A stretch of DNA of 64,000 nucleotides from Oribacterium sinus. Its GTDB lineage: Bacteria > Bacillota > Clostridia > Lachnospirales > Lachnospiraceae. Shown one piece after another: positions 1 to 64,000 of the stretch (its first letter is position 1; every line of letters starts with the position of its first letter). A model generated the notes under the pieces. The model searched no databases, was not told where the DNA came from, and saw only the letters and a program-made list of their open reading frames with translations. Made by a program: the position numbers and the translations under genes. The stretch lies in contig NZ_JACHHH010000001.1 of assembly GCF_014202695.1 (NCBI RefSeq), positions 62,001 to 126,000 on the forward strand, written 5' to 3'.

Positions 1-2
1 GG

Positions 3-80
3 GGTGCCTATAAGACAGGAAATATCGAAATACATAAAAAGGCAGCAGGGATTATGCTTCCTAAGATAGAGAAGGAATAG
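3..80 (+). CDS. C-terminal end of an unidentified protein (partial)
   Basis: An open frame enters from the left edge and stops with TAG at 78-80. The 25 visible residues (GAYKTGNIEIHKKAAG... to ...LPKIEKE) look protein-like and end just before a strong hairpin that would terminate transcription. There is too little sequence to assign a family. The strand call rests on the reading frame and on the terminator that follows. Confidence 0.3.
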   Translation, partial: GAYKTGNIEIHKKAAGIMLPKIEKE

Positions 81-97
81 GCTTTCTTGTAGACACC

Positions 98-156
98 AAA
101 GAATCCCCAAAATCAGGCAGAAATGAAATCATACCGCTTGATTTTAGGGATTCTTT
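98..156. terminator. Bidirectional terminator between convergent genes
   Basis: Arms 98-115 and 139-156 are nearly perfect inverted repeats built on AAAGAATCCC(C)AAAATCA. Both ends are A/T-rich, so the hairpin can terminate the rightward gene ending at 80 and the leftward gene ending at 178. Confidence 0.7.
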
Positions 157-177
157 TATCTCGTAAGAACTCACATT

Positions 178-702
178 TTATACGGAAATGTTAATATCCT
201 TATTGTCTTTTCCTTCTTCCTGATTAATGTACTCCTGCACAATAGCCGGATCAAAGGGCTTAGGATGATGCCATCCCGGAACCTTACTTTTAATATATCC
301 CATAATCTTATCCATTTCTGAAAACTTTAACTCCTCTATGGTATAAAGAACGGACATTCTTTCCGGGCCATTCCTGGTCTTTGCATAGGCCTTGTATTTT
401 TCGTTATAACTATGGACTTTCTCAAAGGAGCTCCCACCCTGTTCCTTTAAATATCTTTCTCTGATTTGGTGTTTCACTAAATCTTCAATATCTTTACTTA
501 TAGGTACAATATGCTTCGGCTCCACATCGGGGTTCCAACCACATAACCATCTGTCTCCACCTGTGGCTTCTGCATTCCGATAGGATCGTTCTAAGTCGGA
601 AATAGATTGATTCCCATCGCTATCTGAAGAGCCCTGTTTAGAAGTGGCTTTCTCATAATCCTGTTTTTTAAGGGCATAATTCGCCATTTCAGTTACTGTC
701 AT
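178..702 (-). CDS. Hypothetical protein, 174 aa
   Basis: A soluble, charged 174-residue protein that I cannot place in a family. It has no signal peptide or membrane segment. The N-terminal 60 residues are rich in Ser, Asp and Gln and probably disordered; the rest is mixed, with a WHHPKPFDP stretch near residues 145-153. The start is well supported: AAGAGG lies 7 nt upstream of ATG. It stands alone, convergent with the partial gene at the left edge and followed by a shared terminator. No function is proposed. Confidence 0.65.
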   Translation of the reverse strand: MTVTEMANYALKKQDYEKATSKQGSSDSDGNQSISDLERSYRNAEATGGDRWLCGWNPDVEPKHIVPISKDIEDLVKHQIRERYLKEQGGSSFEKVHSYNEKYKAYAKTRNGPERMSVLYTIEELKFSEMDKIMGYIKSKVPGWHHPKPFDPAIVQEYINQEEGKDNKDINISV

Positions 703-841
703 AGTTTTACCTCTTAATCTATCTCCCTTTCTTTAAAAAATTTCATGCGGCTTAAGCATGCTATTTCATTTAATATATTATCGGTAAAATAAATAAATAA
801 ATAGAATGCGTTCCATTACAGAATATTTTTTAAGAAAAAGT

Positions 842-897
842 GGCGAAGCTAGTGGGAACGTGCCCCAATGCAGACTTAAATTGTGTGGAAAAGCTAT
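842..897. repeat. Half copy of the dispersed hairpin element (fragment)
   Basis: This segment aligns with one half of the element found at 36381-36532 when that copy is read on the minus strand: GGCGAAG(C/T)TAG(T/C)GGGA(A/G)CGTGCC(C/T)C, then a flank ending in TGTGG and AAAGC. The partner half is missing. The rest of the 703-920 interval is AT-rich and holds nothing else I can support. The fragment sits just downstream of the TetR gene (which reads leftward and ends at 921). Confidence 0.55.
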
Positions 898-920
898 GGG
901 TTGATTTTTTATGGTCCCTC

Positions 921-1535
921 TTATTTCGCAAATTCCTCCAATGCCGCCGGTATGGTGGATTGCAGGTACCGCAAGATAAATCGAATACATTCCTGCTTAT
1001 TAAAGGGGGACTTTTTTTGAAGATATAAGAGCAGGATTTGTGCAATGCTGGCGATATAGCTGTCCACCAGCGTATCCAAAAACTTCTGCTCGATGCCTAA
1101 GGGATTGGAAGTTTCCGTTATTTTTCCCCCATTCCTCTTCAAGACATCCTCCATCCCCTTTTCCATGGCCCAGGAGATTACTTTACGGAAGTCCTTATTT
1201 AAGAAACGAACCAAAGCATCCCTCCCCATGGAATCATAGACACAGTTTACAAAATGACGGTTCTTCTCAATGGAATCAAAAACCAGGGCAAGAGAATTTT
1301 CATAGTCCTCCTGATTCTGAATTTCAAAAATCAATCTTTGACTTTCTTGTGTTACCATCCATTCCAAAAGTCCGTAAATATCCGGAAAATAATAATAAAA
1401 GGTCTTTCTATTGATGCCGACCTTTTCAATCAGCTCCCGAACGGTAATCTTTTCCAGGGGCTTTTTTTGTAAATAAAATTCCAAGGCTTCCGCCAACTGT
1501 CTTTGGGTTCTTTCCCTACACTCTTGTTTTTTCAT
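921..1535 (-). CDS. TetR/AcrR family transcriptional regulator
   Basis: A 204-residue one-component repressor. The N-terminal helix-turn-helix is typical of TetR proteins: TVRELIEKVGINRKTFYYYF at about residues 30-49, followed by the usual D-x-x-x-L region. The C-terminal ligand domain is all-helical and not specific. The open frame extends further upstream, but that part reads as non-protein sequence, so I chose the ATG at 1535 (MKKQECRERT). Its ribosome site is weak. It is divergent from the MMPL exporter pair starting at 1765, the usual arrangement for local repression. The spacing region carries a direct repeat GGACAAT...GGACAAAT just upstream of this start that could be part of its operator. 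The inducer is unknown. Confidence 0.85.
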   Translation of the reverse strand: MKKQECRERTQRQLAEALEFYLQKKPLEKITVRELIEKVGINRKTFYYYFPDIYGLLEWMVTQESQRLIFEIQNQEDYENSLALVFDSIEKNRHFVNCVYDSMGRDALVRFLNKDFRKVISWAMEKGMEDVLKRNGGKITETSNPLGIEQKFLDTLVDSYIASIAQILLLYLQKKSPFNKQECIRFILRYLQSTIPAALEEFAK

Positions 1536-1764
1536 TTTTATACCACATTTGTCCCATATTGTCCGTTTTTTTTCCTTTGCCAAAGGCTTAGGATATCTAC
1601 TGTTGCTTATGGCTTTTTTTTTAGTATAGCAAAAAAAGGAGAAAAACAAAGAAATAAGCATTGAAATAGTATGAGTAAAACAGTATGGGGAAAGGTTTTG
1701 AAAGCAGAAGTGCTTTAAAGACAAAAGTAGCATTGGAATCGTATAGAACAAGGAGGGTACAAGC

Positions 1765-3819
1765 ATGAAAAATCAGAAAATTTACAATAGAGAAACAGCA
1801 AGCAATCAAAACGGTAATCATAATGGTAATCAGAAGAATACTCGAAATGGTAAGCAAAGGAGCAGTGAAAGGAATAAGCAATGGAAAAGAGCAGTTTGTA
1901 TTGCTCTTTGTTTAAGTCAGGTCCTTGCCCTGTCCATCTCGGCTTTGGCAGAGGTGCAAAAGCCTCGCTATCACGAGAACTACTATGCCTTATTAAGCCC
2001 CACCGGAGAATTCAAGCAGGGCTCTTTGGTAAGAGAGTATGAAACCAAGGGGTATTCCAGTCTTACAGATTACGGAACTTATGAAAATGTAAAAAATCTT
2101 AGCAACAGTGTAGCGGTAGAGTCCAATGGAAATCAGCATACCTTAGACCTGTCCAAGGGAAATGTAGACTCTCTCTTTTTGGAGGGGGAAACGTCAGAAC
2201 CCTACAGTCTCTTGCCTTGGAGTATTCAGATTCGCTACGAGCTAAATGGTTTGGAGGTACAGCCGGAAACTCTTGCGGGAGAGAAGGGCTTGGTGAAAAT
2301 TCATGTGCAGTTTAAAAAGAATCCCAACGCCCAGGATTATGCAGCGAAAAACTATGTGCTGATGGCTAAAAGTAGCTTTAGCGCAGAGGACATTTTATCC
2401 CTAAAGGCAGAGAAGGCTCAGGTGGTATCTTTGGGAGAAAAGAAGGAAGTGATTTTCGTCCTCCTTCCCGGAGAGGAAGACGACTTTACCATTGAGGTGG
2501 GAAGCAACTCCTTCAGTTTTTCCGGTTTACAATTTCAGATGGCTCCCCTTCGTTCCTCTCAGGTGGAGAAAATTACGGATTTACGAGAGGCAAAGGAAGA
2601 GTCGGAGGACTCCTACCGCGCCCTTAAGGACGCAGGAAACAGCCTTTTGGATTCCTTGGATGCCTCTCAGAAATCCGTGGAAGCGATGCGGAAAAACATT
2701 AACAACAGTGAAGCTCTTCTTCGGAAGACACAGGAAGAGGGAAGAGCTTATCAAAACAATAGAGACCAAATCTATCAGGATATGGAGACTGTGAATAGCA
2801 GCATCAGCCCTCTTACGGAAAATGTGGAGGATTTCAACGGACTGAGTCGAGATACCAAGAACAATATTAGCGAAAGCCAGAGCAATATGAATCGTTTGCA
2901 AAATGCCATGCTTGAGTTGGAGGATTCTTTGGTAGCCCTTCGGGGAGATGTACCCGGTCAGACAGAAATTGATAAGGCACAGCAGAGTCTTAGTCAGGTG
3001 GAAGCCTTACTTTCCGCAAAAAAGCAGGGATCCGTACAGAACAGCTTAGCGAATTTATCGGCTAAGCTGGAGGGCTCTCCTTTGAAGGATCAGATTATGG
3101 CTCTGGTGCAGGAATATATTTCTATGCAGGCAGAGGAGGCCGGTACAGAGGCGGAGATGCAGAAGCTTGCAATGGAAAAGCTAAGTCCTGCCTTAAAGGA
3201 ATTTTCCTCCAATGCCCATTCCGGACTGACAAACTCTAAAGAGAGTCTTTCCGTTTTGGAAGACAACATTGAAGATGTGAAGAGATTGCAGGAAACCCTG
3301 AAAAGCTATGCGGAGAAGGGAGAGGAAACCGGCAGGAACTTAAACACGCTTTTGGAGAACAGTCAGAAAACCATGGAGGATTTACGAGGAACCCTGCAAG
3401 AGCAGGATGCTTACCTTCGAGGAAAGAGAGAGGAGGCCTATTCTTCTATTGAAAATAATTTAAATGCTACCGAGAAAATGCTGAAAAACGGAGAGGCTGT
3501 TTTGGATTCTACCGGAGCTGTTCGTAATGCCAAGGGAGAGTTGGAAGCCCTTGTGGAGAAGAAGTGGGATGAAAATGTAGGGGAAAAGTCCAGTGTTTTG
3601 GAAATTGATCCTAACAGACCCATTGAGTCCTTAATGCCTTCCGAAAATGATAATATTGTGGATGTGGCTGTGACCTTACGTACCGAAGAAATCAAAGAGG
3701 TAAAGGAAGAAACGGTAAAGACTAAAGAAACGAAAGAGCCTAGTCTCTGGGATAGACTGAGACAAGTGGCAAACAAGGTATGGAAAGGAATCACCTCTAT
3801 TTTCAAAGGAGGGAAGTAA
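1765..3819 (+). CDS. Secreted coiled-coil partner of an MMPL exporter
   Basis: A 684-residue exported protein. After a polar, Asn-rich N-terminus, a signal-type hydrophobic stretch (AVCIALCLSQVLALSISALA, about residues 43-62) is followed by a beta-rich region to about 270. A long heptad-rich helical section (about 275-600) comes next, then a Lys-rich tail ending WKGITSIFKGGK with no membrane anchor. Proteins of this layout are commonly encoded just before MMPL-type RND permeases in Firmicutes and are thought to act outside the membrane with them. AGGAGGG precedes the ATG. The stop codon abuts the next gene's ATG, so the two are translationally coupled. The cargo is unknown. Confidence 0.75.
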   Translation: MKNQKIYNRETASNQNGNHNGNQKNTRNGKQRSSERNKQWKRAVCIALCLSQVLALSISALAEVQKPRYHENYYALLSPTGEFKQGSLVREYETKGYSSLTDYGTYENVKNLSNSVAVESNGNQHTLDLSKGNVDSLFLEGETSEPYSLLPWSIQIRYELNGLEVQPETLAGEKGLVKIHVQFKKNPNAQDYAAKNYVLMAKSSFSAEDILSLKAEKAQVVSLGEKKEVIFVLLPGEEDDFTIEVGSNSFSFSGLQFQMAPLRSSQVEKITDLREAKEESEDSYRALKDAGNSLLDSLDASQKSVEAMRKNINNSEALLRKTQEEGRAYQNNRDQIYQDMETVNSSISPLTENVEDFNGLSRDTKNNISESQSNMNRLQNAMLELEDSLVALRGDVPGQTEIDKAQQSLSQVEALLSAKKQGSVQNSLANLSAKLEGSPLKDQIMALVQEYISMQAEEAGTEAEMQKLAMEKLSPALKEFSSNAHSGLTNSKESLSVLEDNIEDVKRLQETLKSYAEKGEETGRNLNTLLENSQKTMEDLRGTLQEQDAYLRGKREEAYSSIENNLNATEKMLKNGEAVLDSTGAVRNAKGELEALVEKKWDENVGEKSSVLEIDPNRPIESLMPSENDNIVDVAVTLRTEEIKEVKEETVKTKETKEPSLWDRLRQVANKVWKGITSIFKGGK

Positions 3820-5925
3820 ATGAGTATTAGCGAAAAATGTGCAGATTTTATTGTTAAATATAGAGAAAAAATCAGTCGAGTTTTCTGGGGGCTCTTAGGC
3901 ATTTCCCTGATTCTTTGCCTCTTTGTGCAGGTGAATTACGACTTGAGTAAATATCTTCCGGAGTCCTCCCTTACTCAGCAGGGAATTCAGAAGATGGAGG
4001 ATAGTTTTGGCTATCCCGGAACGGCAAGAATTATGCTAAAGGATGTCTCCATGGGAGAAGCCCTCTCTTATAAGGAGCAGATTGAGCATATTTCCGGTGT
4101 AGACCGGGTGAGTTTTTCCACAGGCTCCAAAAGTGCCTATGCTCCTGAATTTATGGAAGAAAAGGAGAAGGAAAAGGATTTAGATTATAAGGACGGAAAT
4201 GCTTTATTTCATGTAGTCTTTGTAAAGGGAGACAGTGACGTACAAACAAAGAAGACCCTTAGGGAAATCGAAAGCCTTTTGGGAGACAAGGCGGTGTATG
4301 CAGGCCTTGCGGTACAAAGTAAGACGGTGGAGGAACAGGTTAGTAGCCAAATGGGCTTGATTTTAGCTCTGGGACTTGGCTTTATTTTCCTGATTCTGAT
4401 TATAATGACCAATTCCTACGGAGAGCCTTTCCTATTCCTGATTACCATTTTGCTGGCGGTGGGACTAAACCGGGGCACCAATGTGTTTCTGGGAAAGGTA
4501 TCTTTTATCACCAATAACGTTGCGGCAATTTTGCAGATTGCAGTATCCATGGACTATGCCATCTTCCTGCTTCACTCCTTTGAAACCGGTCTTGAAAAAG
4601 GAATGGATAAGGAAAAAGCCCTGTCCTATGCGGTAGGAAAATCCTTAAGCACGATTTTAGCATCTTCTCTAACCACTGTGGGAGGCTTTTTGGCTCTCTG
4701 TGCCATGAGCTTTGGAATCGGTAAGGATATGGGAATCGTATTGGCAAAGGGTGTGGTGTTCAGCCTTTTAACGGTTATTTTCTTTATGCCGGCTCTTTTG
4801 CTTCGGATGTGGAACTTTGTGGAAAAGACCAGACATAAGCCCTTTGTGCCCTCCTTTAAGCCATTGGCAAAGCTTGCCTACAGGCTTAGTCCTCTTGTAC
4901 TGATTCTTACTATTCTTTTAGTTTATCCCTTAAATATCATGCAGGGGATGAATGACTTCCGCTTTAGTAACGGTGCGGTGGTAAAGGGAGAAGGTACAAA
5001 GATTTCTGAAATGGAAGAAGAAATCAATGGGGTTTTCGGAGAAGAAAATCTTTTGATTGCTATTTATCCGGAGGGAAGAAATGACAGAGAGAAGGCCTTG
5101 GGAAATCTTTTAACTTCCCTTCCTTATGTGGAAAATGTGCAGTCCTTAAGCTCCTTATTACCGGAGGGAGTACCGGAGTTTATGGTACCGAAGTCCTCCT
5201 TAGATTTAGTCAGAAAAGACGGCTACAGCAGAATGGTTATTACCCTAAATCTTCCCGGAGAAAGTCAGGAGTCTTATAAGGCGGTAAGCACCATTCGACA
5301 GATTTTAAAGGTTTACACCGGAGAAGACAGCTATCTGGTGGGAGATACCACCGCCACTATGGACATGGAAAATATCCTTCGAACAGACAATGCCAAGGTG
5401 AATACCCTGTCTATGATTGTGATTTTTCTTGTGGTTATGCTTTCCTTTAAGTCGGTACTCTTTGCTATTGTAGCCATGATTCCTATCGAACTGGCCATTA
5501 TGAGCAATATGTCCTTCTCCTTCCTGGAAGGCACCAATATGATTTTTATCGGCTATGTTATCGTGTCCAGTATTCAGCTGGGCGCAACAGTGGACTACGC
5601 CATTTTGACCTTGGATCACTTCAAGGAAGAAAGAGAGAAAAAGAGCAGAAAGGAAGCCATTATTGCCTCCATTGAAAAGAGCCTATCCTCCCTCTTTGTT
5701 TCCGGAACGATTTTGGCGGTGGTCGGCTATGTGATTTCCTTTATCTCCTCCGTTCCGGCCATCGGACAGCTGGGAAAGTTGATCGGAAGAGGCGCCGTAT
5801 GCTCCCTCTTCTTCGTAATCTTCTTGATGCCCTCGCTATTGGGAATTTTGGATAGAGTACTGATTTTCGCAGAAAAGAGAAAGAAAGCGGTGAAGAATAA
5901 AGTTGCCGGCGCTGTTGTAGTATAG
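3820..5925 (+). CDS. MMPL/RND family transporter
   Basis: A 701-residue membrane protein in the MMPL branch of the RND superfamily. One transmembrane helix near residue 20-35 and a large external loop precede a block of five helices (about 175-335) containing MDYAIFLLHSFE and FGIGKDMG. The same plan is then repeated in the second half (TVDYAILTLDHFKEE near 587-601). This internal duplication is diagnostic. It likely exports a lipid or hydrophobic compound, energised by the proton gradient. The ATG directly follows the stop of its partner gene, and both are probably controlled by the divergent TetR. The last codons (VVV-stop) lie inside the left arm of a decayed hairpin element, which may have supplied the present C-terminus. 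Confidence 0.88.
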   Translation: MSISEKCADFIVKYREKISRVFWGLLGISLILCLFVQVNYDLSKYLPESSLTQQGIQKMEDSFGYPGTARIMLKDVSMGEALSYKEQIEHISGVDRVSFSTGSKSAYAPEFMEEKEKEKDLDYKDGNALFHVVFVKGDSDVQTKKTLREIESLLGDKAVYAGLAVQSKTVEEQVSSQMGLILALGLGFIFLILIIMTNSYGEPFLFLITILLAVGLNRGTNVFLGKVSFITNNVAAILQIAVSMDYAIFLLHSFETGLEKGMDKEKALSYAVGKSLSTILASSLTTVGGFLALCAMSFGIGKDMGIVLAKGVVFSLLTVIFFMPALLLRMWNFVEKTRHKPFVPSFKPLAKLAYRLSPLVLILTILLVYPLNIMQGMNDFRFSNGAVVKGEGTKISEMEEEINGVFGEENLLIAIYPEGRNDREKALGNLLTSLPYVENVQSLSSLLPEGVPEFMVPKSSLDLVRKDGYSRMVITLNLPGESQESYKAVSTIRQILKVYTGEDSYLVGDTTATMDMENILRTDNAKVNTLSMIVIFLVVMLSFKSVLFAIVAMIPIELAIMSNMSFSFLEGTNMIFIGYVIVSSIQLGATVDYAILTLDHFKEEREKKSRKEAIIASIEKSLSSLFVSGTILAVVGYVISFISSVPAIGQLGKLIGRGAVCSLFFVIFLMPSLLGILDRVLIFAEKRKKAVKNKVAGAVVV

Positions 5926-6240
5926 ACCTGTATTAGGGGCGCTCTTGCCAACCTAGTTTGTCGTAGTGAAAGGCTATACATTATAGATCTTCGCTCTGAT
6001 GCCATATAGACCTGTAAGTGGGGCACGCTCTCGCTAACCTCGCCTCGTAGCGGATACTAAGCGAAAAACACAGTTTCTGTGTTTTTCGCAAGTACCGACG
6101 GGCTCAGATTGCCCCTTTTACAGGGATATGCTGCATCAGTCGGTGAAACTTGTTGTTTTTTATAGTCCTTCACTTCCTCACTTTCGACAAGTCATGACGG
6201 GCTATGATTGCCCTACCTACAGACATATGCTGCATTAGGT
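5914..6240. repeat. Decayed copy of the hairpin element, split by a nested copy
   Basis: The left part (5914-5964) contains GTAGTATAGACCTGTATTA followed by GGGGCGCTCTTGCCAACCT. The right part (6186-6236) contains ACAAGTCATGACGGGCTATG, ATTGCCC and a flank ending ATATGCTGCAT. Both are diverged versions of the element's conserved blocks. Between them sits a better preserved copy with its own arms, including AGTGAAAGGCTATA (5965-5978) opposite TATAGTCCTTCACT. The whole 5926-6377 gap between genes is therefore one element inside another plus about 140 bp of AT-rich leader. Confidence 0.65.
5998..6138 (+). repeat. Dispersed hairpin element, copy 1
   Basis: The core is 6020-6115 (96 bp), bounded by GGGGCA and TGCCCC. 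The apical stem is AGCGAAAAACACAG, loop TTT, CTGTGTTTTTCGC. The conserved unpaired blocks GCTAACCTCGCC and CGGGCTCAGATTGCC are present. The outer stem pairs 5998-6017 with 6117-6138. The core is nearly identical to the reverse complement of copy 2 at 10301-10396. It encodes no protein. Confidence 0.8.
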
Positions 6241-6377
6241 GGCTTATTACAGCCCTTCAATTTGTCGCGGAGGATTTGTAAAGGGCATGAGGCTTTTGCT
6301 ATAGAGAGAATAAAATGAATTTTGTATAATACTGTTGCACAATCAGTGAAAAGTTGTATATGCACAGGAGATTCATT

Positions 6378-7217
6378 ATGACGAGAGAGGAAAGAGCAGA
6401 AAAGTGGTTTTCCAATATATCCGGTGCTGAATCCATCAGCATAGAAAGCAAAATAGAAATATGTGATAAGGCTGCAAAGAGAATGATGATTATCATTTTG
6501 GGCTTATTGACTTTAGAGTTCATTTTGCTATTCGTTGTAGGAGGAGAAATCTTCACTAGGGTAGCAGACTTTTTGAATCGCATTTCGGAAGGCGGACATA
6601 CGGGAAATCACTCTCAAGGTCTTGCACTTACAGGAATCATTGTGTTCTTACCTGTTTTTATAATCCCTTTGACGGCTGCTTTTAGCTATAAAAATAATTA
6701 TCTTAAAGCTGAACTGGCTAAGATTGTGACCAGTAGAGAAAATACTGCTGGCAAAGAGTCGGCTTTGCCAAGTTTTACTAAAGAAAGTGAAAGCGATATT
6801 CTCCATTTTGATACTTTGAATTTCAAATTAGCGATTATTCAAGTCTTGATGTATGACCTGCATTTGCTGAAGCCGGAATTTGATATCTATGCTTTTGCCG
6901 ACCAATATAAAGGCAAAAATATCGATACGGACAGTGATGCCATTATAGAACCTGCGATGAATTTCTTTAAGGAAATGGAAATTCCAAAGAACTTTGCCCC
7001 CTATGTGGAAATGCTCTACATGGACGGCGGGAATGATGTGTACATGAACATTATTCCCCAGTGGGATGGAGAAGACGACAGTTTTGACCTAAATGAAATC
7101 ACTTTGGAAGAACTACAGCAATTTCCAAATCTAAAAAAAGCTAACCTTATGAGCAGTGATTTTGATAAGGTAAAAGAAGTATTCGAGGCTGCAAATATTG
7201 CAGTAGAACCGCTTTAA
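6378..7217 (+). CDS. Membrane-anchored protein with a DUF6892-like C-terminal domain
   Basis: A 279-residue protein. Residues 1-35 are charged. Two hydrophobic helices follow (MMIIILGLLTLEFILLFVVG, about 36-55, and GIIVFLPVFIIPLTAAF, about 84-100). A soluble domain of about 150 residues begins with FKLAIIQVLMYDLHLLKPEF, which resembles the DUF6892 family; that family name is from memory. I moved the start to the ATG at 6378 because AGGAG lies 8 nt upstream, whereas the earlier in-frame ATG at 6354 has no ribosome site. A decayed paralogue fragment is found at 52107-52200. The function is unknown. Confidence 0.7.
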   Translation: MTREERAEKWFSNISGAESISIESKIEICDKAAKRMMIIILGLLTLEFILLFVVGGEIFTRVADFLNRISEGGHTGNHSQGLALTGIIVFLPVFIIPLTAAFSYKNNYLKAELAKIVTSRENTAGKESALPSFTKESESDILHFDTLNFKLAIIQVLMYDLHLLKPEFDIYAFADQYKGKNIDTDSDAIIEPAMNFFKEMEIPKNFAPYVEMLYMDGGNDVYMNIIPQWDGEDDSFDLNEITLEELQQFPNLKKANLMSSDFDKVKEVFEAANIAVEPL

Positions 7218-7292
7218 CAATGAAAACAAATGATAGTATTAGCAAAGTTGGTAAGGAGCTATGTAAAGTATGGGAGCGTTCTAAGCTCTGAG

Positions 7293-7413
7293 GCAGTGAA
7301 GGACTATAAGAATCCCAAAGCTAAAGCGATTGATCCAGTATAGGCCTGTAAAAGGGGCAATCCAGTCCACCGCACTTACTGAGCACAAGAGCAATGAAGG
7401 ACTATAAGAATCT
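7293..7413 (-). repeat. Truncated copy of the hairpin element
   Basis: 7293-7362 matches the arm of copy 2 at 10240-10310 closely: GCAGTGAAGGACTATAAGAA, CCAAAGCT(A/G)AAGCGATTGAT, then CCTGTAAAAGGGGCAATC. The remainder of the element is missing. A second start of the same arm (AGCAATGAAGGACTATAAGA) occurs at 7389-7413. The surrounding gap 7218-7706 otherwise contains only AT-rich sequence and a small hairpin at 7530-7551. Confidence 0.6.
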
Positions 7414-7529
7414 CACTATGTCGCAATAAGCCATGTGATTAAAAAGCTTGTCAGAACCATCTTTCGGATGGAAATAACCCATACGTCATATCAGCCTTTA
7501 TAAGTTAAATTAGCTCATAATCTTTTCTG

Positions 7530-7551
7530 AGAGCATCATCGCTGATGCTCT
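7530..7551. other. Small perfect hairpin in a gene-free stretch
   Basis: AGAGCATCA (7530-7538), loop TCGC, TGATGCTCT (7543-7551). There is no T-run on either side, so I do not call it a terminator. It lies downstream of the leftward broken gene ending at 7707. Confidence 0.35.
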
Positions 7552-7706
7552 ATTCGTCATACAGTTTTCAATGTACTAATCTATCTAAAATACGTTTCCG
7601 TATTTTATTCTAAAAATCTTAATCTTATGCTTGACTATTAATAGTTAGTCTTTCGTTAAAATAAAAAAGAGATATCATTTCTGCTATCCCTTTCAAAGTG
7701 TCACAA

Positions 7707-8183
7707 TTAAAATTTTAAGTCTTTTGAAATATCTTCTATATTTCTATAATGATTTTCTATTTCTTCTTGCTTCTTTCTTTTTAATTGTTCTTCTCTTCTT
7801 CTATATTGTTTTTCTTCTTCATTTGTTTTTTCTACACACAAGATTAAGGTATCTCTATGATATTGTTTTACCTCTTCGATTGTTGTTCCATCTAAAATGA
7901 TTTTATCAGATTCAACTCTAGCTATTCCAGGTCTATGCATTGATGTAAAACTTGGTGGGTAATTCCAATTTCTTAAAAACAATTCAGACCATGTGCTAGT
8001 TGGTTTGCTAGATAATCTAAAATGGATTCTATACAAAGCAGAACCTCTTGTTCCATCATTTTTTGGCAAGGTAACTTCATTTGTTATAATGCCCACTATT
8101 TTTATATCGTCTCCCTCAATTGTTATTGGTTCATATTCATCAACATAATATGGTCTTATACCTACTTTAGGTTGCTTTTTAAC
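7707..8183 (-). pseudogene. Hypothetical protein lacking its 5' end
   Basis: The frame from the stop at 7707 is open back to a stop at 8184-8186, about 159 codons. The extra upstream part reads as normal protein (GIRPYYVDEYEPITIEGDDI) but contains no plausible start with a ribosome site. The only late start is a GTG at 8096 that would cut through this sequence. I therefore read it as a gene truncated at a junction near 8185, where an unrelated rightward fragment begins. The C-terminal 60 residues form a charged, Lys/Glu/Arg-rich helix. The family is not recognised. If translation does start at 8096 the product is 129 aa. Confidence 0.5.
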
Positions 8184-8185
8184 TT

Positions 8186-8371
8186 AGTGTATTGTATTAT
8201 ATCTTTGAGCACGATAACCCTATTGATGACGGTCAAACGATTGCAGGCTTAGAAAATGGAGATATGAATCCAGATATCAAATGGAAGGTTCAATATGAGG
8301 ATTCCTTAATTCAACCTGTTCGCACTGTTATAGATATTAATATGGGTGAATATGCATCGGGCACTCGCTAG
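8186..8371 (+). pseudogene. C-terminal fragment of a lost gene
   Basis: An open frame of about 61 codons runs from the junction near 8186 to TAG at 8369-8371. It reads ...YYIFEHDNPIDDGQTIAGLE, continues through an NPDIKWKVQYEDS stretch and ends NMGEYASGTR. It looks like the tail of a larger enzyme or DUF protein, without a start codon or ribosome site. It meets the truncated leftward gene back to back, which marks a recombination junction. I do not recognise the family. Confidence 0.45.
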
Positions 8372-8399
8372 TTGGAAATTGATGAAAGGTGTGAGCATT

Positions 8400-8756
8400 A
8401 TGAATGATCAACGTGTTTTTGACATGGAACTTGTGAAAGTTGAAAGTCTAGAGAACGCTGTTAAGACAGCATTTTATCAAACTGATTCCACAGGTGGTTC
8501 AGTATGGGTTATTAAACCTGGTCAAACCTTACCAAAGCATTACCATCATAACTCTGATGATATATGGGTTATATTGCAAGGCAAGGGGGTATTTTATCCA
8601 ACGCCTGATACGGAGGTGCCTTTTACAAAGGGGCAAGTTATAGTATCTAAAAAGGGTGAATGTCATGGCGCAAAAAATACTGGAACAGAAGATGTTATCT
8701 TTGTAAGTATCGTTGCTCCTGTACCTTCTGATTATGACCCTGTTAGTACTAATTAA
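8400..8756 (+). CDS. Small cupin-domain protein
   Basis: A 118-residue single-domain cupin. Metal-ligand motif 1 is visible as KPGQTLPKHYHHNSDDIWVI (about residues 42-61), with the HxH pair and an acidic residue. Motif 2 follows at GQVIVSKKGECHGAKN (about 81-96). Small cupins bind sugars, organic acids or metals, and the substrate here cannot be read. I start it at the ATG at 8400, preceded by AAAGGTG, rather than at an upstream in-frame ATG at 8346 that overlaps the broken gene before it. It is followed by its own terminator. Confidence 0.75.
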   Translation: MNDQRVFDMELVKVESLENAVKTAFYQTDSTGGSVWVIKPGQTLPKHYHHNSDDIWVILQGKGVFYPTPDTEVPFTKGQVIVSKKGECHGAKNTGTEDVIFVSIVAPVPSDYDPVSTN

Positions 8757-8760
8757 TATG

Positions 8761-8829
8761 AAAGCACTTTATAGTATTTTGTTATCTTGTAATAGAGATA
8801 GAGTTATACCATAAAGTGCTTTTTATTTT
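8761..8829 (+). terminator. Terminator after the cupin gene
   Basis: AAAGCACTTTAT (8761-8772) pairs with ATAAAGTGCTTT (8811-8822), followed by a T-rich tail. It may also work for the leftward gene ending at 8865. Confidence 0.65.
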
Positions 8830-8864
8830 ATACAGTCATTCTTTGTGAATATACCTTTTCTATT

Positions 8865-9182
8865 TTAGATAATATAAAGTCTTGTATCTTTATCTCTAAC
8901 AAACCCCCAATTTATTTTACGCCTATATGCGTAATCCTTAAAAGCATAGAATTTATTTTCGATTTGCTCATCAATATTTTCCAGCTGACCTTTCTTTACC
9001 ATATCCTTAAGTTTCCTTGAATTAGTTTTTCTTTTTTCACTAATATAATCTGCAAGTGGTTGGCTTTTTTCATCGGCATCTTCTATAATCTTTTTCATAG
9101 CTTTTAAAATAGCCTTTGCTGAATACTGAGCCACTTTTATCTCAATATTTATAGCCTTATTATTAACTTCATCATTTACCAT
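8865..9182 (-). CDS. PcfB/DUF3801-like conjugation protein, probably C-terminally truncated
   Basis: A 105-residue soluble protein. It resembles the PcfB (DUF3801) family of conjugative elements: VAQYSAKAILKAMKKIIEDA (about 17-36), then a helical linker, then a YRRKINWGFVRDKDTR segment matching the beta-strand region of that family. Family members usually continue with another strand and tail. Here the frame stops right after RLYII, so the 3' end looks cut. AAAGGAGGT precedes the ATG. No relaxase, coupling protein or integrase is present, so it is best read as a leftover of an integrated conjugative element. Confidence 0.5.
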   Translation of the reverse strand: MVNDEVNNKAINIEIKVAQYSAKAILKAMKKIIEDADEKSQPLADYISEKRKTNSRKLKDMVKKGQLENIDEQIENKFYAFKDYAYRRKINWGFVRDKDTRLYII

Positions 9183-9204
9183 ATAGGTGACCTCCTTTCC
9201 GGTA

Positions 9205-9242
9205 AAAATAAAAAAGCGGCCCAGACTTTTACATCTGAACCG
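9205..9242 (-). terminator. Terminator of the XRE / Fe-S protein operon
   Basis: On the minus strand CGGTTCAGA pairs with TCTGGGCCG (9234-9242 with 9217-9225), including two G-U pairs, and is followed by GCTTTTTTATTTTT. It is a standard rho-independent terminator between this operon and the PcfB-like gene. Confidence 0.75.
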
Positions 9243-9302
9243 TTAAAATTTTAATTCTATAGTTTTTTATTATTTTTAATTTTATTACTGTTGTGACGTA
9301 CT

Positions 9303-9824
9303 TTATAAATTATGTTTCGCAAACTTTTGTTTGCTTTTTAATGCCTTATTGATGGTTTCTTGAATAAAAGGACTACAGCATTTTCCCAAAGGATTGTTAA
9401 TTTCGCACTTTCCATTTTTCATTGCCCCTGTAAGTCTAATAATATCTTTAATATTCTTTGCACCATCATCTAAAACAGCGTTTATAATTTGTTGCTCTGT
9501 AACTTGGTTGCAATAGCATATATATTTGGGATTTGCATCCTTTTTAAACCATATAGGAACTTTTACATCTCCCTTATAAAAAACTCTTTCATTGTTTAAG
9601 TTATAATACACGACATCACAATCTTCATTCATACATAAATAGTAAGTTTCTTCATCTACAACCTTTCCCATAAGGTTTTCTGATACCATATGCTTTACAG
9701 TTATATTCTTAACCTTTTCTCCTCTTTTGTGACATTTGGGGCAATTTGCTTTTTCTTCCACTGTACCAGTGGTTTTTTGTATTGAACCTCAGCAAGATTG
9801 ACTTATCTTATTTTCTTGACTCAC
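9303..9824 (-). CDS. CopZ-type Fe-S metallochaperone, candidate selenoprotein (in-frame TGA)
   Basis: Read from the GTG at 9824 (AAGGAGG 8-9 nt upstream), the frame is MSQENKISQSC, TGA (9789-9791), GSIQKTTGT, then 152 more residues. The main part carries CPKCHKRG, a CMNEDCDVVYY segment, CYCNQVTEQQI and NPLGKCCSPF. This is the cysteine pattern of the zinc/[2Fe-2S] N-terminal domain of Archaeoglobus CopZ and related metallochaperones. From memory, related proteins begin with a Cys-Cys pair, so the TGA would replace the second Cys by selenocysteine. A hairpin with G at the first loop position lies 16 nt past the TGA. The alternative is a nonsense mutation with restart at GTG 9761, but that codon has no ribosome site. 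It is in an operon behind the XRE regulator, 36 bp downstream of it. Confidence 0.65.
9758..9772 (-). promoter_or_regulatory. Candidate bacterial SECIS hairpin
   Basis: In the mRNA, CCACUG, loop GUA, CAGUGG forms a perfect 6-bp stem. The stem starts 16 nt and the loop 22 nt after the in-frame UGA at 9789-9791. Bacterial SECIS elements have the apical loop about 16-37 nt after UGA with a G in the first two loop positions, and both conditions are met. The stem is short, so chance is possible. Confidence 0.5.
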
Positions 9825-9860
9825 TTTATTTCCTCCTTTCTAAAAAATATTTTCTTCATT

Positions 9861-10073
9861 TTATTCCACCTCATTTCTATGAATTTCTATAACATCTTCA
9901 ATTCTGCAATCCAATGCCAGGCAAATCTTTTCTAATGATTCTAAGTTCACATAAGAGTTTTTGCTCATTCTAGAAACTATGTTACTTGTTATGTTTGCAG
10001 CTCCTTTTAAGTCTTCTTTGTTCATTTCTCTTTCTACCAATAAGTGCCATAATGGTTTATAAGAAATTGCCAT
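9861..10073 (-). CDS. XRE/Cro-type small transcriptional regulator
   Basis: A 70-residue protein made almost entirely of a Cro/C1-type helix-turn-helix of the YozG kind: LWHLLVEREMNKEDLKGAAN at 8-27, recognition helix region TSNIVSRMSKNSYVNLESLE at 29-48, and LDCRIEDVIEI at 54-64. AAGGGG lies 9 nt upstream of the ATG. It is first in a two-gene operon with the metallochaperone-like protein, which suggests metal- or redox-linked control. A perfect 9-bp inverted repeat overlaps its promoter, so autoregulation is likely. Confidence 0.8.
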   Translation of the reverse strand: MAISYKPLWHLLVEREMNKEDLKGAANITSNIVSRMSKNSYVNLESLEKICLALDCRIEDVIEIHRNEVE

Positions 10074-10108
10074 ATTATTACCCCTTATCCGTTTTATTGT
10101 TAAGATAT

Positions 10109-10149
10109 ATTATATCATAAATAGGCTGATAAGTCACTTTAGCCTATTT
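10109..10149 (-). promoter_or_regulatory. Promoter with overlapping operator for the XRE operon
   Basis: On the minus strand GTGACT (10132-10137), 17-bp spacer, TATAAT (10109-10114). The inverted repeat AAATAGGCT (10119-10127) / AGCCTATTT (10141-10149) brackets the -35 box and the spacer. This is a good position for repression by the XRE protein. Confidence 0.65.
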
Positions 10150-10238
10150 TATACTTGTGCTTGCGTTAGTATTTATTGAGATAGTCCTTGTTTTTTTCCT
10201 TGTCCCACTTGGAACTGCTCCAAATCCCTGAACCATAG

Positions 10239-10455
10239 AGCAGTGAAGAACTGTAAGAATTCCAAAGCTGAAGCGATTGATGCAGTATGGGCCTGTAAAA
10301 GGGGCAATCTGAGCCCGTCGGTACTTGCGAAAAACACAGAAACTGTATTTTTCGCTTAGTATCCGCTACGAGGCGAGGTTAGCGGGAGCGTGCCCCACTT
10401 ATAGGCCCATACTGCATTAGGGCGTGGCTCTATATCGCTTATAGTTCTTCGCTAC
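10239..10455 (-). repeat. Dispersed hairpin element, copy 2 (most complete)
   Basis: The core is 10301-10396, and read on the minus strand it is nearly identical to copy 1. The outer stem pairs ATGCAGTATGGGCCTGTAA (10280-10298) with its near-complement at 10399-10417. A further outermost pairing is AGTGAAGAACTGTAAG (10242-10257) with CTTATAGTTCTTCGCT (about 10438-10453). It occupies most of the gap between the XRE operon promoter and the pth promoter. It contains no open reading frame of note. Confidence 0.8.
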
Positions 10456-10467
10456 GAGGCTTCCACC

Positions 10468-10496
10468 TTGATTCGTTTGCAAAAACCCTCTATAAT
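10468..10496 (+). promoter_or_regulatory. Promoter for pth-mfd
   Basis: TTGATT (10468-10473), 17-bp spacer, TATAAT (10491-10496), about 46 bp ahead of the pth start and directly after hairpin element copy 2. Confidence 0.7.
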
Positions 10497-10542
10497 ACGC
10501 CTTGTGCTTTAATCGAGCTTAAGAATAGAGAGAGGGAAGAAA

Positions 10543-11136
10543 ATGTGGTTAATTGCAGGATTAGGGAATCCGGAGAAAAAATATGTGGGCACAAGACACA
10601 ATGCCGGTTTTGCGGTGATTGATGTGCTTTGTAAGGAGCTGGGAAACCTGTCTTTGGAAAGCACAAAATTTCGTGGTGCCTATACCAAGACCAGAATCGG
10701 CAGCGAAGAGGTACTTCTTTTAAAGCCCCTAACCTATATGAACCTTTCCGGGGAATCCATCGTGCCTCTGGCTCAGTATTTTAAGATTCCCAAGGAGCAG
10801 ATTTTGGTGCTTTCCGATGAGATTTCCTTTGCCCCCGGAGACATTCGCATCCGAAAAAAGGGCTCTGCCGGAGGGCATAATGGGCTGAAAAATATTATCG
10901 CCCACCTCCACAGTGAAGAGTTTCCCAGAATCCGTTTAGGGGTGGGTGCCAAGGGAGAGAAGGAAGATCTTGCCCACCATGTGCTTTCTCCATTTTCCAA
11001 GGCGGAACAGGCGGAGATGGAAGATGCCTATGAGAGAGCGGCAAAAGCCTGCATTGCCATTGTGGAAAAGGGCATTGATCAGGCTATGAACGAGTTCAAC
11101 CAAAAGAAGAAGGGAAAGGAAGAGGCTGATGCATAA
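10543..11136 (+). CDS. pth: Peptidyl-tRNA hydrolase
   Basis: A 197-residue cytosolic esterase that recycles peptidyl-tRNAs released from stalled ribosomes. The family signature is clear: LIAGLGNPEKKYVGTRHNAG at residues 3-22 with the catalytic His in TRHNAG, LLKPLTYMNLSG at about 65-76, and GSAGGHNGLK near 107-116. A Lys-rich tail ends the protein. GAGGGAAG precedes the ATG. It overlaps mfd by 8 bp, a conserved Firmicute pairing, and is probably transcribed from the promoter at 10468. Confidence 0.95.
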   Translation: MWLIAGLGNPEKKYVGTRHNAGFAVIDVLCKELGNLSLESTKFRGAYTKTRIGSEEVLLLKPLTYMNLSGESIVPLAQYFKIPKEQILVLSDEISFAPGDIRIRKKGSAGGHNGLKNIIAHLHSEEFPRIRLGVGAKGEKEDLAHHVLSPFSKAEQAEMEDAYERAAKACIAIVEKGIDQAMNEFNQKKKGKEEADA

Positions 11137-14100
11137 TCTGGAAAAAATGCCGGAGGAGGGCATTCTTCTACCGAAAAATCCGGCGAGTAAAACCCGGATT
11201 TTTTTTGAACTTACGGAGGCTTTGGAAAAGAAGGAGCCCTTGTTTGTGGAGGGAATTTCTGACTCCCTAAAGTCTCTTTTGGCTCTTTGCTTTAGGGGAA
11301 AATGGATTCTTTACCTTTGTAAGACGGAGGAGCGGGCAAAGGAGATTTTGCAGGACGGTAAAATCTTTGCGGAGAATTGCCTGCTTTTTCCGGCGAAGGA
11401 CTACCTTTTTTATAAGGCAGATACCAGAGGAAACTATATCAGTAGAGAGCGAAGTGAGTGCCTTAGGCAGCTGGTGGAGGAGGAAGAGGGAGTGCTGGTG
11501 ACCACTCTTCCGGCAATGCTGGAAAAGTTGGAGGGAAAAAATGCCTTCCGCCAGGCGGTGTTTACGGTGCAGCTGGGACAGACTCTTTCTCTGGAGAGTT
11601 TGCAAGACAGTCTTCATTCCCTTGGATATCAAAGGGTGGACCAGGTGGAGAGCAGAGGAGAGTATTCCCTTAGGGGAGGAATCCTGGATGTCTTTTCCAA
11701 CCAAATGGAGGAGCCCCTTAGAATAGAATTTTTTGATGATGAGGTGGACAGCCTTCGGTATTTTTCTTTGGAAAGCCAGCGTTCTTTGGAACAGGTGGAG
11801 GAAGCCAATATTTACCCGGTGTCCGAGCAGGGAAAGCCCTCTTCCTTAAAGGCTTTTTCTCTTTTGGATTATCTTCCTAAGGATTGTCTGGTGATTGTGG
11901 ATGAGCCGGTGCGGGTTTTGGAAGAGGGAAAAAGGGTAGAGGAGGAATTTATCGCCTACTTTTCCCAAAGGGCTGAAGCGGAAGCAAATCAGGAAAAGGA
12001 TCAAAGGCCATTAGACCTTTTCTCTGTGAGGACTCTCATGGAGGAATGTGCTTCCCGCCCCATCTTCTTCTTTTCAAGCCTTGGAGGCATTTCCGAATGG
12101 AGTGAGGTCTTTAAAGAACCGCTAAAATCCATTTCTTTGGAGTGCAGAGAAATCCCCTTTTACGGTAAGCAATTTGCCCAGTTTAAAGGGGATATGGAAA
12201 AGTATAAGAAGGAGAAGGTGCGGATTTCTTTGTATTCTCCTTCTCAAAGCAGAGCCTCTCGTCTGGCGGAAGAGCTAAGAAAGGAGGGGCTTTCCGCCTA
12301 TTGTCCGGATAGACTGGCCGAAGACAGGGAAGAGGGAGAGGACACGGAAAATGCGGGAAGCATAAGGGTATTGCCCCGGTATCTTCGAAAAGGCTTTTAT
12401 TTACCTAAGGAAAAGCTTCTGGTAATGACGGAGCAGGACCTATATGGGCAAAGTCTTGCAGGAAGAAAACGTCGGAAGAAAAAGCAGGTGGAAAGTCTCC
12501 ATATCGGTTCTTTGACGGAGCTCCATAAGGGAGATTATGTGGTGCATGAAAGCCACGGTATCGGCATTTACGAGGGCATTGAGCGAATCGTAACGGACGG
12601 CGTCAGCAAGGACTATTTAAAGATTCTCTACGGAGACGGGGGGAATCTGTATTTGCCGGTAAATAAATTGGACGGTATTGAGAAATATGCCGGAAAGGAG
12701 GCAAAGGCTCCTAAATTAAATCGCCTAAACGGTTCAGAATGGCAGAAAACCAAGTCTAAGGTTAAGGGTGCGGTGCGGGAAATCGCCAAGGAGCTTTTGG
12801 CTCTCTATGCCAAGAGGCAGGAAGAGAGAGGCTATCCCTTTGGAAAGGATACGGTTTGGCAAAGAGAATTTGAGGAGGCCTTCCCCTACGAGGAAACCGG
12901 AGATCAGCTTCTGGCTATTGAAGCCACCAAGGAAGACATGGAAAGTGAGAAAATCATGGACCGGCTGGTTTGTGGGGATGTGGGTTACGGAAAGACGGAA
13001 ATAGCGCTGCGGGCAGCCTTTAAGGCGGTGCAGGACTCCAAGCAGGTGGCCTACCTTTGCCCCACCACCATTTTGGCCCAGCAAATCTACAATGGCTTTG
13101 TGGAGAGGATGAAGGGCTTTCCGGTGGAAGTGGGAATCCTTTCCCGTTTTCAAAGCCAAAAGGAAGTCCATAAGACCCTGGAACAGCTTGCCAGCGGAAG
13201 AATTGATATCTTAGTGGGAACCCATAGATTACTTTCCAAGGATGTGCATTTTAAAAATCTGGGGCTCTTGGTGGTGGATGAGGAACAGCGCTTCGGGGTA
13301 CAGCATAAGGAGCGCATCAAGTCCTTAAAGGAAAATGTGGATGTGCTTACCCTTTCCGCAACCCCTATTCCTAGAACTCTCCACATGTCTTTGGTGGGTA
13401 TTCGAGACCTTTCTATCCTGGAGGAAGCTCCCATGGATAGACTTCCCATCCAAACCTATGTGATGGAAGAGGAGGAAGGCACCATTCGGGAGGCTATTTC
13501 CAGAGAGCTTCGGCGAAACGGTCAGGTTTACTATGTGCATAATCGGGTAAAAAGCATAGAGGATACGGCGCTTCGCCTGCAAAAACTGCTTCCGGAGGCT
13601 AGAATTGCTTATGCTCACGGGCAGATGGGAGAGAAAGAACTGGAAGAAATCATGCTTTCCTTTATTGCCGGAGAAATAGATGTACTGGTATCCACCACCA
13701 TTATCGAAACCGGACTGGATATTCCCAATGCCAATACCCTGATTATTCAAGATGCGGATAAGATGGGGCTTTCCCAGCTTTACCAGATTCGAGGCAGGGT
13801 AGGAAGATCCAACAGAACCTCCTATGCATTTTTACTTTATAAAAAAGGAAAAAGCCTTACGGAAGAGTCGGAAAAGCGCTTAAAGGCTATCCGGGAATTT
13901 ACGGAGCTGGGCTCCGGAATTCGTATTGCTTTAAGAGACCTGGAAATCCGCGGGGCGGGAAATGTGCTGGGAGCAGAGCAGCACGGCCACATGGAGGCGG
14001 TGGGGTATGAGCTCTATACCAAGCTGCTTCGCCATGCGGTGCTTTTGGAAAAGGGAGAAAAGCAGGAAGAGGAGGACTTTGAAACCCAGCTGGATGTGGA

Positions 14101-14545
14101 TTTGGACGCTTTTATTCCGGAAAACTATATGGAAAATGAGGAACAGAAGCTGGAGGCTTATCAAAAGATTGCCTTACTTAGCAGTGAAGAAGAGAAGATG
14201 GATTTGGAGGATGAGCTGACAGACCGTTACGGTGACCTGCCCTATCAGGTGGAAAATCTCTTCCAGGTGGCAAGCCTTCGAAATTTGCTTCATAAAATAG
14301 GGGTAACGGAGTGCAAGATCAAGAGGGGAGAAATTCACTTTTTATTCTTCCCTAAGGCGAAAATCAATACCGCTGCCATTCCTGCCTTGATTTCCGAGTC
14401 CCGGGGGGAGATTCGTTTTGTAAATGGAGAGAGTCCCAAGCTTTTATATAAAAAGAAGAATTTGCGGGATTTGCCTAAGATACAGGAAAGCATGGAAAAA
14501 GCAAAGGAAATAGCAGAAGCCCTGCTTCTCCCACTTTCCCCTTAA
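11129..14545 (+). CDS. mfd: Transcription-repair coupling factor
   Basis: A 1138-residue ATP-dependent translocase that removes stalled RNA polymerase and recruits UvrA. The visible order is: UvrB-homology region (RGGILDVFSNQMEEPLRIEF near residues 182-201), RNA polymerase-interacting/CarD-like domain (HKGDYVVHESHGIGIYEG near 468-485), and helicase motifs GDVGYGKTEIA (Walker A, about 617), DEEQRFGV (about 716), TIIETGLDIPNAN and QIRGRVGRS (about 855-893). A C-terminal TRCF domain completes it. The length is normal. It is translationally coupled to pth by an 8-bp overlap. Confidence 0.96.
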   Translation: MHNLEKMPEEGILLPKNPASKTRIFFELTEALEKKEPLFVEGISDSLKSLLALCFRGKWILYLCKTEERAKEILQDGKIFAENCLLFPAKDYLFYKADTRGNYISRERSECLRQLVEEEEGVLVTTLPAMLEKLEGKNAFRQAVFTVQLGQTLSLESLQDSLHSLGYQRVDQVESRGEYSLRGGILDVFSNQMEEPLRIEFFDDEVDSLRYFSLESQRSLEQVEEANIYPVSEQGKPSSLKAFSLLDYLPKDCLVIVDEPVRVLEEGKRVEEEFIAYFSQRAEAEANQEKDQRPLDLFSVRTLMEECASRPIFFFSSLGGISEWSEVFKEPLKSISLECREIPFYGKQFAQFKGDMEKYKKEKVRISLYSPSQSRASRLAEELRKEGLSAYCPDRLAEDREEGEDTENAGSIRVLPRYLRKGFYLPKEKLLVMTEQDLYGQSLAGRKRRKKKQVESLHIGSLTELHKGDYVVHESHGIGIYEGIERIVTDGVSKDYLKILYGDGGNLYLPVNKLDGIEKYAGKEAKAPKLNRLNGSEWQKTKSKVKGAVREIAKELLALYAKRQEERGYPFGKDTVWQREFEEAFPYEETGDQLLAIEATKEDMESEKIMDRLVCGDVGYGKTEIALRAAFKAVQDSKQVAYLCPTTILAQQIYNGFVERMKGFPVEVGILSRFQSQKEVHKTLEQLASGRIDILVGTHRLLSKDVHFKNLGLLVVDEEQRFGVQHKERIKSLKENVDVLTLSATPIPRTLHMSLVGIRDLSILEEAPMDRLPIQTYVMEEEEGTIREAISRELRRNGQVYYVHNRVKSIEDTALRLQKLLPEARIAYAHGQMGEKELEEIMLSFIAGEIDVLVSTTIIETGLDIPNANTLIIQDADKMGLSQLYQIRGRVGRSNRTSYAFLLYKKGKSLTEESEKRLKAIREFTELGSGIRIALRDLEIRGAGNVLGAEQHGHMEAVGYELYTKLLRHAVLLEKGEKQEEEDFETQLDVDLDAFIPENYMENEEQKLEAYQKIALLSSEEEKMDLEDELTDRYGDLPYQVENLFQVASLRNLLHKIGVTECKIKRGEIHFLFFPKAKINTAAIPALISESRGEIRFVNGESPKLLYKKKNLRDLPKIQESMEKAKEIAEALLLPLSP

Positions 14546-14622
14546 AAAGAAAGAAAAACTATCAAATTTTTTACAAAAATAGAGAAAAAACATAGGAAAT
14601 CCATGGAAATACAAGGCTTTCA

Positions 14623-14651
14623 TTGACAGGAGAAAAGGAGAAAGTTATAAT
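14623..14651 (+). promoter_or_regulatory. Strong promoter for hup
   Basis: Perfect TTGACA (14623-14628), 17-bp spacer and perfect TATAAT (14646-14651). This matches the high expression expected for HU. Confidence 0.85.
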
Positions 14652-14663
14652 GCACTCGTATGT

Positions 14664-14708
14664 GGGGAGTTGTGCCCCAAGTAACAAGACTACGCCGAAA
14701 AATCGGCG
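14664..14708 (+). other. Two hairpins in the hup leader
   Basis: GGGG...CCCC around a 7-nt loop (about 14664-14678), and CGCCGA, AAAA, TCGGCG (14693-14708), lie between the promoter and the ribosome site ATGGAGGATG. They could stabilise the mRNA or control translation. I recognise no named element. Confidence 0.45.
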
Positions 14709-14725
14709 ATTATGGAGGATGAAAG

Positions 14726-14998
14726 ATGAATAAAGTAGATTTGGTTTCCGCAGTAGCAAAGCAGGCAGAGTTATCTAAGAAGGATGCGGGATTAGCAGTT
14801 GAGGCTGTTTTTGATGCCATTTCTGAGGCTTTAGAGAAGGGGGATAAGGTTCAGCTTATCGGTTTCGGAACTTTCGATGTTTCTGAGAGAGCTGCAAGAG
14901 AGGGACGTAACCCAAGAACCGGAGAGACTATGAAGATTGCTGCTTCCAAGGCTCCAAGATTCAAGGCAGGTAAGGCTTTAAAGGATCGCGTGAACTAA
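14726..14998 (+). CDS. hup: DNA-binding protein HU
   Basis: A 90-residue nucleoid protein that bends DNA as a dimer. The HU/IHF signature is complete: [20 protein letters not shown] at the N-terminus, [20 protein letters not shown] at residues 46-65 (the DNA-contacting arm), and [18 protein letters not shown] at the end. GGAGG precedes the ATG. It has its own consensus promoter and two leader hairpins. rqcP and divIC follow closely, so they are probably co-transcribed. Confidence 0.96.
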
Positions 14999-15002
14999 TT
15001 TC

Positions 15003-15242
15003 ATGCGACTGGATAAGTATTTGAAGGTATCTCGTCTCATAAAAAGACGCACAATTGCTAATGAAGCCTGCGATACCGGTCGAATATCTGTTAACGGGAA
15101 AGTGCAGAAGGCTTCCTACGACGTGAAGGTAGGAGATGTCATCAGCATTCGTTTCGGAGAAAAAGCAGTAGAAGCCAAGGTATTGTCGGTGCAAGAGACT
15201 GTGCGAAAGGATGAGGCGGCAGAGCTATTTCAATATCTATGA
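15003..15242 (+). CDS. rqcP: RqcP, S4-domain ribosome quality control factor
   Basis: A 79-residue protein that is essentially one S4 RNA-binding domain: MRLDKYLKVSRLIKRRTIAN at 1-20 and RISVNGKVQKASYDVKVGD at about 28-46. The family (formerly YabO/Hsp15-like) works with RqcH and tRNA-Ala to add alanine tails on stalled 50S subunits. No obvious ribosome site is present. It starts 4 bp after hup and overlaps divIC by 4 bp (ATGA), so coupling is likely. Confidence 0.88.
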   Translation: MRLDKYLKVSRLIKRRTIANEACDTGRISVNGKVQKASYDVKVGDVISIRFGEKAVEAKVLSVQETVRKDEAAELFQYL

Positions 15243-15547
15243 GAAAGCAAGAGAAACAGAAAAGAAAAGTGTTTAAACATGGGGTTACTGTCCTGGGATT
15301 GTTCATGGTGGTAGCCCTTCTTGCTATTGTTATTTTTGTTCGAGGCAGAGAGCTTACGGAGAAAAATAAAAATTATCTTGCTATGGAAGAGAGTTTGGCT
15401 GAGGAGTACAGTAAGGAAGAGCAACGAGCTAAAGCTCTGGAAGAGAAAAAAGTCTATGTGAAGACCAAAGAGTATATCATGGAAGAGGCAAGAGAGATAT
15501 TTGGATTGCAGATGCCGGATGAGATTATTGTAAGGCCGAAAGAGTAA
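15239..15547 (+). CDS. divIC: Septum formation initiator, DivIC/FtsB family
   Basis: A 102-residue bitopic membrane protein. It has a basic cytosolic N-terminus, one helix (VTVLGLFMVVALLAIVIFV, about 16-34), a short coiled coil (about 36-70), and the family's C-terminal YIMEEAREIFGLQMPDEIIV segment. DivIC pairs with FtsL and recruits septal peptidoglycan synthesis. It overlaps rqcP by 4 bp. The yabP and yabQ genes often found between these two in spore formers are missing here. Confidence 0.85.
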   Translation: MRKQEKQKRKVFKHGVTVLGLFMVVALLAIVIFVRGRELTEKNKNYLAMEESLAEEYSKEEQRAKALEEKKVYVKTKEYIMEEAREIFGLQMPDEIIVRPKE

Positions 15548-15611
15548 AGACTGAAAGAGGAAAACCGTATGTCATAGTAGACTTTATCTATGTCATAGGG
15601 TTAGGATTAGA

Positions 15612-15650
15612 GAAAAGCGAAAGAGGAAGATTCTTCTTTCGTTTTTCCTT
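15612..15650 (+). terminator. Hairpin between divIC and tilS
   Basis: GAAAAGCGAAAGAGGAA (about 15612-15628) pairs with TTCTTCTTTCGTTTTTC (15631-15647), with a T-rich distal arm. It may attenuate rather than stop transcription, because the tilS start follows 20 bp later without a clear new promoter. Confidence 0.5.
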
Positions 15651-15666
15651 TGTATACAGGGATAAA

Positions 15667-16695
15667 ATGAGAAAAGGAATCGATACCGAGCTATTTTTAC
15701 AAGTGAAAAAACAGCAGTGGATACGGGAAGGGGAGCAGATTTTGTTGGCTCTTTCCGGCGGTGCGGATTCCATGTATCTTTTGTATTTTTTAAAGGAATT
15801 ACAGAACCATCTTTCTTTTTCTCTTAGAGCCATGCATGTGCAACATGGCATCAGAGGGGATGAAGCTGTAGAAGATGCCACATTTTCAAGGCAGCAGGCA
15901 GAGCTATATCAAGTGCCTTTTTTGGAATATACTTGTTCCGTACCGGACTATGCCGAGGAAAATAGGCTGGGAATAGAAGAGGCGGCAAGGACACTTCGCT
16001 ACAAAGCCTTAAAAGAAGAAGCCCTTCGTTGGCAGGCGGAAAGTGGCCGAAAAACTAAGATTGCCTTAGCGCATCACATGGATGATCAGGCGGAAACGAT
16101 ATTGTTTCATTTGATTAGAGGTGCGGGATTTTCCGGAATAAGCGGAATGAAGGCGGAAGAGCTTCTGTCAGAGGCCGGGATTACCCTTCTTCGCCCCCTC
16201 CTGTCTTTACGGAAAGAGGAGATTCTGAAGCGGCTGGAGGAAGTGGGGATTCCCTATCGGGAGGATAGTACAAACCGGGACAAAAGCTATGCCAGAAATT
16301 ATCTTCGTTTAGAAATTTTACCTGCTTTGGAGAAGATTAATGCCGGAGCGGTTAAGCATTTGCTGGAGGCGGCGGAGCTTTTTTCGGAAACGGAAGCCTA
16401 TTTTCAAGAAAAGGCGACAGAATGGATAGAACGATACGGAGAACGGAAGGAAAGCTTTACGGGAAAATGCATTTCTCTGTCTATTCCTCAATTAAAAAAG
16501 GAAAAAGCCCTTTTTCGCAGAGAAATTTATAAGGAAGCCATTTTCTTGTTAAGGGGCAATACCACAGAATTTGGGAAGCTACATTACCATGGAATTGACC
16601 GCTTGTTGAAAAGGGGAAACGGTGGAAGGCTTTCTCTTCCGAAAAGTGTAAAGGCAAGAGTGGAGCAAAAACGACTGCTTTTAGAAAAGTTTTAA
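15667..16695 (+). CDS. tilS: tRNA(Ile)-lysidine synthetase
   Basis: A 342-residue PP-loop ATPase that modifies C34 of the AUA-reading tRNA-Ile to lysidine. The pyrophosphate loop LALSGGADSMYLLYFL is at about residues 27-42, HVQHGIRGDEA at 57-67 and ALAHHMDDQAETILFHLIRG at 133-152. A substrate-binding C-terminal part runs from about 230. It is somewhat shorter than E. coli TilS, as usual for the short Firmicute form. It lies in the standard divIC-tilS-hpt order. Confidence 0.94.
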   Translation: MRKGIDTELFLQVKKQQWIREGEQILLALSGGADSMYLLYFLKELQNHLSFSLRAMHVQHGIRGDEAVEDATFSRQQAELYQVPFLEYTCSVPDYAEENRLGIEEAARTLRYKALKEEALRWQAESGRKTKIALAHHMDDQAETILFHLIRGAGFSGISGMKAEELLSEAGITLLRPLLSLRKEEILKRLEEVGIPYREDSTNRDKSYARNYLRLEILPALEKINAGAVKHLLEAAELFSETEAYFQEKATEWIERYGERKESFTGKCISLSIPQLKKEKALFRREIYKEAIFLLRGNTTEFGKLHYHGIDRLLKRGNGGRLSLPKSVKARVEQKRLLLEKF

Positions 16696-16745
16696 AATCA
16701 TGTAATCCGGAATTTTATAGGAAAATAGTAAATGGGGGACTCAAT

Positions 16746-17276
16746 ATGGAAAAAGAAGAAAAAATCCGAGTACTGTTTTCGGAAGAGGAAATTGAAAAGC
16801 GGGTAAGTGAACTGGCTGAGGAGATTGGAAGAGACTATGCCGGGAAGGATCTGCACTTAGTCTGTATTTTAAAGGGGGCTGCTCCCTTTATGTGCGAGCT
16901 GGCAAAAAAATTAAATAATCCCGGAGTTTCCATGGATTTTATGGCAGTTAGCAGCTATGGTTCTCAAACCCAAAGCTCCGGAGTAGTAAAGATTGTAAAG
17001 GATTTGGATGAGCCCTTGGAAGGAAAGAATGTTCTATTGGTGGAGGACATTATCGACACGGGAAGAACCTTACACCATTTGGAGCATTTGCTTCGGGAAA
17101 GGTGTCCCGCTTCTTTGGAAATCTGTACTCTCTTGGATAAGCCCGAGAGAAGAGAGGTAGAGGTAGATGTAAAATACAAGGGATTCTGTGTTCCGGATGT
17201 TTTCGTTGTAGGCTACGGCATTGACTATGCCCAGAAGTATAGAGCATTAAACTATATCGGAGAAGTGATTCTTTAA
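16746..17276 (+). CDS. hpt: Hypoxanthine phosphoribosyltransferase
   Basis: A 176-residue purine salvage enzyme that makes IMP or GMP from hypoxanthine or guanine and PRPP. The PRPP-binding motif VLLVEDIIDTGRTLHHL is at about residues 97-113, the LKGAAPFM loop at 43-50, and the C-terminal DVFVVGYGIDYAQKYRAL region at 149-166. GGGGGAC lies upstream of the ATG. It follows tilS as in Bacillus; ftsH, which comes next in many relatives, is replaced here by a glycosidase. Confidence 0.95.
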   Translation: MEKEEKIRVLFSEEEIEKRVSELAEEIGRDYAGKDLHLVCILKGAAPFMCELAKKLNNPGVSMDFMAVSSYGSQTQSSGVVKIVKDLDEPLEGKNVLLVEDIIDTGRTLHHLEHLLRERCPASLEICTLLDKPERREVEVDVKYKGFCVPDVFVVGYGIDYAQKYRALNYIGEVIL

Positions 17277-17356
17277 GTTTCAAAAGTTTTGATAAGAATT
17301 CGGGAATGGCGGTATCGCTTTTTTCAGGATTGGGGAAGTAAAGGAGGATTTCCGAA

Positions 17357-19420
17357 ATGGAGGAAAGAGGAATCAATCGAGAGGCCTTATATAGCATAGG
17401 AAAGGGGTTTTATCGGGAGCCGGAGGAGAGCCCGGCCTTTTCGGATGTGACCATTCGTTTTCGTACCCTAAGAGAGGATGTAGATAGAGTTTTGCTTTAT
17501 CTTCCGGATGAACAGCAGATTTATCCTATGCAGTTGGAAAGCAGTGATCACTATTTTGATTACTATGAAATGGAAATAAAACTGAAGGATAAACCTTTGC
17601 ATTATTATTTTCGTATTGAAAAGGGAGAAGAGGTCATCCATTACAATCGTTTAGGTGTGACGGAAGATTTGGACATTCAATATGCTTTTTCTATTTTTCC
17701 GGATTTTTTTGTTCCGGACTGGATTAAAGGTGTCACCATGTATCAAATTTTTGTGGACCGTTTCCGAAACAGTGACGGAAAAAATAATGTAGAGGACAGG
17801 GAGTATATTTATCTGGGACGTCCCGTGGTATCGGTTTCAGATTGGGATGCGCCAGTAGAGTCCTTTGATGTACATCGTTTTTATGGCGGCGATTTGGAAG
17901 GGGTTTGGGAGAAGCTGGATTACCTGGAACATTTGGGGGTAGAGGTTCTTTATTTCAATCCACTCTTTGTGTCTCCCTCCAATCATAAATATGATACCCA
18001 GGATTACGACCATATTGATCCCCATTTGGGGAGAATTGTGAATGACGGAGGTAAAGTGCTTCCAAAGGGGGAAACAGACAATAGAGAAGCCTCCAAGTAC
18101 AGCATTCGCAGTACGGATAAAGAGAATCTGGATGCCAGTGATACCCTGTTCTTACTTTTTGTGGAGGCCTGCCACAAGAGGGGGATGCGAGTGATTATCG
18201 ACGGCGTTTTTAATCACTGCGGTTCCTTCCATCGCTATATGAATGCTTCCTATTTCTACAAAACCGGGGAGGATTCACCCTATCCCAAGGGGGCTTATGA
18301 AAGCTATTACAGTCCCTATCTGGATTACTTTCATTTTTCAAAGGAAGAAGAGACGGATTGGCCGGAAAATGACAGCTATGAAAAGTGGTGGGGAAACGAC
18401 ACCCTGCCGAAATTGAATTATGAAAATGCTCCCAAACTGGAGGCGGAAATCTTAGGGATTGCCAAAAAATGGGTTAGTCCTCCCTTTTCCTGTGACGGCT
18501 GGCGTTTGGATGTGGCGGCAGATTTAGGGCACAGTGAAGCCTATAACCACAGATTTTGGAAGAAGTTCCGAAAAGCCGTAAAGGAGGCTAATGAAGACGC
18601 GGTAATTTTAGCAGAGCATTACGGAAATCCCAGTGCCTGGCTGAAAGGGCAGGAGTGGGACAGCATTATGAACTACGATGCCTTTATGGAGCCGGTAAGC
18701 TGGTTTCTGACCGGTATGGAAAAGCATTCCGACAGGGCTGAGCCGGAGAAATTCGGAGATGGAGAACTATTCTTTAACACCATGCGTTATAACATGGCAA
18801 AGCTTCCGGAAAATGCCTTGGATGCTGCGATGAATCAGCTGTCCAACCATGATCATTCCCGTTTCTTAACCAGAACCAACAGAAGAGCCGGAAGAATGAA
18901 AGATGGCTTTGATGATGCGGGAATCGGCATTGACTACGGGCTTTTCCGTCTGGCCGGTATGCTTTTGTTTACTTGGCCGGGAGCACCTACCCTGTTTTAT
19001 GGTGATGAAGTAGGCGTATACGGATGGACTGAGCCGGATTGTCGTAGACCCTATCCTTGGGGAAAGGAAGATTTGGAGCTTTTAGAATATCATCGGTATT
19101 TGATTTCTCACAGAAAGACTTCACCTGCCTTGAAAAACGGAAATCTTATGCTCCTGAAAAGTGGAAAAAACTGGGTATCCTATCTTCGATGCAGTGAAAA
19201 TCAAATTGCTCTGATTATTATATACTGCGGAGATGAGGACTGTACTTTGGATATCCCCCTGTGGAGGGCATCCATTACGGATAAGATGGAGATTCGAAGA
19301 GTACTGAAAACCGATGGAAGAGGCTACAATGCCGGACAAACCAAACGCTATACGGAGAATGGTATCCTTTCCAGTAGACTGAGAGCAAAAACCGGAAAGA
19401 TATATCTGATTGATTTTTAG
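17357..19420 (+). CDS. GH13 alpha-glucosidase/neopullulanase-type enzyme
   Basis: A 687-residue cytosolic alpha-amylase family enzyme acting on maltodextrins or cyclodextrins. An N-terminal beta-sandwich (about 20-115) resembles the CBM34-type domain of neopullulanases. The catalytic barrel begins at WIKGVTMYQIFVDRFRNSDG. Conserved regions are DGVFNHCG (I), DGWRLDVAAD with the nucleophile Asp near 384 (II), ILAEHYGN with the acid Glu near 420 (III) and LSNHDHSRF near 497 (IV). The acid region lacks the more usual GExW pattern but keeps the Glu. GGAGG precedes the ATG by 9 nt. There is no signal peptide, so it works on imported oligosaccharides. Confidence 0.9.
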   Translation: MEERGINREALYSIGKGFYREPEESPAFSDVTIRFRTLREDVDRVLLYLPDEQQIYPMQLESSDHYFDYYEMEIKLKDKPLHYYFRIEKGEEVIHYNRLGVTEDLDIQYAFSIFPDFFVPDWIKGVTMYQIFVDRFRNSDGKNNVEDREYIYLGRPVVSVSDWDAPVESFDVHRFYGGDLEGVWEKLDYLEHLGVEVLYFNPLFVSPSNHKYDTQDYDHIDPHLGRIVNDGGKVLPKGETDNREASKYSIRSTDKENLDASDTLFLLFVEACHKRGMRVIIDGVFNHCGSFHRYMNASYFYKTGEDSPYPKGAYESYYSPYLDYFHFSKEEETDWPENDSYEKWWGNDTLPKLNYENAPKLEAEILGIAKKWVSPPFSCDGWRLDVAADLGHSEAYNHRFWKKFRKAVKEANEDAVILAEHYGNPSAWLKGQEWDSIMNYDAFMEPVSWFLTGMEKHSDRAEPEKFGDGELFFNTMRYNMAKLPENALDAAMNQLSNHDHSRFLTRTNRRAGRMKDGFDDAGIGIDYGLFRLAGMLLFTWPGAPTLFYGDEVGVYGWTEPDCRRPYPWGKEDLELLEYHRYLISHRKTSPALKNGNLMLLKSGKNWVSYLRCSENQIALIIIYCGDEDCTLDIPLWRASITDKMEIRRVLKTDGRGYNAGQTKRYTENGILSSRLRAKTGKIYLIDF

Positions 19421-19438
19421 ACTTTACAAGGATTAGAA

Positions 19439-19475
19439 AACGAGATATCGCACACTACGCGTGCGATATCTCGTT
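19439..19475. terminator. Strong hairpin after the GH13 gene
   Basis: CGAGATATCGCAC (19441-19453), 7-nt loop, GTGCGATATCTCG (19461-19473), flanked by AA/TT pairs. The T-run is better on the minus strand, so it may mainly protect against read-through from the right. Confidence 0.6.
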
Positions 19476-19481
19476 AAGAAT

Positions 19482-19694
19482 AAAAAAGAGCTACAGAAGA
19501 GATTTCGTTCTTTACTGTATACCGGCTCTACCTTAGGGGCACGCTCCCGCTAAGCTCGCCCCTGCAGGGGATACTAAACGAAAAACTTCATAATATTCGT
19601 TTTTCGTAAGTACCCGCGGGCTCAGATTGCCCCTGTCGGTAGACCGGCTATACAGTTACAGAACTGAATTACAATCTTTTCTGTAGCTCTTTTT
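19482..19694 (+). repeat. Dispersed hairpin element, copy 3
   Basis: The core is 19536-19633 (98 bp) with GGGGCACGCTCCCGCTAA at the left and GGGCTCAGATTGCCCC at the right. The apical stem AACGAAAAAC/GTTTTTCGT carries an A-T pair where copies 1, 2 and 4 have G-C. The outer stem pairs 19515-19532 with 19638-19655, and an outermost stem pairs AAAGAGCTACAGAAGAGATT (19485-19504) with AATCTTTTCTGTAGCTCTTT (19673-19692). The T-rich end suits a terminator between the convergent GH13 and HPr-like genes. Confidence 0.8.
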
Positions 19695-19706
19695 GTTTTA
19701 TTAATC

Positions 19707-19940
19707 TTATTCGGATACTACAAAAGTCGAGAGCTTATCCTCTACGAACTTTACGCGCTCTTCCGGTACGGAAAGCTTATGAACCTTTCCTACCCCAAGA
19801 TACAGAATTCCTAAAATGGATTTTGCGTCTACGCAACGGTTTCCATCGCATAAATCCATATCAAAATTGAATTCTCCTGTAAGCTCTACAAATTCGTTTA
19901 CACTGTCCGCATTGGGAATCATAATGTGTAATGTTTCCAT
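19707..19940 (-). CDS. HPr-like protein without the catalytic histidine
   Basis: A 77-residue protein with the HPr fold. VDAKSILGILYLGVG (about residues 37-51) matches the Ser46 region phosphorylated by HPr kinase. Counting back 31 residues from that Ser, where PTS HPr has His15 in HARPA, this protein has NADSV. It therefore cannot carry the PEP-derived phosphate in the usual way. It may be a Crh-type regulatory relative or another HPr-fold protein. AAGGAGGA precedes the ATG. It is monocistronic and convergent with the glycosidase gene. Confidence 0.75.
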   Translation of the reverse strand: METLHIMIPNADSVNEFVELTGEFNFDMDLCDGNRCVDAKSILGILYLGVGKVHKLSVPEERVKFVEDKLSTFVVSE

Positions 19941-20186
19941 TCTTATCCTCCTTGATTAACTGCTCCTATATTCCGTCTTTTTTTCTTTGTGATTAAAATC
20001 ATATAGTATTACGACAAACTACTGAAAAAAATAATAGTAATGCATTATGGATTTTATCACGCGGTATTATGGAGAACAAGAAAGATATTCTAAAAATTCT
20101 ACGATATTTCCTAAAAAAACTATTTTTTTTCCATAGCTTTTCTCAAGATGAATCCTTCGAGATTCAAAAAAGGCCTTCCCGTTCAA

Positions 20187-21770
20187 CTATTTTTTCTGCC
20201 TCTTTCGCTTTTCAAACATCAGGTCACGTTTCGCCTTTTGTTCTCGGCTAAGATCCTTTGTGTGCTTTAACATTCTTTTTCTTCTTCTGGCTCTGTAGAA
20301 TTCTTCCCTTCTTTGGAAAAAATAGAGAAAGAGAAGAGAAAGAAGCACCAGAGTGAATATAGCAAAAAGAATCTGAAGCACCCGTAGGATAGGCTTTTGC
20401 AGGATGATTTTTCCTGCCTTCTTATCGAAGACAATGGGTGCGTGGTTTATTTTTTCCATGGCTGTGGATTCTTCCGCCTTGCTTTCATTTTCCTGATTTT
20501 CCATGGCTACGGAGATCTGCTTGGGAATATTCTCCGCCTTCTTTAAAGAAGTATTGGGAAGATCCTTGTTGTCTTCCTCTCTTTTAGAATCCTCCAGGTA
20601 CACATAAGCTGTGCCTACCGTTCTTCCATCGTACTGATAGAGAATTTTGGCTATCTTGCCGCTGGCTTTTTCCTCATCGCTAATATCGTAGGATAGGGTA
20701 GAGGCAATATCCGTTAGGGGAATATTTTTGGGAAGACAAATCTGCTCATCTCTTCCTACGGTAAAATGCAAAGCCTCCACCAAGGGAAGTCCGTCCACCG
20801 TCCAAGGATTTTCCAACTGGGCAAAGCGCCTATCATTGCTTTCCGCAGGATAAGAGTTGAAATTGGCAAAGCCGAAATCGAAGAGCTTTTTGCTGTCCCG
20901 ATACTGGGAATTATGACCGTTTAAGATAACACATATTAGGGTAGTATCCCCTCTTTTGCAGGCTGTCACCAAGGTATTTCCGGCAAGAAGGGTATATCCG
21001 GTCTTTCCGGCAAATACACCGCTATAATACTCCTTATTGCTTTTCTTCATCATCTTATGGTGAGCATAGATGGTGTTTTCCGGGGCATTGGGGTCCGGAT
21101 ACTTAATCAAGGGGCCATGAGTGTAGACCTGAGTGGCATCAATCTGACAAAATGTCGGATTGCTTATGGCGTACTGCATGATTTTTGCCATATCCAGGGC
21201 ACTGGTGTAGTGTTCCGGATTGTTCAGTCCGGAAGGATTGGTAAAATGAGAATTTGTACAGCCGATTTCCGCAGCTTTTTGGTTCATCAGTTCCGCAAAC
21301 TTTTCGTTAGAGCCGGCCACATGCTCTGCCAGTGCATTGGCGCAGTCGTTGGCGGAATGGAGCAGAAGGGAGTAAAGACAGTCTCGAACACTTAACTTAT
21401 CTCCCGGAGATGCGGCAATGACGGTGGAATTGTTTTCCAGATTTCCTCTGGTGGCTTCCTGGGAAAAGGTGACCTTTTCTTCCAGATTTTCCACATGTTC
21501 TAACACGACAATGGCCGTTAAGACCTTGGTAATGGAGGCAGGAAAGTAGTGGGTGTTCTCGTTTTTAGAATAGAGAATCGTGGAGGACTTGGCATCCATC
21601 AGCAAAGCACCATCCGCCTCAATTTGGTCTACACAAGTGGGCCAGGTATCCGCCAAAGCTTGTTGAGAAAACACAAAAGAAAAAAGCATGGAAAAAAGCA
21701 GAACAAAATATAGGCTGTTTCTACTGTAACGACTCAGTTTATTTTTCAGAGATTGCTTTATCATTTTCAA
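20187..21770 (-). CDS. D-alanyl-D-alanine carboxypeptidase (S11, DacA-like)
   Basis: A 527-residue penicillin-binding protein that trims the terminal D-Ala from peptidoglycan stem peptides. It has a signal peptide to about residue 41 (FSMLFSFVFSQQALA), the SxxK motif in PASITK (about 77-82), SAN in LLHSANDCANALAE and KTG in FAGKTGYTLLAGNT. A Glu/Lys-rich linker leads to a C-terminal membrane helix (about 460-480) and a very basic tail of about 45 residues. The frame has TTG at 21770 (spacing 8 from GAGGA) and ATG at 21764 (spacing 14); I keep the TTG. It follows the sensor kinase gene by 1 bp, so wall stress control is plausible. Confidence 0.88.
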   Translation of the reverse strand: MKMIKQSLKNKLSRYSRNSLYFVLLFSMLFSFVFSQQALADTWPTCVDQIEADGALLMDAKSSTILYSKNENTHYFPASITKVLTAIVVLEHVENLEEKVTFSQEATRGNLENNSTVIAASPGDKLSVRDCLYSLLLHSANDCANALAEHVAGSNEKFAELMNQKAAEIGCTNSHFTNPSGLNNPEHYTSALDMAKIMQYAISNPTFCQIDATQVYTHGPLIKYPDPNAPENTIYAHHKMMKKSNKEYYSGVFAGKTGYTLLAGNTLVTACKRGDTTLICVILNGHNSQYRDSKKLFDFGFANFNSYPAESNDRRFAQLENPWTVDGLPLVEALHFTVGRDEQICLPKNIPLTDIASTLSYDISDEEKASGKIAKILYQYDGRTVGTAYVYLEDSKREEDNKDLPNTSLKKAENIPKQISVAMENQENESKAEESTAMEKINHAPIVFDKKAGKIILQKPILRVLQILFAIFTLVLLSLLFLYFFQRREEFYRARRRKRMLKHTKDLSREQKAKRDLMFEKRKRQKK

Positions 21771-21771
21771 T

Positions 21772-23916
21772 TTACAATTCCTCTTTTACTAAAGGGAAGG
21801 AAAGGGAAACCTTATACAAATCCCCGTCAATTTCAATCTTCATTTTACCGTTCATCAGCTTGGTCAGACTTTTCGCAATGGACAAGCCAAGACCTGAGCC
21901 CTCTGTGCTTCGGCTTACGTCTCCACGTACAAAACGTTCCGTTAACTCTTCCGGGGAAACGTTTAAGGGGGCTTCTGAAATATTTTTCATGGTAAAGGTG
22001 GCCTCTTCTTCTCCCTTTTGCAAATCCACATAGACCCGACTTCCCTGCAAAGCATATTTACAACAGTTATTAAGAAGATTTTCCAATACCCGGAAAAGCT
22101 GTCGACCATCCGCCAGAATCAGAATATCCTCCTGAGGGAGGGTAGTGAGCACCTGTAAGGAGCGGGCAGCCAATTTGTCTTCGAACTCGCCCAGACTTTG
22201 CTGCAAAATCTCCGTGTAGTGAATCGGGATAAGCTCTAAAGAGATATTTCCGGAACTGGCTTTGCTGGCTTCCACCAAATCCTCCGTCAGATTCTTTAAA
22301 CGTGCGGACTTTTGCTCCAAAACGGCGATATATTCCTGAACTCTGGGACTTTCAATATTTTCCCGCTTTAAAAGATCCACATAGCTGATAATGCTGGTAA
22401 GAGGGGTCTTTAAATCATGGGAAACATTGGTAATCAAGTCGGTTTTTAAACGCTCCGCCTTTACCTGCTCCGTTACCGCTGCCTTCAATCCTCTACTGAT
22501 GGAGTAGGAGTAGTAGTCGATGGAAATTAAAAGGAAAAGCAGTAGTAAGCTAAAGCCCAGATGCAAGAGGCTTTTATGATGGAAAAAGCAGTAAAGATTA
22601 TAGCCGAAGAGCCCAATGCCCAGGAAATTCGGAAGGACGAAGAGCAGTACACTGTATAATCTGGAACGGGTAAAGCCGCTGGCGGAAAGTGTACTCTCCA
22701 GAAGACTCCAAATTCGTCTGCTATAGGAAGAGGAAATTAGAATTCCCTTCCGCATCTGCCGTACCAGGGAAAGAAGCAGAGGCAGAAAAACAGTGTAGCG
22801 CAGGGCGAAAAGTCCCATCCTATGAAAGAAGAGGGGCTCCGGCAATTTTCCCAATACCAGAATCAAGCTGTCGAAAAAATATCGGTTGAAGACTTCTGCA
22901 AAAAAGAACCAAAAGACAGATATAGCCAAAATGCCTTCTAAGGGCACCCGGTCAATGGCATAAAGAATCATTTGCCGATTTTCTCCCCGACCTGTATGTA
23001 ATAATAGAAAAGCAAAGCTAAACACAAAGGCTATAAGACTTCCGAAGAAAAGCACTACGCCCAAAATACTCAGGTTTCTTCGAATGCTGTATTCCTCCAT
23101 CATGGTTTTATATTGGTCATGAACAGGGAAGGAGGTATCCACCCCTGCAGCAAAGACATAGGAACCGTCTTTATAAGGATCTCTGGCTTCCAAAAGAGGT
23201 ACCAGATTGGAGGGAATCGTTTTTAGATTGCTTTTGATTTCCAAAGAAGAAGAGGCTGTAAAAACATATTTCCCCAGTTTTTGAATTTTTTCCGCAGTGC
23301 CGTCATTTTCATTATTATAATAGGTGGAATTATTTCCGTTGCTATAGGCCACATAAAATTGGAAGTTGGAGCCCTGATCAAAATATCGGGAGCGGATGGC
23401 ATAGTACTTTGCCAAATAGCTCAGTGCTTCCTTGGACAGCCTTCCCAAGCTCATAAAACCGTCAGCAGGGCTGGCAGGCTGGTAATCCGGAAGATAGGCA
23501 CGGTAAATAACTTTGATCTGGTGTTCTTTTTCGTCCTGTTCCTTGGTAACAGTGGCGGGACCGTCCTCCATGATTTCATTTTTTTCGTTTAAATAGTAGC
23601 CCATGGAACGGGCATACTTAATCAAATAGTCCAGACTGTAGGAACGGGTGGCACCGTTACTTTCACTCTGGGCTATGGTATGGTTTAGATCCAGGGTTCC
23701 TCTGGTTTCAAAAAGATCCCGAAGATCAATATAATCAAAGATATCATTGATGCTTTCAGAAACAGCACTGTCAAAGCTGGAGGAAGAAAGATAGTTCTTC
23801 TCCTGCAAAAAGGCAATGGTATCACTTCCCTTGGGGGCAAAATGCAGCAACACCAGACTGATGGAAAAGAGAAATAAAATGAAAAAATGGAACAAAAAGG
23901 GGAGAAGACGTTTCAT
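21772..23916 (-). CDS. Membrane sensor histidine kinase
   Basis: A 714-residue kinase. The first helix is near residues 7-25. A long extracytoplasmic region (to about 275) follows, then roughly six membrane helices (about 280-480). The dimerisation and phospho-acceptor box is NVSHDLKTPLTSIISYVDLL with His near 498. The N-box is LLNNCCKYAL and the G-box SGLGLSIAKSL, ending a complete ATPase domain. The large sensor part with multiple helices is unusual beside classic two-helix kinases. It sits between its response regulator (2 bp gap) and a carboxypeptidase, so an envelope signal is likely. The ligand is unknown. Confidence 0.92.
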   Translation of the reverse strand: MKRLLPFLFHFFILFLFSISLVLLHFAPKGSDTIAFLQEKNYLSSSSFDSAVSESINDIFDYIDLRDLFETRGTLDLNHTIAQSESNGATRSYSLDYLIKYARSMGYYLNEKNEIMEDGPATVTKEQDEKEHQIKVIYRAYLPDYQPASPADGFMSLGRLSKEALSYLAKYYAIRSRYFDQGSNFQFYVAYSNGNNSTYYNNENDGTAEKIQKLGKYVFTASSSLEIKSNLKTIPSNLVPLLEARDPYKDGSYVFAAGVDTSFPVHDQYKTMMEEYSIRRNLSILGVVLFFGSLIAFVFSFAFLLLHTGRGENRQMILYAIDRVPLEGILAISVFWFFFAEVFNRYFFDSLILVLGKLPEPLFFHRMGLFALRYTVFLPLLLSLVRQMRKGILISSSYSRRIWSLLESTLSASGFTRSRLYSVLLFVLPNFLGIGLFGYNLYCFFHHKSLLHLGFSLLLLFLLISIDYYSYSISRGLKAAVTEQVKAERLKTDLITNVSHDLKTPLTSIISYVDLLKRENIESPRVQEYIAVLEQKSARLKNLTEDLVEASKASSGNISLELIPIHYTEILQQSLGEFEDKLAARSLQVLTTLPQEDILILADGRQLFRVLENLLNNCCKYALQGSRVYVDLQKGEEEATFTMKNISEAPLNVSPEELTERFVRGDVSRSTEGSGLGLSIAKSLTKLMNGKMKIEIDGDLYKVSLSFPLVKEEL

Positions 23917-23918
23917 GC

Positions 23919-24632
23919 TTAGTCCTCGCTCTTTCCCTGCTTTTCAATTTTATAACCCACACCCCAAACCACCTTCAAATACTTAGGCTTTCTGGAGTTG
24001 ATTTCGATTTTTTCCCGAATATGACGGATATGCACCGCTACAGTGTTGTCCGCCCCGATGGCTTCCTCGTTCCAAATGGAGGTATAAATTTCGTCAATGG
24101 AAAAGACTTTACCGGCATTTCGAACCAGAAGAAGGAGAATATTGTACTCAATAGGCGTAAGCTTTACCAGCTCGCCGTCTACGGATACCTCTTTGGTGTC
24201 ATCATTAATCACCAGACCGCCGCAGCTGTAAATGGCTTCTCCCTTAGACTGTTCATTCATATTGCCGAGTTGGGTGTAGCGGCGAAGCTGGGACTTTACT
24301 CTGGCCACCATCTCCAAGGGGTTAAAGGGTTTGGTGATATAATCATCCGCACCGATATTTAAGCCGAGAATCTTATCGGTGTCCTCTCCCTTGGCACTGA
24401 GGATAATGATGGGAATGGAGCTTTTTTCTCGAATCTTCAAAGTGGTTCGGATACCGTCCAGTCCGGGCATCATCACGTCCAGAATGATAAGATCCACATT
24501 TTCCTTCTCCAAAATCTTTAAAACATCATATCCGTCAAATGCCTTAATCACCTGATATCCTTCTCCGGTAAGATAGATGGAAATGGCTTCTACAATCTGT
24601 TTATCATCATCGCAAACTAAAATCTTTTGCAT
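23919..24632 (-). CDS. OmpR/PhoB-family response regulator
   Basis: A 237-residue regulator. The receiver domain has the acidic pair in LVCDDD (residues 5-10), the phospho-acceptor in LIILDVMMPGLDG (Asp near 53) and the Lys in FNPLEM-type context (ITKPFNP near 103). The C-terminal winged helix runs from about 140 (SVDGELVKLTPIEYNILLLL), ending in NTVAVHIRHIREKIE and VWGVGYKIE. AAGGAGA precedes the ATG. It is the first gene of a three-gene operon with the kinase and carboxypeptidase. Confidence 0.94.
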   Translation of the reverse strand: MQKILVCDDDKQIVEAISIYLTGEGYQVIKAFDGYDVLKILEKENVDLIILDVMMPGLDGIRTTLKIREKSSIPIIILSAKGEDTDKILGLNIGADDYITKPFNPLEMVARVKSQLRRYTQLGNMNEQSKGEAIYSCGGLVINDDTKEVSVDGELVKLTPIEYNILLLLVRNAGKVFSIDEIYTSIWNEEAIGADNTVAVHIRHIREKIEINSRKPKYLKVVWGVGYKIEKQGKSED

Positions 24633-24720
24633 AAGAATCTCCTTTACTCAAAAGTTATTTCCTACAGAGTATAGCAAAGCTTTTAAGAAAGAGAAAGGAC
24701 AAGCAAAAGTCTTTAGAAAA

Positions 24721-24757
24721 AAATAAAAAAAAAGAATGTTGCTCTTCCAACATTCTT
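24721..24757 (-). terminator. Terminator of tRNA-Lys
   Basis: On the minus strand AAGAATGTTG, GAAGAG, CAACATTCTT is followed by a long T-run. It lies 6 nt after the tRNA 3' end. Confidence 0.85.
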
Positions 24758-24763
24758 CAGAAC

Positions 24764-24836
24764 TGCGCCCTCAGGGACTCGAACCCTGGACAAATAGATT
24801 AAGAGTCTACTGCTCTACCAGCTGAGCTAAGGGCGC
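24764..24836 (-). tRNA. tRNA-Lys(CUU)
   Basis: A 73-nt cloverleaf on the minus strand. The acceptor stem GCGCCCT/AGGGCGC is followed by discriminator A; CCA is not encoded. The D-arm AGCTCAGCTGGTAGAGC, anticodon loop CTCTTAA with anticodon CTT, and T-arm GGGTTCGAACCC are standard. It has its own promoter and terminator, so it is transcribed alone between murI (upstream, same strand) and the two-component operon. Confidence 0.95.
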
Positions 24837-24866
24837 TTGTTTCTGCCGTTTTCGCGGCACCCGTAC

Positions 24867-24895
24867 AATATACAAAACTTCCGGAAACTTGTCAA
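24867..24895 (-). promoter_or_regulatory. Promoter of tRNA-Lys
   Basis: On the minus strand TTGACA (24890-24895), 17-bp spacer, TATATT (24867-24872). Confidence 0.8.
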
Positions 24896-24918
24896 GAACT
24901 TTTCTAAAAAAATTTTTT

Positions 24919-25722
24919 TTAAGAAAAAAGAAGGCAATTCTTCCGGTAAAAAGCTTCCATCAAAGAGCTGTCTTCGTTACTGCTAAAAAGCTCTACCTGA
25001 CCCTTCTGCATTTCCTCCTTCAAAAGACCCCTCTCTTCCAAACGGTGCCGGGTTTCCTTGGCTGTGCCCTCCGCTCCGTCAAAGAATTGAACAGGATAGG
25101 GCAGAGCTTTTTGAATCTGTTCCTTTACAAAGGGAAAATGGGTGCAACCCAACACAATAGACGAAACGGCTTCATTCCTATAGGGGAGTAAAAGCTGAGA
25201 AAGATAGTCTTTCATTTCCGGACTGTCTCCCTTCCCTGCCTCTAGGAGGCGGACGATACCGGGAGAGGGGAGGAGAAGAAATTGGGAAGGATCTCCAAAA
25301 CGGGAAATCAGCTGGTGGAGACGCTCTCCTTTAAGGGTATGCTCTGTAGCCATAATCAGAATCTTTTTTTTCGTATTACCCGGTTCGGCTTCATCCTGTA
25401 ATGCTTCTACTGCAGGCTTTACCGCAGGCTCCATACCGATAATGATGTCCTCCGGAAACAGCTCCCGAAGATAGGGGGCAGCTGCGGAGGTGGCGGTATT
25501 ACAGGCGATAACAGTAGCTTTTACTCCTTTTTCCTGTAGAAAGCGATAGGCGGAGAGAGAAAGAGAACGCACTTCTTCCTCCGATTTTTCTCCATAGGGG
25601 GCATGCTTTTGGTCTCCGTAGAAAATAAAGTCTTCCCCCGGAAGCTCCTGCTTGAGATTCCTTAAGACACTTAGTCCCCCAAGACCGGAATCAAAAATAC
25701 CGATTGCCTTGTCCTTCTCCAT
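24919..25722 (-). CDS. murI: Glutamate racemase
   Basis: A 267-residue cofactor-independent racemase supplying D-glutamate for peptidoglycan. Signature pieces are GIFDSGLGGLSVLRNL (8-23), the catalytic Cys in VIACNTATSAA (about 72-82), and the second catalytic Cys in VLGCTHFPF (about 190-198). The length is normal for the family. It is divergent from hprK, and tRNA-Lys follows downstream on the same strand. Confidence 0.93.
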   Translation of the reverse strand: MEKDKAIGIFDSGLGGLSVLRNLKQELPGEDFIFYGDQKHAPYGEKSEEEVRSLSLSAYRFLQEKGVKATVIACNTATSAAAPYLRELFPEDIIIGMEPAVKPAVEALQDEAEPGNTKKKILIMATEHTLKGERLHQLISRFGDPSQFLLLPSPGIVRLLEAGKGDSPEMKDYLSQLLLPYRNEAVSSIVLGCTHFPFVKEQIQKALPYPVQFFDGAEGTAKETRHRLEERGLLKEEMQKGQVELFSSNEDSSLMEAFYRKNCLLFS

Positions 25723-25866
25723 TTTCGCCTTCTCCTCCTTTCCCCGGTATATTCTTTATCTTTTTTATCTTCTGATAAACTATTTCTTCAAAAGCAATGG
25801 CGTATAAACGCCCGGGACATCTTATTTATTAAGACTATTTTGAAGTGTAGCATAGCTTCTTTGGGA

Positions 25867-25895
25867 TTGCAATTTTAGCCTGAAAAACCTATACT
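25867..25895 (+). promoter_or_regulatory. Promoter for the hprK-murB-rapZ cluster
   Basis: TTGCAA (25867-25872), 17-bp spacer, TATACT (25890-25895), about 55 bp before the hprK start. Confidence 0.6.
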
Positions 25896-25949
25896 GCAAA
25901 AGATAGAAAAACAGTGGGACAATGCATCCCCCTAAAGCAGGAGGTTTTC

Positions 25950-26897
25950 ATGAAAAGTGCGGAAAAGGTGAGTGTATCGGAGTTAATTAAAAAAGAAAAT
26001 TTAAAGAATCTCACGCCGGAAATAGATACGGATCAGATTTACATGACGATTCCGGATGTAAACCGTCCTGCCTTACAGCTTGCAGGATTTTTTGCCCAGT
26101 TTGATTCCGAGCGTGTGCAGATTATCGGAAATGTGGAAACGGCGTATTTGATGCGGATGGAAAGACCGGAGAGAAGGGCAAGATATAATGAGATTACCAA
26201 GTATCCTATCCCCTGTATTATTTATGCCAGAGACATTGAACCGGATTCCTGTATGATTTCCGCATGCCAGGAGGCCGGAATTCCTCTTTTATCCAGCCCG
26301 AGACCTACTACGGAGCTGGAGGGAGAAATTATCCGTTGGTTAAAGGTAAAGATGGCCCCGATGATTACCGTCCACGGCGTATTGGTGGATGTGTATGGAG
26401 AGGGTGTCCTCATCATGGGGGACAGCGGAATCGGTAAGTCGGAGGCCGCATTGGAGCTGATTAAAAGAGGACACCGTCTGGTCAGCGACGATGTGGTGGA
26501 ATTAAGAAAGGTTTCCGATGAGTCCCTGGTGGGAACGGCACCGGACATTACCAAGCATTTTATTGAACTTCGAGGAATCGGCATTATCGATGTAAAGCAA
26601 ATGTTCGGTGTGGAATCGGTGAAGGACACCCAAACGTTGAATATGGTCATTAATCTGGCGGAGTGGTCCAAGGAGAAGGACTATGACCGTCTTGGATTAA
26701 AGGATAACTATATAGAATTTTTAGGCAACAATATTATCAGCTATGATATCCCCATTCGTCCGGGAAGAAATGTGGCTATCATCGTAGAGTGTGCCGCCAT
26801 TAATAACAGAGCTAAAAAGATGGGATACAATGCGGCACAGGTGCTGTATGAGCGAGTAACCGCCAACATGAAAAAACAGGAAGCGGAAGATTTTTAG
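25950..26897 (+). CDS. hprK: HPr kinase/phosphorylase
   Basis: A 315-residue bifunctional enzyme that phosphorylates and dephosphorylates Ser46 of HPr and Crh, the core of carbon catabolite repression in Firmicutes. The Walker A loop GDSGIGKSEAALELIKRGHR is at about residues 157-176 and is followed by LVSDDVV. The family signature runs ELRGIGIIDVKQMFGV (about 207-222). I start it at the ATG at 25950 because GGAGG lies 6 nt upstream; an earlier in-frame ATG has no such site. It heads a conserved cluster that also encodes a Crh-like HPr with the target Ser. Confidence 0.94.
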   Translation: MKSAEKVSVSELIKKENLKNLTPEIDTDQIYMTIPDVNRPALQLAGFFAQFDSERVQIIGNVETAYLMRMERPERRARYNEITKYPIPCIIYARDIEPDSCMISACQEAGIPLLSSPRPTTELEGEIIRWLKVKMAPMITVHGVLVDVYGEGVLIMGDSGIGKSEAALELIKRGHRLVSDDVVELRKVSDESLVGTAPDITKHFIELRGIGIIDVKQMFGVESVKDTQTLNMVINLAEWSKEKDYDRLGLKDNYIEFLGNNIISYDIPIRPGRNVAIIVECAAINNRAKKMGYNAAQVLYERVTANMKKQEAEDF

Positions 26898-26912
26898 AGG
26901 AAAGAGAGCAGG

Positions 26913-27791
26913 ATGGAGCATAGAACGGAACAGAGCTTAAAGGACTATACCAGCTTCAAGGTTGGCGGAAAGGCAAAGGACTTTTATATTCCCCTTACCA
27001 TAGAAGAAGTACAAGAGCTGGTACAGGAGTTATACAGGGCAAGTCGCCCTTATCTGATTTTGGGAAACGGCTCCAATCTCCTGGTTTCCGACGAGGGTGT
27101 GGAAGAAGCAGTTATTTTATTAAGGGATAATTTATCTTCTTGCAACATAAAAGAGCAGGAGGACGGTCGGGGACTTTTGGAGGCGGAGGCAGGCTGTACC
27201 CTGAAGGAAATGGCGGAAGTTGCCATGGAAGCCGGCTACACCGGCTTTGAACCGCTGTCCGGAATTCCCGGAACCCTTGGAGGGGCAGTGAAAATGAATG
27301 CCGGGGCCTATGGAGGAGAAATTAAGGATTTCTTTTATCAGGGACTCCTTTTAAATGAGAAGGGAGAGCTTCAAAAGAAAGAGCTTTCCGAAATGGATTT
27401 TTCCTATAGACATTCCTGTCTTTCGGAAAATGATATTTGTCTAAAAGCAAGCTTTCTTTTGGAAAAAGGAAATCCTGCGGAAATCCGGGAAAAAATGCAG
27501 GATTATCAAAGACGGAGAGAGGAAAAACAGCCTTTGGATATGCCTTCAGCAGGCTCCACCTTTAAAAGACCGGAGGGGGACTATGCTTCCCGCCTTATTG
27601 AAGTCAGCGGCTTAAGGGGATTTCAAATGGGAAGAGCGGCGGTGTCCGATAAACATTGCGGTTTTGTGGTGAACCTGGGAGGAGCCGACGCCAAAGAGAT
27701 TTACCGACTGATCAGGGAAGTGATTCGAATTGTGGAAGAAAAGCAGGGAGTGCGTTTAGAAACAGAGGTAAAGCTGTGGGGGAAATTTTAA
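26913..27791 (+). CDS. murB: UDP-N-acetylenolpyruvoylglucosamine reductase
   Basis: A 292-residue FAD enzyme that makes UDP-MurNAc for peptidoglycan. It has the type II MurB layout: YTSFKVGGKAKDFYIP near the N-terminus, LGNGSNLLVSDEGV (about 50-63), GIPGTLGGAVKMNAGAYGGE (about 116-135), the catalytic Ser in SAGSTFKRP (about 211-219), and GLRGFQMGRAAVSDKHCGFV near 234-253. The start follows hprK by 15 bp. rapZ starts inside its end. Confidence 0.95.
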   Translation: MEHRTEQSLKDYTSFKVGGKAKDFYIPLTIEEVQELVQELYRASRPYLILGNGSNLLVSDEGVEEAVILLRDNLSSCNIKEQEDGRGLLEAEAGCTLKEMAEVAMEAGYTGFEPLSGIPGTLGGAVKMNAGAYGGEIKDFFYQGLLLNEKGELQKKELSEMDFSYRHSCLSENDICLKASFLLEKGNPAEIREKMQDYQRRREEKQPLDMPSAGSTFKRPEGDYASRLIEVSGLRGFQMGRAAVSDKHCGFVVNLGGADAKEIYRLIREVIRIVEEKQGVRLETEVKLWGKF

Positions 27792-28639
27792 TTGTAACCG
27801 GTATGAGCGGGGCGGGCAAAACCGTTTGTCTGAAGCATTTGGAGGACTTCGGTTTTAACTGTATTGACAACCTGCCCATAGGACTTATGAATTCTTTTTT
27901 GGAACTCTTGCTCTCCAGCAGGGAAAATGAACAAAGGACAGCTTTAGGGATTGACAGCAGAAACGGAAAAGAGCTTTCAGAGCTGGAAAAGATTATTGAA
28001 AACTGGCGAGAAGAAAAGAAGGTGCCCTTTCGAATTCTTTTCTTGGATGCGAGTGATGAAGTGCTGATTCAACGCTATAAGGAAAGCAGAAGAAGTCATC
28101 CTCTGTCTAAAGAAGGCAGGATTCAGGATGGCATCACAAAGGAAAGAGAGAAGATGGCCTTTCTTCGAAAGAAGGCGGATTTAATCATTGATACCTCCAG
28201 ACTCTTAACAAAAAATCTCCGGCAGCAGCTTAAGGAGATTGTACAGGAGGAGAAAAAGTATCAAAATCTTCAGCTTTCCATTCTTTCCTTCGGTTTTAAA
28301 TACGGAATGCCGGAGGACTTGGATCTTCTTTTTGACCTACGCTTCTTACCAAACCCCTATTATGACCCGGATTTACGGACCCATACCGGGGAGGAAAAGG
28401 CGGTACAGGACTTTGTGTTTCAGGATGGGAATGCACAAATCTTTTTAGACAAATTAGTGGATTTATTTCATTTTCTCCTTCCCCTTTATGTGGCGGAGGG
28501 GAAGAACCAGCTGGTACTGGGGCTGGCTTGCACCGGAGGGAAGCATCGCTCCGTGACTATGGCGGAAAAATTGTATCAATCCCTAAAGGATACTGCAGAT
28601 TATGGGATAGCACTGGAACATAGGGATATAAGGAAATGA
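27776..28639 (+). CDS. rapZ: RapZ-type nucleotide-binding regulator
   Basis: A 287-residue protein of the RapZ/YvcJ family. Its Walker A loop is GMSGAGKT (about residues 9-16). DNLPIGLM, FLDASDEVLIQRYKESRRSHPL and the conserved C-terminal GLACTGGKHRSVTMAEKL mark the family, which is linked to UDP-sugar metabolism and RNA control in other bacteria. The frame is open far upstream, but that stretch is murB read in another frame. I chose the GTG at 27776, with GAGGT 6 nt upstream, giving a 16-bp overlap with murB. yvcK, often found between rapZ and whiA, is absent. Confidence 0.9.
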   Translation: MGEILIVTGMSGAGKTVCLKHLEDFGFNCIDNLPIGLMNSFLELLLSSRENEQRTALGIDSRNGKELSELEKIIENWREEKKVPFRILFLDASDEVLIQRYKESRRSHPLSKEGRIQDGITKEREKMAFLRKKADLIIDTSRLLTKNLRQQLKEIVQEEKKYQNLQLSILSFGFKYGMPEDLDLLFDLRFLPNPYYDPDLRTHTGEEKAVQDFVFQDGNAQIFLDKLVDLFHFLLPLYVAEGKNQLVLGLACTGGKHRSVTMAEKLYQSLKDTADYGIALEHRDIRK

Positions 28640-28725
28640 TATAAATAGAAAAAAACATAAAAATCCCATAAAAAATAGAAAATTTATGGAAAAATAACAT
28701 AGAAATTTGCCAAGAGACAAGAGAG

Positions 28726-29427
28726 ATGACAGTAGAAAAACAAGCAAAAAAAGCCTCTTTTTCCCAGAAAGTTAAGGAGGAGCTTAGGAGAATAGACTTT
28801 ACAGCATTAGAAAAAACCTTTAAAATTAGGACGGATGATGAGAAGGGAAGAAGGGAAAAACTACGACAGATTTTTCTTTCTAACGCTTCTTTAACTAATC
28901 CCCAAAAAGAATATCATTTGGAATTTGTTTTTTCTAAAGCAGAGGACGGTAGGGAAGTAGAAGAGATTCTACGACATTATTCTCTACATCCAAAGCAGGG
29001 AAAAAGAGGCAAAAATCATATGGTATATCTCAAGGATGCTTCGGAGATCGCAGATGTTTTAAAACTCTTAGGGGCAGTGGATGCCTTGATGGAATTGGAG
29101 AATGCCCGCATTTTAAAGGAGGTCAGCGAAAATGTGAACCGGCGCGTAAACTTTGAAGCCGCTAACATTAATCGCACAGTAAAAGCCAGCTTAAAGCAGC
29201 AGGAAGAAATTCAATACATCGAGGAGGTCTTAGGACTGGATCAACTGGAGAAGGCTCTTAAAGAGGTGGCAAAACGTCGTTTGCAATATCCGGATGCTTC
29301 TTTGGAAGAACTCGCACAGGGATTGGAACCCCCTATCGGAAAGAGCGGGGTTAATCATCGCCTGCGTAAATTGGCCAGAATTGCAAAAGAACTTCGGGAG
29401 GAACAATCCGCTTCGCATAAGAAATAG
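28726..29427 (+). CDS. whiA: WhiA, shortened N-terminal domain
   Basis: A 233-residue version of the WhiA regulator, which is usually about 310-325 residues. The C-terminal part is normal: YLKDASEIADVLKLLGAVDA, NVNRRVNFEAANINRTVKAS and the HTH-associated LQYPDASLEELAQGLEPPIG with KSGVNHRLRKLARIA. The N-terminal LAGLIDADG-like domain is cut: after FSQKVKEELRRIDF the sequence jumps to the second half (KLRQIFLSNASLTNPQKEYH). About 85 residues are missing compared with the family. No frame break is seen, so this is a real short form. Position in the cluster supports orthology. The ribosome site is weak. Confidence 0.85.
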   Translation: MTVEKQAKKASFSQKVKEELRRIDFTALEKTFKIRTDDEKGRREKLRQIFLSNASLTNPQKEYHLEFVFSKAEDGREVEEILRHYSLHPKQGKRGKNHMVYLKDASEIADVLKLLGAVDALMELENARILKEVSENVNRRVNFEAANINRTVKASLKQQEEIQYIEEVLGLDQLEKALKEVAKRRLQYPDASLEELAQGLEPPIGKSGVNHRLRKLARIAKELREEQSASHKK

Positions 29428-29588
29428 GATTAAAAAAATAAAATATGCAAAAGAGGAGCTTTCCTCGCAAAGGTACATTGGTTAGGCCTGCATTTTCAAG
29501 ACAATTTAGACAGACAGCTTTGGAACTGAGGATGGAGTGGCAACACTCTGCGTTTAGGGAGCTCAAATGCACCAGGGAGGCACAGACC

Positions 29589-29849
29589 ATGAAAGACAGT
29601 AATGTAACCGTTAACTTAACAAACAAAACAGATGATCATCCGGTGGCGATGCTCGTACAAATTGCCAGTCGTTTTCAATCCAGCATCTATATGTCTGAGG
29701 GAAGCAGAAGGGTAAATGCAAAATCCATTATGGGGATGATGGCACTCGGCATTAATAACGGCGCAGAGCTATATGTATCTGCAGAGGGAGAAGATGAAGA
29801 GGATGCGATTTCAGCAATCAGCGGATATCTTCTTGGAGAAGCGATTTAA
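29589..29849 (+). CDS. Crh-like HPr protein (Ser46 present, His15 absent)
   Basis: An 86-residue HPr-fold protein. RRVNAKSIMGMMALGINNGA (residues 40-59) contains the Ser46 target of HPrK/P. At position 15, where PTS HPr has the phosphocarrier His in HARPA, the sequence is DDHPV, so it is Asp. Bacillus Crh likewise lacks His15 and is encoded after whiA, which matches this position exactly. I start at the ATG at 29589 with GGGAGG upstream; a longer frame to 29445 overlaps no conserved sequence. It probably signals in catabolite repression rather than carrying sugar phosphate. Confidence 0.85.
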   Translation: MKDSNVTVNLTNKTDDHPVAMLVQIASRFQSSIYMSEGSRRVNAKSIMGMMALGINNGAELYVSAEGEDEEDAISAISGYLLGEAI

Positions 29850-29853
29850 ACAG

Positions 29854-29880
29854 AGGAGCTCGGAAACGGGCTCCTTTTTA
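29854..29880 (+). terminator. Terminator after the Crh-like gene
   Basis: AGGAGCTCG, GAAA, CGGGCTCCT, then TTTTTA. It separates the hprK cluster from dnaE. Confidence 0.8.
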
Positions 29881-29978
29881 TATACTGAAAGACTAGGCAA
29901 TCCGGAAAATACCCTGTACAGTATAGAGGGTAGGATAAAGGGTTTAGAATGAAGGTCTTGCAGATAGAAGGACAGAAC

Positions 29979-32900
29979 ATGGCATTTACACACTTACATG
30001 TACATAGCAGCTATAGTTTGTTGGATGGATCCGGAAAGATTCCGGAGATGATTGCCAGGGTGAAGGAGTTGGGAATGGATTCCATTGCCCTTACAGACCA
30101 TGGGGTAATGTACGGTGTGATAGACTTCTATAAAGAGGCAAAGAAACAGGGAATCCACCCAATTCTTGGCTCGGAAATTTATTTAAGTCGTTCCATGGAG
30201 GAACGCTTTATCCAAAAGGGGGAGGCCAGATATTATCATTTGGTGCTTCTTGCGGAAAATGATATAGGATACCATAACCTGATGAAGCTGGTGTCCTTGG
30301 GCTTCACGGAAGGCTATTACTATAAGCCCAGAGTAGACTACGCGGTTTTGGAAAAATACCATGAGGGAATCATTGCTCTATCCGCCTGTCTTGCAGGAGA
30401 GGTGTCCAGAAATCTTCGGCTTTCCCAATATGAGGAGGCAAAGCAGGCGGCACTTCGCTATGAAGGCATTTTCGGAAAGGGAAATTTCTTTTTGGAAATG
30501 CAGGACCACGGCTATGCGGAGCAAAAACTGGTGAATCAGGGGATGTTACGCCTCCATGAAGAAACCGGGATTCCCTTGGTGGTGACCAATGATATTCACT
30601 ATACTTATAAGGAGGATGCCAAGGCCCATGACATCCTGCTTTGCTTGCAGACCGGTAAAAAACTGATGGACGAGGATAGGATGCGCTATCCCGGTGGACA
30701 GTTCTATATCAAAAGCGAAGAGGAGATGGAAGAACTGTTTCCTTATGCGAAGGAAGCTTTAGAAAATACCGGGAAGATTGCCAAGCGCTGTCAGGTGAAT
30801 ATTACTTTCGGGGAATATCATTTGCCCAAATACCCTGTGCCGGAGGGGCATACCGCTTACAGCTATTTGGAGGAGCTTTGTCTTAAGGGCTTGGAGAAAC
30901 GCTATGGGGAGAGTTGGCAGGAAAATAAGGACAGGCTCTATTATGAGTTAAATACCATTTCCGATATGGGCTTTGTGGACTATTTTTTGGTGGTTTGGGA
31001 CTATATTCATTTTGCCAAAACCCATGGCATAGCGGTGGGACCTGGAAGAGGCTCTGCGGCGGGCTCTATTGTGGCTTACGCCATAGGCATTACGGATGTG
31101 GACCCGATAGAGCATCAGCTGCTTTTTGAGCGTTTTTTAAATCCGGAACGTGTGACCATGCCGGATATAGACGTGGACTTTGAGTACGAAAGACGACAGG
31201 AAGTTATTGACTATGTAGGAAAAAAGTATGGAAAAGAGCAGGTCAGCCAGATTATTACCTTCGGAACCCTGGCGGCAAGAGGAGTCATCCGAGATGTGGG
31301 CAGGGTACTGGATATTCCCTATGCCAAATGTGACCAGCTGGCAAAGCTTGTGCCAAACGAATTAAATATGACTCTGGAAAAGGCGTTGAGTGTCAGTAAA
31401 GAATTAAAGAATCTCTACGATACGGAAGAGGAAACCAAGCAAATGATAGACATGTGTCTTCGTTTGGAGGGGCTTCCCCGGCACAGCTCCATGCATGCGG
31501 CAGGAGTGGTGATTGCCGGAAGTCCGGTTTCCGATTATGTGCCCCTGTCCAGAGGCTCCGACGGTTCCATTACCACCCAGTTTACCATGACTACTATAGA
31601 GGAGCTGGGGCTATTAAAGATGGACTTTTTAGGCCTTAGAACTCTGACGGTGATTCAGGATGCCCTTCATTTTATAGAGGAAAATCACGGGATAAAGCTG
31701 GATTTAGACAAGCTTCCCTATGATGATGCCAAGGTCTACACCATGCTGTCCAAGGGGGACTGTGCAGGAGTCTTCCAGTTGGAATCTGCAGGCATGGTTA
31801 ATTTTATGAAGCGATTACAGCCCTCCTGTTTGGATGATATTATTGCAGGAGTGGCTCTGTATCGACCGGGTCCCATGGACTTTATTCCGGATTATATTGC
31901 CGGAAAGAAGAACCCTGCTACGGTACATTACGATTGTAAGGAAATGGAATCCATCCTGCAAAATACCTATGGGGTAATCGTATATCAGGAGCAGGTTATG
32001 CAGATTGTGCGAGATCTGGCCGGCTTTACCATGGGAGGATCAGATCTCTTACGAAGAGCTATGTCCAAGAAGAAGACCTCCGTCATGGAGGAGGCAAGGC
32101 AGAGCTTTGTCTACGGCAATGAAAAAGAAGGCATTGCAGGCTGTATTTCCAAGGGAATTTCCGAAGAGGTGGCCAATCGGATTTATGACAAGATGATTGA
32201 CTTTGCCAAGTATGCCTTCAATAAGTCCCATGCGGTAAGCTATGCTCTTCTTTCCTATCAAACCGCCTACCTAAAATATTACTATGCTCCGGAATTCTAC
32301 GCCGCCACCATGAGCTCCTTTATGGATAACACGGTGAAAACCGCTGAGTATATCGAGGTAGCCAGAGAACAGGGAATAGAGATACTGCCGCCGGATATTC
32401 AACTGGCGGAGGTGGGCTTCTCCGTGAAGGATGGAAAGATTCGATACGGCCTTTCCGCAGTAAAGGGCGTAGGAAGATCCGCCGCGGAACAGATTATTCT
32501 GGAACGAAAGAACGGACCCTTTAGAAATTTTGAAGATTTGGTACAGCGACTAAGTCAAAGAGGTATTAACAGAAGAGCCATGGAGTCCTTTATCCATGCA
32601 GGAGCCTTTGACAATCTGGAAGGAAACAGAAGGGAAAAGCTGGTGATGCTTCCGGAGGTTTTGGAGGATTTGCAGAAGGGAAAGAAGGACCAGATTGCCG
32701 GGCAGATGAGCCTTTTGGATCTTTTAGGAGAAGAGGCGGAGGAAAGACAGGAATTTGAGCTGATTTTTCCGGATTTGGAAGAATTTCCCAAGGCAGAACT
32801 TTTACGAAATGAAAAGGATGCTTTAGGTGTTTATCTCTCCGGACATCCTCTGGATAGTGACAGAGCCCTTTTGAAACAGGTCTGCACCAGAAGAGCCAGA

Positions 32901-33449
32901 GATTTTTCCTTGGAGGTAATGGAAGAGGAGAATCGGCTTTCCGATATGGAGCAATGTACCGTGGGAGGAATGATTACCGGAATTAACAGGCGGATTACCA
33001 AGAAAAATGACATGATGGCCTTTGTGACATTGGAAGACAATACAGGCTCCATGGAAGTGGTGGTTTTCCCTAAGACCTACGAGCTTACGGAGGAGCTGAT
33101 TCAGGAGGACAAGAAAGTTTTTGTCTACGGCAGAGTGCAGATGAATGATGAAGCCAACGGGAAATTGATTGCGGAAAAAATTATAGCTTTTGAAAATTTG
33201 CCGAAAGAAATTTGGTTGCAATTTTCCGACAAAGAGGCCTATCTGGAGAAGGAAAAGGAAGTTTTGGAATGTCTGTCTCAAGAGGGGGGCGAAAGCACCG
33301 TGGCCATTTACCTTCGGAAGGAGAAGGCCATTAAGCGCTTAGGGAAGCTATATGCTGTACAATCTTCCCAAGAATTGCTGGAAAATCTTGCAAAAATTGT
33401 AGGTCCGGAAAATGTGAAAGAACAGCTAAAATCCTTGAAAAATGCGTAA
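29979..33449 (+). CDS. dnaE: DNA polymerase III alpha subunit, DnaE type
   Basis: A 1156-residue replicative polymerase subunit. The PHP domain opens the protein (FTHLHVHSSYSLLDGSGKIP). The catalytic palm has GPGRGSAAGSIVAYAIGITD (about 355-374) and the metal-binding PDIDVDFEYERR (about 399-410). RHSSMHAAGVVIA, a tandem helix-hairpin-helix region and an OB-fold domain near the C-terminus (GGMITGINRRITKKNDMMAF, about 998-1017) complete it. The length is standard. I use the ATG at 29979 (MAFTHLHVHS), the usual family start with AAGGAC upstream, rather than an earlier in-frame ATG. Confidence 0.96.
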   Translation: MAFTHLHVHSSYSLLDGSGKIPEMIARVKELGMDSIALTDHGVMYGVIDFYKEAKKQGIHPILGSEIYLSRSMEERFIQKGEARYYHLVLLAENDIGYHNLMKLVSLGFTEGYYYKPRVDYAVLEKYHEGIIALSACLAGEVSRNLRLSQYEEAKQAALRYEGIFGKGNFFLEMQDHGYAEQKLVNQGMLRLHEETGIPLVVTNDIHYTYKEDAKAHDILLCLQTGKKLMDEDRMRYPGGQFYIKSEEEMEELFPYAKEALENTGKIAKRCQVNITFGEYHLPKYPVPEGHTAYSYLEELCLKGLEKRYGESWQENKDRLYYELNTISDMGFVDYFLVVWDYIHFAKTHGIAVGPGRGSAAGSIVAYAIGITDVDPIEHQLLFERFLNPERVTMPDIDVDFEYERRQEVIDYVGKKYGKEQVSQIITFGTLAARGVIRDVGRVLDIPYAKCDQLAKLVPNELNMTLEKALSVSKELKNLYDTEEETKQMIDMCLRLEGLPRHSSMHAAGVVIAGSPVSDYVPLSRGSDGSITTQFTMTTIEELGLLKMDFLGLRTLTVIQDALHFIEENHGIKLDLDKLPYDDAKVYTMLSKGDCAGVFQLESAGMVNFMKRLQPSCLDDIIAGVALYRPGPMDFIPDYIAGKKNPATVHYDCKEMESILQNTYGVIVYQEQVMQIVRDLAGFTMGGSDLLRRAMSKKKTSVMEEARQSFVYGNEKEGIAGCISKGISEEVANRIYDKMIDFAKYAFNKSHAVSYALLSYQTAYLKYYYAPEFYAATMSSFMDNTVKTAEYIEVAREQGIEILPPDIQLAEVGFSVKDGKIRYGLSAVKGVGRSAAEQIILERKNGPFRNFEDLVQRLSQRGINRRAMESFIHAGAFDNLEGNRREKLVMLPEVLEDLQKGKKDQIAGQMSLLDLLGEEAEERQEFELIFPDLEEFPKAELLRNEKDALGVYLSGHPLDSDRALLKQVCTRRARDFSLEVMEEENRLSDMEQCTVGGMITGINRRITKKNDMMAFVTLEDNTGSMEVVVFPKTYELTEELIQEDKKVFVYGRVQMNDEANGKLIAEKIIAFENLPKEIWLQFSDKEAYLEKEKEVLECLSQEGGESTVAIYLRKEKAIKRLGKLYAVQSSQELLENLAKIVGPENVKEQLKSLKNA

Positions 33450-34645
<1,196 letters not shown>

Positions 34646-34698
34646 GAAGAAAAAATAATTTTCGTTTATTTTTGTTTTAGTTCTATGGAATAGCAAAT

Positions 34699-34748
34699 AG
34701 AGGGAAGAAGTCGGAAGAGATTCTGCATTCTTTCCCTCTTTTTTATTT
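34699..34748 (+). terminator. Terminator of pfkA
   Basis: AGAGGGAAGAA (34699-34709) pairs with TTCTTTCCCTCT (34728-34739), followed by TTTTTTATTTT. Confidence 0.85.
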
Positions 34749-34793
34749 TATGCTATGATGGGGCAGGTTTAAAAATCCGAAAGGAGTAAGGAA

Positions 34794-35156
34794 ATGGACG
34801 AAAAGGATATGAATCAGGAAGCGTTAAGAAGAGAAGAAGAGAAGGTGCTCTGCGGGGCCAATTCCTATAGAGAACAGTATTTTTTCAATCCCCGCTTTTC
34901 CCTCCTGCCCAAAGAGGTACAAGAAAGTCTGCAAAAAATAACAGTGACGTATACGGAGGAAATCGGCGGCGTGTTTCTGATGCAATTCGGAGAAGAAGGA
35001 AGGCTGGAGCTTATCAGTATTGCGGAAGAAACAGACTATCTTTATGACCCGATAGGGGCAGAGTTAAAGAAAAAGCAGATTCAAAAGGACTACAAGGAAC
35101 TCTTTTCCAAATTGGAAGAGTATTATGCGGGACTAAAGAATTTGGAGAAGAAATAA
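34794..35156 (+). CDS. Small conserved hypothetical (DUF6145-like)
   Basis: A 120-residue acidic soluble protein. Its pattern VLCGANSYREQYFFNPRFSL (about 18-37), YTEEIGGVFLMQFGEEGRLE (53-72) and DYLYDPIGAELKKKQIQKDY resembles a small family I remember from Lachnospiraceae as DUF6145. The family name is from memory. The C-terminal third is a charged helix. AAAGGAG precedes the ATG. It sits between pfkA and a tRNA-dihydrouridine synthase, probably in one transcript with the latter. The function is unknown. Confidence 0.7.
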   Translation: MDEKDMNQEALRREEEKVLCGANSYREQYFFNPRFSLLPKEVQESLQKITVTYTEEIGGVFLMQFGEEGRLELISIAEETDYLYDPIGAELKKKQIQKDYKELFSKLEEYYAGLKNLEKK

Positions 35157-35167
35157 GAGAAATTTCG

Positions 35168-35215
35168 GAGAACAGTATAAAGAACCGCATAGAGAATAGT
35201 ATAAAGAACCGTATG
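35168..35215. repeat. 24-bp tandem duplication upstream of dus
   Basis: Two consecutive 24-bp units of the form GAGAA(C/T)AGTATAAAGAACCG(C/T)AT(A/G), differing at 3 positions. They do not form a continuous reading frame. They lie just upstream of the uncertain start of the dihydrouridine synthase gene. Confidence 0.75.
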
Positions 35216-35234
35216 GGCTCTGCCGAAGCTACGT

Positions 35235-36347
35235 TTGAACTTGTGCTATCGGGAAAATAGAAAGAAGGACAGTATCAAATATTTTGTAGAAAAAGATAAA
35301 ATAGAAGAAATCGTGAAAAGCCATGGGATTTCCGACTTTTCCTATGAGGAGGCCTTGAAAAAGAGGGAAGAAGAGGGGAGAGACAGTCTCTTTCAGCCCA
35401 TTTCCTTAAAGGATTGCAGGCTCCCCGGTAATATTCTGATGGCTCCCATGGCGGGAGTGACAGACCTTCCCTACCGTATTCTATGTAAAGAAATGGGATT
35501 AAGTTTATCCTTTACGGAAATGGTGTCAGCAAAAGCCATTTACTATGGGAATCAGAATACGGATTCCCTGCTTTATCATAAGGGAGAGCCGGGGCTTGTT
35601 TCGGCGCAGCTTTTCGGATCAGATCCAGCCTTGATGGCGGAAATGGCCTGCCGAATTGAAGAGGACTTTGACTGTATAGATGTAAATATGGGCTGTCCTG
35701 TTCCCAAGGTAGTACGGAATCAGGAGGGGTCAGCCTTAATGACAAATCTTCCTTTGGCAGAACAGGTTTTAAGCACAATGGCAAAAGCCTTGAAGAAGCC
35801 TCTCACAGTTAAGTTTCGCATCGGCTTTACGGATGATGCCATTAATGTGGTAGAATTTGCGAAAATGGCAGAGGCCTCCGGGGTGGCTTCCGTGACCATT
35901 CACGGTAGAACCAGAGAGCAATATTACAGGGGAAAGGCCAATTGGCAATATATAAAGAAAGCCAAGGAGGCGGTGAAGATTCCCGTTTTTGGAAACGGAG
36001 ACATTTTCCAAGAAGAAGATGCTCTGGCCATGCTCCTTTCCACTGGGGTAGACGGTATAGCGCTGGCCCGTGGCATACAAGGAAATCCTTTTTTGATTCG
36101 AGCATGTAGGAGTTTTCTTTCCGAAGGGAAGAAGCTTCAGCCGGTGAGCATTTCGGAAAGAAAGGAAATGATGCTTCGGCACCTAAAGCTGATGGTGGAG
36201 ATTAAGGGAGAGCATCTTGCCCTCTTGGAAATGCGAAAGCACCTTTCCTGGTATATGGAAGGTTTGGAGAATGCTGCCCGCTGGAGACAGAGGGTGAATA
36301 CGGAAAATGACTTGGAGAAGGTGTTCCAAATGGTTAGGGAACTATAG
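35235..36347 (+). CDS. dus: tRNA-dihydrouridine synthase, DusB type
   Basis: An up to 370-residue FMN enzyme that reduces uridines in tRNA D-loops. The family pattern is clear from about residue 65: ILMAPMAGVTDLPYRIL, VNMGCPVPKVVRNQEGSALM with the catalytic Cys, VKFRIGF, VTIHGRTREQYYRGKANWQY, FGNGDIF and ALARGIQGNP. The first about 60 residues are extra, charged and helical. The start is unresolved: the frame offers TTG at 35235 and 35241 and a GTG near 35313, and the first ATG is already inside the conserved domain. It is followed by element copy 4. Confidence 0.88.
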   Translation: MNLCYRENRKKDSIKYFVEKDKIEEIVKSHGISDFSYEEALKKREEEGRDSLFQPISLKDCRLPGNILMAPMAGVTDLPYRILCKEMGLSLSFTEMVSAKAIYYGNQNTDSLLYHKGEPGLVSAQLFGSDPALMAEMACRIEEDFDCIDVNMGCPVPKVVRNQEGSALMTNLPLAEQVLSTMAKALKKPLTVKFRIGFTDDAINVVEFAKMAEASGVASVTIHGRTREQYYRGKANWQYIKKAKEAVKIPVFGNGDIFQEEDALAMLLSTGVDGIALARGIQGNPFLIRACRSFLSEGKKLQPVSISERKEMMLRHLKLMVEIKGEHLALLEMRKHLSWYMEGLENAARWRQRVNTENDLEKVFQMVREL

Positions 36348-36380
36348 AAAATAAAAAATTTTGGGTGGACTTATGTAAAC

Positions 36381-36532
36381 AAGCTTTCCACAGCATAGCT
36401 TAAATTCGAGGCACGCTCCCGCTAACTTCGCCTTCGTAGTGGACACTAAGCGAAAAACTTCATTTCATTTGTTTTTCGCAAGTGCCAACGGGCTCAGATT
36501 GCCTCTCGTTTAAGCTATGCTGTGGAAAGCTT
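36381..36532 (+). repeat. Dispersed hairpin element, copy 4
   Basis: The core is 36408-36505 (98 bp), bounded by GAGGCA and TGCCTC instead of GGGGCA and TGCCCC, a matched change on both sides. The GGACACT/AGTGCC inner pair replaces GGATACT/AGTACC, again matched. The outer stem is a perfect 24-bp inverted repeat (36381-36404 with 36509-36532) containing TTTCCACAGCATAGCTTAAA. It lies between the convergent dus and DeoR genes and would form a very stable hairpin. Confidence 0.85.
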
Positions 36533-36570
36533 TTATATTTGTCAAAAAGATTGATTTTTTCTATTTCATA

Positions 36571-37329
36571 TTAGTAAAAAAGCATTGGAATCTGCTCCTT
36601 CAAAGCCCTCTGTAAGGAGGGGGAGAAGGGGGCATCCGATACCAGACAGGACAGGGCGTGAAAGTCTGCCAGCTTAAAGAAGCCAACAGCATTTTCCTTT
36701 GTGCTATCACAAAGCAGGATGGTTTTTTCCGCATTTTCCATCATGCTTTTTTTGACTAAACCCTGGGAATCGTCTCCTTCGAAAATGCCCTTTTCCTGAA
36801 TAGCTTTGCAGGAAAGGATGGCAAGCTCTGCATGAAAATTCTTGATAAATTGGGAGGTGAACTCTCCCACAATAGAAAGACTCTTGTGCTTCAGAACGCC
36901 CGGACAAAGAAAGCAGGTAAGGTTTTGCGCATGGGATAATTCATTGGCAATATTGATGCCATTGGTGATGATGGTAAGGTGCTGCTTCGTCTTTAAAATA
37001 GGAGCCAGCTGACAAACGGTGGAAGAGGAGTCCAAGAAGATTACCATTCCGTCTTTGATTAGCGGCTCCATTTTTCTTGCAATGATTTGTTTTTTATCCA
37101 GATTTTCTATTTGCCGCATGCTGATAGGGCTTTCTTTCGCAGACTTTACCACCAAAGAAACATAACCGTGGGAACGCTTCAGTATGCCATCTTCTTCCAG
37201 AGACATCAGGTCTCTTCGAATCGTAGAACGGGAAGCATAAAGCTTCTTGCTTAGGTAATTGATACTGGCAAAGCCGTTATGTTGATTGAGGCTTTCTACA
37301 ATTTCTCTTTTTCTTTCATTTATCCCCAT
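36571..37329 (-). CDS. DeoR/GlpR-family sugar operon repressor
   Basis: A 252-residue regulator. The N-terminal HTH is NERKREIVESLNQHNGFASI then LSKKLYASRSTIRRDLMSLE (about 25-44). The C-terminal DeoR sensor domain shows IFLDSSSTVCQLAPIL, TIITNGINIANEL and ILLCDSTK. AAGGAG precedes the ATG. It is divergent from the fucose operon, and DeoR proteins of this type usually respond to a phosphorylated sugar intermediate, here plausibly fuculose-1-phosphate. Palindromes at 37350-37403 are candidate operators. Confidence 0.9.
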   Translation of the reverse strand: MGINERKREIVESLNQHNGFASINYLSKKLYASRSTIRRDLMSLEEDGILKRSHGYVSLVVKSAKESPISMRQIENLDKKQIIARKMEPLIKDGMVIFLDSSSTVCQLAPILKTKQHLTIITNGINIANELSHAQNLTCFLCPGVLKHKSLSIVGEFTSQFIKNFHAELAILSCKAIQEKGIFEGDDSQGLVKKSMMENAEKTILLCDSTKENAVGFFKLADFHALSCLVSDAPFSPSLQRALKEQIPMLFY

Positions 37330-37349
37330 TTATTTCTCCTTATTCGCCA

Positions 37350-37416
37350 TGAACAAAAATGTTCATTCTTGGACAGTATAGCACAGAAATAGGAAATATT
37401 TCCAATAAAATGTTCA
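37350..37416. promoter_or_regulatory. Candidate operators between DeoR and the fucose operon
   Basis: TGAACA, AAAA, TGTTCA (37350-37365) is a perfect palindrome. A second TGTTCA half-site lies at 37411-37416. GGAAATATTTCC (37392-37403) is another perfect palindrome between them. They are close to the DeoR start and may serve both divergent promoters. Confidence 0.5.
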
Positions 37417-37483
37417 AAGATATAATTATTTTATGAAATATGCTATATTCTGGATATTAAAAAATGACTTGAAAAATCATTTA

Positions 37484-37512
37484 TAAGGAGTAGCGGGGAA
37501 GGGCTTACTCCT
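37484..37512 (+). other. Leader hairpin of the fucose operon
   Basis: AGGAGTA pairs with TACTCCT around a 13-nt G-rich loop, about 45 bp upstream of the kinase start. It could hide or mimic a ribosome site. No known riboswitch is recognised. Confidence 0.35.
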
Positions 37513-37554
37513 AAGCATTTCTCGGATATAGAGCTATTATTTGGAGATAGGATT

Positions 37555-38964
37555 ATGAAAAAGGTTTTGGCATTTGATATGGGGGCTACCTCCATCAGAG
37601 GTATTTTAGCTTATATAGAAGATGGTAAGTTTTGCACCAAAGAAGTCATGCGAATGGCCCATAAGATTCAAAAAAGGGAGGGAAGACTCTACTGGGATTG
37701 GGAAAGTCTTGCCGGAAAGATTGAGGAGACCATCTTGGAAAATCCGGATGTATCCTGTATCGGGATTGACACTTGGGGCGTGGATTTTGGCCTCATTGAC
37801 AAGGAGGGAAATCTGCTGCAAGCGCCCCACTGTTACAGAGATGAAAAGTTTTCTGAGGGCAGAGAAGAGGCCAAGGCCCTAATGGAGGAATTTGAGCTTT
37901 TCCAAAACAGCGGAAATCAGATTATGACCATCAATACAGTCTATCAGCTGCTGGCCTTAAAGAACTTGGAAGCGGAAGTTTATGAGAAGGCTGATAAGCT
38001 CTTAATGATTCCGGATCTGCTTTTCTACCTTTTAACAGGAGAAAAGATTGGAGAGGAAAGCATTTGGTCTACAACAGGTTTATACGATTTATCGAAAAAG
38101 GCCGTTTCCGACCATCTATTTTCCAAACTTCAATTAAAGAAGGAGTTGGTTCCCAAAATTGTTCGAGCGGGAGAATGGAAGGGAAATACCAAGAATGCAA
38201 GGCTGGAGAGACTTAGAAGCTTATCCATAGACGTGATTCCGGTTTGCGGACACGATACAGCCAGTGCCCTTTTGATGACGGAAAGAGATGCAGAGAATCC
38301 GTCCTTGTTCCTAAGTTGCGGTACCTGGTCCTTAATCGGAACTTCTGTAGAGAAGGCATTGGTCAGTAAAGAAGCCTATGAGAGGAATCTTACCAATGAG
38401 CTTAGTTATCAGTCGGAAACTCTTTTCTTTAAAAATATTACAGGACTGTATCTGTTGGAAAAGTACAAGGAGGAGTTGGAAGGAAGACTGGGAAGAAAGA
38501 TTGCTTTTTCTGAGATTACAGCCTTTGTACAAAAAGATGCTGAGCCCGAAAGTCTACTGGACATGGACGCAGAAGTTTTTGGAAGAGAGGGCATAAAGGT
38601 AAAGCAAGAAATTGATGCTTATCTTCTAGCCAAGGGTGGACAGCCTCCTAAGGATGACTTTTCCTACTTTACTCTGATTTATGCCAGCATGGTGGAAAAA
38701 TACAGAGAAGTGAAAGAGGATATAGAGGGCATTTTAGGCAAGACTTTCTCCAAACTTCAGATGATTGGAGGAGGGGCAAGGTCAGAGTACCTGGCGGAAA
38801 AGATAGCCAAGAACTTAAGGCTAAAGGTCAAGGCAGGACCTTATGAAAGTTCCGCCCTGGGAAATATTCTCCTGCTTTTACAAAAAGAAGGGGAGATTGG
38901 AAGTTTGGAAGAGGGAAGAAGGCTGATTTACGAGGCATCGGAAATTCGGGAGTATTCTTTCTGA
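37555..38964 (+). CDS. FGGY-family L-fuculokinase (rhamnulokinase-like)
   Basis: A 469-residue sugar kinase. [20 protein letters not shown] (about 5-24) is the ATP-binding start of the FGGY fold. [19 protein letters not shown] (about 73-91) is very like rhamnulokinase Rha[11 protein letters not shown] and [11 protein letters not shown] are near 230-264, and [20 protein letters not shown] is near 402-421. By sequence style it is RhaB-like, but it leads an operon with fucose isomerase and fuculose-phosphate aldolase. It therefore most likely phosphorylates L-fuculose. RhaB-like enzymes doing this job are known in other gut bacteria. Confidence 0.82.
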
Positions 38965-39011
38965 CAAGAGAATCTAAGGTAATAGAGTGTTTTAACTATA
39001 AAGGAGGCAAT

Positions 39012-40793
39012 ATGAATCATCCAAGAATCGGCATTAGACCCACCATTGACGGAAGATGGGGTGGCGTAAGAGAGTCTTTAGAAGAACAAACCATGAACAT
39101 GGCGAAGAGAGCGGCAAAACTTATTTCGGAGAATCTTCGTTATCCAGACGGAGAGCCTGTGGAGGTAGTGATTTCTCCCACAACCATCGGGGGCGGTGGA
39201 GAAGCGGCAATCTGCGAGGAGTATTTTTCCAAGGAAAATGTAGTGGGAACCCTGACAGTTACTCCCTGCTGGTGCTACGGAACAGAGACCATGGACTTAA
39301 ATCCCAATACCATCAAGGCGGTTTGGGGATTTAACGGAACAGAAAGACCGGGAGCGGTATATCTGGCGGCAGTTATGGCGGCTTACGCACAAAGAGGTCT
39401 TCCTGCCTTCTCCATCTATGGAACCGAAGTGCAGGACAAGGATGAAACTACTATCACAGAAGATGTACAGAAGAAGATTTTGGACTTTGCCAGAGCTGCG
39501 GTTGCCGTAGGAATTATGAAGAACAAGTCTTATGTGAATATCGGTGCGGTATCCATGGGTATCGCAGGTAGTGTGGTAAATGTAGACTTCCTGCAAAAGT
39601 ATTTGGGAATGAGAACAGAGTGGGTAGACATGACAGAGGTTCTTCGCAGAATCAATCTGGAAATCTATGACCATGAAGAATATGAGAAGGCATTGGCTTG
39701 GGTAAAGGAATACTGTAAAGAAGGTATGGATATCAATGCCGGAAAGAATTTCCCCGAAGTTATCACCAAGTCCAGATATATTCCGGATGACAAGCAGTGG
39801 GAGTTCTGTGTAAAGCATGTGCTGATTGTCAGAGATATTCTCTACGGAAATCCAAAGTTAAGTGCCCTTGGCTGGCATGAAGAGGCCCTGGGAAGAAATG
39901 CTATTGCAGGCGGATTCCAGGGACAGAGAATGTGGACAGACTGGCTTCCCAATGCGGACTTTACCGAGGCAATCATGGCCTCCGGTTTTAACTGGAACGG
40001 AAAGAAGATGCCCACTCCCTTTGCCACAGAGAACGATACCTTAAACGGTGTGGCAATGATGTTTGGATGGCTTTCCACAGGAAAGGCTCCCATCTTCTCC
40101 GATGTAAGAACCTACTGGTCTCCGGATGCGGTAAAGAGAGTCAGCGGTAAGGAGCTTAGTGGCCATGCAAAGAACGGAATTATCCACCTGATTAACTCCG
40201 GGGCAAGCTGCTTAGATGCCAGTGCGGCGGCAAAGGACGCAAACGGAAAGGGCACCATGAAGGAATGGTGGAATCTTACCAAGGAAGATATCAAGGCTTG
40301 CTGCGAAGCTACCGATTGGTGCAGAGCAGACTATGAGTACTTTAGAGGCGGCGGATTCTCCTCCCACTTCAAGACAGCGGCAGAGATGCCTGTAACCATG
40401 ATTCGTGTAAATATGGTAGAGGGGGTTGGACCAACTTTACAGGTGATTGAAGGACATACCTGTGTACTGGAGGATGAAGTTCATAAGATTTTGGATGAGA
40501 GAACCAGTAAGACCTGGCCAACCACCTGGTTTGCACCAAAGATTGGGGTTGGAGCGGCAGATTCCGTATATAACGTAATGGCTAAGTGGGGCGCAAACCA
40601 TGGTGCAACAGTAGAAGGTCATGTGGGAGACAGACTTTTGACCTTAGCTTCCATGCTGAGAATTCCCGTAGCCTTCCACAACGTGGAAGAGGGAAGAATC
40701 TTCAGACCTCACTCCTTCAACGGCTTCGGCACAGCGGATTTAGAGGGACAGGACTACAGAGCCTGCGCTTACTACGGACCTTTGTATAAGTAG
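39012..40793 (+). CDS. fucI: L-fucose isomerase
   Basis: A 593-residue Mn-dependent isomerase converting L-fucose to L-fuculose. It begins [20 protein letters not shown], a diagnostic start for the family. It contains [20 protein letters not shown] and [10 protein letters not shown], the metal-site region [20 protein letters not shown], and ends AYYGPLYK. The length equals that of E. coli FucI. AAAGGAGG lies upstream of the ATG. A GC-rich hairpin follows it, before the aldolase gene. Confidence 0.95.
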
Positions 40794-40805
40794 AAAAATG
40801 CTGAA

Positions 40806-40826
40806 GGCTCCCCGTAGAGGGGAGCC
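40806..40826 (+). other. Intercistronic hairpin between fucI and fucA
   Basis: GGCTCCCC, loop GTAGA, GGGGAGCC: a perfect 8-bp GC-rich stem without a T-run. It probably stabilises the 3' end of the upstream message or lowers downstream expression. Confidence 0.6.
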
Positions 40827-40916
40827 GGGGCTTAAAAATTATAGAAGTTTTATTCTATTCGCAAGAAAATGGAGGATAAAACTTTTTAGAGAATCGGTAA
40901 GAAAAGAGGAAGACTT

Positions 40917-41576
40917 ATGTTAATGGAAAAGGAAAGACTGCTTCTTATTGAGTACGGAAAGAAATTGGTAGAAGCGGGACTTACCAAGGGAACAGGGGGA
41001 AACCTTAGTATTTTTGACAGAGCTACAGGAAATGTAGCAATCACTCCCTCCGGAATCGATTTTTTTGAGATTCAGCCTGAGGACATTGTTATCATTGACC
41101 TGGACGGGAATACGGTAGAGGGAAATAGAGTTCCATCTTCCGAGTGGGCTATGCACATCATGCCTTATAAGTATAGGGATGATATTGATGCGGTGATTCA
41201 TGCCCACACCATGTATGCAACTGTGCTGGCTTGCTTAAGAGAGGATTTGCCGGCAACCCACTACATGATTGCGGTGGCAGGAGAGACAGTTCGGGTGGCA
41301 AAGTATGCTACCTACGGCAGCAAGGAGCTTGCGGAAAATGCCTTTGAGGCCATGAAGGATAGAAAGGCGGTTATCCTTGCCAATCACGGAATTTTGGCAG
41401 GAGCCAACGACTTACTCAACGCCTTTAACATTATCGAAGAAATCGAGTATTGCTCCGAGGTATATACCAAGGCTAAGGCGATTGGAGAACCTGTGATTCT
41501 ACCCCATGAGGAAATGACTCTCATGGCTGAAAAATTCAAGTCCTACGGGCAGAGAGTGAGCACGAAAAAAGACTAG
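40917..41576 (+). CDS. fucA: L-fuculose-phosphate aldolase (class II)
   Basis: A 219-residue Zn aldolase that splits L-fuculose-1-phosphate into DHAP and L-lactaldehyde. GLTKGTGGNLSIFDRATGNV (about 20-39) binds phosphate. SSEWAMHIMPYKYR provides the catalytic Glu, and HAHTMYATVLAC plus LANHGILAGA provide the zinc His residues. GAGGA is 6 nt before the ATG at 40917. It is the third gene of the fucose operon and 12 bp from the ABC transporter gene. Confidence 0.92.
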   Translation: MLMEKERLLLIEYGKKLVEAGLTKGTGGNLSIFDRATGNVAITPSGIDFFEIQPEDIVIIDLDGNTVEGNRVPSSEWAMHIMPYKYRDDIDAVIHAHTMYATVLACLREDLPATHYMIAVAGETVRVAKYATYGSKELAENAFEAMKDRKAVILANHGILAGANDLLNAFNIIEEIEYCSEVYTKAKAIGEPVILPHEEMTLMAEKFKSYGQRVSTKKD

Positions 41577-41588
41577 GGGGGAGATTTT

Positions 41589-43085
41589 ATGGAAGCTTTG
41601 TTATCAATGAAAAATATCAAAAAATCTTTCTCCGGAGTTGCAGCACTTAAGAATGCCGAGTTGGAATTAAATAAGGGAGAGGTAGTAGCTCTGATGGGGG
41701 AAAATGGAGCAGGAAAATCCACCCTCATGAAGATATTAACAGGAATCTATTCCAAGGACGAGGGAAGCATTCACTTTGAAGGAAAAGAAGTGGAATATAA
41801 ATCCGTTTCCGAGTCGGAAGCAGCAGGAATCGCTATTGTCCATCAGGAATTGAATATGATGAATGATTTGACGGTAGCGCAAAATCTTTTCATCGGTCAA
41901 GAACGAATGAGCGGCTTCTTTATCGATGATAAGAAGATGGAAAGAGATGCGGAAGAGCTTTTTAAAAAGCTGAATGTACATATTAAGCCCAGTGCTAAAA
42001 TCGGAGAGCTTACCGTAGGAAAGCAGCAGATGGTAGAAATTGCCAAAGCGATTTCCACCCAGGCCAAGGTCATTGTTTTCGATGAACCTACCGCAGCCCT
42101 TAGTAATTCCGAGATTGAAGAGCTTTTCAAGGTCATTCGGGATTTACGGGAAAAGGGAACCGGCATCATTTACATCTCCCACAGAATGGATGAGATCAAT
42201 GTCATCTCCGATAAAGTAACGGTTATGCGAGACGGGGAGTATGTGGGAAGCCTGGTAACCAAGGAATGCACCAAGGACGATATCATCAAAATGATGGTAG
42301 GAAGAACCGTCTTTATGGATCCAAAGACCGAGTCGGCGGTGAAGGAAGGGGCGGAAGTAGTCCTAAAATGTGAGCATTTAAGCCGGGGCAAGGCCGTAAA
42401 GGATGTTTCCTTCGAACTTCGCAAGGGAGAAATCCTGGGATTCTCCGGACTGATGGGTGCAGGACGAACAGAGGTGGCAAGACTTTTGTTCGGTGCGGAT
42501 AAGAGAGATTCCGGAAAAATTTATATTCACGGTAAGGAAGTGGATATTCAGAGCACAGAGGATGCGGTAAAGGCAGGAATCGGCTATCTGTCCGAGGATA
42601 GAAAGAGATACGGACTGTTGGTTGATAAGACCGTTGAGGAAAATACCTGTCTGGCTTCTCTGGAAAAGTTCCAAAAGGGCTTCTTCATTGATGAAAAGAA
42701 GTGTAAGGAACGAAGCGAAAAGTACGTGGAAGAATTGAGAACCAAGACGCCGAGTGTTAGCCAAATCATCAAAAAATTATCCGGCGGAAATCAGCAAAAG
42801 GTGGTTATTGCCAAGTGGTTGTTAAAGGATTCGGAGATTTTAATCTTTGATGAGCCTACAAGAGGAATTGACGTGGGAGCCAAGAGCGAAATCTATGAGC
42901 TGATGGAAAGATTGGTTTCCGAAGGAAAGTCCATTATCATGATCTCTTCGGAGCTGCCTGAGATTTTAAGAATGAGCGACAGAATCATCGTTATGTGCGA
43001 AGGCAGGGTGACAGGTTGCTTGGATATTGCAGAAGTCAACCAGGAAGCCATTATGACTTGTGCTACGAATAGACAGGGGGAATAA
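41589..43085 (+). CDS. Sugar ABC transporter ATPase (RbsA/MglA type)
   Basis: A 498-residue protein with two fused ATPase domains. Domain 1 has GENGAGKSTL (about 37-46) and VFDEPTAALSNSE. Domain 2 has the degenerate Walker A FSGLMGAGRTEVARLLF and the signature LSGGNQQKVVIAKWLLKDSE followed by IFDEPTRGIDVGAK. This two-domain plan is that of RbsA-type importers. Its place inside the fucose operon, before a permease and a binding lipoprotein, points to L-fucose uptake in place of a FucP symporter. The start follows fucA by 12 bp. Confidence 0.92.
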   Translation: MEALLSMKNIKKSFSGVAALKNAELELNKGEVVALMGENGAGKSTLMKILTGIYSKDEGSIHFEGKEVEYKSVSESEAAGIAIVHQELNMMNDLTVAQNLFIGQERMSGFFIDDKKMERDAEELFKKLNVHIKPSAKIGELTVGKQQMVEIAKAISTQAKVIVFDEPTAALSNSEIEELFKVIRDLREKGTGIIYISHRMDEINVISDKVTVMRDGEYVGSLVTKECTKDDIIKMMVGRTVFMDPKTESAVKEGAEVVLKCEHLSRGKAVKDVSFELRKGEILGFSGLMGAGRTEVARLLFGADKRDSGKIYIHGKEVDIQSTEDAVKAGIGYLSEDRKRYGLLVDKTVEENTCLASLEKFQKGFFIDEKKCKERSEKYVEELRTKTPSVSQIIKKLSGGNQQKVVIAKWLLKDSEILIFDEPTRGIDVGAKSEIYELMERLVSEGKSIIMISSELPEILRMSDRIIVMCEGRVTGCLDIAEVNQEAIMTCATNRQGE

Positions 43086-43087
43086 AG

Positions 43088-44062
43088 GTGAAGATTAAAA
43101 AGTTATTTTCAAACCAACAGGCAGTAGTAGTTGCTGCCCTAGTCATTATATGTGTGGTTTTCTCACTACTGACAGACAAGTTCTTACAAGGAACCACCTT
43201 TACTAACATTTCCAAGTCTGCCTACTATGTAGCATTCATGGCAATCGGTGTTACCTTTGTTATTTCCACAGGAGGAATTGACTTATCTATCGGAACGGTA
43301 GCCATCTGTTGTGCCTTAATAGGCGGAACACTCATGGAAAACGGTTTGCCAATGCCATTGGTACTATTGGTAATTCTGCTTTGCGGTTCTTTGTTTGGAT
43401 TGATTAACGGCATTTTGGTTTCCCGTTTGGAACTTCCGGCCTTTATCGCCACCTTGGGAACCATGATGGTATCCAGAGGATTGGGCTCCATCGTTTCTAA
43501 GACAAAAACCATTTCCTTCCCCCAGGGTTCTGCAGAGGGAGCATGGTTTAGAGAAATCTTTATGGTGACGAAGGAAGGCGGGATATTCCCCAAAAACTTC
43601 CCTACAGGATTTTTGCTTTTGGCGTTCTGTGCCATTATCATGGCAGTCGTTTTAAACAAGACCAGAATTGGAAGATATATCCTATCCATCGGATCCAATA
43701 AGGAAGCAACCAGACTTTCCGGAATCAATGTAAAGAAATATGAAACCTTGGCTTATGTTTTCTCCGGCTTCTTTGCCGCTTTGGCAGGAATTGCCTATGT
43801 GGCGGTATTCTCTACAGCACAGCCCAATACCGGAAACGGATTTGAGTTGGATGCCATTGCCGGAGTTGTAATCGGCGGAACCTCCCTTTCCGGAGGAGTG
43901 GGTTCCATCCTGGGAACCATCATCGGTGTGTTTATCATGACAGTACTGAAAATCGGTTTCCCCTATATCGGCGTACAGTCTCACTATCAGCTCTTTATCA
44001 CAGGAATCATTTTAGTGTTTGCTGTGTATATGGATATCTTAAACAGAAAAAGAAAGGTATAA
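43088..44062 (+). CDS. Sugar ABC transporter permease (RbsC type)
   Basis: A 324-residue membrane protein with about eight to ten helices. Family marks are VTFVISTGGIDLSIGTVAIC (about 55-74), LINGILVSRLELPAFIATLG (about 106-125), SIGSNKEATRLSGINVKKYE (about 199-218) and IAGVVIGGTSLSGGVGSILG. The start is GTG at 43088, 2 bp after the ATPase stop, with GGGGGAATAAAG upstream. It pairs with the adjacent RbsA-like ATPase and binding protein as a fucose importer. Confidence 0.92.
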   Translation: MKIKKLFSNQQAVVVAALVIICVVFSLLTDKFLQGTTFTNISKSAYYVAFMAIGVTFVISTGGIDLSIGTVAICCALIGGTLMENGLPMPLVLLVILLCGSLFGLINGILVSRLELPAFIATLGTMMVSRGLGSIVSKTKTISFPQGSAEGAWFREIFMVTKEGGIFPKNFPTGFLLLAFCAIIMAVVLNKTRIGRYILSIGSNKEATRLSGINVKKYETLAYVFSGFFAALAGIAYVAVFSTAQPNTGNGFELDAIAGVVIGGTSLSGGVGSILGTIIGVFIMTVLKIGFPYIGVQSHYQLFITGIILVFAVYMDILNRKRKV

Positions 44063-44075
44063 GGAGGAAAGAAAG

Positions 44076-45194
44076 ATGAAAAAAAGAATTATGGCGGTTG
44101 CACTGGCGGGTATGATGGTCCTGTCTCTGGCAGCATGTGGAGGTTCTTCCGCAAAGTCCGAGGGCACTACTGCAGCAGCAGGAAGCTCTGCAGCAGAGCA
44201 AAATGCTGAAAGCGTTGAAAGCAAGATGGACGGAGAAGGTAAGAAGATTAACGTCATTGCCAAGGGCTTCCAGCACCAGTTCTGGAAGGCGGTTGAAAAG
44301 GGAGCAATGCAGGCAGGAAAAGAATATGGTGTAGAAGTTTCCTTCCAGGGACCGGACAATGAGTCTGCTATTGCACAGCAGGTTGAGTACTTGGATGCAG
44401 CTATCGCTCAGCAACCAACAGCAATCTGTCTTGCGGCACTGGATACTCAGGCTTCTATTGGATCTATCCAGAATGCAATGGATAAGGGCATTCCCATTAT
44501 CGGATTTGACTCCGGTGTACCTGATGCTCCGGAAGGTGCTATCAAGGCAAATGCTTCCACCAACAACTATGAGGCAGGAAAGCTTGCTGCAAAAGAGACT
44601 TATGCTTTAATCAAGGATAAGATTGACGGTGCATCTGATACTGTAAGAATCGGTGTAGTTGCTCAGGAATCCAACTCTCAGTCTATCGTAGAAAGAACTA
44701 AGGGATTCGTAGAGGCTATGACAGAGCTTATCGGGGCAGATAAGGTTTCTGTAGAAGGACACGACAGCTTGAAGAAGGAAAAGTCCGGCGCAAAGGTTAT
44801 CATTGATGTAGGTATCCCTGCAGAAGTTAAGGATGCTGACGGTGCTGCAGTTGCTTCCGCTATCTTAGAGAAGTCCGACCTTATCGCTATCTACGGCTCC
44901 AATGAGTTCGCTGCAAATGCTATTATCACAGCGAATGAAGGTTTGGATAAGATTGGTGAAGGTAAGGTTGTTGCAGTAGGATTTGACGCAGGAAGCAAGC
45001 AGTTACAGGCTATTAGAGATGGCTTGTTTGCTGGTTCTGTTACACAGGATCCTGTACAAATCGGATTCAAGGCAGTGGAACTTGCTGTAAAGGCAGCAAA
45101 GGGAGAAAGCGTATCTGACGTGGATACCGGTGCCCTTTGGTACAACAAGGACAACATGGAAGATGAGAAGATTGCTCCATGTCTTTACGAGTAA
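44076..45194 (+). CDS. Sugar-binding lipoprotein of the fucose ABC importer
   Basis: A 372-residue periplasmic-binding-protein-like lipoprotein. The signal peptide ends in the lipobox LAAC (about residue 21), then an Ala/Ser/Glu-rich linker. The two-lobed domain starts KKINVIAKGFQHQFWKAVEK and holds the YLDAAIAQQPTAICLAALDT and IPIIGFDSGVPDA stretches typical of type I sugar-binding proteins. AAGGAGG precedes the ATG. It follows the permease by 13 bp. Specificity for L-fucose is inferred from the operon only. Confidence 0.92.
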   Translation: MKKRIMAVALAGMMVLSLAACGGSSAKSEGTTAAAGSSAAEQNAESVESKMDGEGKKINVIAKGFQHQFWKAVEKGAMQAGKEYGVEVSFQGPDNESAIAQQVEYLDAAIAQQPTAICLAALDTQASIGSIQNAMDKGIPIIGFDSGVPDAPEGAIKANASTNNYEAGKLAAKETYALIKDKIDGASDTVRIGVVAQESNSQSIVERTKGFVEAMTELIGADKVSVEGHDSLKKEKSGAKVIIDVGIPAEVKDADGAAVASAILEKSDLIAIYGSNEFAANAIITANEGLDKIGEGKVVAVGFDAGSKQLQAIRDGLFAGSVTQDPVQIGFKAVELAVKAAKGESVSDVDTGALWYNKDNMEDEKIAPCLYE

Positions 45195-45306
45195 TTTAAA
45201 ACACAAGGTAAATAGTACATTCTTTAAAAATGGAATAGGGCAGACTTTTAAGAGAGAAATCACTTGGTTATGACTGAGTCCTTTTCCACTTAGAAATCTG
45301 CAGTGA

Positions 45307-45340
45307 AAACGAGGTATCGCCGTAAGGCGATGCCTCGTTT
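45307..45340 (+). other. Intercistronic hairpin before fucU
   Basis: AAACGAGGTATCGCC, GTAA, GGCGATGCCTCGTTT: a 15-bp stem ending in TTT and then an A-run. It resembles a partial terminator that would reduce read-through into fucU and fucO. The fucU ribosome site follows 11 bp later. Confidence 0.6.
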
Positions 45341-45358
45341 ATAAAAAAGGAGGAAAAG

Positions 45359-45790
45359 ATGTTAAAAGGAATTCCTGCAATTCTTTCCCCGGAACTTTTA
45401 AAGCGCTTATGTGAGATGGGACATTCAGACAGAGTCCTGATTGCGGATGGGAATTTTCCCTCCCATACCGTGGGAGCCAATGCCCATGTGATTCGTATGG
45501 ACGGTCATGGAGTTTGTGAAATCTTGGATGCGATTTTACAGCTTTTTCCCTTGGATACTTACACGGAAAGCCCTGTGAAAATCATGGAAAAGGTACCGGG
45601 AGATCAAGTAGCTACCCCTATCTGGGAGGAGTTTAAGGCGATTGTGACAAAGTATGATTCCAGAGAAAAATCCATTGGCAGCATTGAGCGCTTTGCTTTT
45701 TATGAAGAGGCAAAGACCTGCTATTTGATTATCGCTACATCGGAAAAGGCTCTCTACGGCAATATTATGTTGCAAAAGGGAGTCGTGTAA
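45359..45790 (+). CDS. fucU: L-fucose mutarotase (RbsD/FucU family)
   Basis: A 143-residue protein that interconverts alpha and beta anomers of L-fucose for the isomerase. It begins MLKGIPAILSPELLKRLCEM and contains the family's active-site His in the GHSDRVLIADGNFPS segment (about 20-34). The tail ending NIMLQKGVV is typical of FucU. AAAGGAGG lies upstream of the ATG. It is co-directional with the rest of the operon, with a strong hairpin between it and the transporter genes. Confidence 0.9.
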   Translation: MLKGIPAILSPELLKRLCEMGHSDRVLIADGNFPSHTVGANAHVIRMDGHGVCEILDAILQLFPLDTYTESPVKIMEKVPGDQVATPIWEEFKAIVTKYDSREKSIGSIERFAFYEEAKTCYLIIATSEKALYGNIMLQKGVV

Positions 45791-45821
45791 AAGAATTTAT
45801 TTATTTCATTAGGAGGATAAT

Positions 45822-46970
45822 ATGGCAAACAAAGTTGTACTGAATGAAGTATCCTATCATGGAAAGGGAGCAATCTTAAGTGTTACAGAGGAAGCAAAGC
45901 GTCGCGGTTTTAAGAAGGCCTTCATTTGCTCTGATCCGGACTTGATTAAGTTTAATGTGACCAAAAAAGTGACAGATTTACTGGATAAGGAAGCGCTTCC
46001 CTATGAGATTTATTCCGAGATCAAGGCAAATCCTACCATTGAAAATGTACAGGGCGGCGTAGCTGCATTTAAAAATTCCGGTGCAGACTATATCATTGCT
46101 ATCGGAGGAGGTTCTTCCATGGATACCTCCAAGGCTATCGGCATTATCATTGCCAACCCTGCCTTTGAGGATGTAAGAAGCTTAGAAGGATTGTCTGCAA
46201 CAACCAAGCCTTCAGTACCTATTTTTGCTATTCCCACAACAGCAGGAACTGCAGCAGAGGTAACCATTAACTATGTTATTACTGACGTGGAAAAGAAGAG
46301 AAAGTTTGTCTGCGTAGATCCCCACGATATTCCTGTAGTGGCTTTTGTGGATCCGGATATGATGTCCAGTATGCCAAAGGGACTTACCGCATCCACCGGA
46401 ATGGATGCGCTGACCCACGCTATTGAAGGCTATACCACCAAGGGGGCCAATACCATTACCGATATGTTTAACTTAAAGGCTATTGAGCTGATTGCACAGT
46501 CCCTTAGGGGGGCAGTGGAAAATACTCCTGAGGGTAGAGAGGGAATGGCTTTAGGGCAGTACCTCACCGGAATGGGATTCTCTAACTGCGGATTGGGTAT
46601 AGTTCACTCCATGGCGCACGGCTTAGGCGCCTTATATGATACTCCTCACGGTGTGGCAAACGCCATCATCCTTCCCACCGTTATGGAATACAATAAGGAT
46701 GCGGTAGGAGAGAAGTTAAGAGATGTGGCAAAGGCTATGGGCGTTGCCGATACAGAGAAGATGAGTAAGGAAGAGTACCAAAAGGCTGCGATTGATGCGG
46801 TAAAGAAGCTGGCTGAGGATGTAGGTATTCCTAAAGATTTGAAGAACATTGTGAAGCTTGAGGATGTAGATTTTCTGTCTCAGTCTGCCATGGATGATGC
46901 TTGCAGACCCGGAAACCCAAGAGATCCTAAGCTGGAGGATATTCAGGAGCTGTTCAAGAGCTTATTATAA
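45822..46970 (+). CDS. fucO: Lactaldehyde reductase (Fe-dependent alcohol dehydrogenase)
   Basis: A 382-residue group III alcohol dehydrogenase. It reduces L-lactaldehyde from the aldolase step to 1,2-propanediol and regenerates NAD+. GGGSSMDTSKAIGII (about 96-110) binds NAD. The iron ligands lie in STGMDALTHAIEGYTT, VHSMAHGLGALYDTPHGVAN and DDACRPGNPRDP. AGGAGG precedes the ATG. It closes the fucose operon and is followed by a terminator. No propanediol-utilisation genes are in this window, so propanediol may be excreted. Confidence 0.93.
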   Translation: MANKVVLNEVSYHGKGAILSVTEEAKRRGFKKAFICSDPDLIKFNVTKKVTDLLDKEALPYEIYSEIKANPTIENVQGGVAAFKNSGADYIIAIGGGSSMDTSKAIGIIIANPAFEDVRSLEGLSATTKPSVPIFAIPTTAGTAAEVTINYVITDVEKKRKFVCVDPHDIPVVAFVDPDMMSSMPKGLTASTGMDALTHAIEGYTTKGANTITDMFNLKAIELIAQSLRGAVENTPEGREGMALGQYLTGMGFSNCGLGIVHSMAHGLGALYDTPHGVANAIILPTVMEYNKDAVGEKLRDVAKAMGVADTEKMSKEEYQKAAIDAVKKLAEDVGIPKDLKNIVKLEDVDFLSQSAMDDACRPGNPRDPKLEDIQELFKSLL

Positions 46971-46992
46971 TCATTCTTTCTGTGAAGCATCA

Positions 46993-47028
46993 GAAGCGCG
47001 GAAACTGCAGTTTTTGCGCTTCCTTTTA
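46993..47028 (+). terminator. Terminator of the fucose operon
   Basis: GAAGCGC (46993-46999) pairs with GCGCTTC (47016-47022) outside an inner AAACTGCAGTTT palindrome, followed by CTTTTAAG. Confidence 0.7.
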
Positions 47029-47152
47029 AGTGGAGAAAGCTTAGTATTTTTCGAAAATAAAAAAAGATTTTTTTAAAATGGCAATGGAAGAAAAAAGGAT
47101 GAAAGAAGGAATAAAAAAAGCTGGAAAATCCCGCAAGAAACAAGGAAAATCA

Positions 47153-47231
47153 TTGACTTATCAAGCTTCCGTTGCTAGAATACTACATCGAATCATTGGA
47201 TGAAACGGCTTCTGGGTCTTCCAGAAGCCGT
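47153..47231 (+). promoter_or_regulatory. Promoter and leader hairpin of greA
   Basis: TTGACT (47153-47158), 17-bp spacer, TAGAAT (47176-47181). The transcript would then contain a perfect 11-bp hairpin ACGGCTTCTGG, GTCTT, CCAGAAGCCGT (47205-47231), followed by a TTTT run 10 nt later. It sits 33 bp upstream of the start and could attenuate greA. Confidence 0.65.
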
Positions 47232-47264
47232 CATTGCAGTTTTAGAGAAAGGGCAGGATAGCAG

Positions 47265-47750
47265 GTGGCTGAAGAAAAGAAAAACCTCCTTACCAGGGCA
47301 GGATTAAATAAGTTAGAGAGTGAACTTCATAATTTAAAGGTGAATAAGAGACAAGAGATTGCAGAAAAGATTAAGGAAGCCCGGGAACAGGGAGATTTGT
47401 CTGAGAATGCTGAGTATGATGCAGCAAAGGATGAGCAGAGAGAAATCGAAGAAAGAATCGTTGCCATCGAGTCCTTGTTGAAAAATGCGGAAGTAGTAGA
47501 TGATGCGGAAGAAGGCACCATTAATATCGGATGTAAGGTAAAGCTGTTCGACAAGGAATTTGACGAAGAAGTGGAATACATGATTGTAGGTTCCACAGAG
47601 GCAAACTCTTTACAGGGAAAGATTTCCAACGAATCTCCGGTAGGTATGGCTTTATTGCGTCACAGGGTTGGAGATGAGGTTACCGTAGAGACCCAGGCTG
47701 GAGTTTTGGAATATAAAGTACTTTCTGTAGAAAAATCCAACGAAGAATAG
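47265..47750 (+). CDS. greA: Transcription elongation factor GreA
   Basis: A 161-residue factor that rescues backtracked RNA polymerase. The N-terminal coiled coil runs to about 75 with the acidic tip EQGDLSENAEYDAAKDEQRE. The C-terminal FKBP-like domain begins TINIGCKVKLFD and ends with the family's NESPVGMALLRHRVGDEVTV. The start is GTG at 47265 (MAEEKKNLLT). It is probably co-transcribed with lysS as in many Firmicutes, with a 130-bp gap. Confidence 0.95.
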   Translation: MAEEKKNLLTRAGLNKLESELHNLKVNKRQEIAEKIKEAREQGDLSENAEYDAAKDEQREIEERIVAIESLLKNAEVVDDAEEGTINIGCKVKLFDKEFDEEVEYMIVGSTEANSLQGKISNESPVGMALLRHRVGDEVTVETQAGVLEYKVLSVEKSNEE

Positions 47751-47880
47751 TTCAGTAAAGAGCCGTTCGGAGTAGAACAATTCAAAATAATTGTCTCAAA
47801 GAAGGTATGCTTCTATAAAGGGATAATTTAGTGAAAGTATAATAAGTAGCAACAGAACAGTGTAAAGAAAGGATAGAAGG

Positions 47881-49836
47881 ATGGGAGAGCAGGAAAAGCA
47901 AAAGGGAAATGCACCGGTGGACATGAACCACATTTTGAAGGCCAGATATGATAAGTTGGCAGAGTATCAGGCAGCTAAGGAAGATCCGTTTGAAATTACC
48001 AAAGCTGAACAGACCCATCATTCTACTGAGATCAAAGAGAATTTCAAGAGCTTAGAGAATCAGCAGGTTGTGATTGCAGGACGTATTTTATCCAAGCGTG
48101 TCATGGGTAAGGCCAGCTTTATGCATTTGCAGGATAGAGACGGCAGAATCCAGGTTTATGTAAGCCGGGAAAGTCTCGGGGAAGAAGAATATAAGAAGTT
48201 TAAGAAGCTGGACCTTGGCGACATCGTGGAAGTTAGAGGTTATGTTTTCGAGACCCAGATGGGAGAGATTTCCGTTCACGGAGAGAAGATTACCCTGCTT
48301 TCCAAGTCTCTGTACCCACTTCCTGAGAAGTTCCATGGACTGACTGATACTGACACCCGTTATCGTCAGCGCTATGTAGACCTGATTATGAATGAGGACA
48401 GTCGTACCGTTTTCATGAAGCGTTCTCAGATTCTTCGGGAAATCCGTAACTTCCTTGCCGGAAGAGATTTCTTGGAGGTGGAGACACCGATGCTGGTGGA
48501 AAATGCCGGCGGTGCAGCAGCTCGTCCCTTCGAAACCCACTACAATGCCTTAAATGAAGACGTAAAGCTTCGTATTTCCTTAGAGCTTTATCTAAAACGT
48601 CTGATCATCGGCGGCATGGAAAGAGTTTATGAGATCGGAAGAGTATTCCGTAATGAGGGAATTGACACCAGACATAATCCGGAATTTACCTTAATGGAGC
48701 TGTATCAGGCATATACAGACTACGAAGGAATGATGGAGCTGACCGAGTCCATGTTCCGTTATCTTGCAGAAAAGGTTTGCGGGACTCTGCACATCAGTTA
48801 TCAGGGAACTCCCATTGATTTGGAGAGTCCTTTCCGTCGCTTGACCATGACAGAGGCAATCAAGGAATATGCAGGCATTGACTTTGATCAGATTAAGACT
48901 TTAGAAGAGGCAAGAGCCCTTGCGAAGGAAAAGGAAATTGCCTACGAAGAGCATCATGGTATCGGAGACATTGAAAACCTTTTCTTCGAGGAGTACTGTG
49001 AGGAGAAGCTGGTACAGCCAACCTTTATTATGGATCATCCGGTGGAGATTTCTCCCCTTACCAAGAAGAAGCCATCTGACCCATCCAAGGTAGAGCGTTT
49101 TGAGCTCTTTATCTACGGAAGAGAGATGGCCAATGCTTATTCCGAGCTAAACGATCCTATCGACCAGAGAGAACGTTTCAAGGCGCAGGATGCTCTGGCG
49201 GATGCGGGAGATGAAGAAGCAAACCACACCGACGAAGATTTCTTACACGCTATGGAAATCGGAATGCCTCCTACTGGAGGAATTGGTTACGGTATTGACC
49301 GTCTGGTAATGCTTCTTACCGATGCGGCATCTATCCGTGACGTACTGCTCTTCCCCACAATGAAGTCCTTAGAGAAGAAGGATGAGGGAAAGAAGGGAGA
49401 AGAGGGCGAGGCAGGAAATGCCAACACCGGTTTCTTTACTCCAAATAATAAGATTGATTTCAGCAATGTGAAAATCGAGCCATTGTTTGAAGAGACTGTG
49501 GATTTCGAGACCTTCAGTAAATCTGACTTCCGTGCGGTAAAGGTAAAGGATTGTGTTCCTGTTCCAAAGAGTAAGAAGCTTTTACAGTTTACCTTGGATG
49601 ACGGAAGCGGAAGCGACAGAACGATCCTTTCCGGAATTCATGCATACTACGAGCCGGAAGAGCTGGTTGGAAAGACCTTGATTGCCATCACCAATCTTCC
49701 CCCAAGAGCAATGATGGGAGTAGAGTCCTGCGGTATGCTACTTTCCGCCATTAACCAGAAGAAGGATAGTGATGAGGAAGAGTTGCACTTGCTGATGGTA
49801 GATAACCATATTCCGGCAGGAGCGAAGTTATATTAA
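47881..49836 (+). CDS. lysS: Lysyl-tRNA synthetase with C-terminal tRNA-binding domain
   Basis: A 651-residue class II synthetase. The OB-fold anticodon domain spans about 50-170. Motif 2 is FRNEGIDTRHNPEFTLME, and motif 3 GGIGYGIDRLVMLLTDAASI ends near 492, where ordinary LysRS stops. An acidic linker (KKDEGKKGEEGEAGN) then leads to about 120 extra residues: FSKSDFRAVKVKDCVPVPKS, TLIAITNLPPRAMMGVESCG and a GAKLY end. This is the EMAPII/Trbp111-type tRNA-binding domain common at the end of MetRS. The fusion is in frame without any break and should raise tRNA affinity. A terminator follows. Confidence 0.94.
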   Translation: MGEQEKQKGNAPVDMNHILKARYDKLAEYQAAKEDPFEITKAEQTHHSTEIKENFKSLENQQVVIAGRILSKRVMGKASFMHLQDRDGRIQVYVSRESLGEEEYKKFKKLDLGDIVEVRGYVFETQMGEISVHGEKITLLSKSLYPLPEKFHGLTDTDTRYRQRYVDLIMNEDSRTVFMKRSQILREIRNFLAGRDFLEVETPMLVENAGGAAARPFETHYNALNEDVKLRISLELYLKRLIIGGMERVYEIGRVFRNEGIDTRHNPEFTLMELYQAYTDYEGMMELTESMFRYLAEKVCGTLHISYQGTPIDLESPFRRLTMTEAIKEYAGIDFDQIKTLEEARALAKEKEIAYEEHHGIGDIENLFFEEYCEEKLVQPTFIMDHPVEISPLTKKKPSDPSKVERFELFIYGREMANAYSELNDPIDQRERFKAQDALADAGDEEANHTDEDFLHAMEIGMPPTGGIGYGIDRLVMLLTDAASIRDVLLFPTMKSLEKKDEGKKGEEGEAGNANTGFFTPNNKIDFSNVKIEPLFEETVDFETFSKSDFRAVKVKDCVPVPKSKKLLQFTLDDGSGSDRTILSGIHAYYEPEELVGKTLIAITNLPPRAMMGVESCGMLLSAINQKKDSDEEELHLLMVDNHIPAGAKLY

Positions 49837-49868
49837 GAGTTGGCTTATAGGAAAAACGTATTGATAAA

Positions 49869-49920
49869 AACCGCCCTACACCCCTTGTAAATCAAGGCTG
49901 TAGGGTGGTTCAATCTTTTT
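49869..49920 (+). terminator. Terminator of lysS
   Basis: AACCGCCCTACA (49869-49880) pairs with TGTAGGGTGGTT (49899-49910), with an inner CCTTG/CAAGG stem and a CTTTTT tail shortly after. Confidence 0.8.
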
Positions 49921-50059
49921 CATAGCCAACCTCAATCCCTTAATGTATAAACTTGGCAAAAATATTCTATAAAGATTGTTTTAGCATATTAGATATTATT
50001 AAAAAAATCAAGAAATCAGAATTAAGAAGAGAGACAGAAAGATTTGCATTTCCTCTTCG

Positions 50060-50860
50060 TTAATCTAATTTTTGAAGACATTTTAGAATTTTATCTATAG
50101 CATCTTCGGTGGTTATATCAAGCCAGTTCTTTTCGGATTTTTGTAAATTGTTTAAATATTGTGAGTTATGGAATATACGATGGATACGATTTAATATATC
50201 GTCTTTAGAAGATATATGTAATGTAGGATCATCATAAATGTATTTGGGCATAAAACTATTTAACTGCTCTATTTTAATAAAATCACTTAAATAGCAAATA
50301 TCAAATATATCCTTATATCGAGTATTTTGGCTTCCAAAACGCAGTATAGATTTAAGCTTTTCTAAAAATATTTGTGTAGGAGAATTAACCAGTAGTTTTA
50401 TAGTATCCTCCTGAAAATCAAGTACAAAGGTATACTCGTCCTGTTTCATGGAGAGATCCCTCTGTACACCGATATCCATCTTTAAGGATATGGTTGTTTC
50501 TTCGGTATCTACAAGAGAAATGGTGATACGCTTTCCCTTATAATCTTGATGATTTAATTCTGTGATATTGCCGGTAAGTTTAATTGTAAGTCCTTTAATG
50601 CAATTTAATTGTTCTACAAATTTCCGTATAGATTCTTCGCCGATAGAATAGCAAATAAAATCAAGGTCGAGATCTTGGGTTGCTCTTCGAGAATTGTTTG
50701 AGAGGCTTCTCATGACTACTCCACCCTTGATGGTAGTACTTTTGGCCATTCCGCTGTCATGGATAGCCTTTAAAATAATATCTTGTCCCAGCTTTGATTG
50801 AGCACTGGCTTCGTTGTAACCCCGTTCTTTTATCTTCTTGATTTCGTTGTACAAATTCAA
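50060..50860 (-). CDS. AbiEii/AbiGii-family nucleotidyltransferase toxin
   Basis: A 266-residue member of the DUF1814 nucleotidyltransferase group, the toxin half of type IV AbiE systems. The motif GGVVMRSLSNNSRRATQDLD then LDF (about residues 45-67) contains the conserved Gly-Gly, Arg-x-Thr and Asp-x-Asp residues. A second conserved stretch QIFLEKLKSILRFGSQNTRY is near 162-181. The start is TTG at 50860, with GGGAGGTG upstream, just after the antitoxin stop. Together with the adjacent gene it is a complete two-gene abortive infection/stability module. Confidence 0.85.
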   Translation of the reverse strand: MNLYNEIKKIKERGYNEASAQSKLGQDIILKAIHDSGMAKSTTIKGGVVMRSLSNNSRRATQDLDLDFICYSIGEESIRKFVEQLNCIKGLTIKLTGNITELNHQDYKGKRITISLVDTEETTISLKMDIGVQRDLSMKQDEYTFVLDFQEDTIKLLVNSPTQIFLEKLKSILRFGSQNTRYKDIFDICYLSDFIKIEQLNSFMPKYIYDDPTLHISSKDDILNRIHRIFHNSQYLNNLQKSEKNWLDITTEDAIDKILKCLQKLD

Positions 50861-50861
50861 T

Positions 50862-51404
50862 TTAAAGCACCTCCCTTTGTACCATATCCATCAGACTTGA
50901 AGTATTTCGGAAGTTTAAGGCATAGTCTTCCACTAGGTTAAAATCCATTTTTGAGGATAACTTTCTATAATTTCGAATAATCTCCTTATAATAATCCATA
51001 GGTAATTTGGAGCGGAATCGAAGGAGCTCAATTAACATTCGTTCACAGTTATAAATTCGTATTGTTGAACTGTTGTATTTAAGCGTATCGATACCTGCTC
51101 TAAAGAGTTCTTCTTTAACATAGGATTGTTTTATACGAGTATCTCGGATTCGTGTGTCTGTTCTAATTGTTGCAAGATAATAATGCTCCGGAATAACATC
51201 TGTTAAAGCATGATAATAAAATGCACTATATCCGGTACAGACTGCTCTAGGATATTTTTTCATAATAAGATCCAGCTCGGTGGCATTTCGCTTAGTGGAG
51301 TACAATCCTTTTTCTTCCATGAAAAGTTTTCCGTCGGAAAGTTCTTTTTTTAACTTGTAATCACTGCCATATTTATCGAGGCATTCTTGATAGGAAAGTA
51401 TCAT
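50862..51404 (-). CDS. AbiEi-type antitoxin
   Basis: A 180-residue antitoxin paired with the AbiEii-type toxin, with 1 bp between the two frames. The N-terminal part (MILSYQECLDKYGSDYKLKK, then LYSTKRNATELDLIMKKYP) is a winged-helix region typical of type IV antitoxins, followed by GYSAFYYHALTDVIPEHYYL. I chose the ATG at 51404, with AAGGAG 8 nt upstream; the open frame beyond it is promoter sequence. AbiEi proteins repress their own operon through inverted repeats, and a perfect 16-bp-arm palindrome lies upstream at 51499-51547. Confidence 0.85.
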   Translation of the reverse strand: MILSYQECLDKYGSDYKLKKELSDGKLFMEEKGLYSTKRNATELDLIMKKYPRAVCTGYSAFYYHALTDVIPEHYYLATIRTDTRIRDTRIKQSYVKEELFRAGIDTLKYNSSTIRIYNCERMLIELLRFRSKLPMDYYKEIIRNYRKLSSKMDFNLVEDYALNFRNTSSLMDMVQREVL

Positions 51405-51498
51405 GATAAACTCCTTAAAGTATATATACACACAATATTGTTTTATGTATAGTTTAGCTTTAATTATAGCTTCATTCAAAGGAAAAATAAAGAACTAA

Positions 51499-51547
51499 TT
51501 ACAGTAAAAATACACACTAATAATTGTTGTATGTATTTTTACTGTAA
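51499..51547 (-). promoter_or_regulatory. Long palindrome, candidate AbiEi operator
   Basis: TTACAGTAAAAATACA (51499-51514) is the exact reverse complement of TGTATTTTTACTGTAA (51532-51547), with a 17-bp spacer. It is about 95 bp upstream of the antitoxin start, and a TATAAT-like box lies between them. A half-site remains beside the abiEi remnant at 55430-55450. Confidence 0.6.
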
Positions 51548-51649
51548 AACCAAGAAAATGAATTTGTTAATGTAAAACAGTATGATATTGGAATATAATA
51601 CAGAAATGAATTCAAATAACTATGGGATTCCTTGTGAGGTATTTCGAAA

Positions 51650-52106
51650 ATGATAATGCATGATTGGAATAACGAAAAAGAGGACGTGATTCTTCTGATT
51701 CATCCGATGCTTTCGTCAGCAAACGGTATGAAGACATTTATTGCTGACATCATTGGAGAGGAATACCGTTATCTCGCACCGGATCTCTCAGCGCACGGCG
51801 ATGCCGATAAGGATACTTATAAAAGTGCTGCTGACGAGGCAAAACAGATCCATGAGTATTTGGCTGAAAAAAATATCACGGAGCTCTCTTTCGAATACGG
51901 AGCTTCACTGGGTGGGGGGTTCTTCTACAGCTTCTCAAATATGATGATATTGCATTCAACCATCTATTTTTTGAGGGAACCAGTTTCTACACTAACGCAA
52001 AGCTGATGGAGGGGATTCTCTGGATGGTGTTTCTGCATAAACATAAGAAAGCTGTTGCAGATCCGGAGCTTAGTATGAAGAAGATGTCCTCCATGTTTGA
52101 AGAAGA
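51650..52106 (+). pseudogene. Alpha/beta hydrolase, frameshifted and truncated
   Basis: The first frame gives an alpha/beta-hydrolase start (IHPMLSSANGMKTFIADIIG) and the nucleophile elbow YGASLGG near residue 83-89. It then breaks in a run of six G residues at 51914-51919. With seven G residues the reading continues as VLLQLLKYDDIAFNHLFFEG and on to AVADPELSMKKMSSMF. After about 52106 the hydrolase sequence ends and joins a fragment of an unrelated gene. The frameshift plus the missing C-terminal half make it a pseudogene. Confidence 0.75.
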
Positions 52107-52200
52107 GGAGATTATGTTCTTACCTGTTTTCATTATCCCTTTGATCGCAATTTTGATAGGGAAAAAGAAGTCTTTAATGTTGCAAACATTGAGGTAAATC
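52107..52200 (+). pseudogene. Remnant of a paralogue of the 6378-7217 membrane protein
   Basis: TTCTTACCTGTTTT(C/T)AT and the encoded FLPVFIIPL match the second membrane helix of the protein at 6378-7217. The next residues jump to FNVANIEVNLL-like sequence (one mismatch class from FEAANIAVEPL at that protein's end). The middle of roughly 500 bp is deleted. The 52201-52518 stretch that follows is AT-rich and shows nothing else. Confidence 0.6.
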
Positions 52201-52518
52201 TGCTGTAATGGACAGAAATTTTCAATGAATAGAAAGTATAATTACAGAGGTGATTGCAATGAGGTGCAGAACCTTTTTTATGGGAGAAAATAAAATATTC
52301 TTACTGTTTATTATAAAATTTTGATATGACATAAAAATGATAATAAGATAATTGAAAAGTTGAGGACCTTTATCAAGGTGTATTTTTGAAGCTCGCTAAC
52401 TGACAGTAAGTTTACTCCATCATAGTCCAAAGCTGCGGTAGAATTGTTCACAAGGTTTATAGTATAATTTGAATACGATAATTGTGCAACAAATCGGAAG
52501 TTGGAGGGATAGATTTCT

Positions 52519-53043
52519 ATGATTATCAGATATGCAGAAGAGAAAAATTTTATAGAATTGCGACAGTTTTATGACGGTATGTGTAAAGTTTTGAGCGGAA
52601 AAGATTTTCTGCCGGAGGGAGATAAAGGTGGTTTCCCTCCGGATGAAATGATCAAAGATGCAATCAAAGAGAAAAATCAGTTTATCGGTATTGAAGATGG
52701 TCGAATTGTTGCGGCGTATATTATGAATCATGATCGTGATGAGGCGTATCACGCAGTTAAATGGCTTATTGATGCAAATGATAATGAGACAGTAGTTCTT
52801 CATGCCTTGCGTGTCCTTCCGGAATATGGAGGTCGTGGATACTCGAAGCAGTTAGTTCAACACGCAATAGACACAGCAAGGGAAAGAAAGCTTAAATCAA
52901 TTCGTCTTGATTGCATAGAGGGAAATGATATTCCACAGAAAATGTATATGTCATTTGGATTTAAGTATGTGGATAAGGTTGAAATCACATATGTTGATAT
53001 TGGAGTACCGAGGAAGTTCCTCTTATATGAGTTTGTACTCTAA
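52519..53043 (+). CDS. GNAT-family N-acetyltransferase
   Basis: A 174-residue acetyltransferase. The acetyl-CoA binding loop is VLHALRVLPEYGGRGYSKQL (about 93-112, the Q/RxxGxG/A type), followed by a helix and the C-terminal IPQKMYMSFGFKYVDKVEIT segment. It acts on an unknown small molecule or protein. GGAGGGATAG precedes the ATG by about 9 nt. It appears intact and stands alone among pseudogenes. Relatives are often annotated as toxin- or antibiotic-modifying enzymes, but nothing here decides that. Confidence 0.82.
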   Translation: MIIRYAEEKNFIELRQFYDGMCKVLSGKDFLPEGDKGGFPPDEMIKDAIKEKNQFIGIEDGRIVAAYIMNHDRDEAYHAVKWLIDANDNETVVLHALRVLPEYGGRGYSKQLVQHAIDTARERKLKSIRLDCIEGNDIPQKMYMSFGFKYVDKVEITYVDIGVPRKFLLYEFVL

Positions 53044-53108
53044 TCAAGACATAATAACAGTTATATCTTGAACATTGTACAAACAAATTCCAGTTTGTCG
53101 AACTGATA

Positions 53109-53156
53109 AAATCCCTTTAGGAACTAAAGGGTGCACTTCTATACTCTCCTATCGGG
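53109..53156. other. Pair of small hairpins in a gene-free stretch
   Basis: CCCTTTAG, GAA, CTAAAGGG is followed about 15 bp later by ATACTCTCC, TATC, GGGAGTAT. The region 53044-53237 has no gene, and these two perfect stems suggest a structured remnant. I cannot name it. Confidence 0.4.
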
Positions 53157-53237
53157 AGTATGTGCGTCCTGCGGAACTTCATTCTTCGTCAGCAGAAGAA
53201 AACTGCTTGACCGAGAATGTTTTCGACAATTCGTTCC

Positions 53238-53503
53238 GGTGTTGGAGCAGATAATGAATCTACAGGTGCTGCATTAATGAAGAAGGTTATGGAAGACCTT
53301 AACGGAAAGGGAAATATTGTTGAGCTTCTCGGATCAATGGGATCAGACGGACAGGAACAGTTTCCCAGGGAACTGAGGATCAGGATAAGATTTCTGCAGA
53401 CCTTTGCTCTAATTTGATTTACGGACAGTCTGTTCCTAAGGAAGTTATTGAAACGAATGTAGTGTATACCAAGGAAAACGTTAATGAAATTTTGAAGAAA
53501 TAA
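53238..53503 (+). pseudogene. Internally deleted duplicate of the sugar-binding protein gene
   Basis: 53238-53355 matches the binding-protein gene at 58838-58955, and 53356-53503 matches 59235-59381. About 280 bp between short GACAG repeats are missing. The first part lacks its signal peptide and start. The duplication continues past the stop through the terminator and into a RelE-type toxin gene. Confidence 0.85.
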
Positions 53504-53576
53504 AAATGCTAAGGATAAGTTGAATAGCACATTTGTAAGAGTTTTTGAATGTTGTGAATCAAAATACTTTCACATG

Positions 53577-53610
53577 AAGAGGGACTGCAATTTTTTGCAG
53601 TCCCTCTTTT
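53577..53610. terminator. Terminator between binding-protein remnant and relE remnant
   Basis: AAGAGGGACTGCAA, TTTT, TTGCAGTCCCTCTT, then TT. The other copy at 59455-59488 has A-T where this one has G-C at one stem position on both sides, so pairing is kept. Confidence 0.75.
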
Positions 53611-53629
53611 GGTCATAACAATATGTAGC

Positions 53630-53776
53630 TTACAGTTCGTGCTTCGTTCTCCGTTTGGTAGCCTCTATATATACCTGCTCGTCTGCTCGTGCGGAGATAA
53701 CGATAATTTGAGCACTTCGATCCAGCTTTTTCAGATCCTTTTTGGCCTCTTCCAAATATTCGACTTGCCAGCTCAT
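53630..53776 (-). pseudogene. RelE/ParE-type toxin with an in-frame internal deletion
   Basis: A 48-residue frame: MSWQVEYLEEAKKDLKKLDR, SAQ, then IIVISARADEQVYIEATKRR and THEL-like end (TKHEL). The start is a RelE/ParE N-terminus and the end a RelE C-terminus, but the central about 40 residues carrying the catalytic strands are gone. The second copy near 59508 keeps the missing central part but not the start. The ATG overlaps the antitoxin stop by 4 bp (ATGA), the standard coupling. The toxin should be inactive. Confidence 0.8.
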
Positions 53777-54093
53777 TCAATCACTACATCCCCTGCGGCA
53801 GCAAGCTCTGACTCACTGATATTAAGTTCAGACATCACTTCTTCTCGGGAAGACGTGGAAGAAGAATCTTCTTTAAGGCGTCTTGTTGCCTCAAGGAGCA
53901 AAGTATAGTCTTCTTCGATTTCACTCAGACGTTGAAATTCAGATGGAGACAGGATAATAGCCGCCGGCTGGTTGTTTTTTAAAACAATGAGCTGGCTTTC
54001 GGTATGAAGACGATCAAAAATCCTGGAAGCCTGACCGCGGTTAAACTGTGTAATAGGAACAAGACTGTCGAGAATATCTGCTGTATATGCCAT
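53773..54093 (-). CDS. Phd/YefM-family antitoxin
   Basis: A 106-residue antitoxin. The Phd/YefM fold is seen in ITQFNRGQASRIFDRLHTES (about 14-33) and QLIVLKNNQPAAIILSPSEF (34-53). The C-terminal half is acidic and disordered, as expected for the toxin-binding tail. GGAGGTAATTAC lies upstream of the ATG. The gene is intact although its toxin partner is deleted, so it is now an orphan antitoxin that may still repress its promoter or neutralise a relative. Confidence 0.85.
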   Translation of the reverse strand: MAYTADILDSLVPITQFNRGQASRIFDRLHTESQLIVLKNNQPAAIILSPSEFQRLSEIEEDYTLLLEATRRLKEDSSSTSSREEVMSELNISESELAAAGDVVIE

Positions 54094-54199
54094 AGTAATT
54101 ACCTCCGTTTGTCTCTAGTATAGGCATGTTAAAGATGAGAATCAAGTTGAACATTATTAAATGACGATAAAAAGTAATTACAATAAATCGATGTTATGT

Positions 54200-54545
54200 G
54201 CATTGTCGGAAGCGAGGCAGTAGATTTTTCTTTAAATCATTATTCGGGTATCAGACATGGAATTCTATTTTCAAAAAACAATATCGAACAGGAAGACTGT
54301 ATTTACACCATTTCATACTTCTGTTTGTATTAGTTAGAGAGATTTATGAAAGATTTTCATGCAACAGGTATTCTTCTGGATGAAAAAAATGCAGATTGGA
54401 ACAAAAAAATCATCTAAAGTTCTTGTTTCTAGAGCAGCACTTAGCCGAAGAGATTGTGCAGGGAAAGATTATAGGGGTACCATTGTACGATTTACTTAAA
54501 AAGAAAAGAGATATAAGAAAAAACACAAAAATAGGATATGTAGAA
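54200..54545 (+). other. Decayed coding remnants upstream of vapBC
   Basis: The 54094-54619 gap is not random. One frame reads VGSEAVDFSLNHYSGIRHGI and then LFSKNNIEQED before a stop. Another reads GILLDEKNADWNKKII-stop (54368-54415). A third reads LEQHLAEEIVQGKIIGVPLY then DLLKKKRDI. These look like pieces of one or more broken genes. The NADWNKK piece recurs near 59870. I recognise no family. Confidence 0.4.
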
Positions 54546-54554
54546 AGGCTTTTC

Positions 54555-54584
54555 TTGACTTAGTATATATCATGGTATATATTT
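54555..54584 (+). promoter_or_regulatory. vapBC promoter with overlapping palindrome
   Basis: TTGACT (54555-54560), 17-bp spacer, TATATT (54578-54583). The spacer and -10 box are covered by the imperfect palindrome AGTATATATCATGGTATATA (54562-54581), a likely VapB autoregulation site. Confidence 0.65.
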
Positions 54585-54619
54585 TTGTGCATATTACAAG
54601 AAAAAGGAAGGTGATAGAT

Positions 54620-54850
54620 ATGATGACTGCAAAGGTTTTTAAAAATGGAAGAAGTCAGGCAATCAGACTTCCTAAAGAGTGCCGGTTTTCATCAGATGAG
54701 GTAGTGGTAAATAAGATAGGTGATATTGTTATTCTGCTTCCTAAACAAAACAAGTGGGATTCATTTATGAAAGCAATAGATATGTTCTCAGATGATTTCA
54801 TGGCGGACGGAAGAACAACAGATATAGTACAGGAGCGTGACGAGCTATGA
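54620..54850 (+). CDS. vapB: VapB-type antitoxin (AbrB/SpoVT fold)
   Basis: A 76-residue antitoxin. The swapped-hairpin DNA-binding part is AKVFKNGRSQAIRLPKECRF (about 4-23), then VVVNKIGDIVILLPK. The tail carries FSDDFMADGRTTDIVQERDE, the toxin-wrapping segment typical of VapB. The longer frame begins at 54572, but AAGGTG 7 nt upstream of 54620 decides the start. It overlaps vapC by 4 bp. A palindrome over the promoter suggests autoregulation by the VapBC complex. Confidence 0.9.
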   Translation: MMTAKVFKNGRSQAIRLPKECRFSSDEVVVNKIGDIVILLPKQNKWDSFMKAIDMFSDDFMADGRTTDIVQERDEL

Positions 54851-55248
54851 GGTATATGCTTGACACCAACATTTGCATTTATGTAATAAAGCATAAGCCG
54901 GAAAAGGTATTTCGAAAAATACAGACTATTCATCCTGAGGATGTGTGTATATCATCGGTCACATACGCCGAGTTGGTGCATGGTGTAGAAAAGAGTGCAG
55001 CTGTGGAGAAGAATAGATTGGCACTCTCCATGTTTCTAGCGAATGTGGAGATTCTGGGTTTTGATGTGGAGGCGGCTGATTGTTATGGGAAGATTAGAGC
55101 AGATTTGGAGAAGAAAGGAACACCTATAGATCCTCTCGATATGATGATTGCAGGTCATGCGCAGTCTCTTGAATATACAGTTGTAACGAATAACGTGAAA
55201 GAATTTTCCAGAGTGAGTGCTCTGAGAATTGAGAATTGGGCAGAATAA
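54847..55248 (+). CDS. vapC: VapC-type PIN-domain ribonuclease toxin
   Basis: A 133-residue PIN nuclease. The four acidic residues of the active site are visible: MLDTNICIYVIKHKP (Asp6), SSVTYAELVHGVEKS (Glu), PIDPLDMMIAGHA (Asp near 98) and TNNVKEFSRVSALRIENW. The catalytic set therefore looks complete. VapC toxins cleave initiator tRNA or rRNA. The start overlaps the vapB stop (ATGA). This module appears intact, unlike the neighbouring RelE toxin. Confidence 0.92.
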   Translation: MRYMLDTNICIYVIKHKPEKVFRKIQTIHPEDVCISSVTYAELVHGVEKSAAVEKNRLALSMFLANVEILGFDVEAADCYGKIRADLEKKGTPIDPLDMMIAGHAQSLEYTVVTNNVKEFSRVSALRIENWAE

Positions 55249-55307
55249 TTGTTTCTTGTTTCTCAGGCAATTTTATGCATCAGCGAATTATTTTATACTT
55301 TTTTCCT

Positions 55308-55391
55308 TTAAAAGCTTTTCGTCAAAAAGTCCTTTTTTAGCCTGTAATCACTACAGTATTTATCAATGCAATCTTGATAGTAAAGTATCAT
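55308..55391 (-). pseudogene. 5' remnant of an abiEi-type antitoxin gene
   Basis: A 27-codon frame, MILYYQDCIDKYCSDYRLKK then DFLTKSF, aligns with the start of the intact antitoxin at 51404 (MILSYQECLDKYGSDYKLKK). The ribosome site (AAGGAG) and part of the upstream operator (TGTATTTTTACT) are also kept at 55392-55450. The rest of the gene is gone. The remaining 55451-55823 is AT-rich with nothing I can support. Confidence 0.8.
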
Positions 55392-55823
55392 AATAAGCTC
55401 CTTGAAGTATCTACACATTAAATTGATATTTATGTATTTTTACTACAAAATTATAAATTAATTTGTTTGGCCAAAGTAAACGTATGCGGTTGTTCAAGTG
55501 ATGGAATATAAAAAGCTATGGTGGCTTTATTTGAAATAGTTAATTATTAATATAAATTAATTGGGTAATAATAAATAATTATAACCATGGAGATGTATGT
55601 AAAATCACGAATATGATAGTCGGCATTGACTGTCTCATTACAAGGAATTATAATCCAAAACATAACAATAATATTATCAAAAATAGCCCATGTTATATCC
55701 ATAATATACACAATTAAGTTAAATATATTTTATTGATATGCATTGTATTTGGAAGAAATGATGGGGAAACTTTTCTTGGATGCATGAAAGTAGATGATTA
55801 GGAACTAGCTGTGAGGTAAATAT

Positions 55824-57335
55824 ATGAGTCATCTTTTAGAAATGCGAAATATCAGTAAAGATTATCCGGGGGTAAAAGTACTGGACGATATTTCCTTTAG
55901 TGCAGAAGGTGGTGAAGTTCTGGCACTTATGGGAGAAAATGGAGCCGGAAAATCTACTCTGATGAAAATTCTGATGGGAATTGCCCAAGCAGATCGTGGA
56001 GAAATCTTTCTGGAGGGAAATAAAGAGCAATTTCAAAGTCCCAAGGCTGCTATGGATAAGGGAATTGTCATGATTCATCAGGAACTGAATGTACTATTGG
56101 ATATGGAGGTTTCTGAAAACATTTTTCTGGGAAGAGAAATCAAAAAGAAGGGGATTCCTGCTCGCGTTGATATGGATGAACAACGGAAACAGGCACAGGC
56201 ATTTTTGGATTCTGTAGGGATTAAAATTGATGCAAAAGACTTGATGAGAAATCTCTCTGTTGCCCAAATGCAATTGATTGAAATAGTAAAAGCGATTTCT
56301 GTTCATGCAAAAGTGATTATTATGGATGAGCCTACTTCGGCAATTACGGAAGCAGAGGCTACAATTCTTTTTGAACAGATAGAAAAGCTGAAAAAAGCCG
56401 GTGTTTTGATTATTTATATTTCTCATAAGATGGATGAAATCTTCAAAATTTCAGACAAAATCGCAGTACTTCGTGACGGTCACCTGATACGTGTAGATGA
56501 GACCAAAAACTTTACAGAGGAAGATTTGATCCGTGCAATGGTGGGTAGAGAGCTTCAGGATGTTTATCCGAAGAAAACCAATCATCCTGGCAAGGTGTTA
56601 TTTGAAGTCGAAAATCTTGCAAGTGGAAAATATGTAAAGGATGTTAGCTTTCAGATAAGAGAAGGCGAGGTTGTGGGATTTGCCGGTTTAGTAGGTTCCG
56701 GTCGAAGTGAGACAATGGAAGCACTCTTTGGAGTTTCCCCAAGGGAAAAGGGGAAGCTTCGCATTAATGGAGCAGAAATAGAAATTCATAATCCCAAAGA
56801 TGCTATTCGTCATAAGATTGCATTTGCTACGGAAGATCGCAAGCGATCAGGATTAAATTTGATTGGAAGTATAAAAGAAAATGTAACAATGGTGTCTCTG
56901 GCGGAAAAAATAAGTAAACATGGCATCATTCAGGATAAAAAAGAAGGGGAAGTTACTGAGGAATACATCAAGAAGCTACGTATTAAAACACCAAATGGGG
57001 ATGAGTTTGTAGGAAATCTAAGTGGGGGAAATCAACAGAAGGTGGTTCTAGCAAAGTGGCTTTTAGGAGAGCCGGAAATTCTTATCTTTGATGAACCTAC
57101 CAGAGGAATAGACGTTGGTGCGAAACATGAAATTTATGAACTGATCAATGTTCTGTCGGAACAAAAGAAAGCGATTATTGTGATTTCTTCAGAAATGCCG
57201 GAATTGATGGGAATTTGTGATCGTCTCTATGTAATGTCTGAAGGATATATTACCGGAGAGTTGAACAAAGATGAGTTTAACCAGGAAGCAATCATGAGGC
57301 TTGCATCTGCAAGAAAAGGAGGAATGACACAATGA
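55824..57335 (+). CDS. Sugar ABC transporter ATPase (RbsA type), second system
   Basis: A 503-residue two-domain ATPase. The first Walker A is MGENGAGKSTLMKIL (about 36-50) with IIMDEPTSAITEAEAT. The second half has FAGLVGSGRSETMEALFGVS (degenerate Walker A) and LSGGNQQKVVLAKWLLGEPE, followed by IFDEPTRGIDVGAK. It is a paralogue of the ATPase in the fucose operon. It overlaps the permease gene by 4 bp. No sugar enzymes accompany it, so its substrate (a pentose or hexose) cannot be read. Confidence 0.92.
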   Translation: MSHLLEMRNISKDYPGVKVLDDISFSAEGGEVLALMGENGAGKSTLMKILMGIAQADRGEIFLEGNKEQFQSPKAAMDKGIVMIHQELNVLLDMEVSENIFLGREIKKKGIPARVDMDEQRKQAQAFLDSVGIKIDAKDLMRNLSVAQMQLIEIVKAISVHAKVIIMDEPTSAITEAEATILFEQIEKLKKAGVLIIYISHKMDEIFKISDKIAVLRDGHLIRVDETKNFTEEDLIRAMVGRELQDVYPKKTNHPGKVLFEVENLASGKYVKDVSFQIREGEVVGFAGLVGSGRSETMEALFGVSPREKGKLRINGAEIEIHNPKDAIRHKIAFATEDRKRSGLNLIGSIKENVTMVSLAEKISKHGIIQDKKEGEVTEEYIKKLRIKTPNGDEFVGNLSGGNQQKVVLAKWLLGEPEILIFDEPTRGIDVGAKHEIYELINVLSEQKKAIIVISSEMPELMGICDRLYVMSEGYITGELNKDEFNQEAIMRLASARKGGMTQ

Positions 57336-58279
57336 ATCGCAAAAAAATAAACTTCAAGAATTACGGCATATTTGTTGTTTTTATAGTGCTGGTAATTATT
57401 CTGATGATACTTTCTCCTAATGCTTTTGCTAAACCCAGAAACTTAATCAATGTGGTAAAGCAAGCCTCTATTAATGGCGTTTTGGCATGCGGAATGATGT
57501 TTGTTATTATTGCCGGAGGCATCGATCTTTCTGCAGGATCTGTTGTCGCATTGTCAGGCGTTGTTGCAGCCTATCTGGCTCAAATGCAAGGCATTCCTAT
57601 CATTCTTCCGATTCTAGGGGCATTGGGAACCGGGGCACTGATTGGACTTATCAACGGTTTTGGGGCTGCCTATGCAGAATTACCGCCCTTTATTATTACG
57701 CTGGCAACCATGTCCATTGTGCGAGGTGCAGCATTGATCCTCAGTGGGGGCTCTCCGGTATTTGGATTACAGGAACAGTTTGAAGGCATTGCAGGGATTT
57801 CTATTGCAAATGTGATTCCGATTTTGGTACTTTACTTTTTACTCATTGCCGTATTTAGTGGATTTATCTTAAACAAAACTGTATTTGGACGTCATGTTTA
57901 TGCTATCGGCGGAAACAGTATTACGGCAAAAGTTTCCGGAATCAATGTAAAAAGTATGTTGCTTCGAGTTTATATTATTTGCGGAGTGTTTTCCGGTATT
58001 GCAGGCTTACTGATTGCATCCAGAACCATGCAAGGCTCCCCCACGGTTGGTGTAGGCTATGAAATGGATGCCATTGCTGCAGTAGTTATCGGCGGAGTAA
58101 GTATGTCCGGTGGTTCGGGAAAATGGTATGGAACCATTATCGGTGCATTACTTTTGGCATTGATTAGTAACGGATTAGATATTTTAGGGGTTTCATCCAA
58201 CTTCCAACAAATTATCAAAGGAATCATTATTGCGGTCGCTGTATATCTTGATTTAAGAGGTAAAAAGACGAGCGCATAA
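57332..58279 (+). CDS. Sugar ABC transporter permease (RbsC type), second system
   Basis: A 315-residue inner membrane protein. MMFVIIAGGIDLSAGSVVAL (about 54-73), ALIGLINGFGAAYAELPPFI (about 101-120), AIGGNSITAKVSGINVKSML and DAIAAVVIGGVSMSGGSGKW are the family's hallmark segments. Its ATG overlaps the ATPase stop (ATGA). With the preceding ATPase and following lipoprotein it forms a complete importer without a local regulator. Confidence 0.92.
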   Translation: MNRKKINFKNYGIFVVFIVLVIILMILSPNAFAKPRNLINVVKQASINGVLACGMMFVIIAGGIDLSAGSVVALSGVVAAYLAQMQGIPIILPILGALGTGALIGLINGFGAAYAELPPFIITLATMSIVRGAALILSGGSPVFGLQEQFEGIAGISIANVIPILVLYFLLIAVFSGFILNKTVFGRHVYAIGGNSITAKVSGINVKSMLLRVYIICGVFSGIAGLLIASRTMQGSPTVGVGYEMDAIAAVVIGGVSMSGGSGKWYGTIIGALLLALISNGLDILGVSSNFQQIIKGIIIAVAVYLDLRGKKTSA

Positions 58280-58304
58280 ACACTATATTTTTAAGGAGGA
58301 AATT

Positions 58305-59381
58305 ATGAAGAAAAGAATTATTGTAGGCTTATTTCTTGCCGTGTCATTGATGATGACCGCTTGTGGAGGAGCTTCCGACAGTAAAACCACTACTGCAGCG
58401 GAAACAAAGGCAGAAGCTGAGGCAACTACAGCAGCGGGCAAGGAGGCTTCGACAGAAAAACAGGAAGTTTCTGATGTTGTAAAGGATGCTAAAGCAGAAC
58501 AGTTTAGCGGGGCGAAAAATGAGGAAAAGAAGTCTATGGCACTCTTTATGTCTCACATGACTAATGAGTTTGTAAAGACTTTATCCTCTTCCGTACAAAA
58601 AGAAGCGGAAGAGCTTGGCTACACAGGAGATTCCTTCAAAATCTATGATGGAAAGAATGACGTAGCAACACAGGTGAGTCAGATTGAACAGGCAGTAACA
58701 CTCGGCGTAGACGGAATCATCATCGAGCCGGTATCTACAGACGGCATCGTGAAAGCGGTAAAGGATGCGGAGAAGGCCGGTGTAAAAGTTGTTATATTAA
58801 ACCAGAGAATCAGTGATCAGAATGCTGCAGATACATTTGTTGGAGCAGATAATGAATCTACAGGTGCTGCATTAATGAAGAAGGTTATGGAAGACCTTGA
58901 CGGAAAGGGAAATATTGTTGAGCTTCTCGGCCCAATGGGATCAGACGGACAGGTTGGACGTTCTAAAGGCTTTGATTCTGTTCTTGCAGGGTATCCGGAT
59001 GTGAAGGTAATTGCATCAGACAGTGCGGACTGGGATACTGCAAAGGCATTAACCCTTACTGAGAACTGGCTTACATCCTCCGACATTCAGGCTGTTGTAG
59101 CTCAGAATGACGGCATGGCAGTTGGTGCAGCGCAGGCAGTTAAGGAGGCAGGACTTACAGATAAGATTAAAGTTTATGGTGTAGATGCTACCTCTGATGG
59201 ATTGAATGCCATTGTTAACGGTGGTATGACAGGAACAGTTTCCCAGGGAACTGAGGATCAGGGTAAGATTTCTGCAGACCTTTGCTCAAATTTGATTTAC
59301 GGACAGTCTGTTCCTAAGGAAGTTATTGCAACGAATGTAGTGTATACCAAGGAAAACGTTAATGAAATTTTGAAGAAATAA
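58305..59381 (+). CDS. Ribose/galactose-type binding lipoprotein, second system
   Basis: A 358-residue substrate-binding lipoprotein. The lipobox is MTAC (Cys near residue 20), followed by a Thr/Glu/Ala-rich linker to about 65. The two-lobed RbsB-like domain includes GVDGIIIEPVSTDGIVKAVK, KVVILNQRISDQ, ELLGPMGSDGQVGRSKGF and VVAQNDGMAVGAAQAVKEAG. AAGGAGG lies upstream. Its 3' half is the source or sibling of the deleted duplicate at 53238-53503. The sugar is not identifiable from sequence alone. Confidence 0.92.
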   Translation: MKKRIIVGLFLAVSLMMTACGGASDSKTTTAAETKAEAEATTAAGKEASTEKQEVSDVVKDAKAEQFSGAKNEEKKSMALFMSHMTNEFVKTLSSSVQKEAEELGYTGDSFKIYDGKNDVATQVSQIEQAVTLGVDGIIIEPVSTDGIVKAVKDAEKAGVKVVILNQRISDQNAADTFVGADNESTGAALMKKVMEDLDGKGNIVELLGPMGSDGQVGRSKGFDSVLAGYPDVKVIASDSADWDTAKALTLTENWLTSSDIQAVVAQNDGMAVGAAQAVKEAGLTDKIKVYGVDATSDGLNAIVNGGMTGTVSQGTEDQGKISADLCSNLIYGQSVPKEVIATNVVYTKENVNEILKK

Positions 59382-59454
59382 AAATGCTAAGGATAAGTTG
59401 AATAGCAAATTTGTAAGAGTTTTTGAATGTTGTGAATCAAAATACTTTCACATG

Positions 59455-59488
59455 AAGAAGGACTGCAATTTTTTGCAGTCCTTCTTTT
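59455..59488. terminator. Terminator of the second ABC operon
   Basis: AAGAAGGACTGCAA, TTTT, TTGCAGTCCTTCTT, then TT. It serves both the binding protein gene and the leftward relE fragment beyond it. Confidence 0.8.
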
Positions 59489-59507
59489 GGTCATAACAAT
59501 ATTTAGA

Positions 59508-59685
59508 TTACAGTTCGTGCTTCGTTCTCCGTTTGGTAGCCTCTATATATACCTGCTCGTCTGCTCGTGCGGAAATAACGATGATTTTCATCACAGTGGC
59601 TGTGTATTCGACTTTATAGACGACTCGGATGCAAATATCCCGGAATTTAATCTTTAGCAGGTTCTTCCGATTTATGGATATTAAA
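59508..59685 (-). pseudogene. C-terminal fragment of a RelE/ParE-type toxin
   Basis: The minus-strand frame reads NRKNLLKIKFRDICIRVVYK, VEYTATVMK, IIVISARADEQVYIEATKRR and TKHEL-stop. It supplies exactly the middle part missing from the copy at 53630-53776. It has no start: homology ends where the 33-bp repeat array begins at 59686. No antitoxin is next to it. Confidence 0.8.
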
Positions 59686-59766
59686 TGGGGATTTGCGTAG
59701 AAAACACACTTTTACGAATGGGGATTTGCGCTGAATTTAGCTTTCTTTAAGTGGGGATTTGCGTAA
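59686..59766. repeat. Three-unit array with 33-bp period
   Basis: TGGGGATTTGCG occurs at 59686, 59719 and 59752, spaced exactly 33 bp, each preceded by an A/G-rich pair. The 21 bp between the motifs are not conserved. The array lies between the relE fragment and the DUF4143-type ATPase. The whole stretch 59382-59994 otherwise holds the terminator, the relE fragment and short duplicated sequences. Confidence 0.8.
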
Positions 59767-59867
59767 AAAAGGCGATTTTCCTCTATGTTTAAAGAATCAG
59801 GAAAGTAAAAAACAGATAGCAGGAATATGCGTCATTACATATTCAATTGTTTTGGGATTTTTCTGTA

Positions 59868-59981
59868 TGAAAAAAATGCAGATTGGAACAAAAAAATCGT
59901 ATAAACATCTTGATTGAAGTTCAATTTAGAATATAATCTGTTTTATATAGATGAAAAAAATGTTCCAATCTGCAAAAAAAT
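59868..59981. repeat. Duplicated site with an inverted 12-nt core
   Basis: At about 59869-59900 the sequence is TATGAAAAAAAT, GCAGATTGGAAC, AAAAAAATCG. At about 59950-59984 it is GATGAAAAAAAT, GTTCCAATCTGC, AAAAAAATCAT. The core is exactly reverse-complemented while the flanks stay in direct orientation. The copy at 54379-54413 has the first orientation with GAT and CAT flanks. The two nearby cores can also pair as a 12-bp stem. Confidence 0.75.
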
Positions 59982-59994
59982 CATGGAGATAGAT

Positions 59995-61290
59995 ATGCTA
60001 CCAAGAAAACAATATGTTAATGAGCTGATGAGATTAAAAGAGAACGGAAGAGTTAAGATTATTACCGGTCTTAGACGAAGTGGCAAGTCAGTCCTTCTTT
60101 TTGACTTGTTTCGTCAGCATCTCTTAGACGAAGGAGTTGTTCAGGAACAGATTATAGGGATACAGTTGGATGATTTGCGAAATATGAAATATCGAGATCC
60201 ACTTCATTTGGATGAATATATTAGAAGCCAAATTACAGATGCAAAAAAGGTTTTTTATGTATTTATAGATGAGATACAGCTGGTTTCCGAAGTAAAGAAT
60301 CCATATGTGGACAATCAAGAAGCAAAGATTAGTTTTGTAGATGTGGTTCTGGGTCTCTTGAAGATAAAAAATGTGGATGTCTATGTGACCGGCAGTAACT
60401 CTAAAATGCTTTCGTCAGATGTGCTTACACAGTTTAGGGATAGAGGAGATGAAATTAGAGTGTTTCCCCTTTCTTTTGCTGAGTTTTATGATGCTTATGA
60501 AGGAGATAAGCGGGAGGCCTGGCAAGAGTATTACACCTACGGCGGAATGCCGATGATTTTGGAAATGGATACGCATGAACGGAAAAGTAAATATCTTCGA
60601 GATCTATTTGAAAGAACTTATCTTAAGGACATCATGGAGAGAAATAAGATCAAGAACGACGAAGAGGTACTGGCTATACTTCTTGATATCCTGGCATCCG
60701 GGATTGGTTCATTGACAAATCCCGGGAAACTGTCCAATACCTTTAAGAGTGAAAGAAATATATCCCTTGCACCGGATACCATTGATAGATATTTGCATTA
60801 CTTTGAGGATTCCTATCTGCTTCAAAAGGCAAAGCGTTATGATGTGAAGGGAAAAAAGTATATTAAGACACCGTCCAAATACTATTACACTGACTTAGGG
60901 TTACGGAATGCCAGACTTGGATTTAGACAAATCGAGGAAACACATTTGATGGAGAATGTTCTCTATAATGATTTGATACGGCGAGGCTTTGATGTAGATG
61001 TTGGAGTCGTAGAGATTGCAACTATGGAAGAGAATAAAAAAGTACGGAAACAGTTAGAAGTGGATTTTGTGCTTAATAGGGGAAATGACAGGTACTACAT
61101 TCAGTCGGCACTAAGCATTGCAGATCCGGAAAAGAAAAAGCAGGAAATCGCATCTCTTCTCAGAATACCGGATTCTTTTAAAAAGATGGTTGTGGTCAAA
61201 GACTATTTAAAACCTTGGAAAGATGATAATGGAATCCAGTATGTGGGGATAGAGCATTTCCTCAGGGATGAAAATATCCTTGTGGGATAA
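59995..61290 (+). CDS. AAA-type ATPase of the DUF4143 family
   Basis: A 431-residue protein. The N-terminal P-loop ATPase has ITGLRRSGKSVLLFDLF (Walker A, about 23-39), VFYVFIDEIQLVSEVKNPYV (Walker B) and VYVTGSNSKMLSSD (sensor). The C-terminal DUF4143 part has YYYTDLGLRNARLGF and a nuclease-like EVDFVLNRGNDRYYIQSA segment. Such ATPases are widespread and poorly understood, often in mobile or defence-rich regions. I moved the start to the ATG at 59995 (GGAGA upstream); the earlier in-frame start at 59914 includes the duplicated, inverted site. The upstream 33-bp array may be its binding region. Confidence 0.85.
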   Translation: MLPRKQYVNELMRLKENGRVKIITGLRRSGKSVLLFDLFRQHLLDEGVVQEQIIGIQLDDLRNMKYRDPLHLDEYIRSQITDAKKVFYVFIDEIQLVSEVKNPYVDNQEAKISFVDVVLGLLKIKNVDVYVTGSNSKMLSSDVLTQFRDRGDEIRVFPLSFAEFYDAYEGDKREAWQEYYTYGGMPMILEMDTHERKSKYLRDLFERTYLKDIMERNKIKNDEEVLAILLDILASGIGSLTNPGKLSNTFKSERNISLAPDTIDRYLHYFEDSYLLQKAKRYDVKGKKYIKTPSKYYYTDLGLRNARLGFRQIEETHLMENVLYNDLIRRGFDVDVGVVEIATMEENKKVRKQLEVDFVLNRGNDRYYIQSALSIADPEKKKQEIASLLRIPDSFKKMVVVKDYLKPWKDDNGIQYVGIEHFLRDENILVG

Positions 61291-61333
61291 AATAACTAGA
61301 CAGCCCCTCTATTTGTCATGATAGGAGCATCGT

Positions 61334-62677
61334 ATGAGAGAATTTAAAAGCATATCCGGCCTGTATGACGGCAATTTAGCTTTATCCATAGCGCCGGCCC
61401 TCACCCCCAAAGGGATAGAGGAAAATCCCTTGTTTTTTCATGGAGAAATCGTGAATCCTGCGATTATCGCGGGAGGGCTTTTGGCCCTTGCAGATATTGT
61501 GAGCACAAGATATTTTCAGTATGTGCCTGCAGCGAAGAAGGATCCGGTACTTTCTGCCCAGGGGGATAGGCTTAGAGCGGAATGCTTTTCGGCTTGTAAC
61601 GGTGTTTATGCAAGGCTGGATATATTCCAAAGTGCTTTGGATGGAGAAATCCTTTACGGTACTACCAATGTGGATATAGGCGTCAAACTAAGACAAGCCC
61701 TTTGTAAAATCAAACAGGGAGATAGATTAAAGTTTCTTATCGGCGATGAGGGCTGGAAGAGCTTACACAGTAAGAAGCTTTCGGATGGAACCTTGCTTAC
61801 GGATATCCTGATAGAGCGCCCCGTGCAAATGCCGGATCGCTGGATTCGAGCTTTGGGAAATTGCGCCGTGCTTCATCAAAAAATGAAATACAAATTTCAC
61901 CTGGAAGGAATGCCGGCAAAGGCCTTTATTGCAGGGCTTCCTCCTGTTACCGGTAGGGAACAATCCGGATGGCTATGCCCCACAAAAACCGGTGCAATAT
62001 TGAAGAATAGGGAAGAAAAAGACAGCGTATATATTAGCGGTCTTCATCGGCTTAGCGGGCTGAAGCGTCTCATGAGCCATGCGAACAGGATTAACTTTTA
62101 TGCTCCGGAAGGGTCTGCTCCCGGGCAAATGATGATAGAGGTATGCATGAGTGGTGCGAGCATTACCCTGAGCCTTACAGCTAAGAGCTATGAAGGCTAT
62201 TCTGGAGAAGGGGCTTTGCTGGAAGCACTTTCAGACTTAGAGACTTTGGAATGTGCCGACAGAATTGATAATGAACTGAATTTTGAGTCAAGAATTGAAC
62301 TTGAAAAAATCTCTGCATCCTTAGGCGTGGATAAGAATAATATTCATGATGCTATGGAGCTTCTGGCTGTTTCCGGAAAACTGGGCTTTGATGTTCATGA
62401 AAATGCATTTTTCCATAGAGAGCTTCCTGATGACCCGGATAGAGTCTTAAAGGACAATCCGAGACTTGTGGCGGCAAAAAAGCTCATGGAGGACACTGTC
62501 TTTGTGGAGGATTCCCTTTGGTATGTGAAGTCGGGGGAGACAAACTACAGAGTGATTTACCCGGAAGGATCCGGAGTGGAAAATGCAAAATGCACTTGTA
62601 CGTGGTATTTAAAGCATCGAAACAGCAGGGGGCCTTGCAAGCACATTTTGGCAGTAAAATTAAGACAGGGACTGTAA
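61334..62677 (+). CDS. SWIM zinc-finger protein
   Basis: A 447-residue protein with a C-terminal SWIM finger: CTCTWYLKHRNSRGPCKHIL (about residues 421-440), the CxC...CxH pattern. The long N-terminal part has no recognised fold. A winged-helix-like region precedes the finger (ELEKISASLGVDKNNIHDAM, about 319-338). AGGAG precedes the ATG. SWIM proteins of this length often neighbour a large helical-repeat protein, a MoxR-type ATPase and a VWA protein. The next gene here fits the helical protein; the others would lie beyond the window. Confidence 0.85.
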   Translation: MREFKSISGLYDGNLALSIAPALTPKGIEENPLFFHGEIVNPAIIAGGLLALADIVSTRYFQYVPAAKKDPVLSAQGDRLRAECFSACNGVYARLDIFQSALDGEILYGTTNVDIGVKLRQALCKIKQGDRLKFLIGDEGWKSLHSKKLSDGTLLTDILIERPVQMPDRWIRALGNCAVLHQKMKYKFHLEGMPAKAFIAGLPPVTGREQSGWLCPTKTGAILKNREEKDSVYISGLHRLSGLKRLMSHANRINFYAPEGSAPGQMMIEVCMSGASITLSLTAKSYEGYSGEGALLEALSDLETLECADRIDNELNFESRIELEKISASLGVDKNNIHDAMELLAVSGKLGFDVHENAFFHRELPDDPDRVLKDNPRLVAAKKLMEDTVFVEDSLWYVKSGETNYRVIYPEGSGVENAKCTCTWYLKHRNSRGPCKHILAVKLRQGL

Positions 62678-62745
62678 TTCTAAGCAGGCAGGAAATATGG
62701 TCAAAAGATTAAAATATAGTAGGCAAGCAGATAAAGGAGTTTACT

Positions 62746-64000
62746 ATGGCAAGCAAACTGGAAAGAGCTGTTGAAATCTATCGTTCTTTAGGGTATGAGG
62801 AAACAGAATATGAAAATATTTTATCCCTCGGGATAGGAACGAAGGAAGAGCAAGCTATTGCTAGGGATGGGCTAAAATCCGGTGAATGGGTACAGGTCAA
62901 ACAATTATCCGAGAACCGCTACGGCTTTGCTCCGGTTATAGATGTTGAAGATGTTGACCTTAAAAAGCTTGCTGTCTTTGCCATTCGTATCGGTGTGGAG
63001 GCGAAGAGGGCGGCAAATGTGATAGGCCGGGGAGATGAGACTGCTCTTCAGGCAATTATGGCTAGAGGTGAGAACTATGCAGCGCATTTCATTTCCGCTG
63101 CCGAAAGCGGCAATAGGAGGGCATGGGAGCATTCCCTCTCCGTCCTTGGTATGCTCTGCCTGAAACTTCTCCACAGGATGAATCTCCCTATTCCGGAATC
63201 CGTGGAGTATATGAAGGACTGGGCAGCCGCTTCTTCTGTGATATTGCTGGAGACAAAAAAAGATTATCTATTTGATGATAGCTTTACTTTGGAGAAGGAA
63301 GAAATTCTTGGAAGATTTATAGAGCATATCGAAAAGGGAATTTCCCTAAATATGCCAGGAACGGGACCCTTTCCCGATTTGCTTTTCTTTGGAGTAGAGA
63401 ATCATTTGCTTAGTAAAGAAGCGGCAAAAGAGTATATCTTTGATGCGCTTTATATTGCGAAAAGACCCGGCGACAGAAAAGCATGGGTAGAGCTTTTGGA
63501 TAAGCTTGGCTGTACAGAAAAGGATTTCCTTGAACGAGCGGAAAATCTTATTCCGCTACTGGGACTGGGGGAAAGCCCTCTTTTAGAGCGAATTGCTCCC
63601 GTTCTTATAGAAAATATTTCCGAGGAACTTCTTTATCCGGTACTTATTTCTTGTACTTCCGCTAAGGTCAAGAAAACGAAGAAGATGCTTTTAAATTCGC
63701 TTTTAAAACGAGAGAAGCCAAAATCTGCCAATGATTTTGCTGAATGGCTTTCCCTGTATTTGCAGGATGAGGATAAGAGTATTGCCGGTCTTGCAGAAAA
63801 ATTGGCTCTGTCCTGGGGGCTAGTGTTGGAACAGGAAGAGAGTACAAAAGAATTGCGGGGCTTGTGGAGAGAATGCCCCAAGCTTTGGAAAGTTCCAAGA
63901 TTTAGCTTGGGAGAGGAAACGGCGGAAAGCTTAACCGACATGGTTGCCCTGCTTTCCGATAGAAAGGAGTGCGTGGAAGATCTTCTTTTTGAACAGTTCC
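62746..64000 (+). CDS. Large helical-repeat protein, 3' end outside the window
   Basis: The frame from the ATG at 62746 (AAAGGAG 6 nt upstream) stays open to the window end, 418 codons. It starts MASKLERAVEIYRSLGYEET and is almost entirely alpha-helical with Leu-rich repeats (for example LAVFAIRIGVEAKRAANVIG and LLYPVLISCTSAKVKKTKKM). The layout recalls HEAT-like proteins such as DUF6493, often found beside SWIM proteins; the family name is a guess from memory. There is no membrane segment or catalytic motif so far. It is co-transcribed with the SWIM gene (68 bp gap). Confidence 0.75.
   Translation, partial: MASKLERAVEIYRSLGYEETEYENILSLGIGTKEEQAIARDGLKSGEWVQVKQLSENRYGFAPVIDVEDVDLKKLAVFAIRIGVEAKRAANVIGRGDETALQAIMARGENYAAHFISAAESGNRRAWEHSLSVLGMLCLKLLHRMNLPIPESVEYMKDWAAASSVILLETKKDYLFDDSFTLEKEEILGRFIEHIEKGISLNMPGTGPFPDLLFFGVENHLLSKEAAKEYIFDALYIAKRPGDRKAWVELLDKLGCTEKDFLERAENLIPLLGLGESPLLERIAPVLIENISEELLYPVLISCTSAKVKKTKKMLLNSLLKREKPKSANDFAEWLSLYLQDEDKSIAGLAEKLALSWGLVLEQEESTKELRGLWRECPKLWKVPRFSLGEETAESLTDMVALLSDRKECVEDLLFEQF

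Follow-up and report, generated by a model that had tools for sequence, protein, structure and literature searches.

MITEs and palindromes of the ERIC, BOX and RUP type are non-coding, intergenic elements of about 200 bp that lie near gene ends and occur as nested copies. Integron attC sites present another kind of hairpin, variable in sequence and conserved in structure, whose unpaired bases are conserved and whose tip varies. Conservation of an RNA fold is by standard practice recognised from covariation, the paired change of both sides of a stem. According to PMC3116915, inverted doublets of REP sequences form hairpins in which compensatory changes are common. Paired changes are also yielded by template switching between the arms of inverted repeats, as described in PMC8794818 and PMC8604942.

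Our present results describe a large family of fold-back repeats in Lachnospiraceae. We propose that the repeat is probably a non-autonomous, palindromic DNA hairpin of REPIN/MITE-like character, whose arms are kept alike by template switching and which doubles as a two-way terminator. It is possible, though doubtful, that the hairpin is mobilized by a putative moving system of its own, particular to Lachnospiraceae. Such a system would read the core as a folded single strand, and strand-specific fold-back copying would renew both arms at each move, draw sequence from the flanks into the outer stem and leave second copies facing the first.

Architecture and distribution of the repeat

The analysed stretch of DNA, further called the window, comprises 64,000 nucleotides of Oribacterium sinus (NZ_JACHHH010000001.1, positions 62,001 to 126,000). 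The element is a fold-back of about 200 bases: a conserved, strand-asymmetric core of about 96 nt with conserved unpaired blocks lies inside self-pairing arms of about 55 positions, which are free in sequence yet complementary to each other. Copy 1 (5965..6174, core 6020-6115, + strand) is intact and nested in an older, decayed copy, whose left half (5934..5957, +) was recognised by eye against the core and whose right half (6193..6220, +) was likewise recognised by eye. Copy 2 occupies 10242..10453 on the - strand (core 10301-10396). In copy 3 (19474..19704, core 19536-19633, +) the outermost pairs form a terminator-like stem, AAAAAGAGCT...AGCTCTTTTT, and copy 4 (36344..36564, core 36408-36505, +) is located in the convergent gap between the Dus and DeoR-type genes. 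A repeat search added the right half of a further copy at 7293..7400 (-), its extent set by eye, consisting of an arm and the GATTGCCCC end and followed by the apparent end of another element.

The family model was built from 33 copies, the four window copies among them, so that their matches at 6000-6135 (+), 10281-10416 (-), 19516-19654 (+) and 36387-36526 (+), with 123-150 bits, hold by construction; a blastn search with copy 1 alone finds the family independently. A first-pass annotation had placed four copies at these sites and named several paired changes, all of which are present in the alignment. The outer stems, given there as 18-24 bp, proved longer, with 37/53 aligned arm positions paired in copy 1, 41/55 in copy 2, 52/59 in copy 3 and 48/56 in copy 4. 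All four copies are intergenic, as had been claimed. Copies 1, 3 and 4 lie 41-96 nt (stop codon to model edge) downstream of a same-strand gene, namely MMPL (3820-5925), alpha-amylase (17357-19420) and Dus (35235-36347), respectively; copy 2 precedes pth (at 10543) in a gap between divergent genes.

The family is larger than the annotation had suggested. In the 2.73 Mb genome of the window (G000), the model finds at least 133 copies at E<=1e-3 among 150 scored candidates out of 1092, and blastn, independently of the model, at least 40 near-full-length copies of 87-100% identity (40 of 146 candidates scored), the many similar copies being spread over many contigs. The family is present in 118 of 298 sampled Lachnospiraceae genomes, and other genera supply further copies and further covariation. 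Among 249 genomes of the phylum that were searched, the four positives all belong to Lachnospiraceae. The repeat is a common component of Lachnospiraceae genomes and could shape gene 3' ends.

In agreement with the early description of the element as possibly novel, tRNA is the only Rfam family that reaches its cut-off in the window, and none corresponds to the repeat. At five loci with copies, where matches up to E<=5 were considered, none reaches the gathering cut-off; the single sub-threshold overlap with a copy, at L004, is to a model for a microRNA and reaches 21.2 bits, its cut-off being 73. Copy 1 has no blastn match in phages and plasmids, a search that divergent copies would escape, and an exact pattern, stricter than the model, has none in viral contigs. 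Judging by titles and the beginnings of abstracts, most subscription papers being outside reach, we found no paper on this family and no name for the repeat in the literature searched; the main text of PMC11234323 mentions neither inverted repeats, palindromes, transposons nor template switches.

Paired changes and the G·U count

Both sides change in 39 of 41 pairs, the covariation score is 0.649 compared with 0.158 in shuffles, and the unpaired blocks of the core are conserved across genera. All this would suit a family of functional, structured RNAs, such as 3'-UTR elements or small RNAs, with selection acting on the fold and with copies representing dispersed RNA genes or regulatory modules, an explanation that we nevertheless regard as unlikely. 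The excess of G·U over A·C that was sought as the mark of RNA pairing is absent in arms and apical stems. In alignments that score both G·U and A·C as mismatches, the arms of 187 of 201 copies contain 8306 Watson-Crick, 313 G·U and 362 A·C pairs (P=0.06), and the apical stems of 168 of 201 copies 81 G·U and 88 A·C; selection on RNA pairing is therefore not visible in either. A small control of 12 tRNAs gave nine G·U and no A·C, a second one of 15 tRNAs (37 hits before duplicate removal and filtering) six and none. The first-pass annotation had taken the paired changes as a sign of selection on a folded RNA. This part of it is not supported: A·C is tolerated as readily as G·U, and template switching gives such changes (PMC8794818, PMC8604942).

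Some counts lean the other way. Tandem antisense copies, read as transcribed, have 58 G·U and 22 A·C, which favours RNA, while tandem sense copies have 43 and 50. In model-fitted helices the G·U/A·C ratios are 35/61 for P1, 1/3 for P2, 1/4 for the small hairpin, 18/14 for P4 and 19/4 for the apical stem, and 11/4 for the core helix P5, where cases are too few to decide. Single copies in convergent gaps are closer to the gene read in sense with the copy in 28 of 36 cases, which again suits an RNA and hints at a host role. Against an RNA, orientation is mixed among single copies between tandem genes (19 are sense and 17 antisense), one orthologous copy is inverted, and copies vary between species. 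The conserved unpaired blocks, on which the G·U/A·C count is silent, could be a feature of RNA or one of single-stranded DNA. The complementarity of the arms seems to stem from DNA copying rather than to prove a functional RNA. As the simple count does not support the strong covariation of the family as RNA pairing in arms and apical stem, the family offers ample natural material for testing how DNA palindromes can be distinguished from RNAs.

Gene context and differences between genomes

Copies prefer gene 3' ends: convergent gaps hold 42 of 93 copies, against a background of 127 convergent gaps among 1096 of >=30 bp. AAAAA is present on the 5' side of 46 of 93 copies and TTTTT on the 3' side of 49; on the opposite sides the counts are 15 and 18, respectively. 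Of 663 other intergenic 65-mers, 211 contain AAAAA and 191 TTTTT. Both the convergent enrichment and the A/T flanks would be expected of a two-way terminator or insulator hairpin maintained by the host, not truly mobile, arising by local duplication and often lost. The same is indicated by a short hairpin resembling a terminator, which G009 has at the ortholog of the copy 3 site, and by the nrdA-nrdB gap, which holds an element in G009 and in G436. We consider this explanation improbable, as internal loops conserved across genera are needless for a plain terminator, and the many similar copies over many contigs, together with nesting (window 5934-6220 and G000:C1:34750-35400), point to spread. 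The nrdA-nrdB and relA recurrences we take, by a rough, uncomputed estimate, for chance or a favoured gap. Two comparisons, one of 824 ORFs and one of 20 regions from 16 genomes (most of which have few matches), showed no convincing recurrent neighbour; they gave two or three widespread clusters, which we guess to be ABC transporters.

Orthologous sites show presence/absence polymorphism of the MITE type. Among 98 adjacent ortholog pairs in the compared parts of G000 and G009, six gaps carry a model-detected copy in one genome and none in both. Locus L167 has a copy that the 85%-identical L123 lacks at the same site. The indel exceeds the palindrome, and a target-site duplication, looked for at this junction, could not be established, a loose AAGATTA-like similarity being all that is seen by eye; the L123 state may reflect a deletion. 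When further versions of the L167 site were sought across the family, 6 of 397 genomes gave matches, all of them no more than distant and in the gene part. The short hairpin of G009 is similar to the outer arms found in G000 and is therefore a possible remnant and not an empty site. Between L127 and L151, which are 90% identical and come from sister species, arms and core at the same site are wholly reversed. By eye, the core blocks are kept in three orthologous pairs. Such survival hints at a host role.

Mobilization and comparison with known systems

Inverted pairs less than 500 bp apart number seven among the 133 copies of G000; together with ten from other genomes, all 17 of 17 face inward, with spacers from 20 to 460 nt. 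This facing could be given by a strand-specific process at 3' ends and, with the arm pairing free of G·U preference, would fit a retro-element-like hairpin, whose transcript would fold, serve as its own primer for a reverse transcriptase and come back with its arms perfect. The two members of the pair G000:C1:182447/182694 differ by eye, against such copying, and the RVT_1 profile (PF00078), searched in 37 genomes with G023-G036 outside the set, is absent from the element-bearing G001 (8 matches) and G005 (2 matches), so that we hold this origin to be very improbable. Least credible of all is a REP/REPIN moved by a Y1-type (RAYT/TnpA) transposase, for which the intergenic, palindromic, numerous and partly doubled copies and the compensatory changes known from REP hairpins (PMC3116915) would speak, since the spacers of inverted pairs are variable and the PF01797 profile is absent from six element-bearing genomes, G005, G007, G018, G027, G029 and G033, which have 1 to 33 element matches (G007 21, G018 10, G033 12 and G027, 86% complete, 33). 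Neither PF01797 nor, in the 37 genomes searched for it, PF00078 tracks the family, and neither enzyme is a likely mover.

The reading of the repeat as a non-autonomous DNA hairpin is supported by the long fold-back, the asymmetric core, copy number, presence/absence, nesting, inversion, 3'-end preference and lack of G·U preference. Points against it are that no transposase tracks the family and no neighbour recurs convincingly, the possible deletion in L123, the possible remnant in G009, the hints of a host role, and the G·U surplus of tandem antisense copies and of the model-fitted apical stem and P5. At the DNA level, the arms would be kept complementary and the element flipped by template switching or by an exchange of hairpins. 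The conserved core may serve as a recognition site for a putative trans-acting factor that moves the element as a folded single strand. Copies inserted into or beside terminator hairpins would become two-way terminators and might therefore be tolerated or kept. The MITE or protein-bound cruciform offered as an alternative by the first-pass annotation fits; its overall reading thus stands as to a dispersed family, the lack of an Rfam match and this option, and is not supported as to RNA-fold selection deduced from paired changes.

The repeat shares with integron attC sites variable sequence with conserved structure, conserved bases left unpaired and a tip that varies, but no R-box pair was noticed by eye, and its copies are scattered over the chromosome. 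Size of about 200 bp, non-coding and intergenic nature, gene-end proximity and nesting are common to it and to MITEs and ERIC/BOX/RUP-type palindromes (cf. PMC10969869), whereas no fixed terminal inverted repeat was seen across genera, and neither a target duplication nor a parent IS has been established. In its intergenic location, high copy number, palindromic and hairpin-forming sequence, two-sided compensatory changes and some inverted doublets it resembles REPIN/REP with RAYT (PMC3116915, PMC8266576, PMC3733652); it differs from them by the core of about 96 nt with conserved internal blocks, by arms of about 55 positions whose sequence is not conserved, by having, as judged from the profile, no need for a Y1 transposase, and by its spread over Lachnospiraceae. 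The homogenisation of the arms, paired changes that span several bases and the inversion of the spacer at a single locus recall the inverted repeats homogenised by template switching in PMC8604942 and PMC8794818, but what is described there is a mutation process at existing repeats, whereas the present repeat forms a dispersed family whose core is conserved.

Copies of the repeat and their architecture

Four intact copies of a fold-back repeat of about 200 bases are present in the window, at 6000-6135 (copy 1, + strand), 10281-10416 (copy 2, - strand), 19516-19654 (copy 3, + strand) and 36387-36526 (copy 4, + strand), as delimited by the covariance model R1. All four belong to the 33 copies on which R1 was trained, so their match to it is by construction; a blastn search with copy 1 alone returned at least 40 near-full-length copies of 87-100% identity. 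Each window copy contains a core of 96-98 nt flanked by two mutually pairing arms, with 37 of 53, 41 of 55, 52 of 59 and 48 of 56 aligned arm positions paired in copies 1-4, respectively. Halves of a decayed copy, recognized partly by eye, flank copy 1 (window 5934-5957 and 6193-6220), and a further such half, also partly by eye, lies at about 7293-7400. A hairpin (AACGAGATATCGCAC...GTGCGATATCTCGTT, window 19438-19475) separates the alpha-amylase gene from copy 3. Two pairs of direct repeats (116 and 300 nt, 97% identity), spaced by 5.6 and 5.9 kb, respectively, occupy window 53240-53649 and 58838-59527.

The dispersed family recognized in the first-pass annotation is real and large: with the intact window copies included, R1 matched at least 133 sites at E<=1e-3, and at least 141 at E<=1, in the Oribacterium sinus genome (2,727,810 bases in 25 contigs), where 150 of 1092 candidates were scored. 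The broader model R2 (E<=1e-4) detected the repeat in 14 of 61 relatives, namely in 14 of 37 Lachnospiraceae and 0 of 24 members of other families. It occurs in 4 of 249 genomes of a phylum sample, all four Lachnospiraceae (the 20 negatives listed belong to other families; 225 are further negatives), and in 118 of 298 genomes, or 113 of 280 genera, of a Lachnospiraceae sample; few candidates were scored per genome in these searches, and weak matches are lost. A pattern scan of genome contigs matched at least 119 stretches. Among the 80 matches listed, 70 carry a title naming Lachnospiraceae or any of four genera taken here as members; the remaining titles include Mogibacterium, Anaerovibrio and Bacteroides. 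The viral contigs, phages and plasmids searched gave no match.

Conserved across genera are a CGCTYTCGCT block, a helix CGGATRCTAA / TAAGYRCC, frequently with a bulged A, and the closing helix. Sequence varies freely, yet self-complementarity is kept, in the stem between the conserved parts, in the apical stem and in the arms. In 113 distinct rows of an alignment fitted to the model, and therefore biased towards the structure, 92.7% of pairing cells are paired and both sides have changed in 39 of 41 pairs. Shifting the partner by one column lowers pairing to 38-39%, and further pair types are no more numerous than in shuffles (136 vs 133, 122 of 500). A long variant with an insert of about 105 nt, forming about three hairpins within the conserved core, exists both in O. 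sinus (G000:C1:291292-291536) and in the second species compared, G009 (locus L311 18365-18610 and locus L244 18267-18511); other matches of about 240 nt likewise represent it. Coreless outer arms at G000:C1:47988 and G009:C1:58666 resemble deletion products or empty forms.

Genomic placement and orientation

Home-made gene calls placed 93 copies in 1.95 Mb of O. sinus and G009, three weaker matches (E 0.045-0.94) being excluded: 42 sit in convergent gaps and 5 in divergent ones, and the tandem copies comprise 25 sense and 21 antisense. By the same calls, convergent gaps make up 127 of 1096 gaps of 30 bp or more. The nearer gene shares the sense of the core for 28 of 36 single copies in convergent gaps; single tandem copies are 19 sense and 17 antisense. 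We infer that the repeat either favours gene ends or is tolerated there. The hairpin has AAAAA on its 5' side in 46 of 93 copies and TTTTT on its 3' side in 49, about threefold the frequency on the opposite sides (15 and 18), and the copies are putative two-way terminators. In G009, the site orthologous to window copy 3 carries a short terminator-like hairpin, which may be a remnant of the repeat, since its letters resemble the O. sinus outer arms. Genes neighbouring the copies revealed no convincing common family.

All 17 pairs of inverted copies with a spacing below 500 bp are inward-facing (7 in O. sinus, 10 at loci from other genomes); R2 adds one more such pair in O. sinus, where two close pairs run in the same direction. 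At 500-1500 bp in this genome, 4 pairs face inward, 1 outward and 1 runs in the same direction. By home-made ORFs, the settings of the close pairs include convergent, tandem and divergent ones. The inward facing of the inverted pairs is the strongest hint of a strand-specific process.

Evidence for spread and loss

In the fetched parts of O. sinus and G009, reciprocal best proteins have a median identity of 65%. Among 98 syntenic adjacent ortholog pairs, a model-detected copy is present in 6 gaps, each time in only one of the two genomes, and in no gap do both genomes have one. A copy in locus L167 is absent from the same site of L123; the indel exceeds the palindrome, no clear target duplication was found at this junction, and the difference may represent a deletion. 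Copies are also nested within copies. The copy 4 element is 79-89% identical to G009 copies, a figure that is the best of many copies, and its adjoining genes are 71-76% identical. Copies are retained in three orthologous pairs; identity over the model span is 120/124 for L127/L151, with one copy turned, 110/138 for L157/L181 and 102/129 for L140/L176. Taken together, the one-sided gaps, the L167/L123 site, nesting and the ortholog comparisons support, at the level of sequence, a repeat that would both spread and be lost. The nrdA-nrdB gap of O. sinus harbours a different long palindrome (G000:C5:6309-6614), four short motifs of which occur once each in the fetched stretches; that of G009 and of the distant genome G436 harbours the present family. 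Among candidate movers, a profile search found no Y1 transposase (PF01797) in six repeat-bearing genomes, and RVT_1, sought in 37 genomes, is absent from G001 and G005.

RNA helix or DNA palindrome

A selected RNA helix tolerates G·U above A·C, whereas a neutrally mutating palindrome should accumulate both roughly equally. The first-pass annotation had read the paired changes as possible selection on a folded RNA. This reading fails for the arms (187 of 201 copies: 8306 Watson-Crick, 313 G·U and 362 A·C; P=0.06) and is unsupported for the apical stems (168 of 201 copies: 81 G·U and 88 A·C), in alignments that score both as mismatches and count one locus, L063 (genome G023) = L172, identical over 1658 bases, twice. 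Two of 114 rows, antisense matches of palindromic copies, were removed from these counts and kept in the covariation and model-fitted helix counts. Helix by helix, the G·U/A·C counts of the model-fitted alignment are 35/61 (outer helix), 1/3, 1/4 and 18/14 (the three helices that follow), 11/4 (core helix P5) and 19/4 (apical helix). The P5 and apical counts tilt towards RNA, though such an alignment rewards G·U. A small tRNA-stem control gave 9/0, or 6/0 in a second count. Against the DNA palindrome stand tandem copies with the core antisense to transcription, which, read as transcribed, give 58/22, as compared with 43/50 in sense copies; we tentatively attribute this to an effect linked to transcription rather than to selection acting on RNA of the core strand.

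The MITE and the protein-bound cruciform, also offered at first pass, were rightly kept as alternatives. As described in PMC8604942 and PMC8794818, template switching between inverted-repeat arms homogenises the arms, yields multi-base compensatory changes and inverts spacers. Between L127 and L151 (90% identical), the shared element is inverted as a whole, including the arms, and in L157/L181 one stem block, compared by eye, is altered on both sides together. We file the repeat as a new form among dispersed palindromic repeats.
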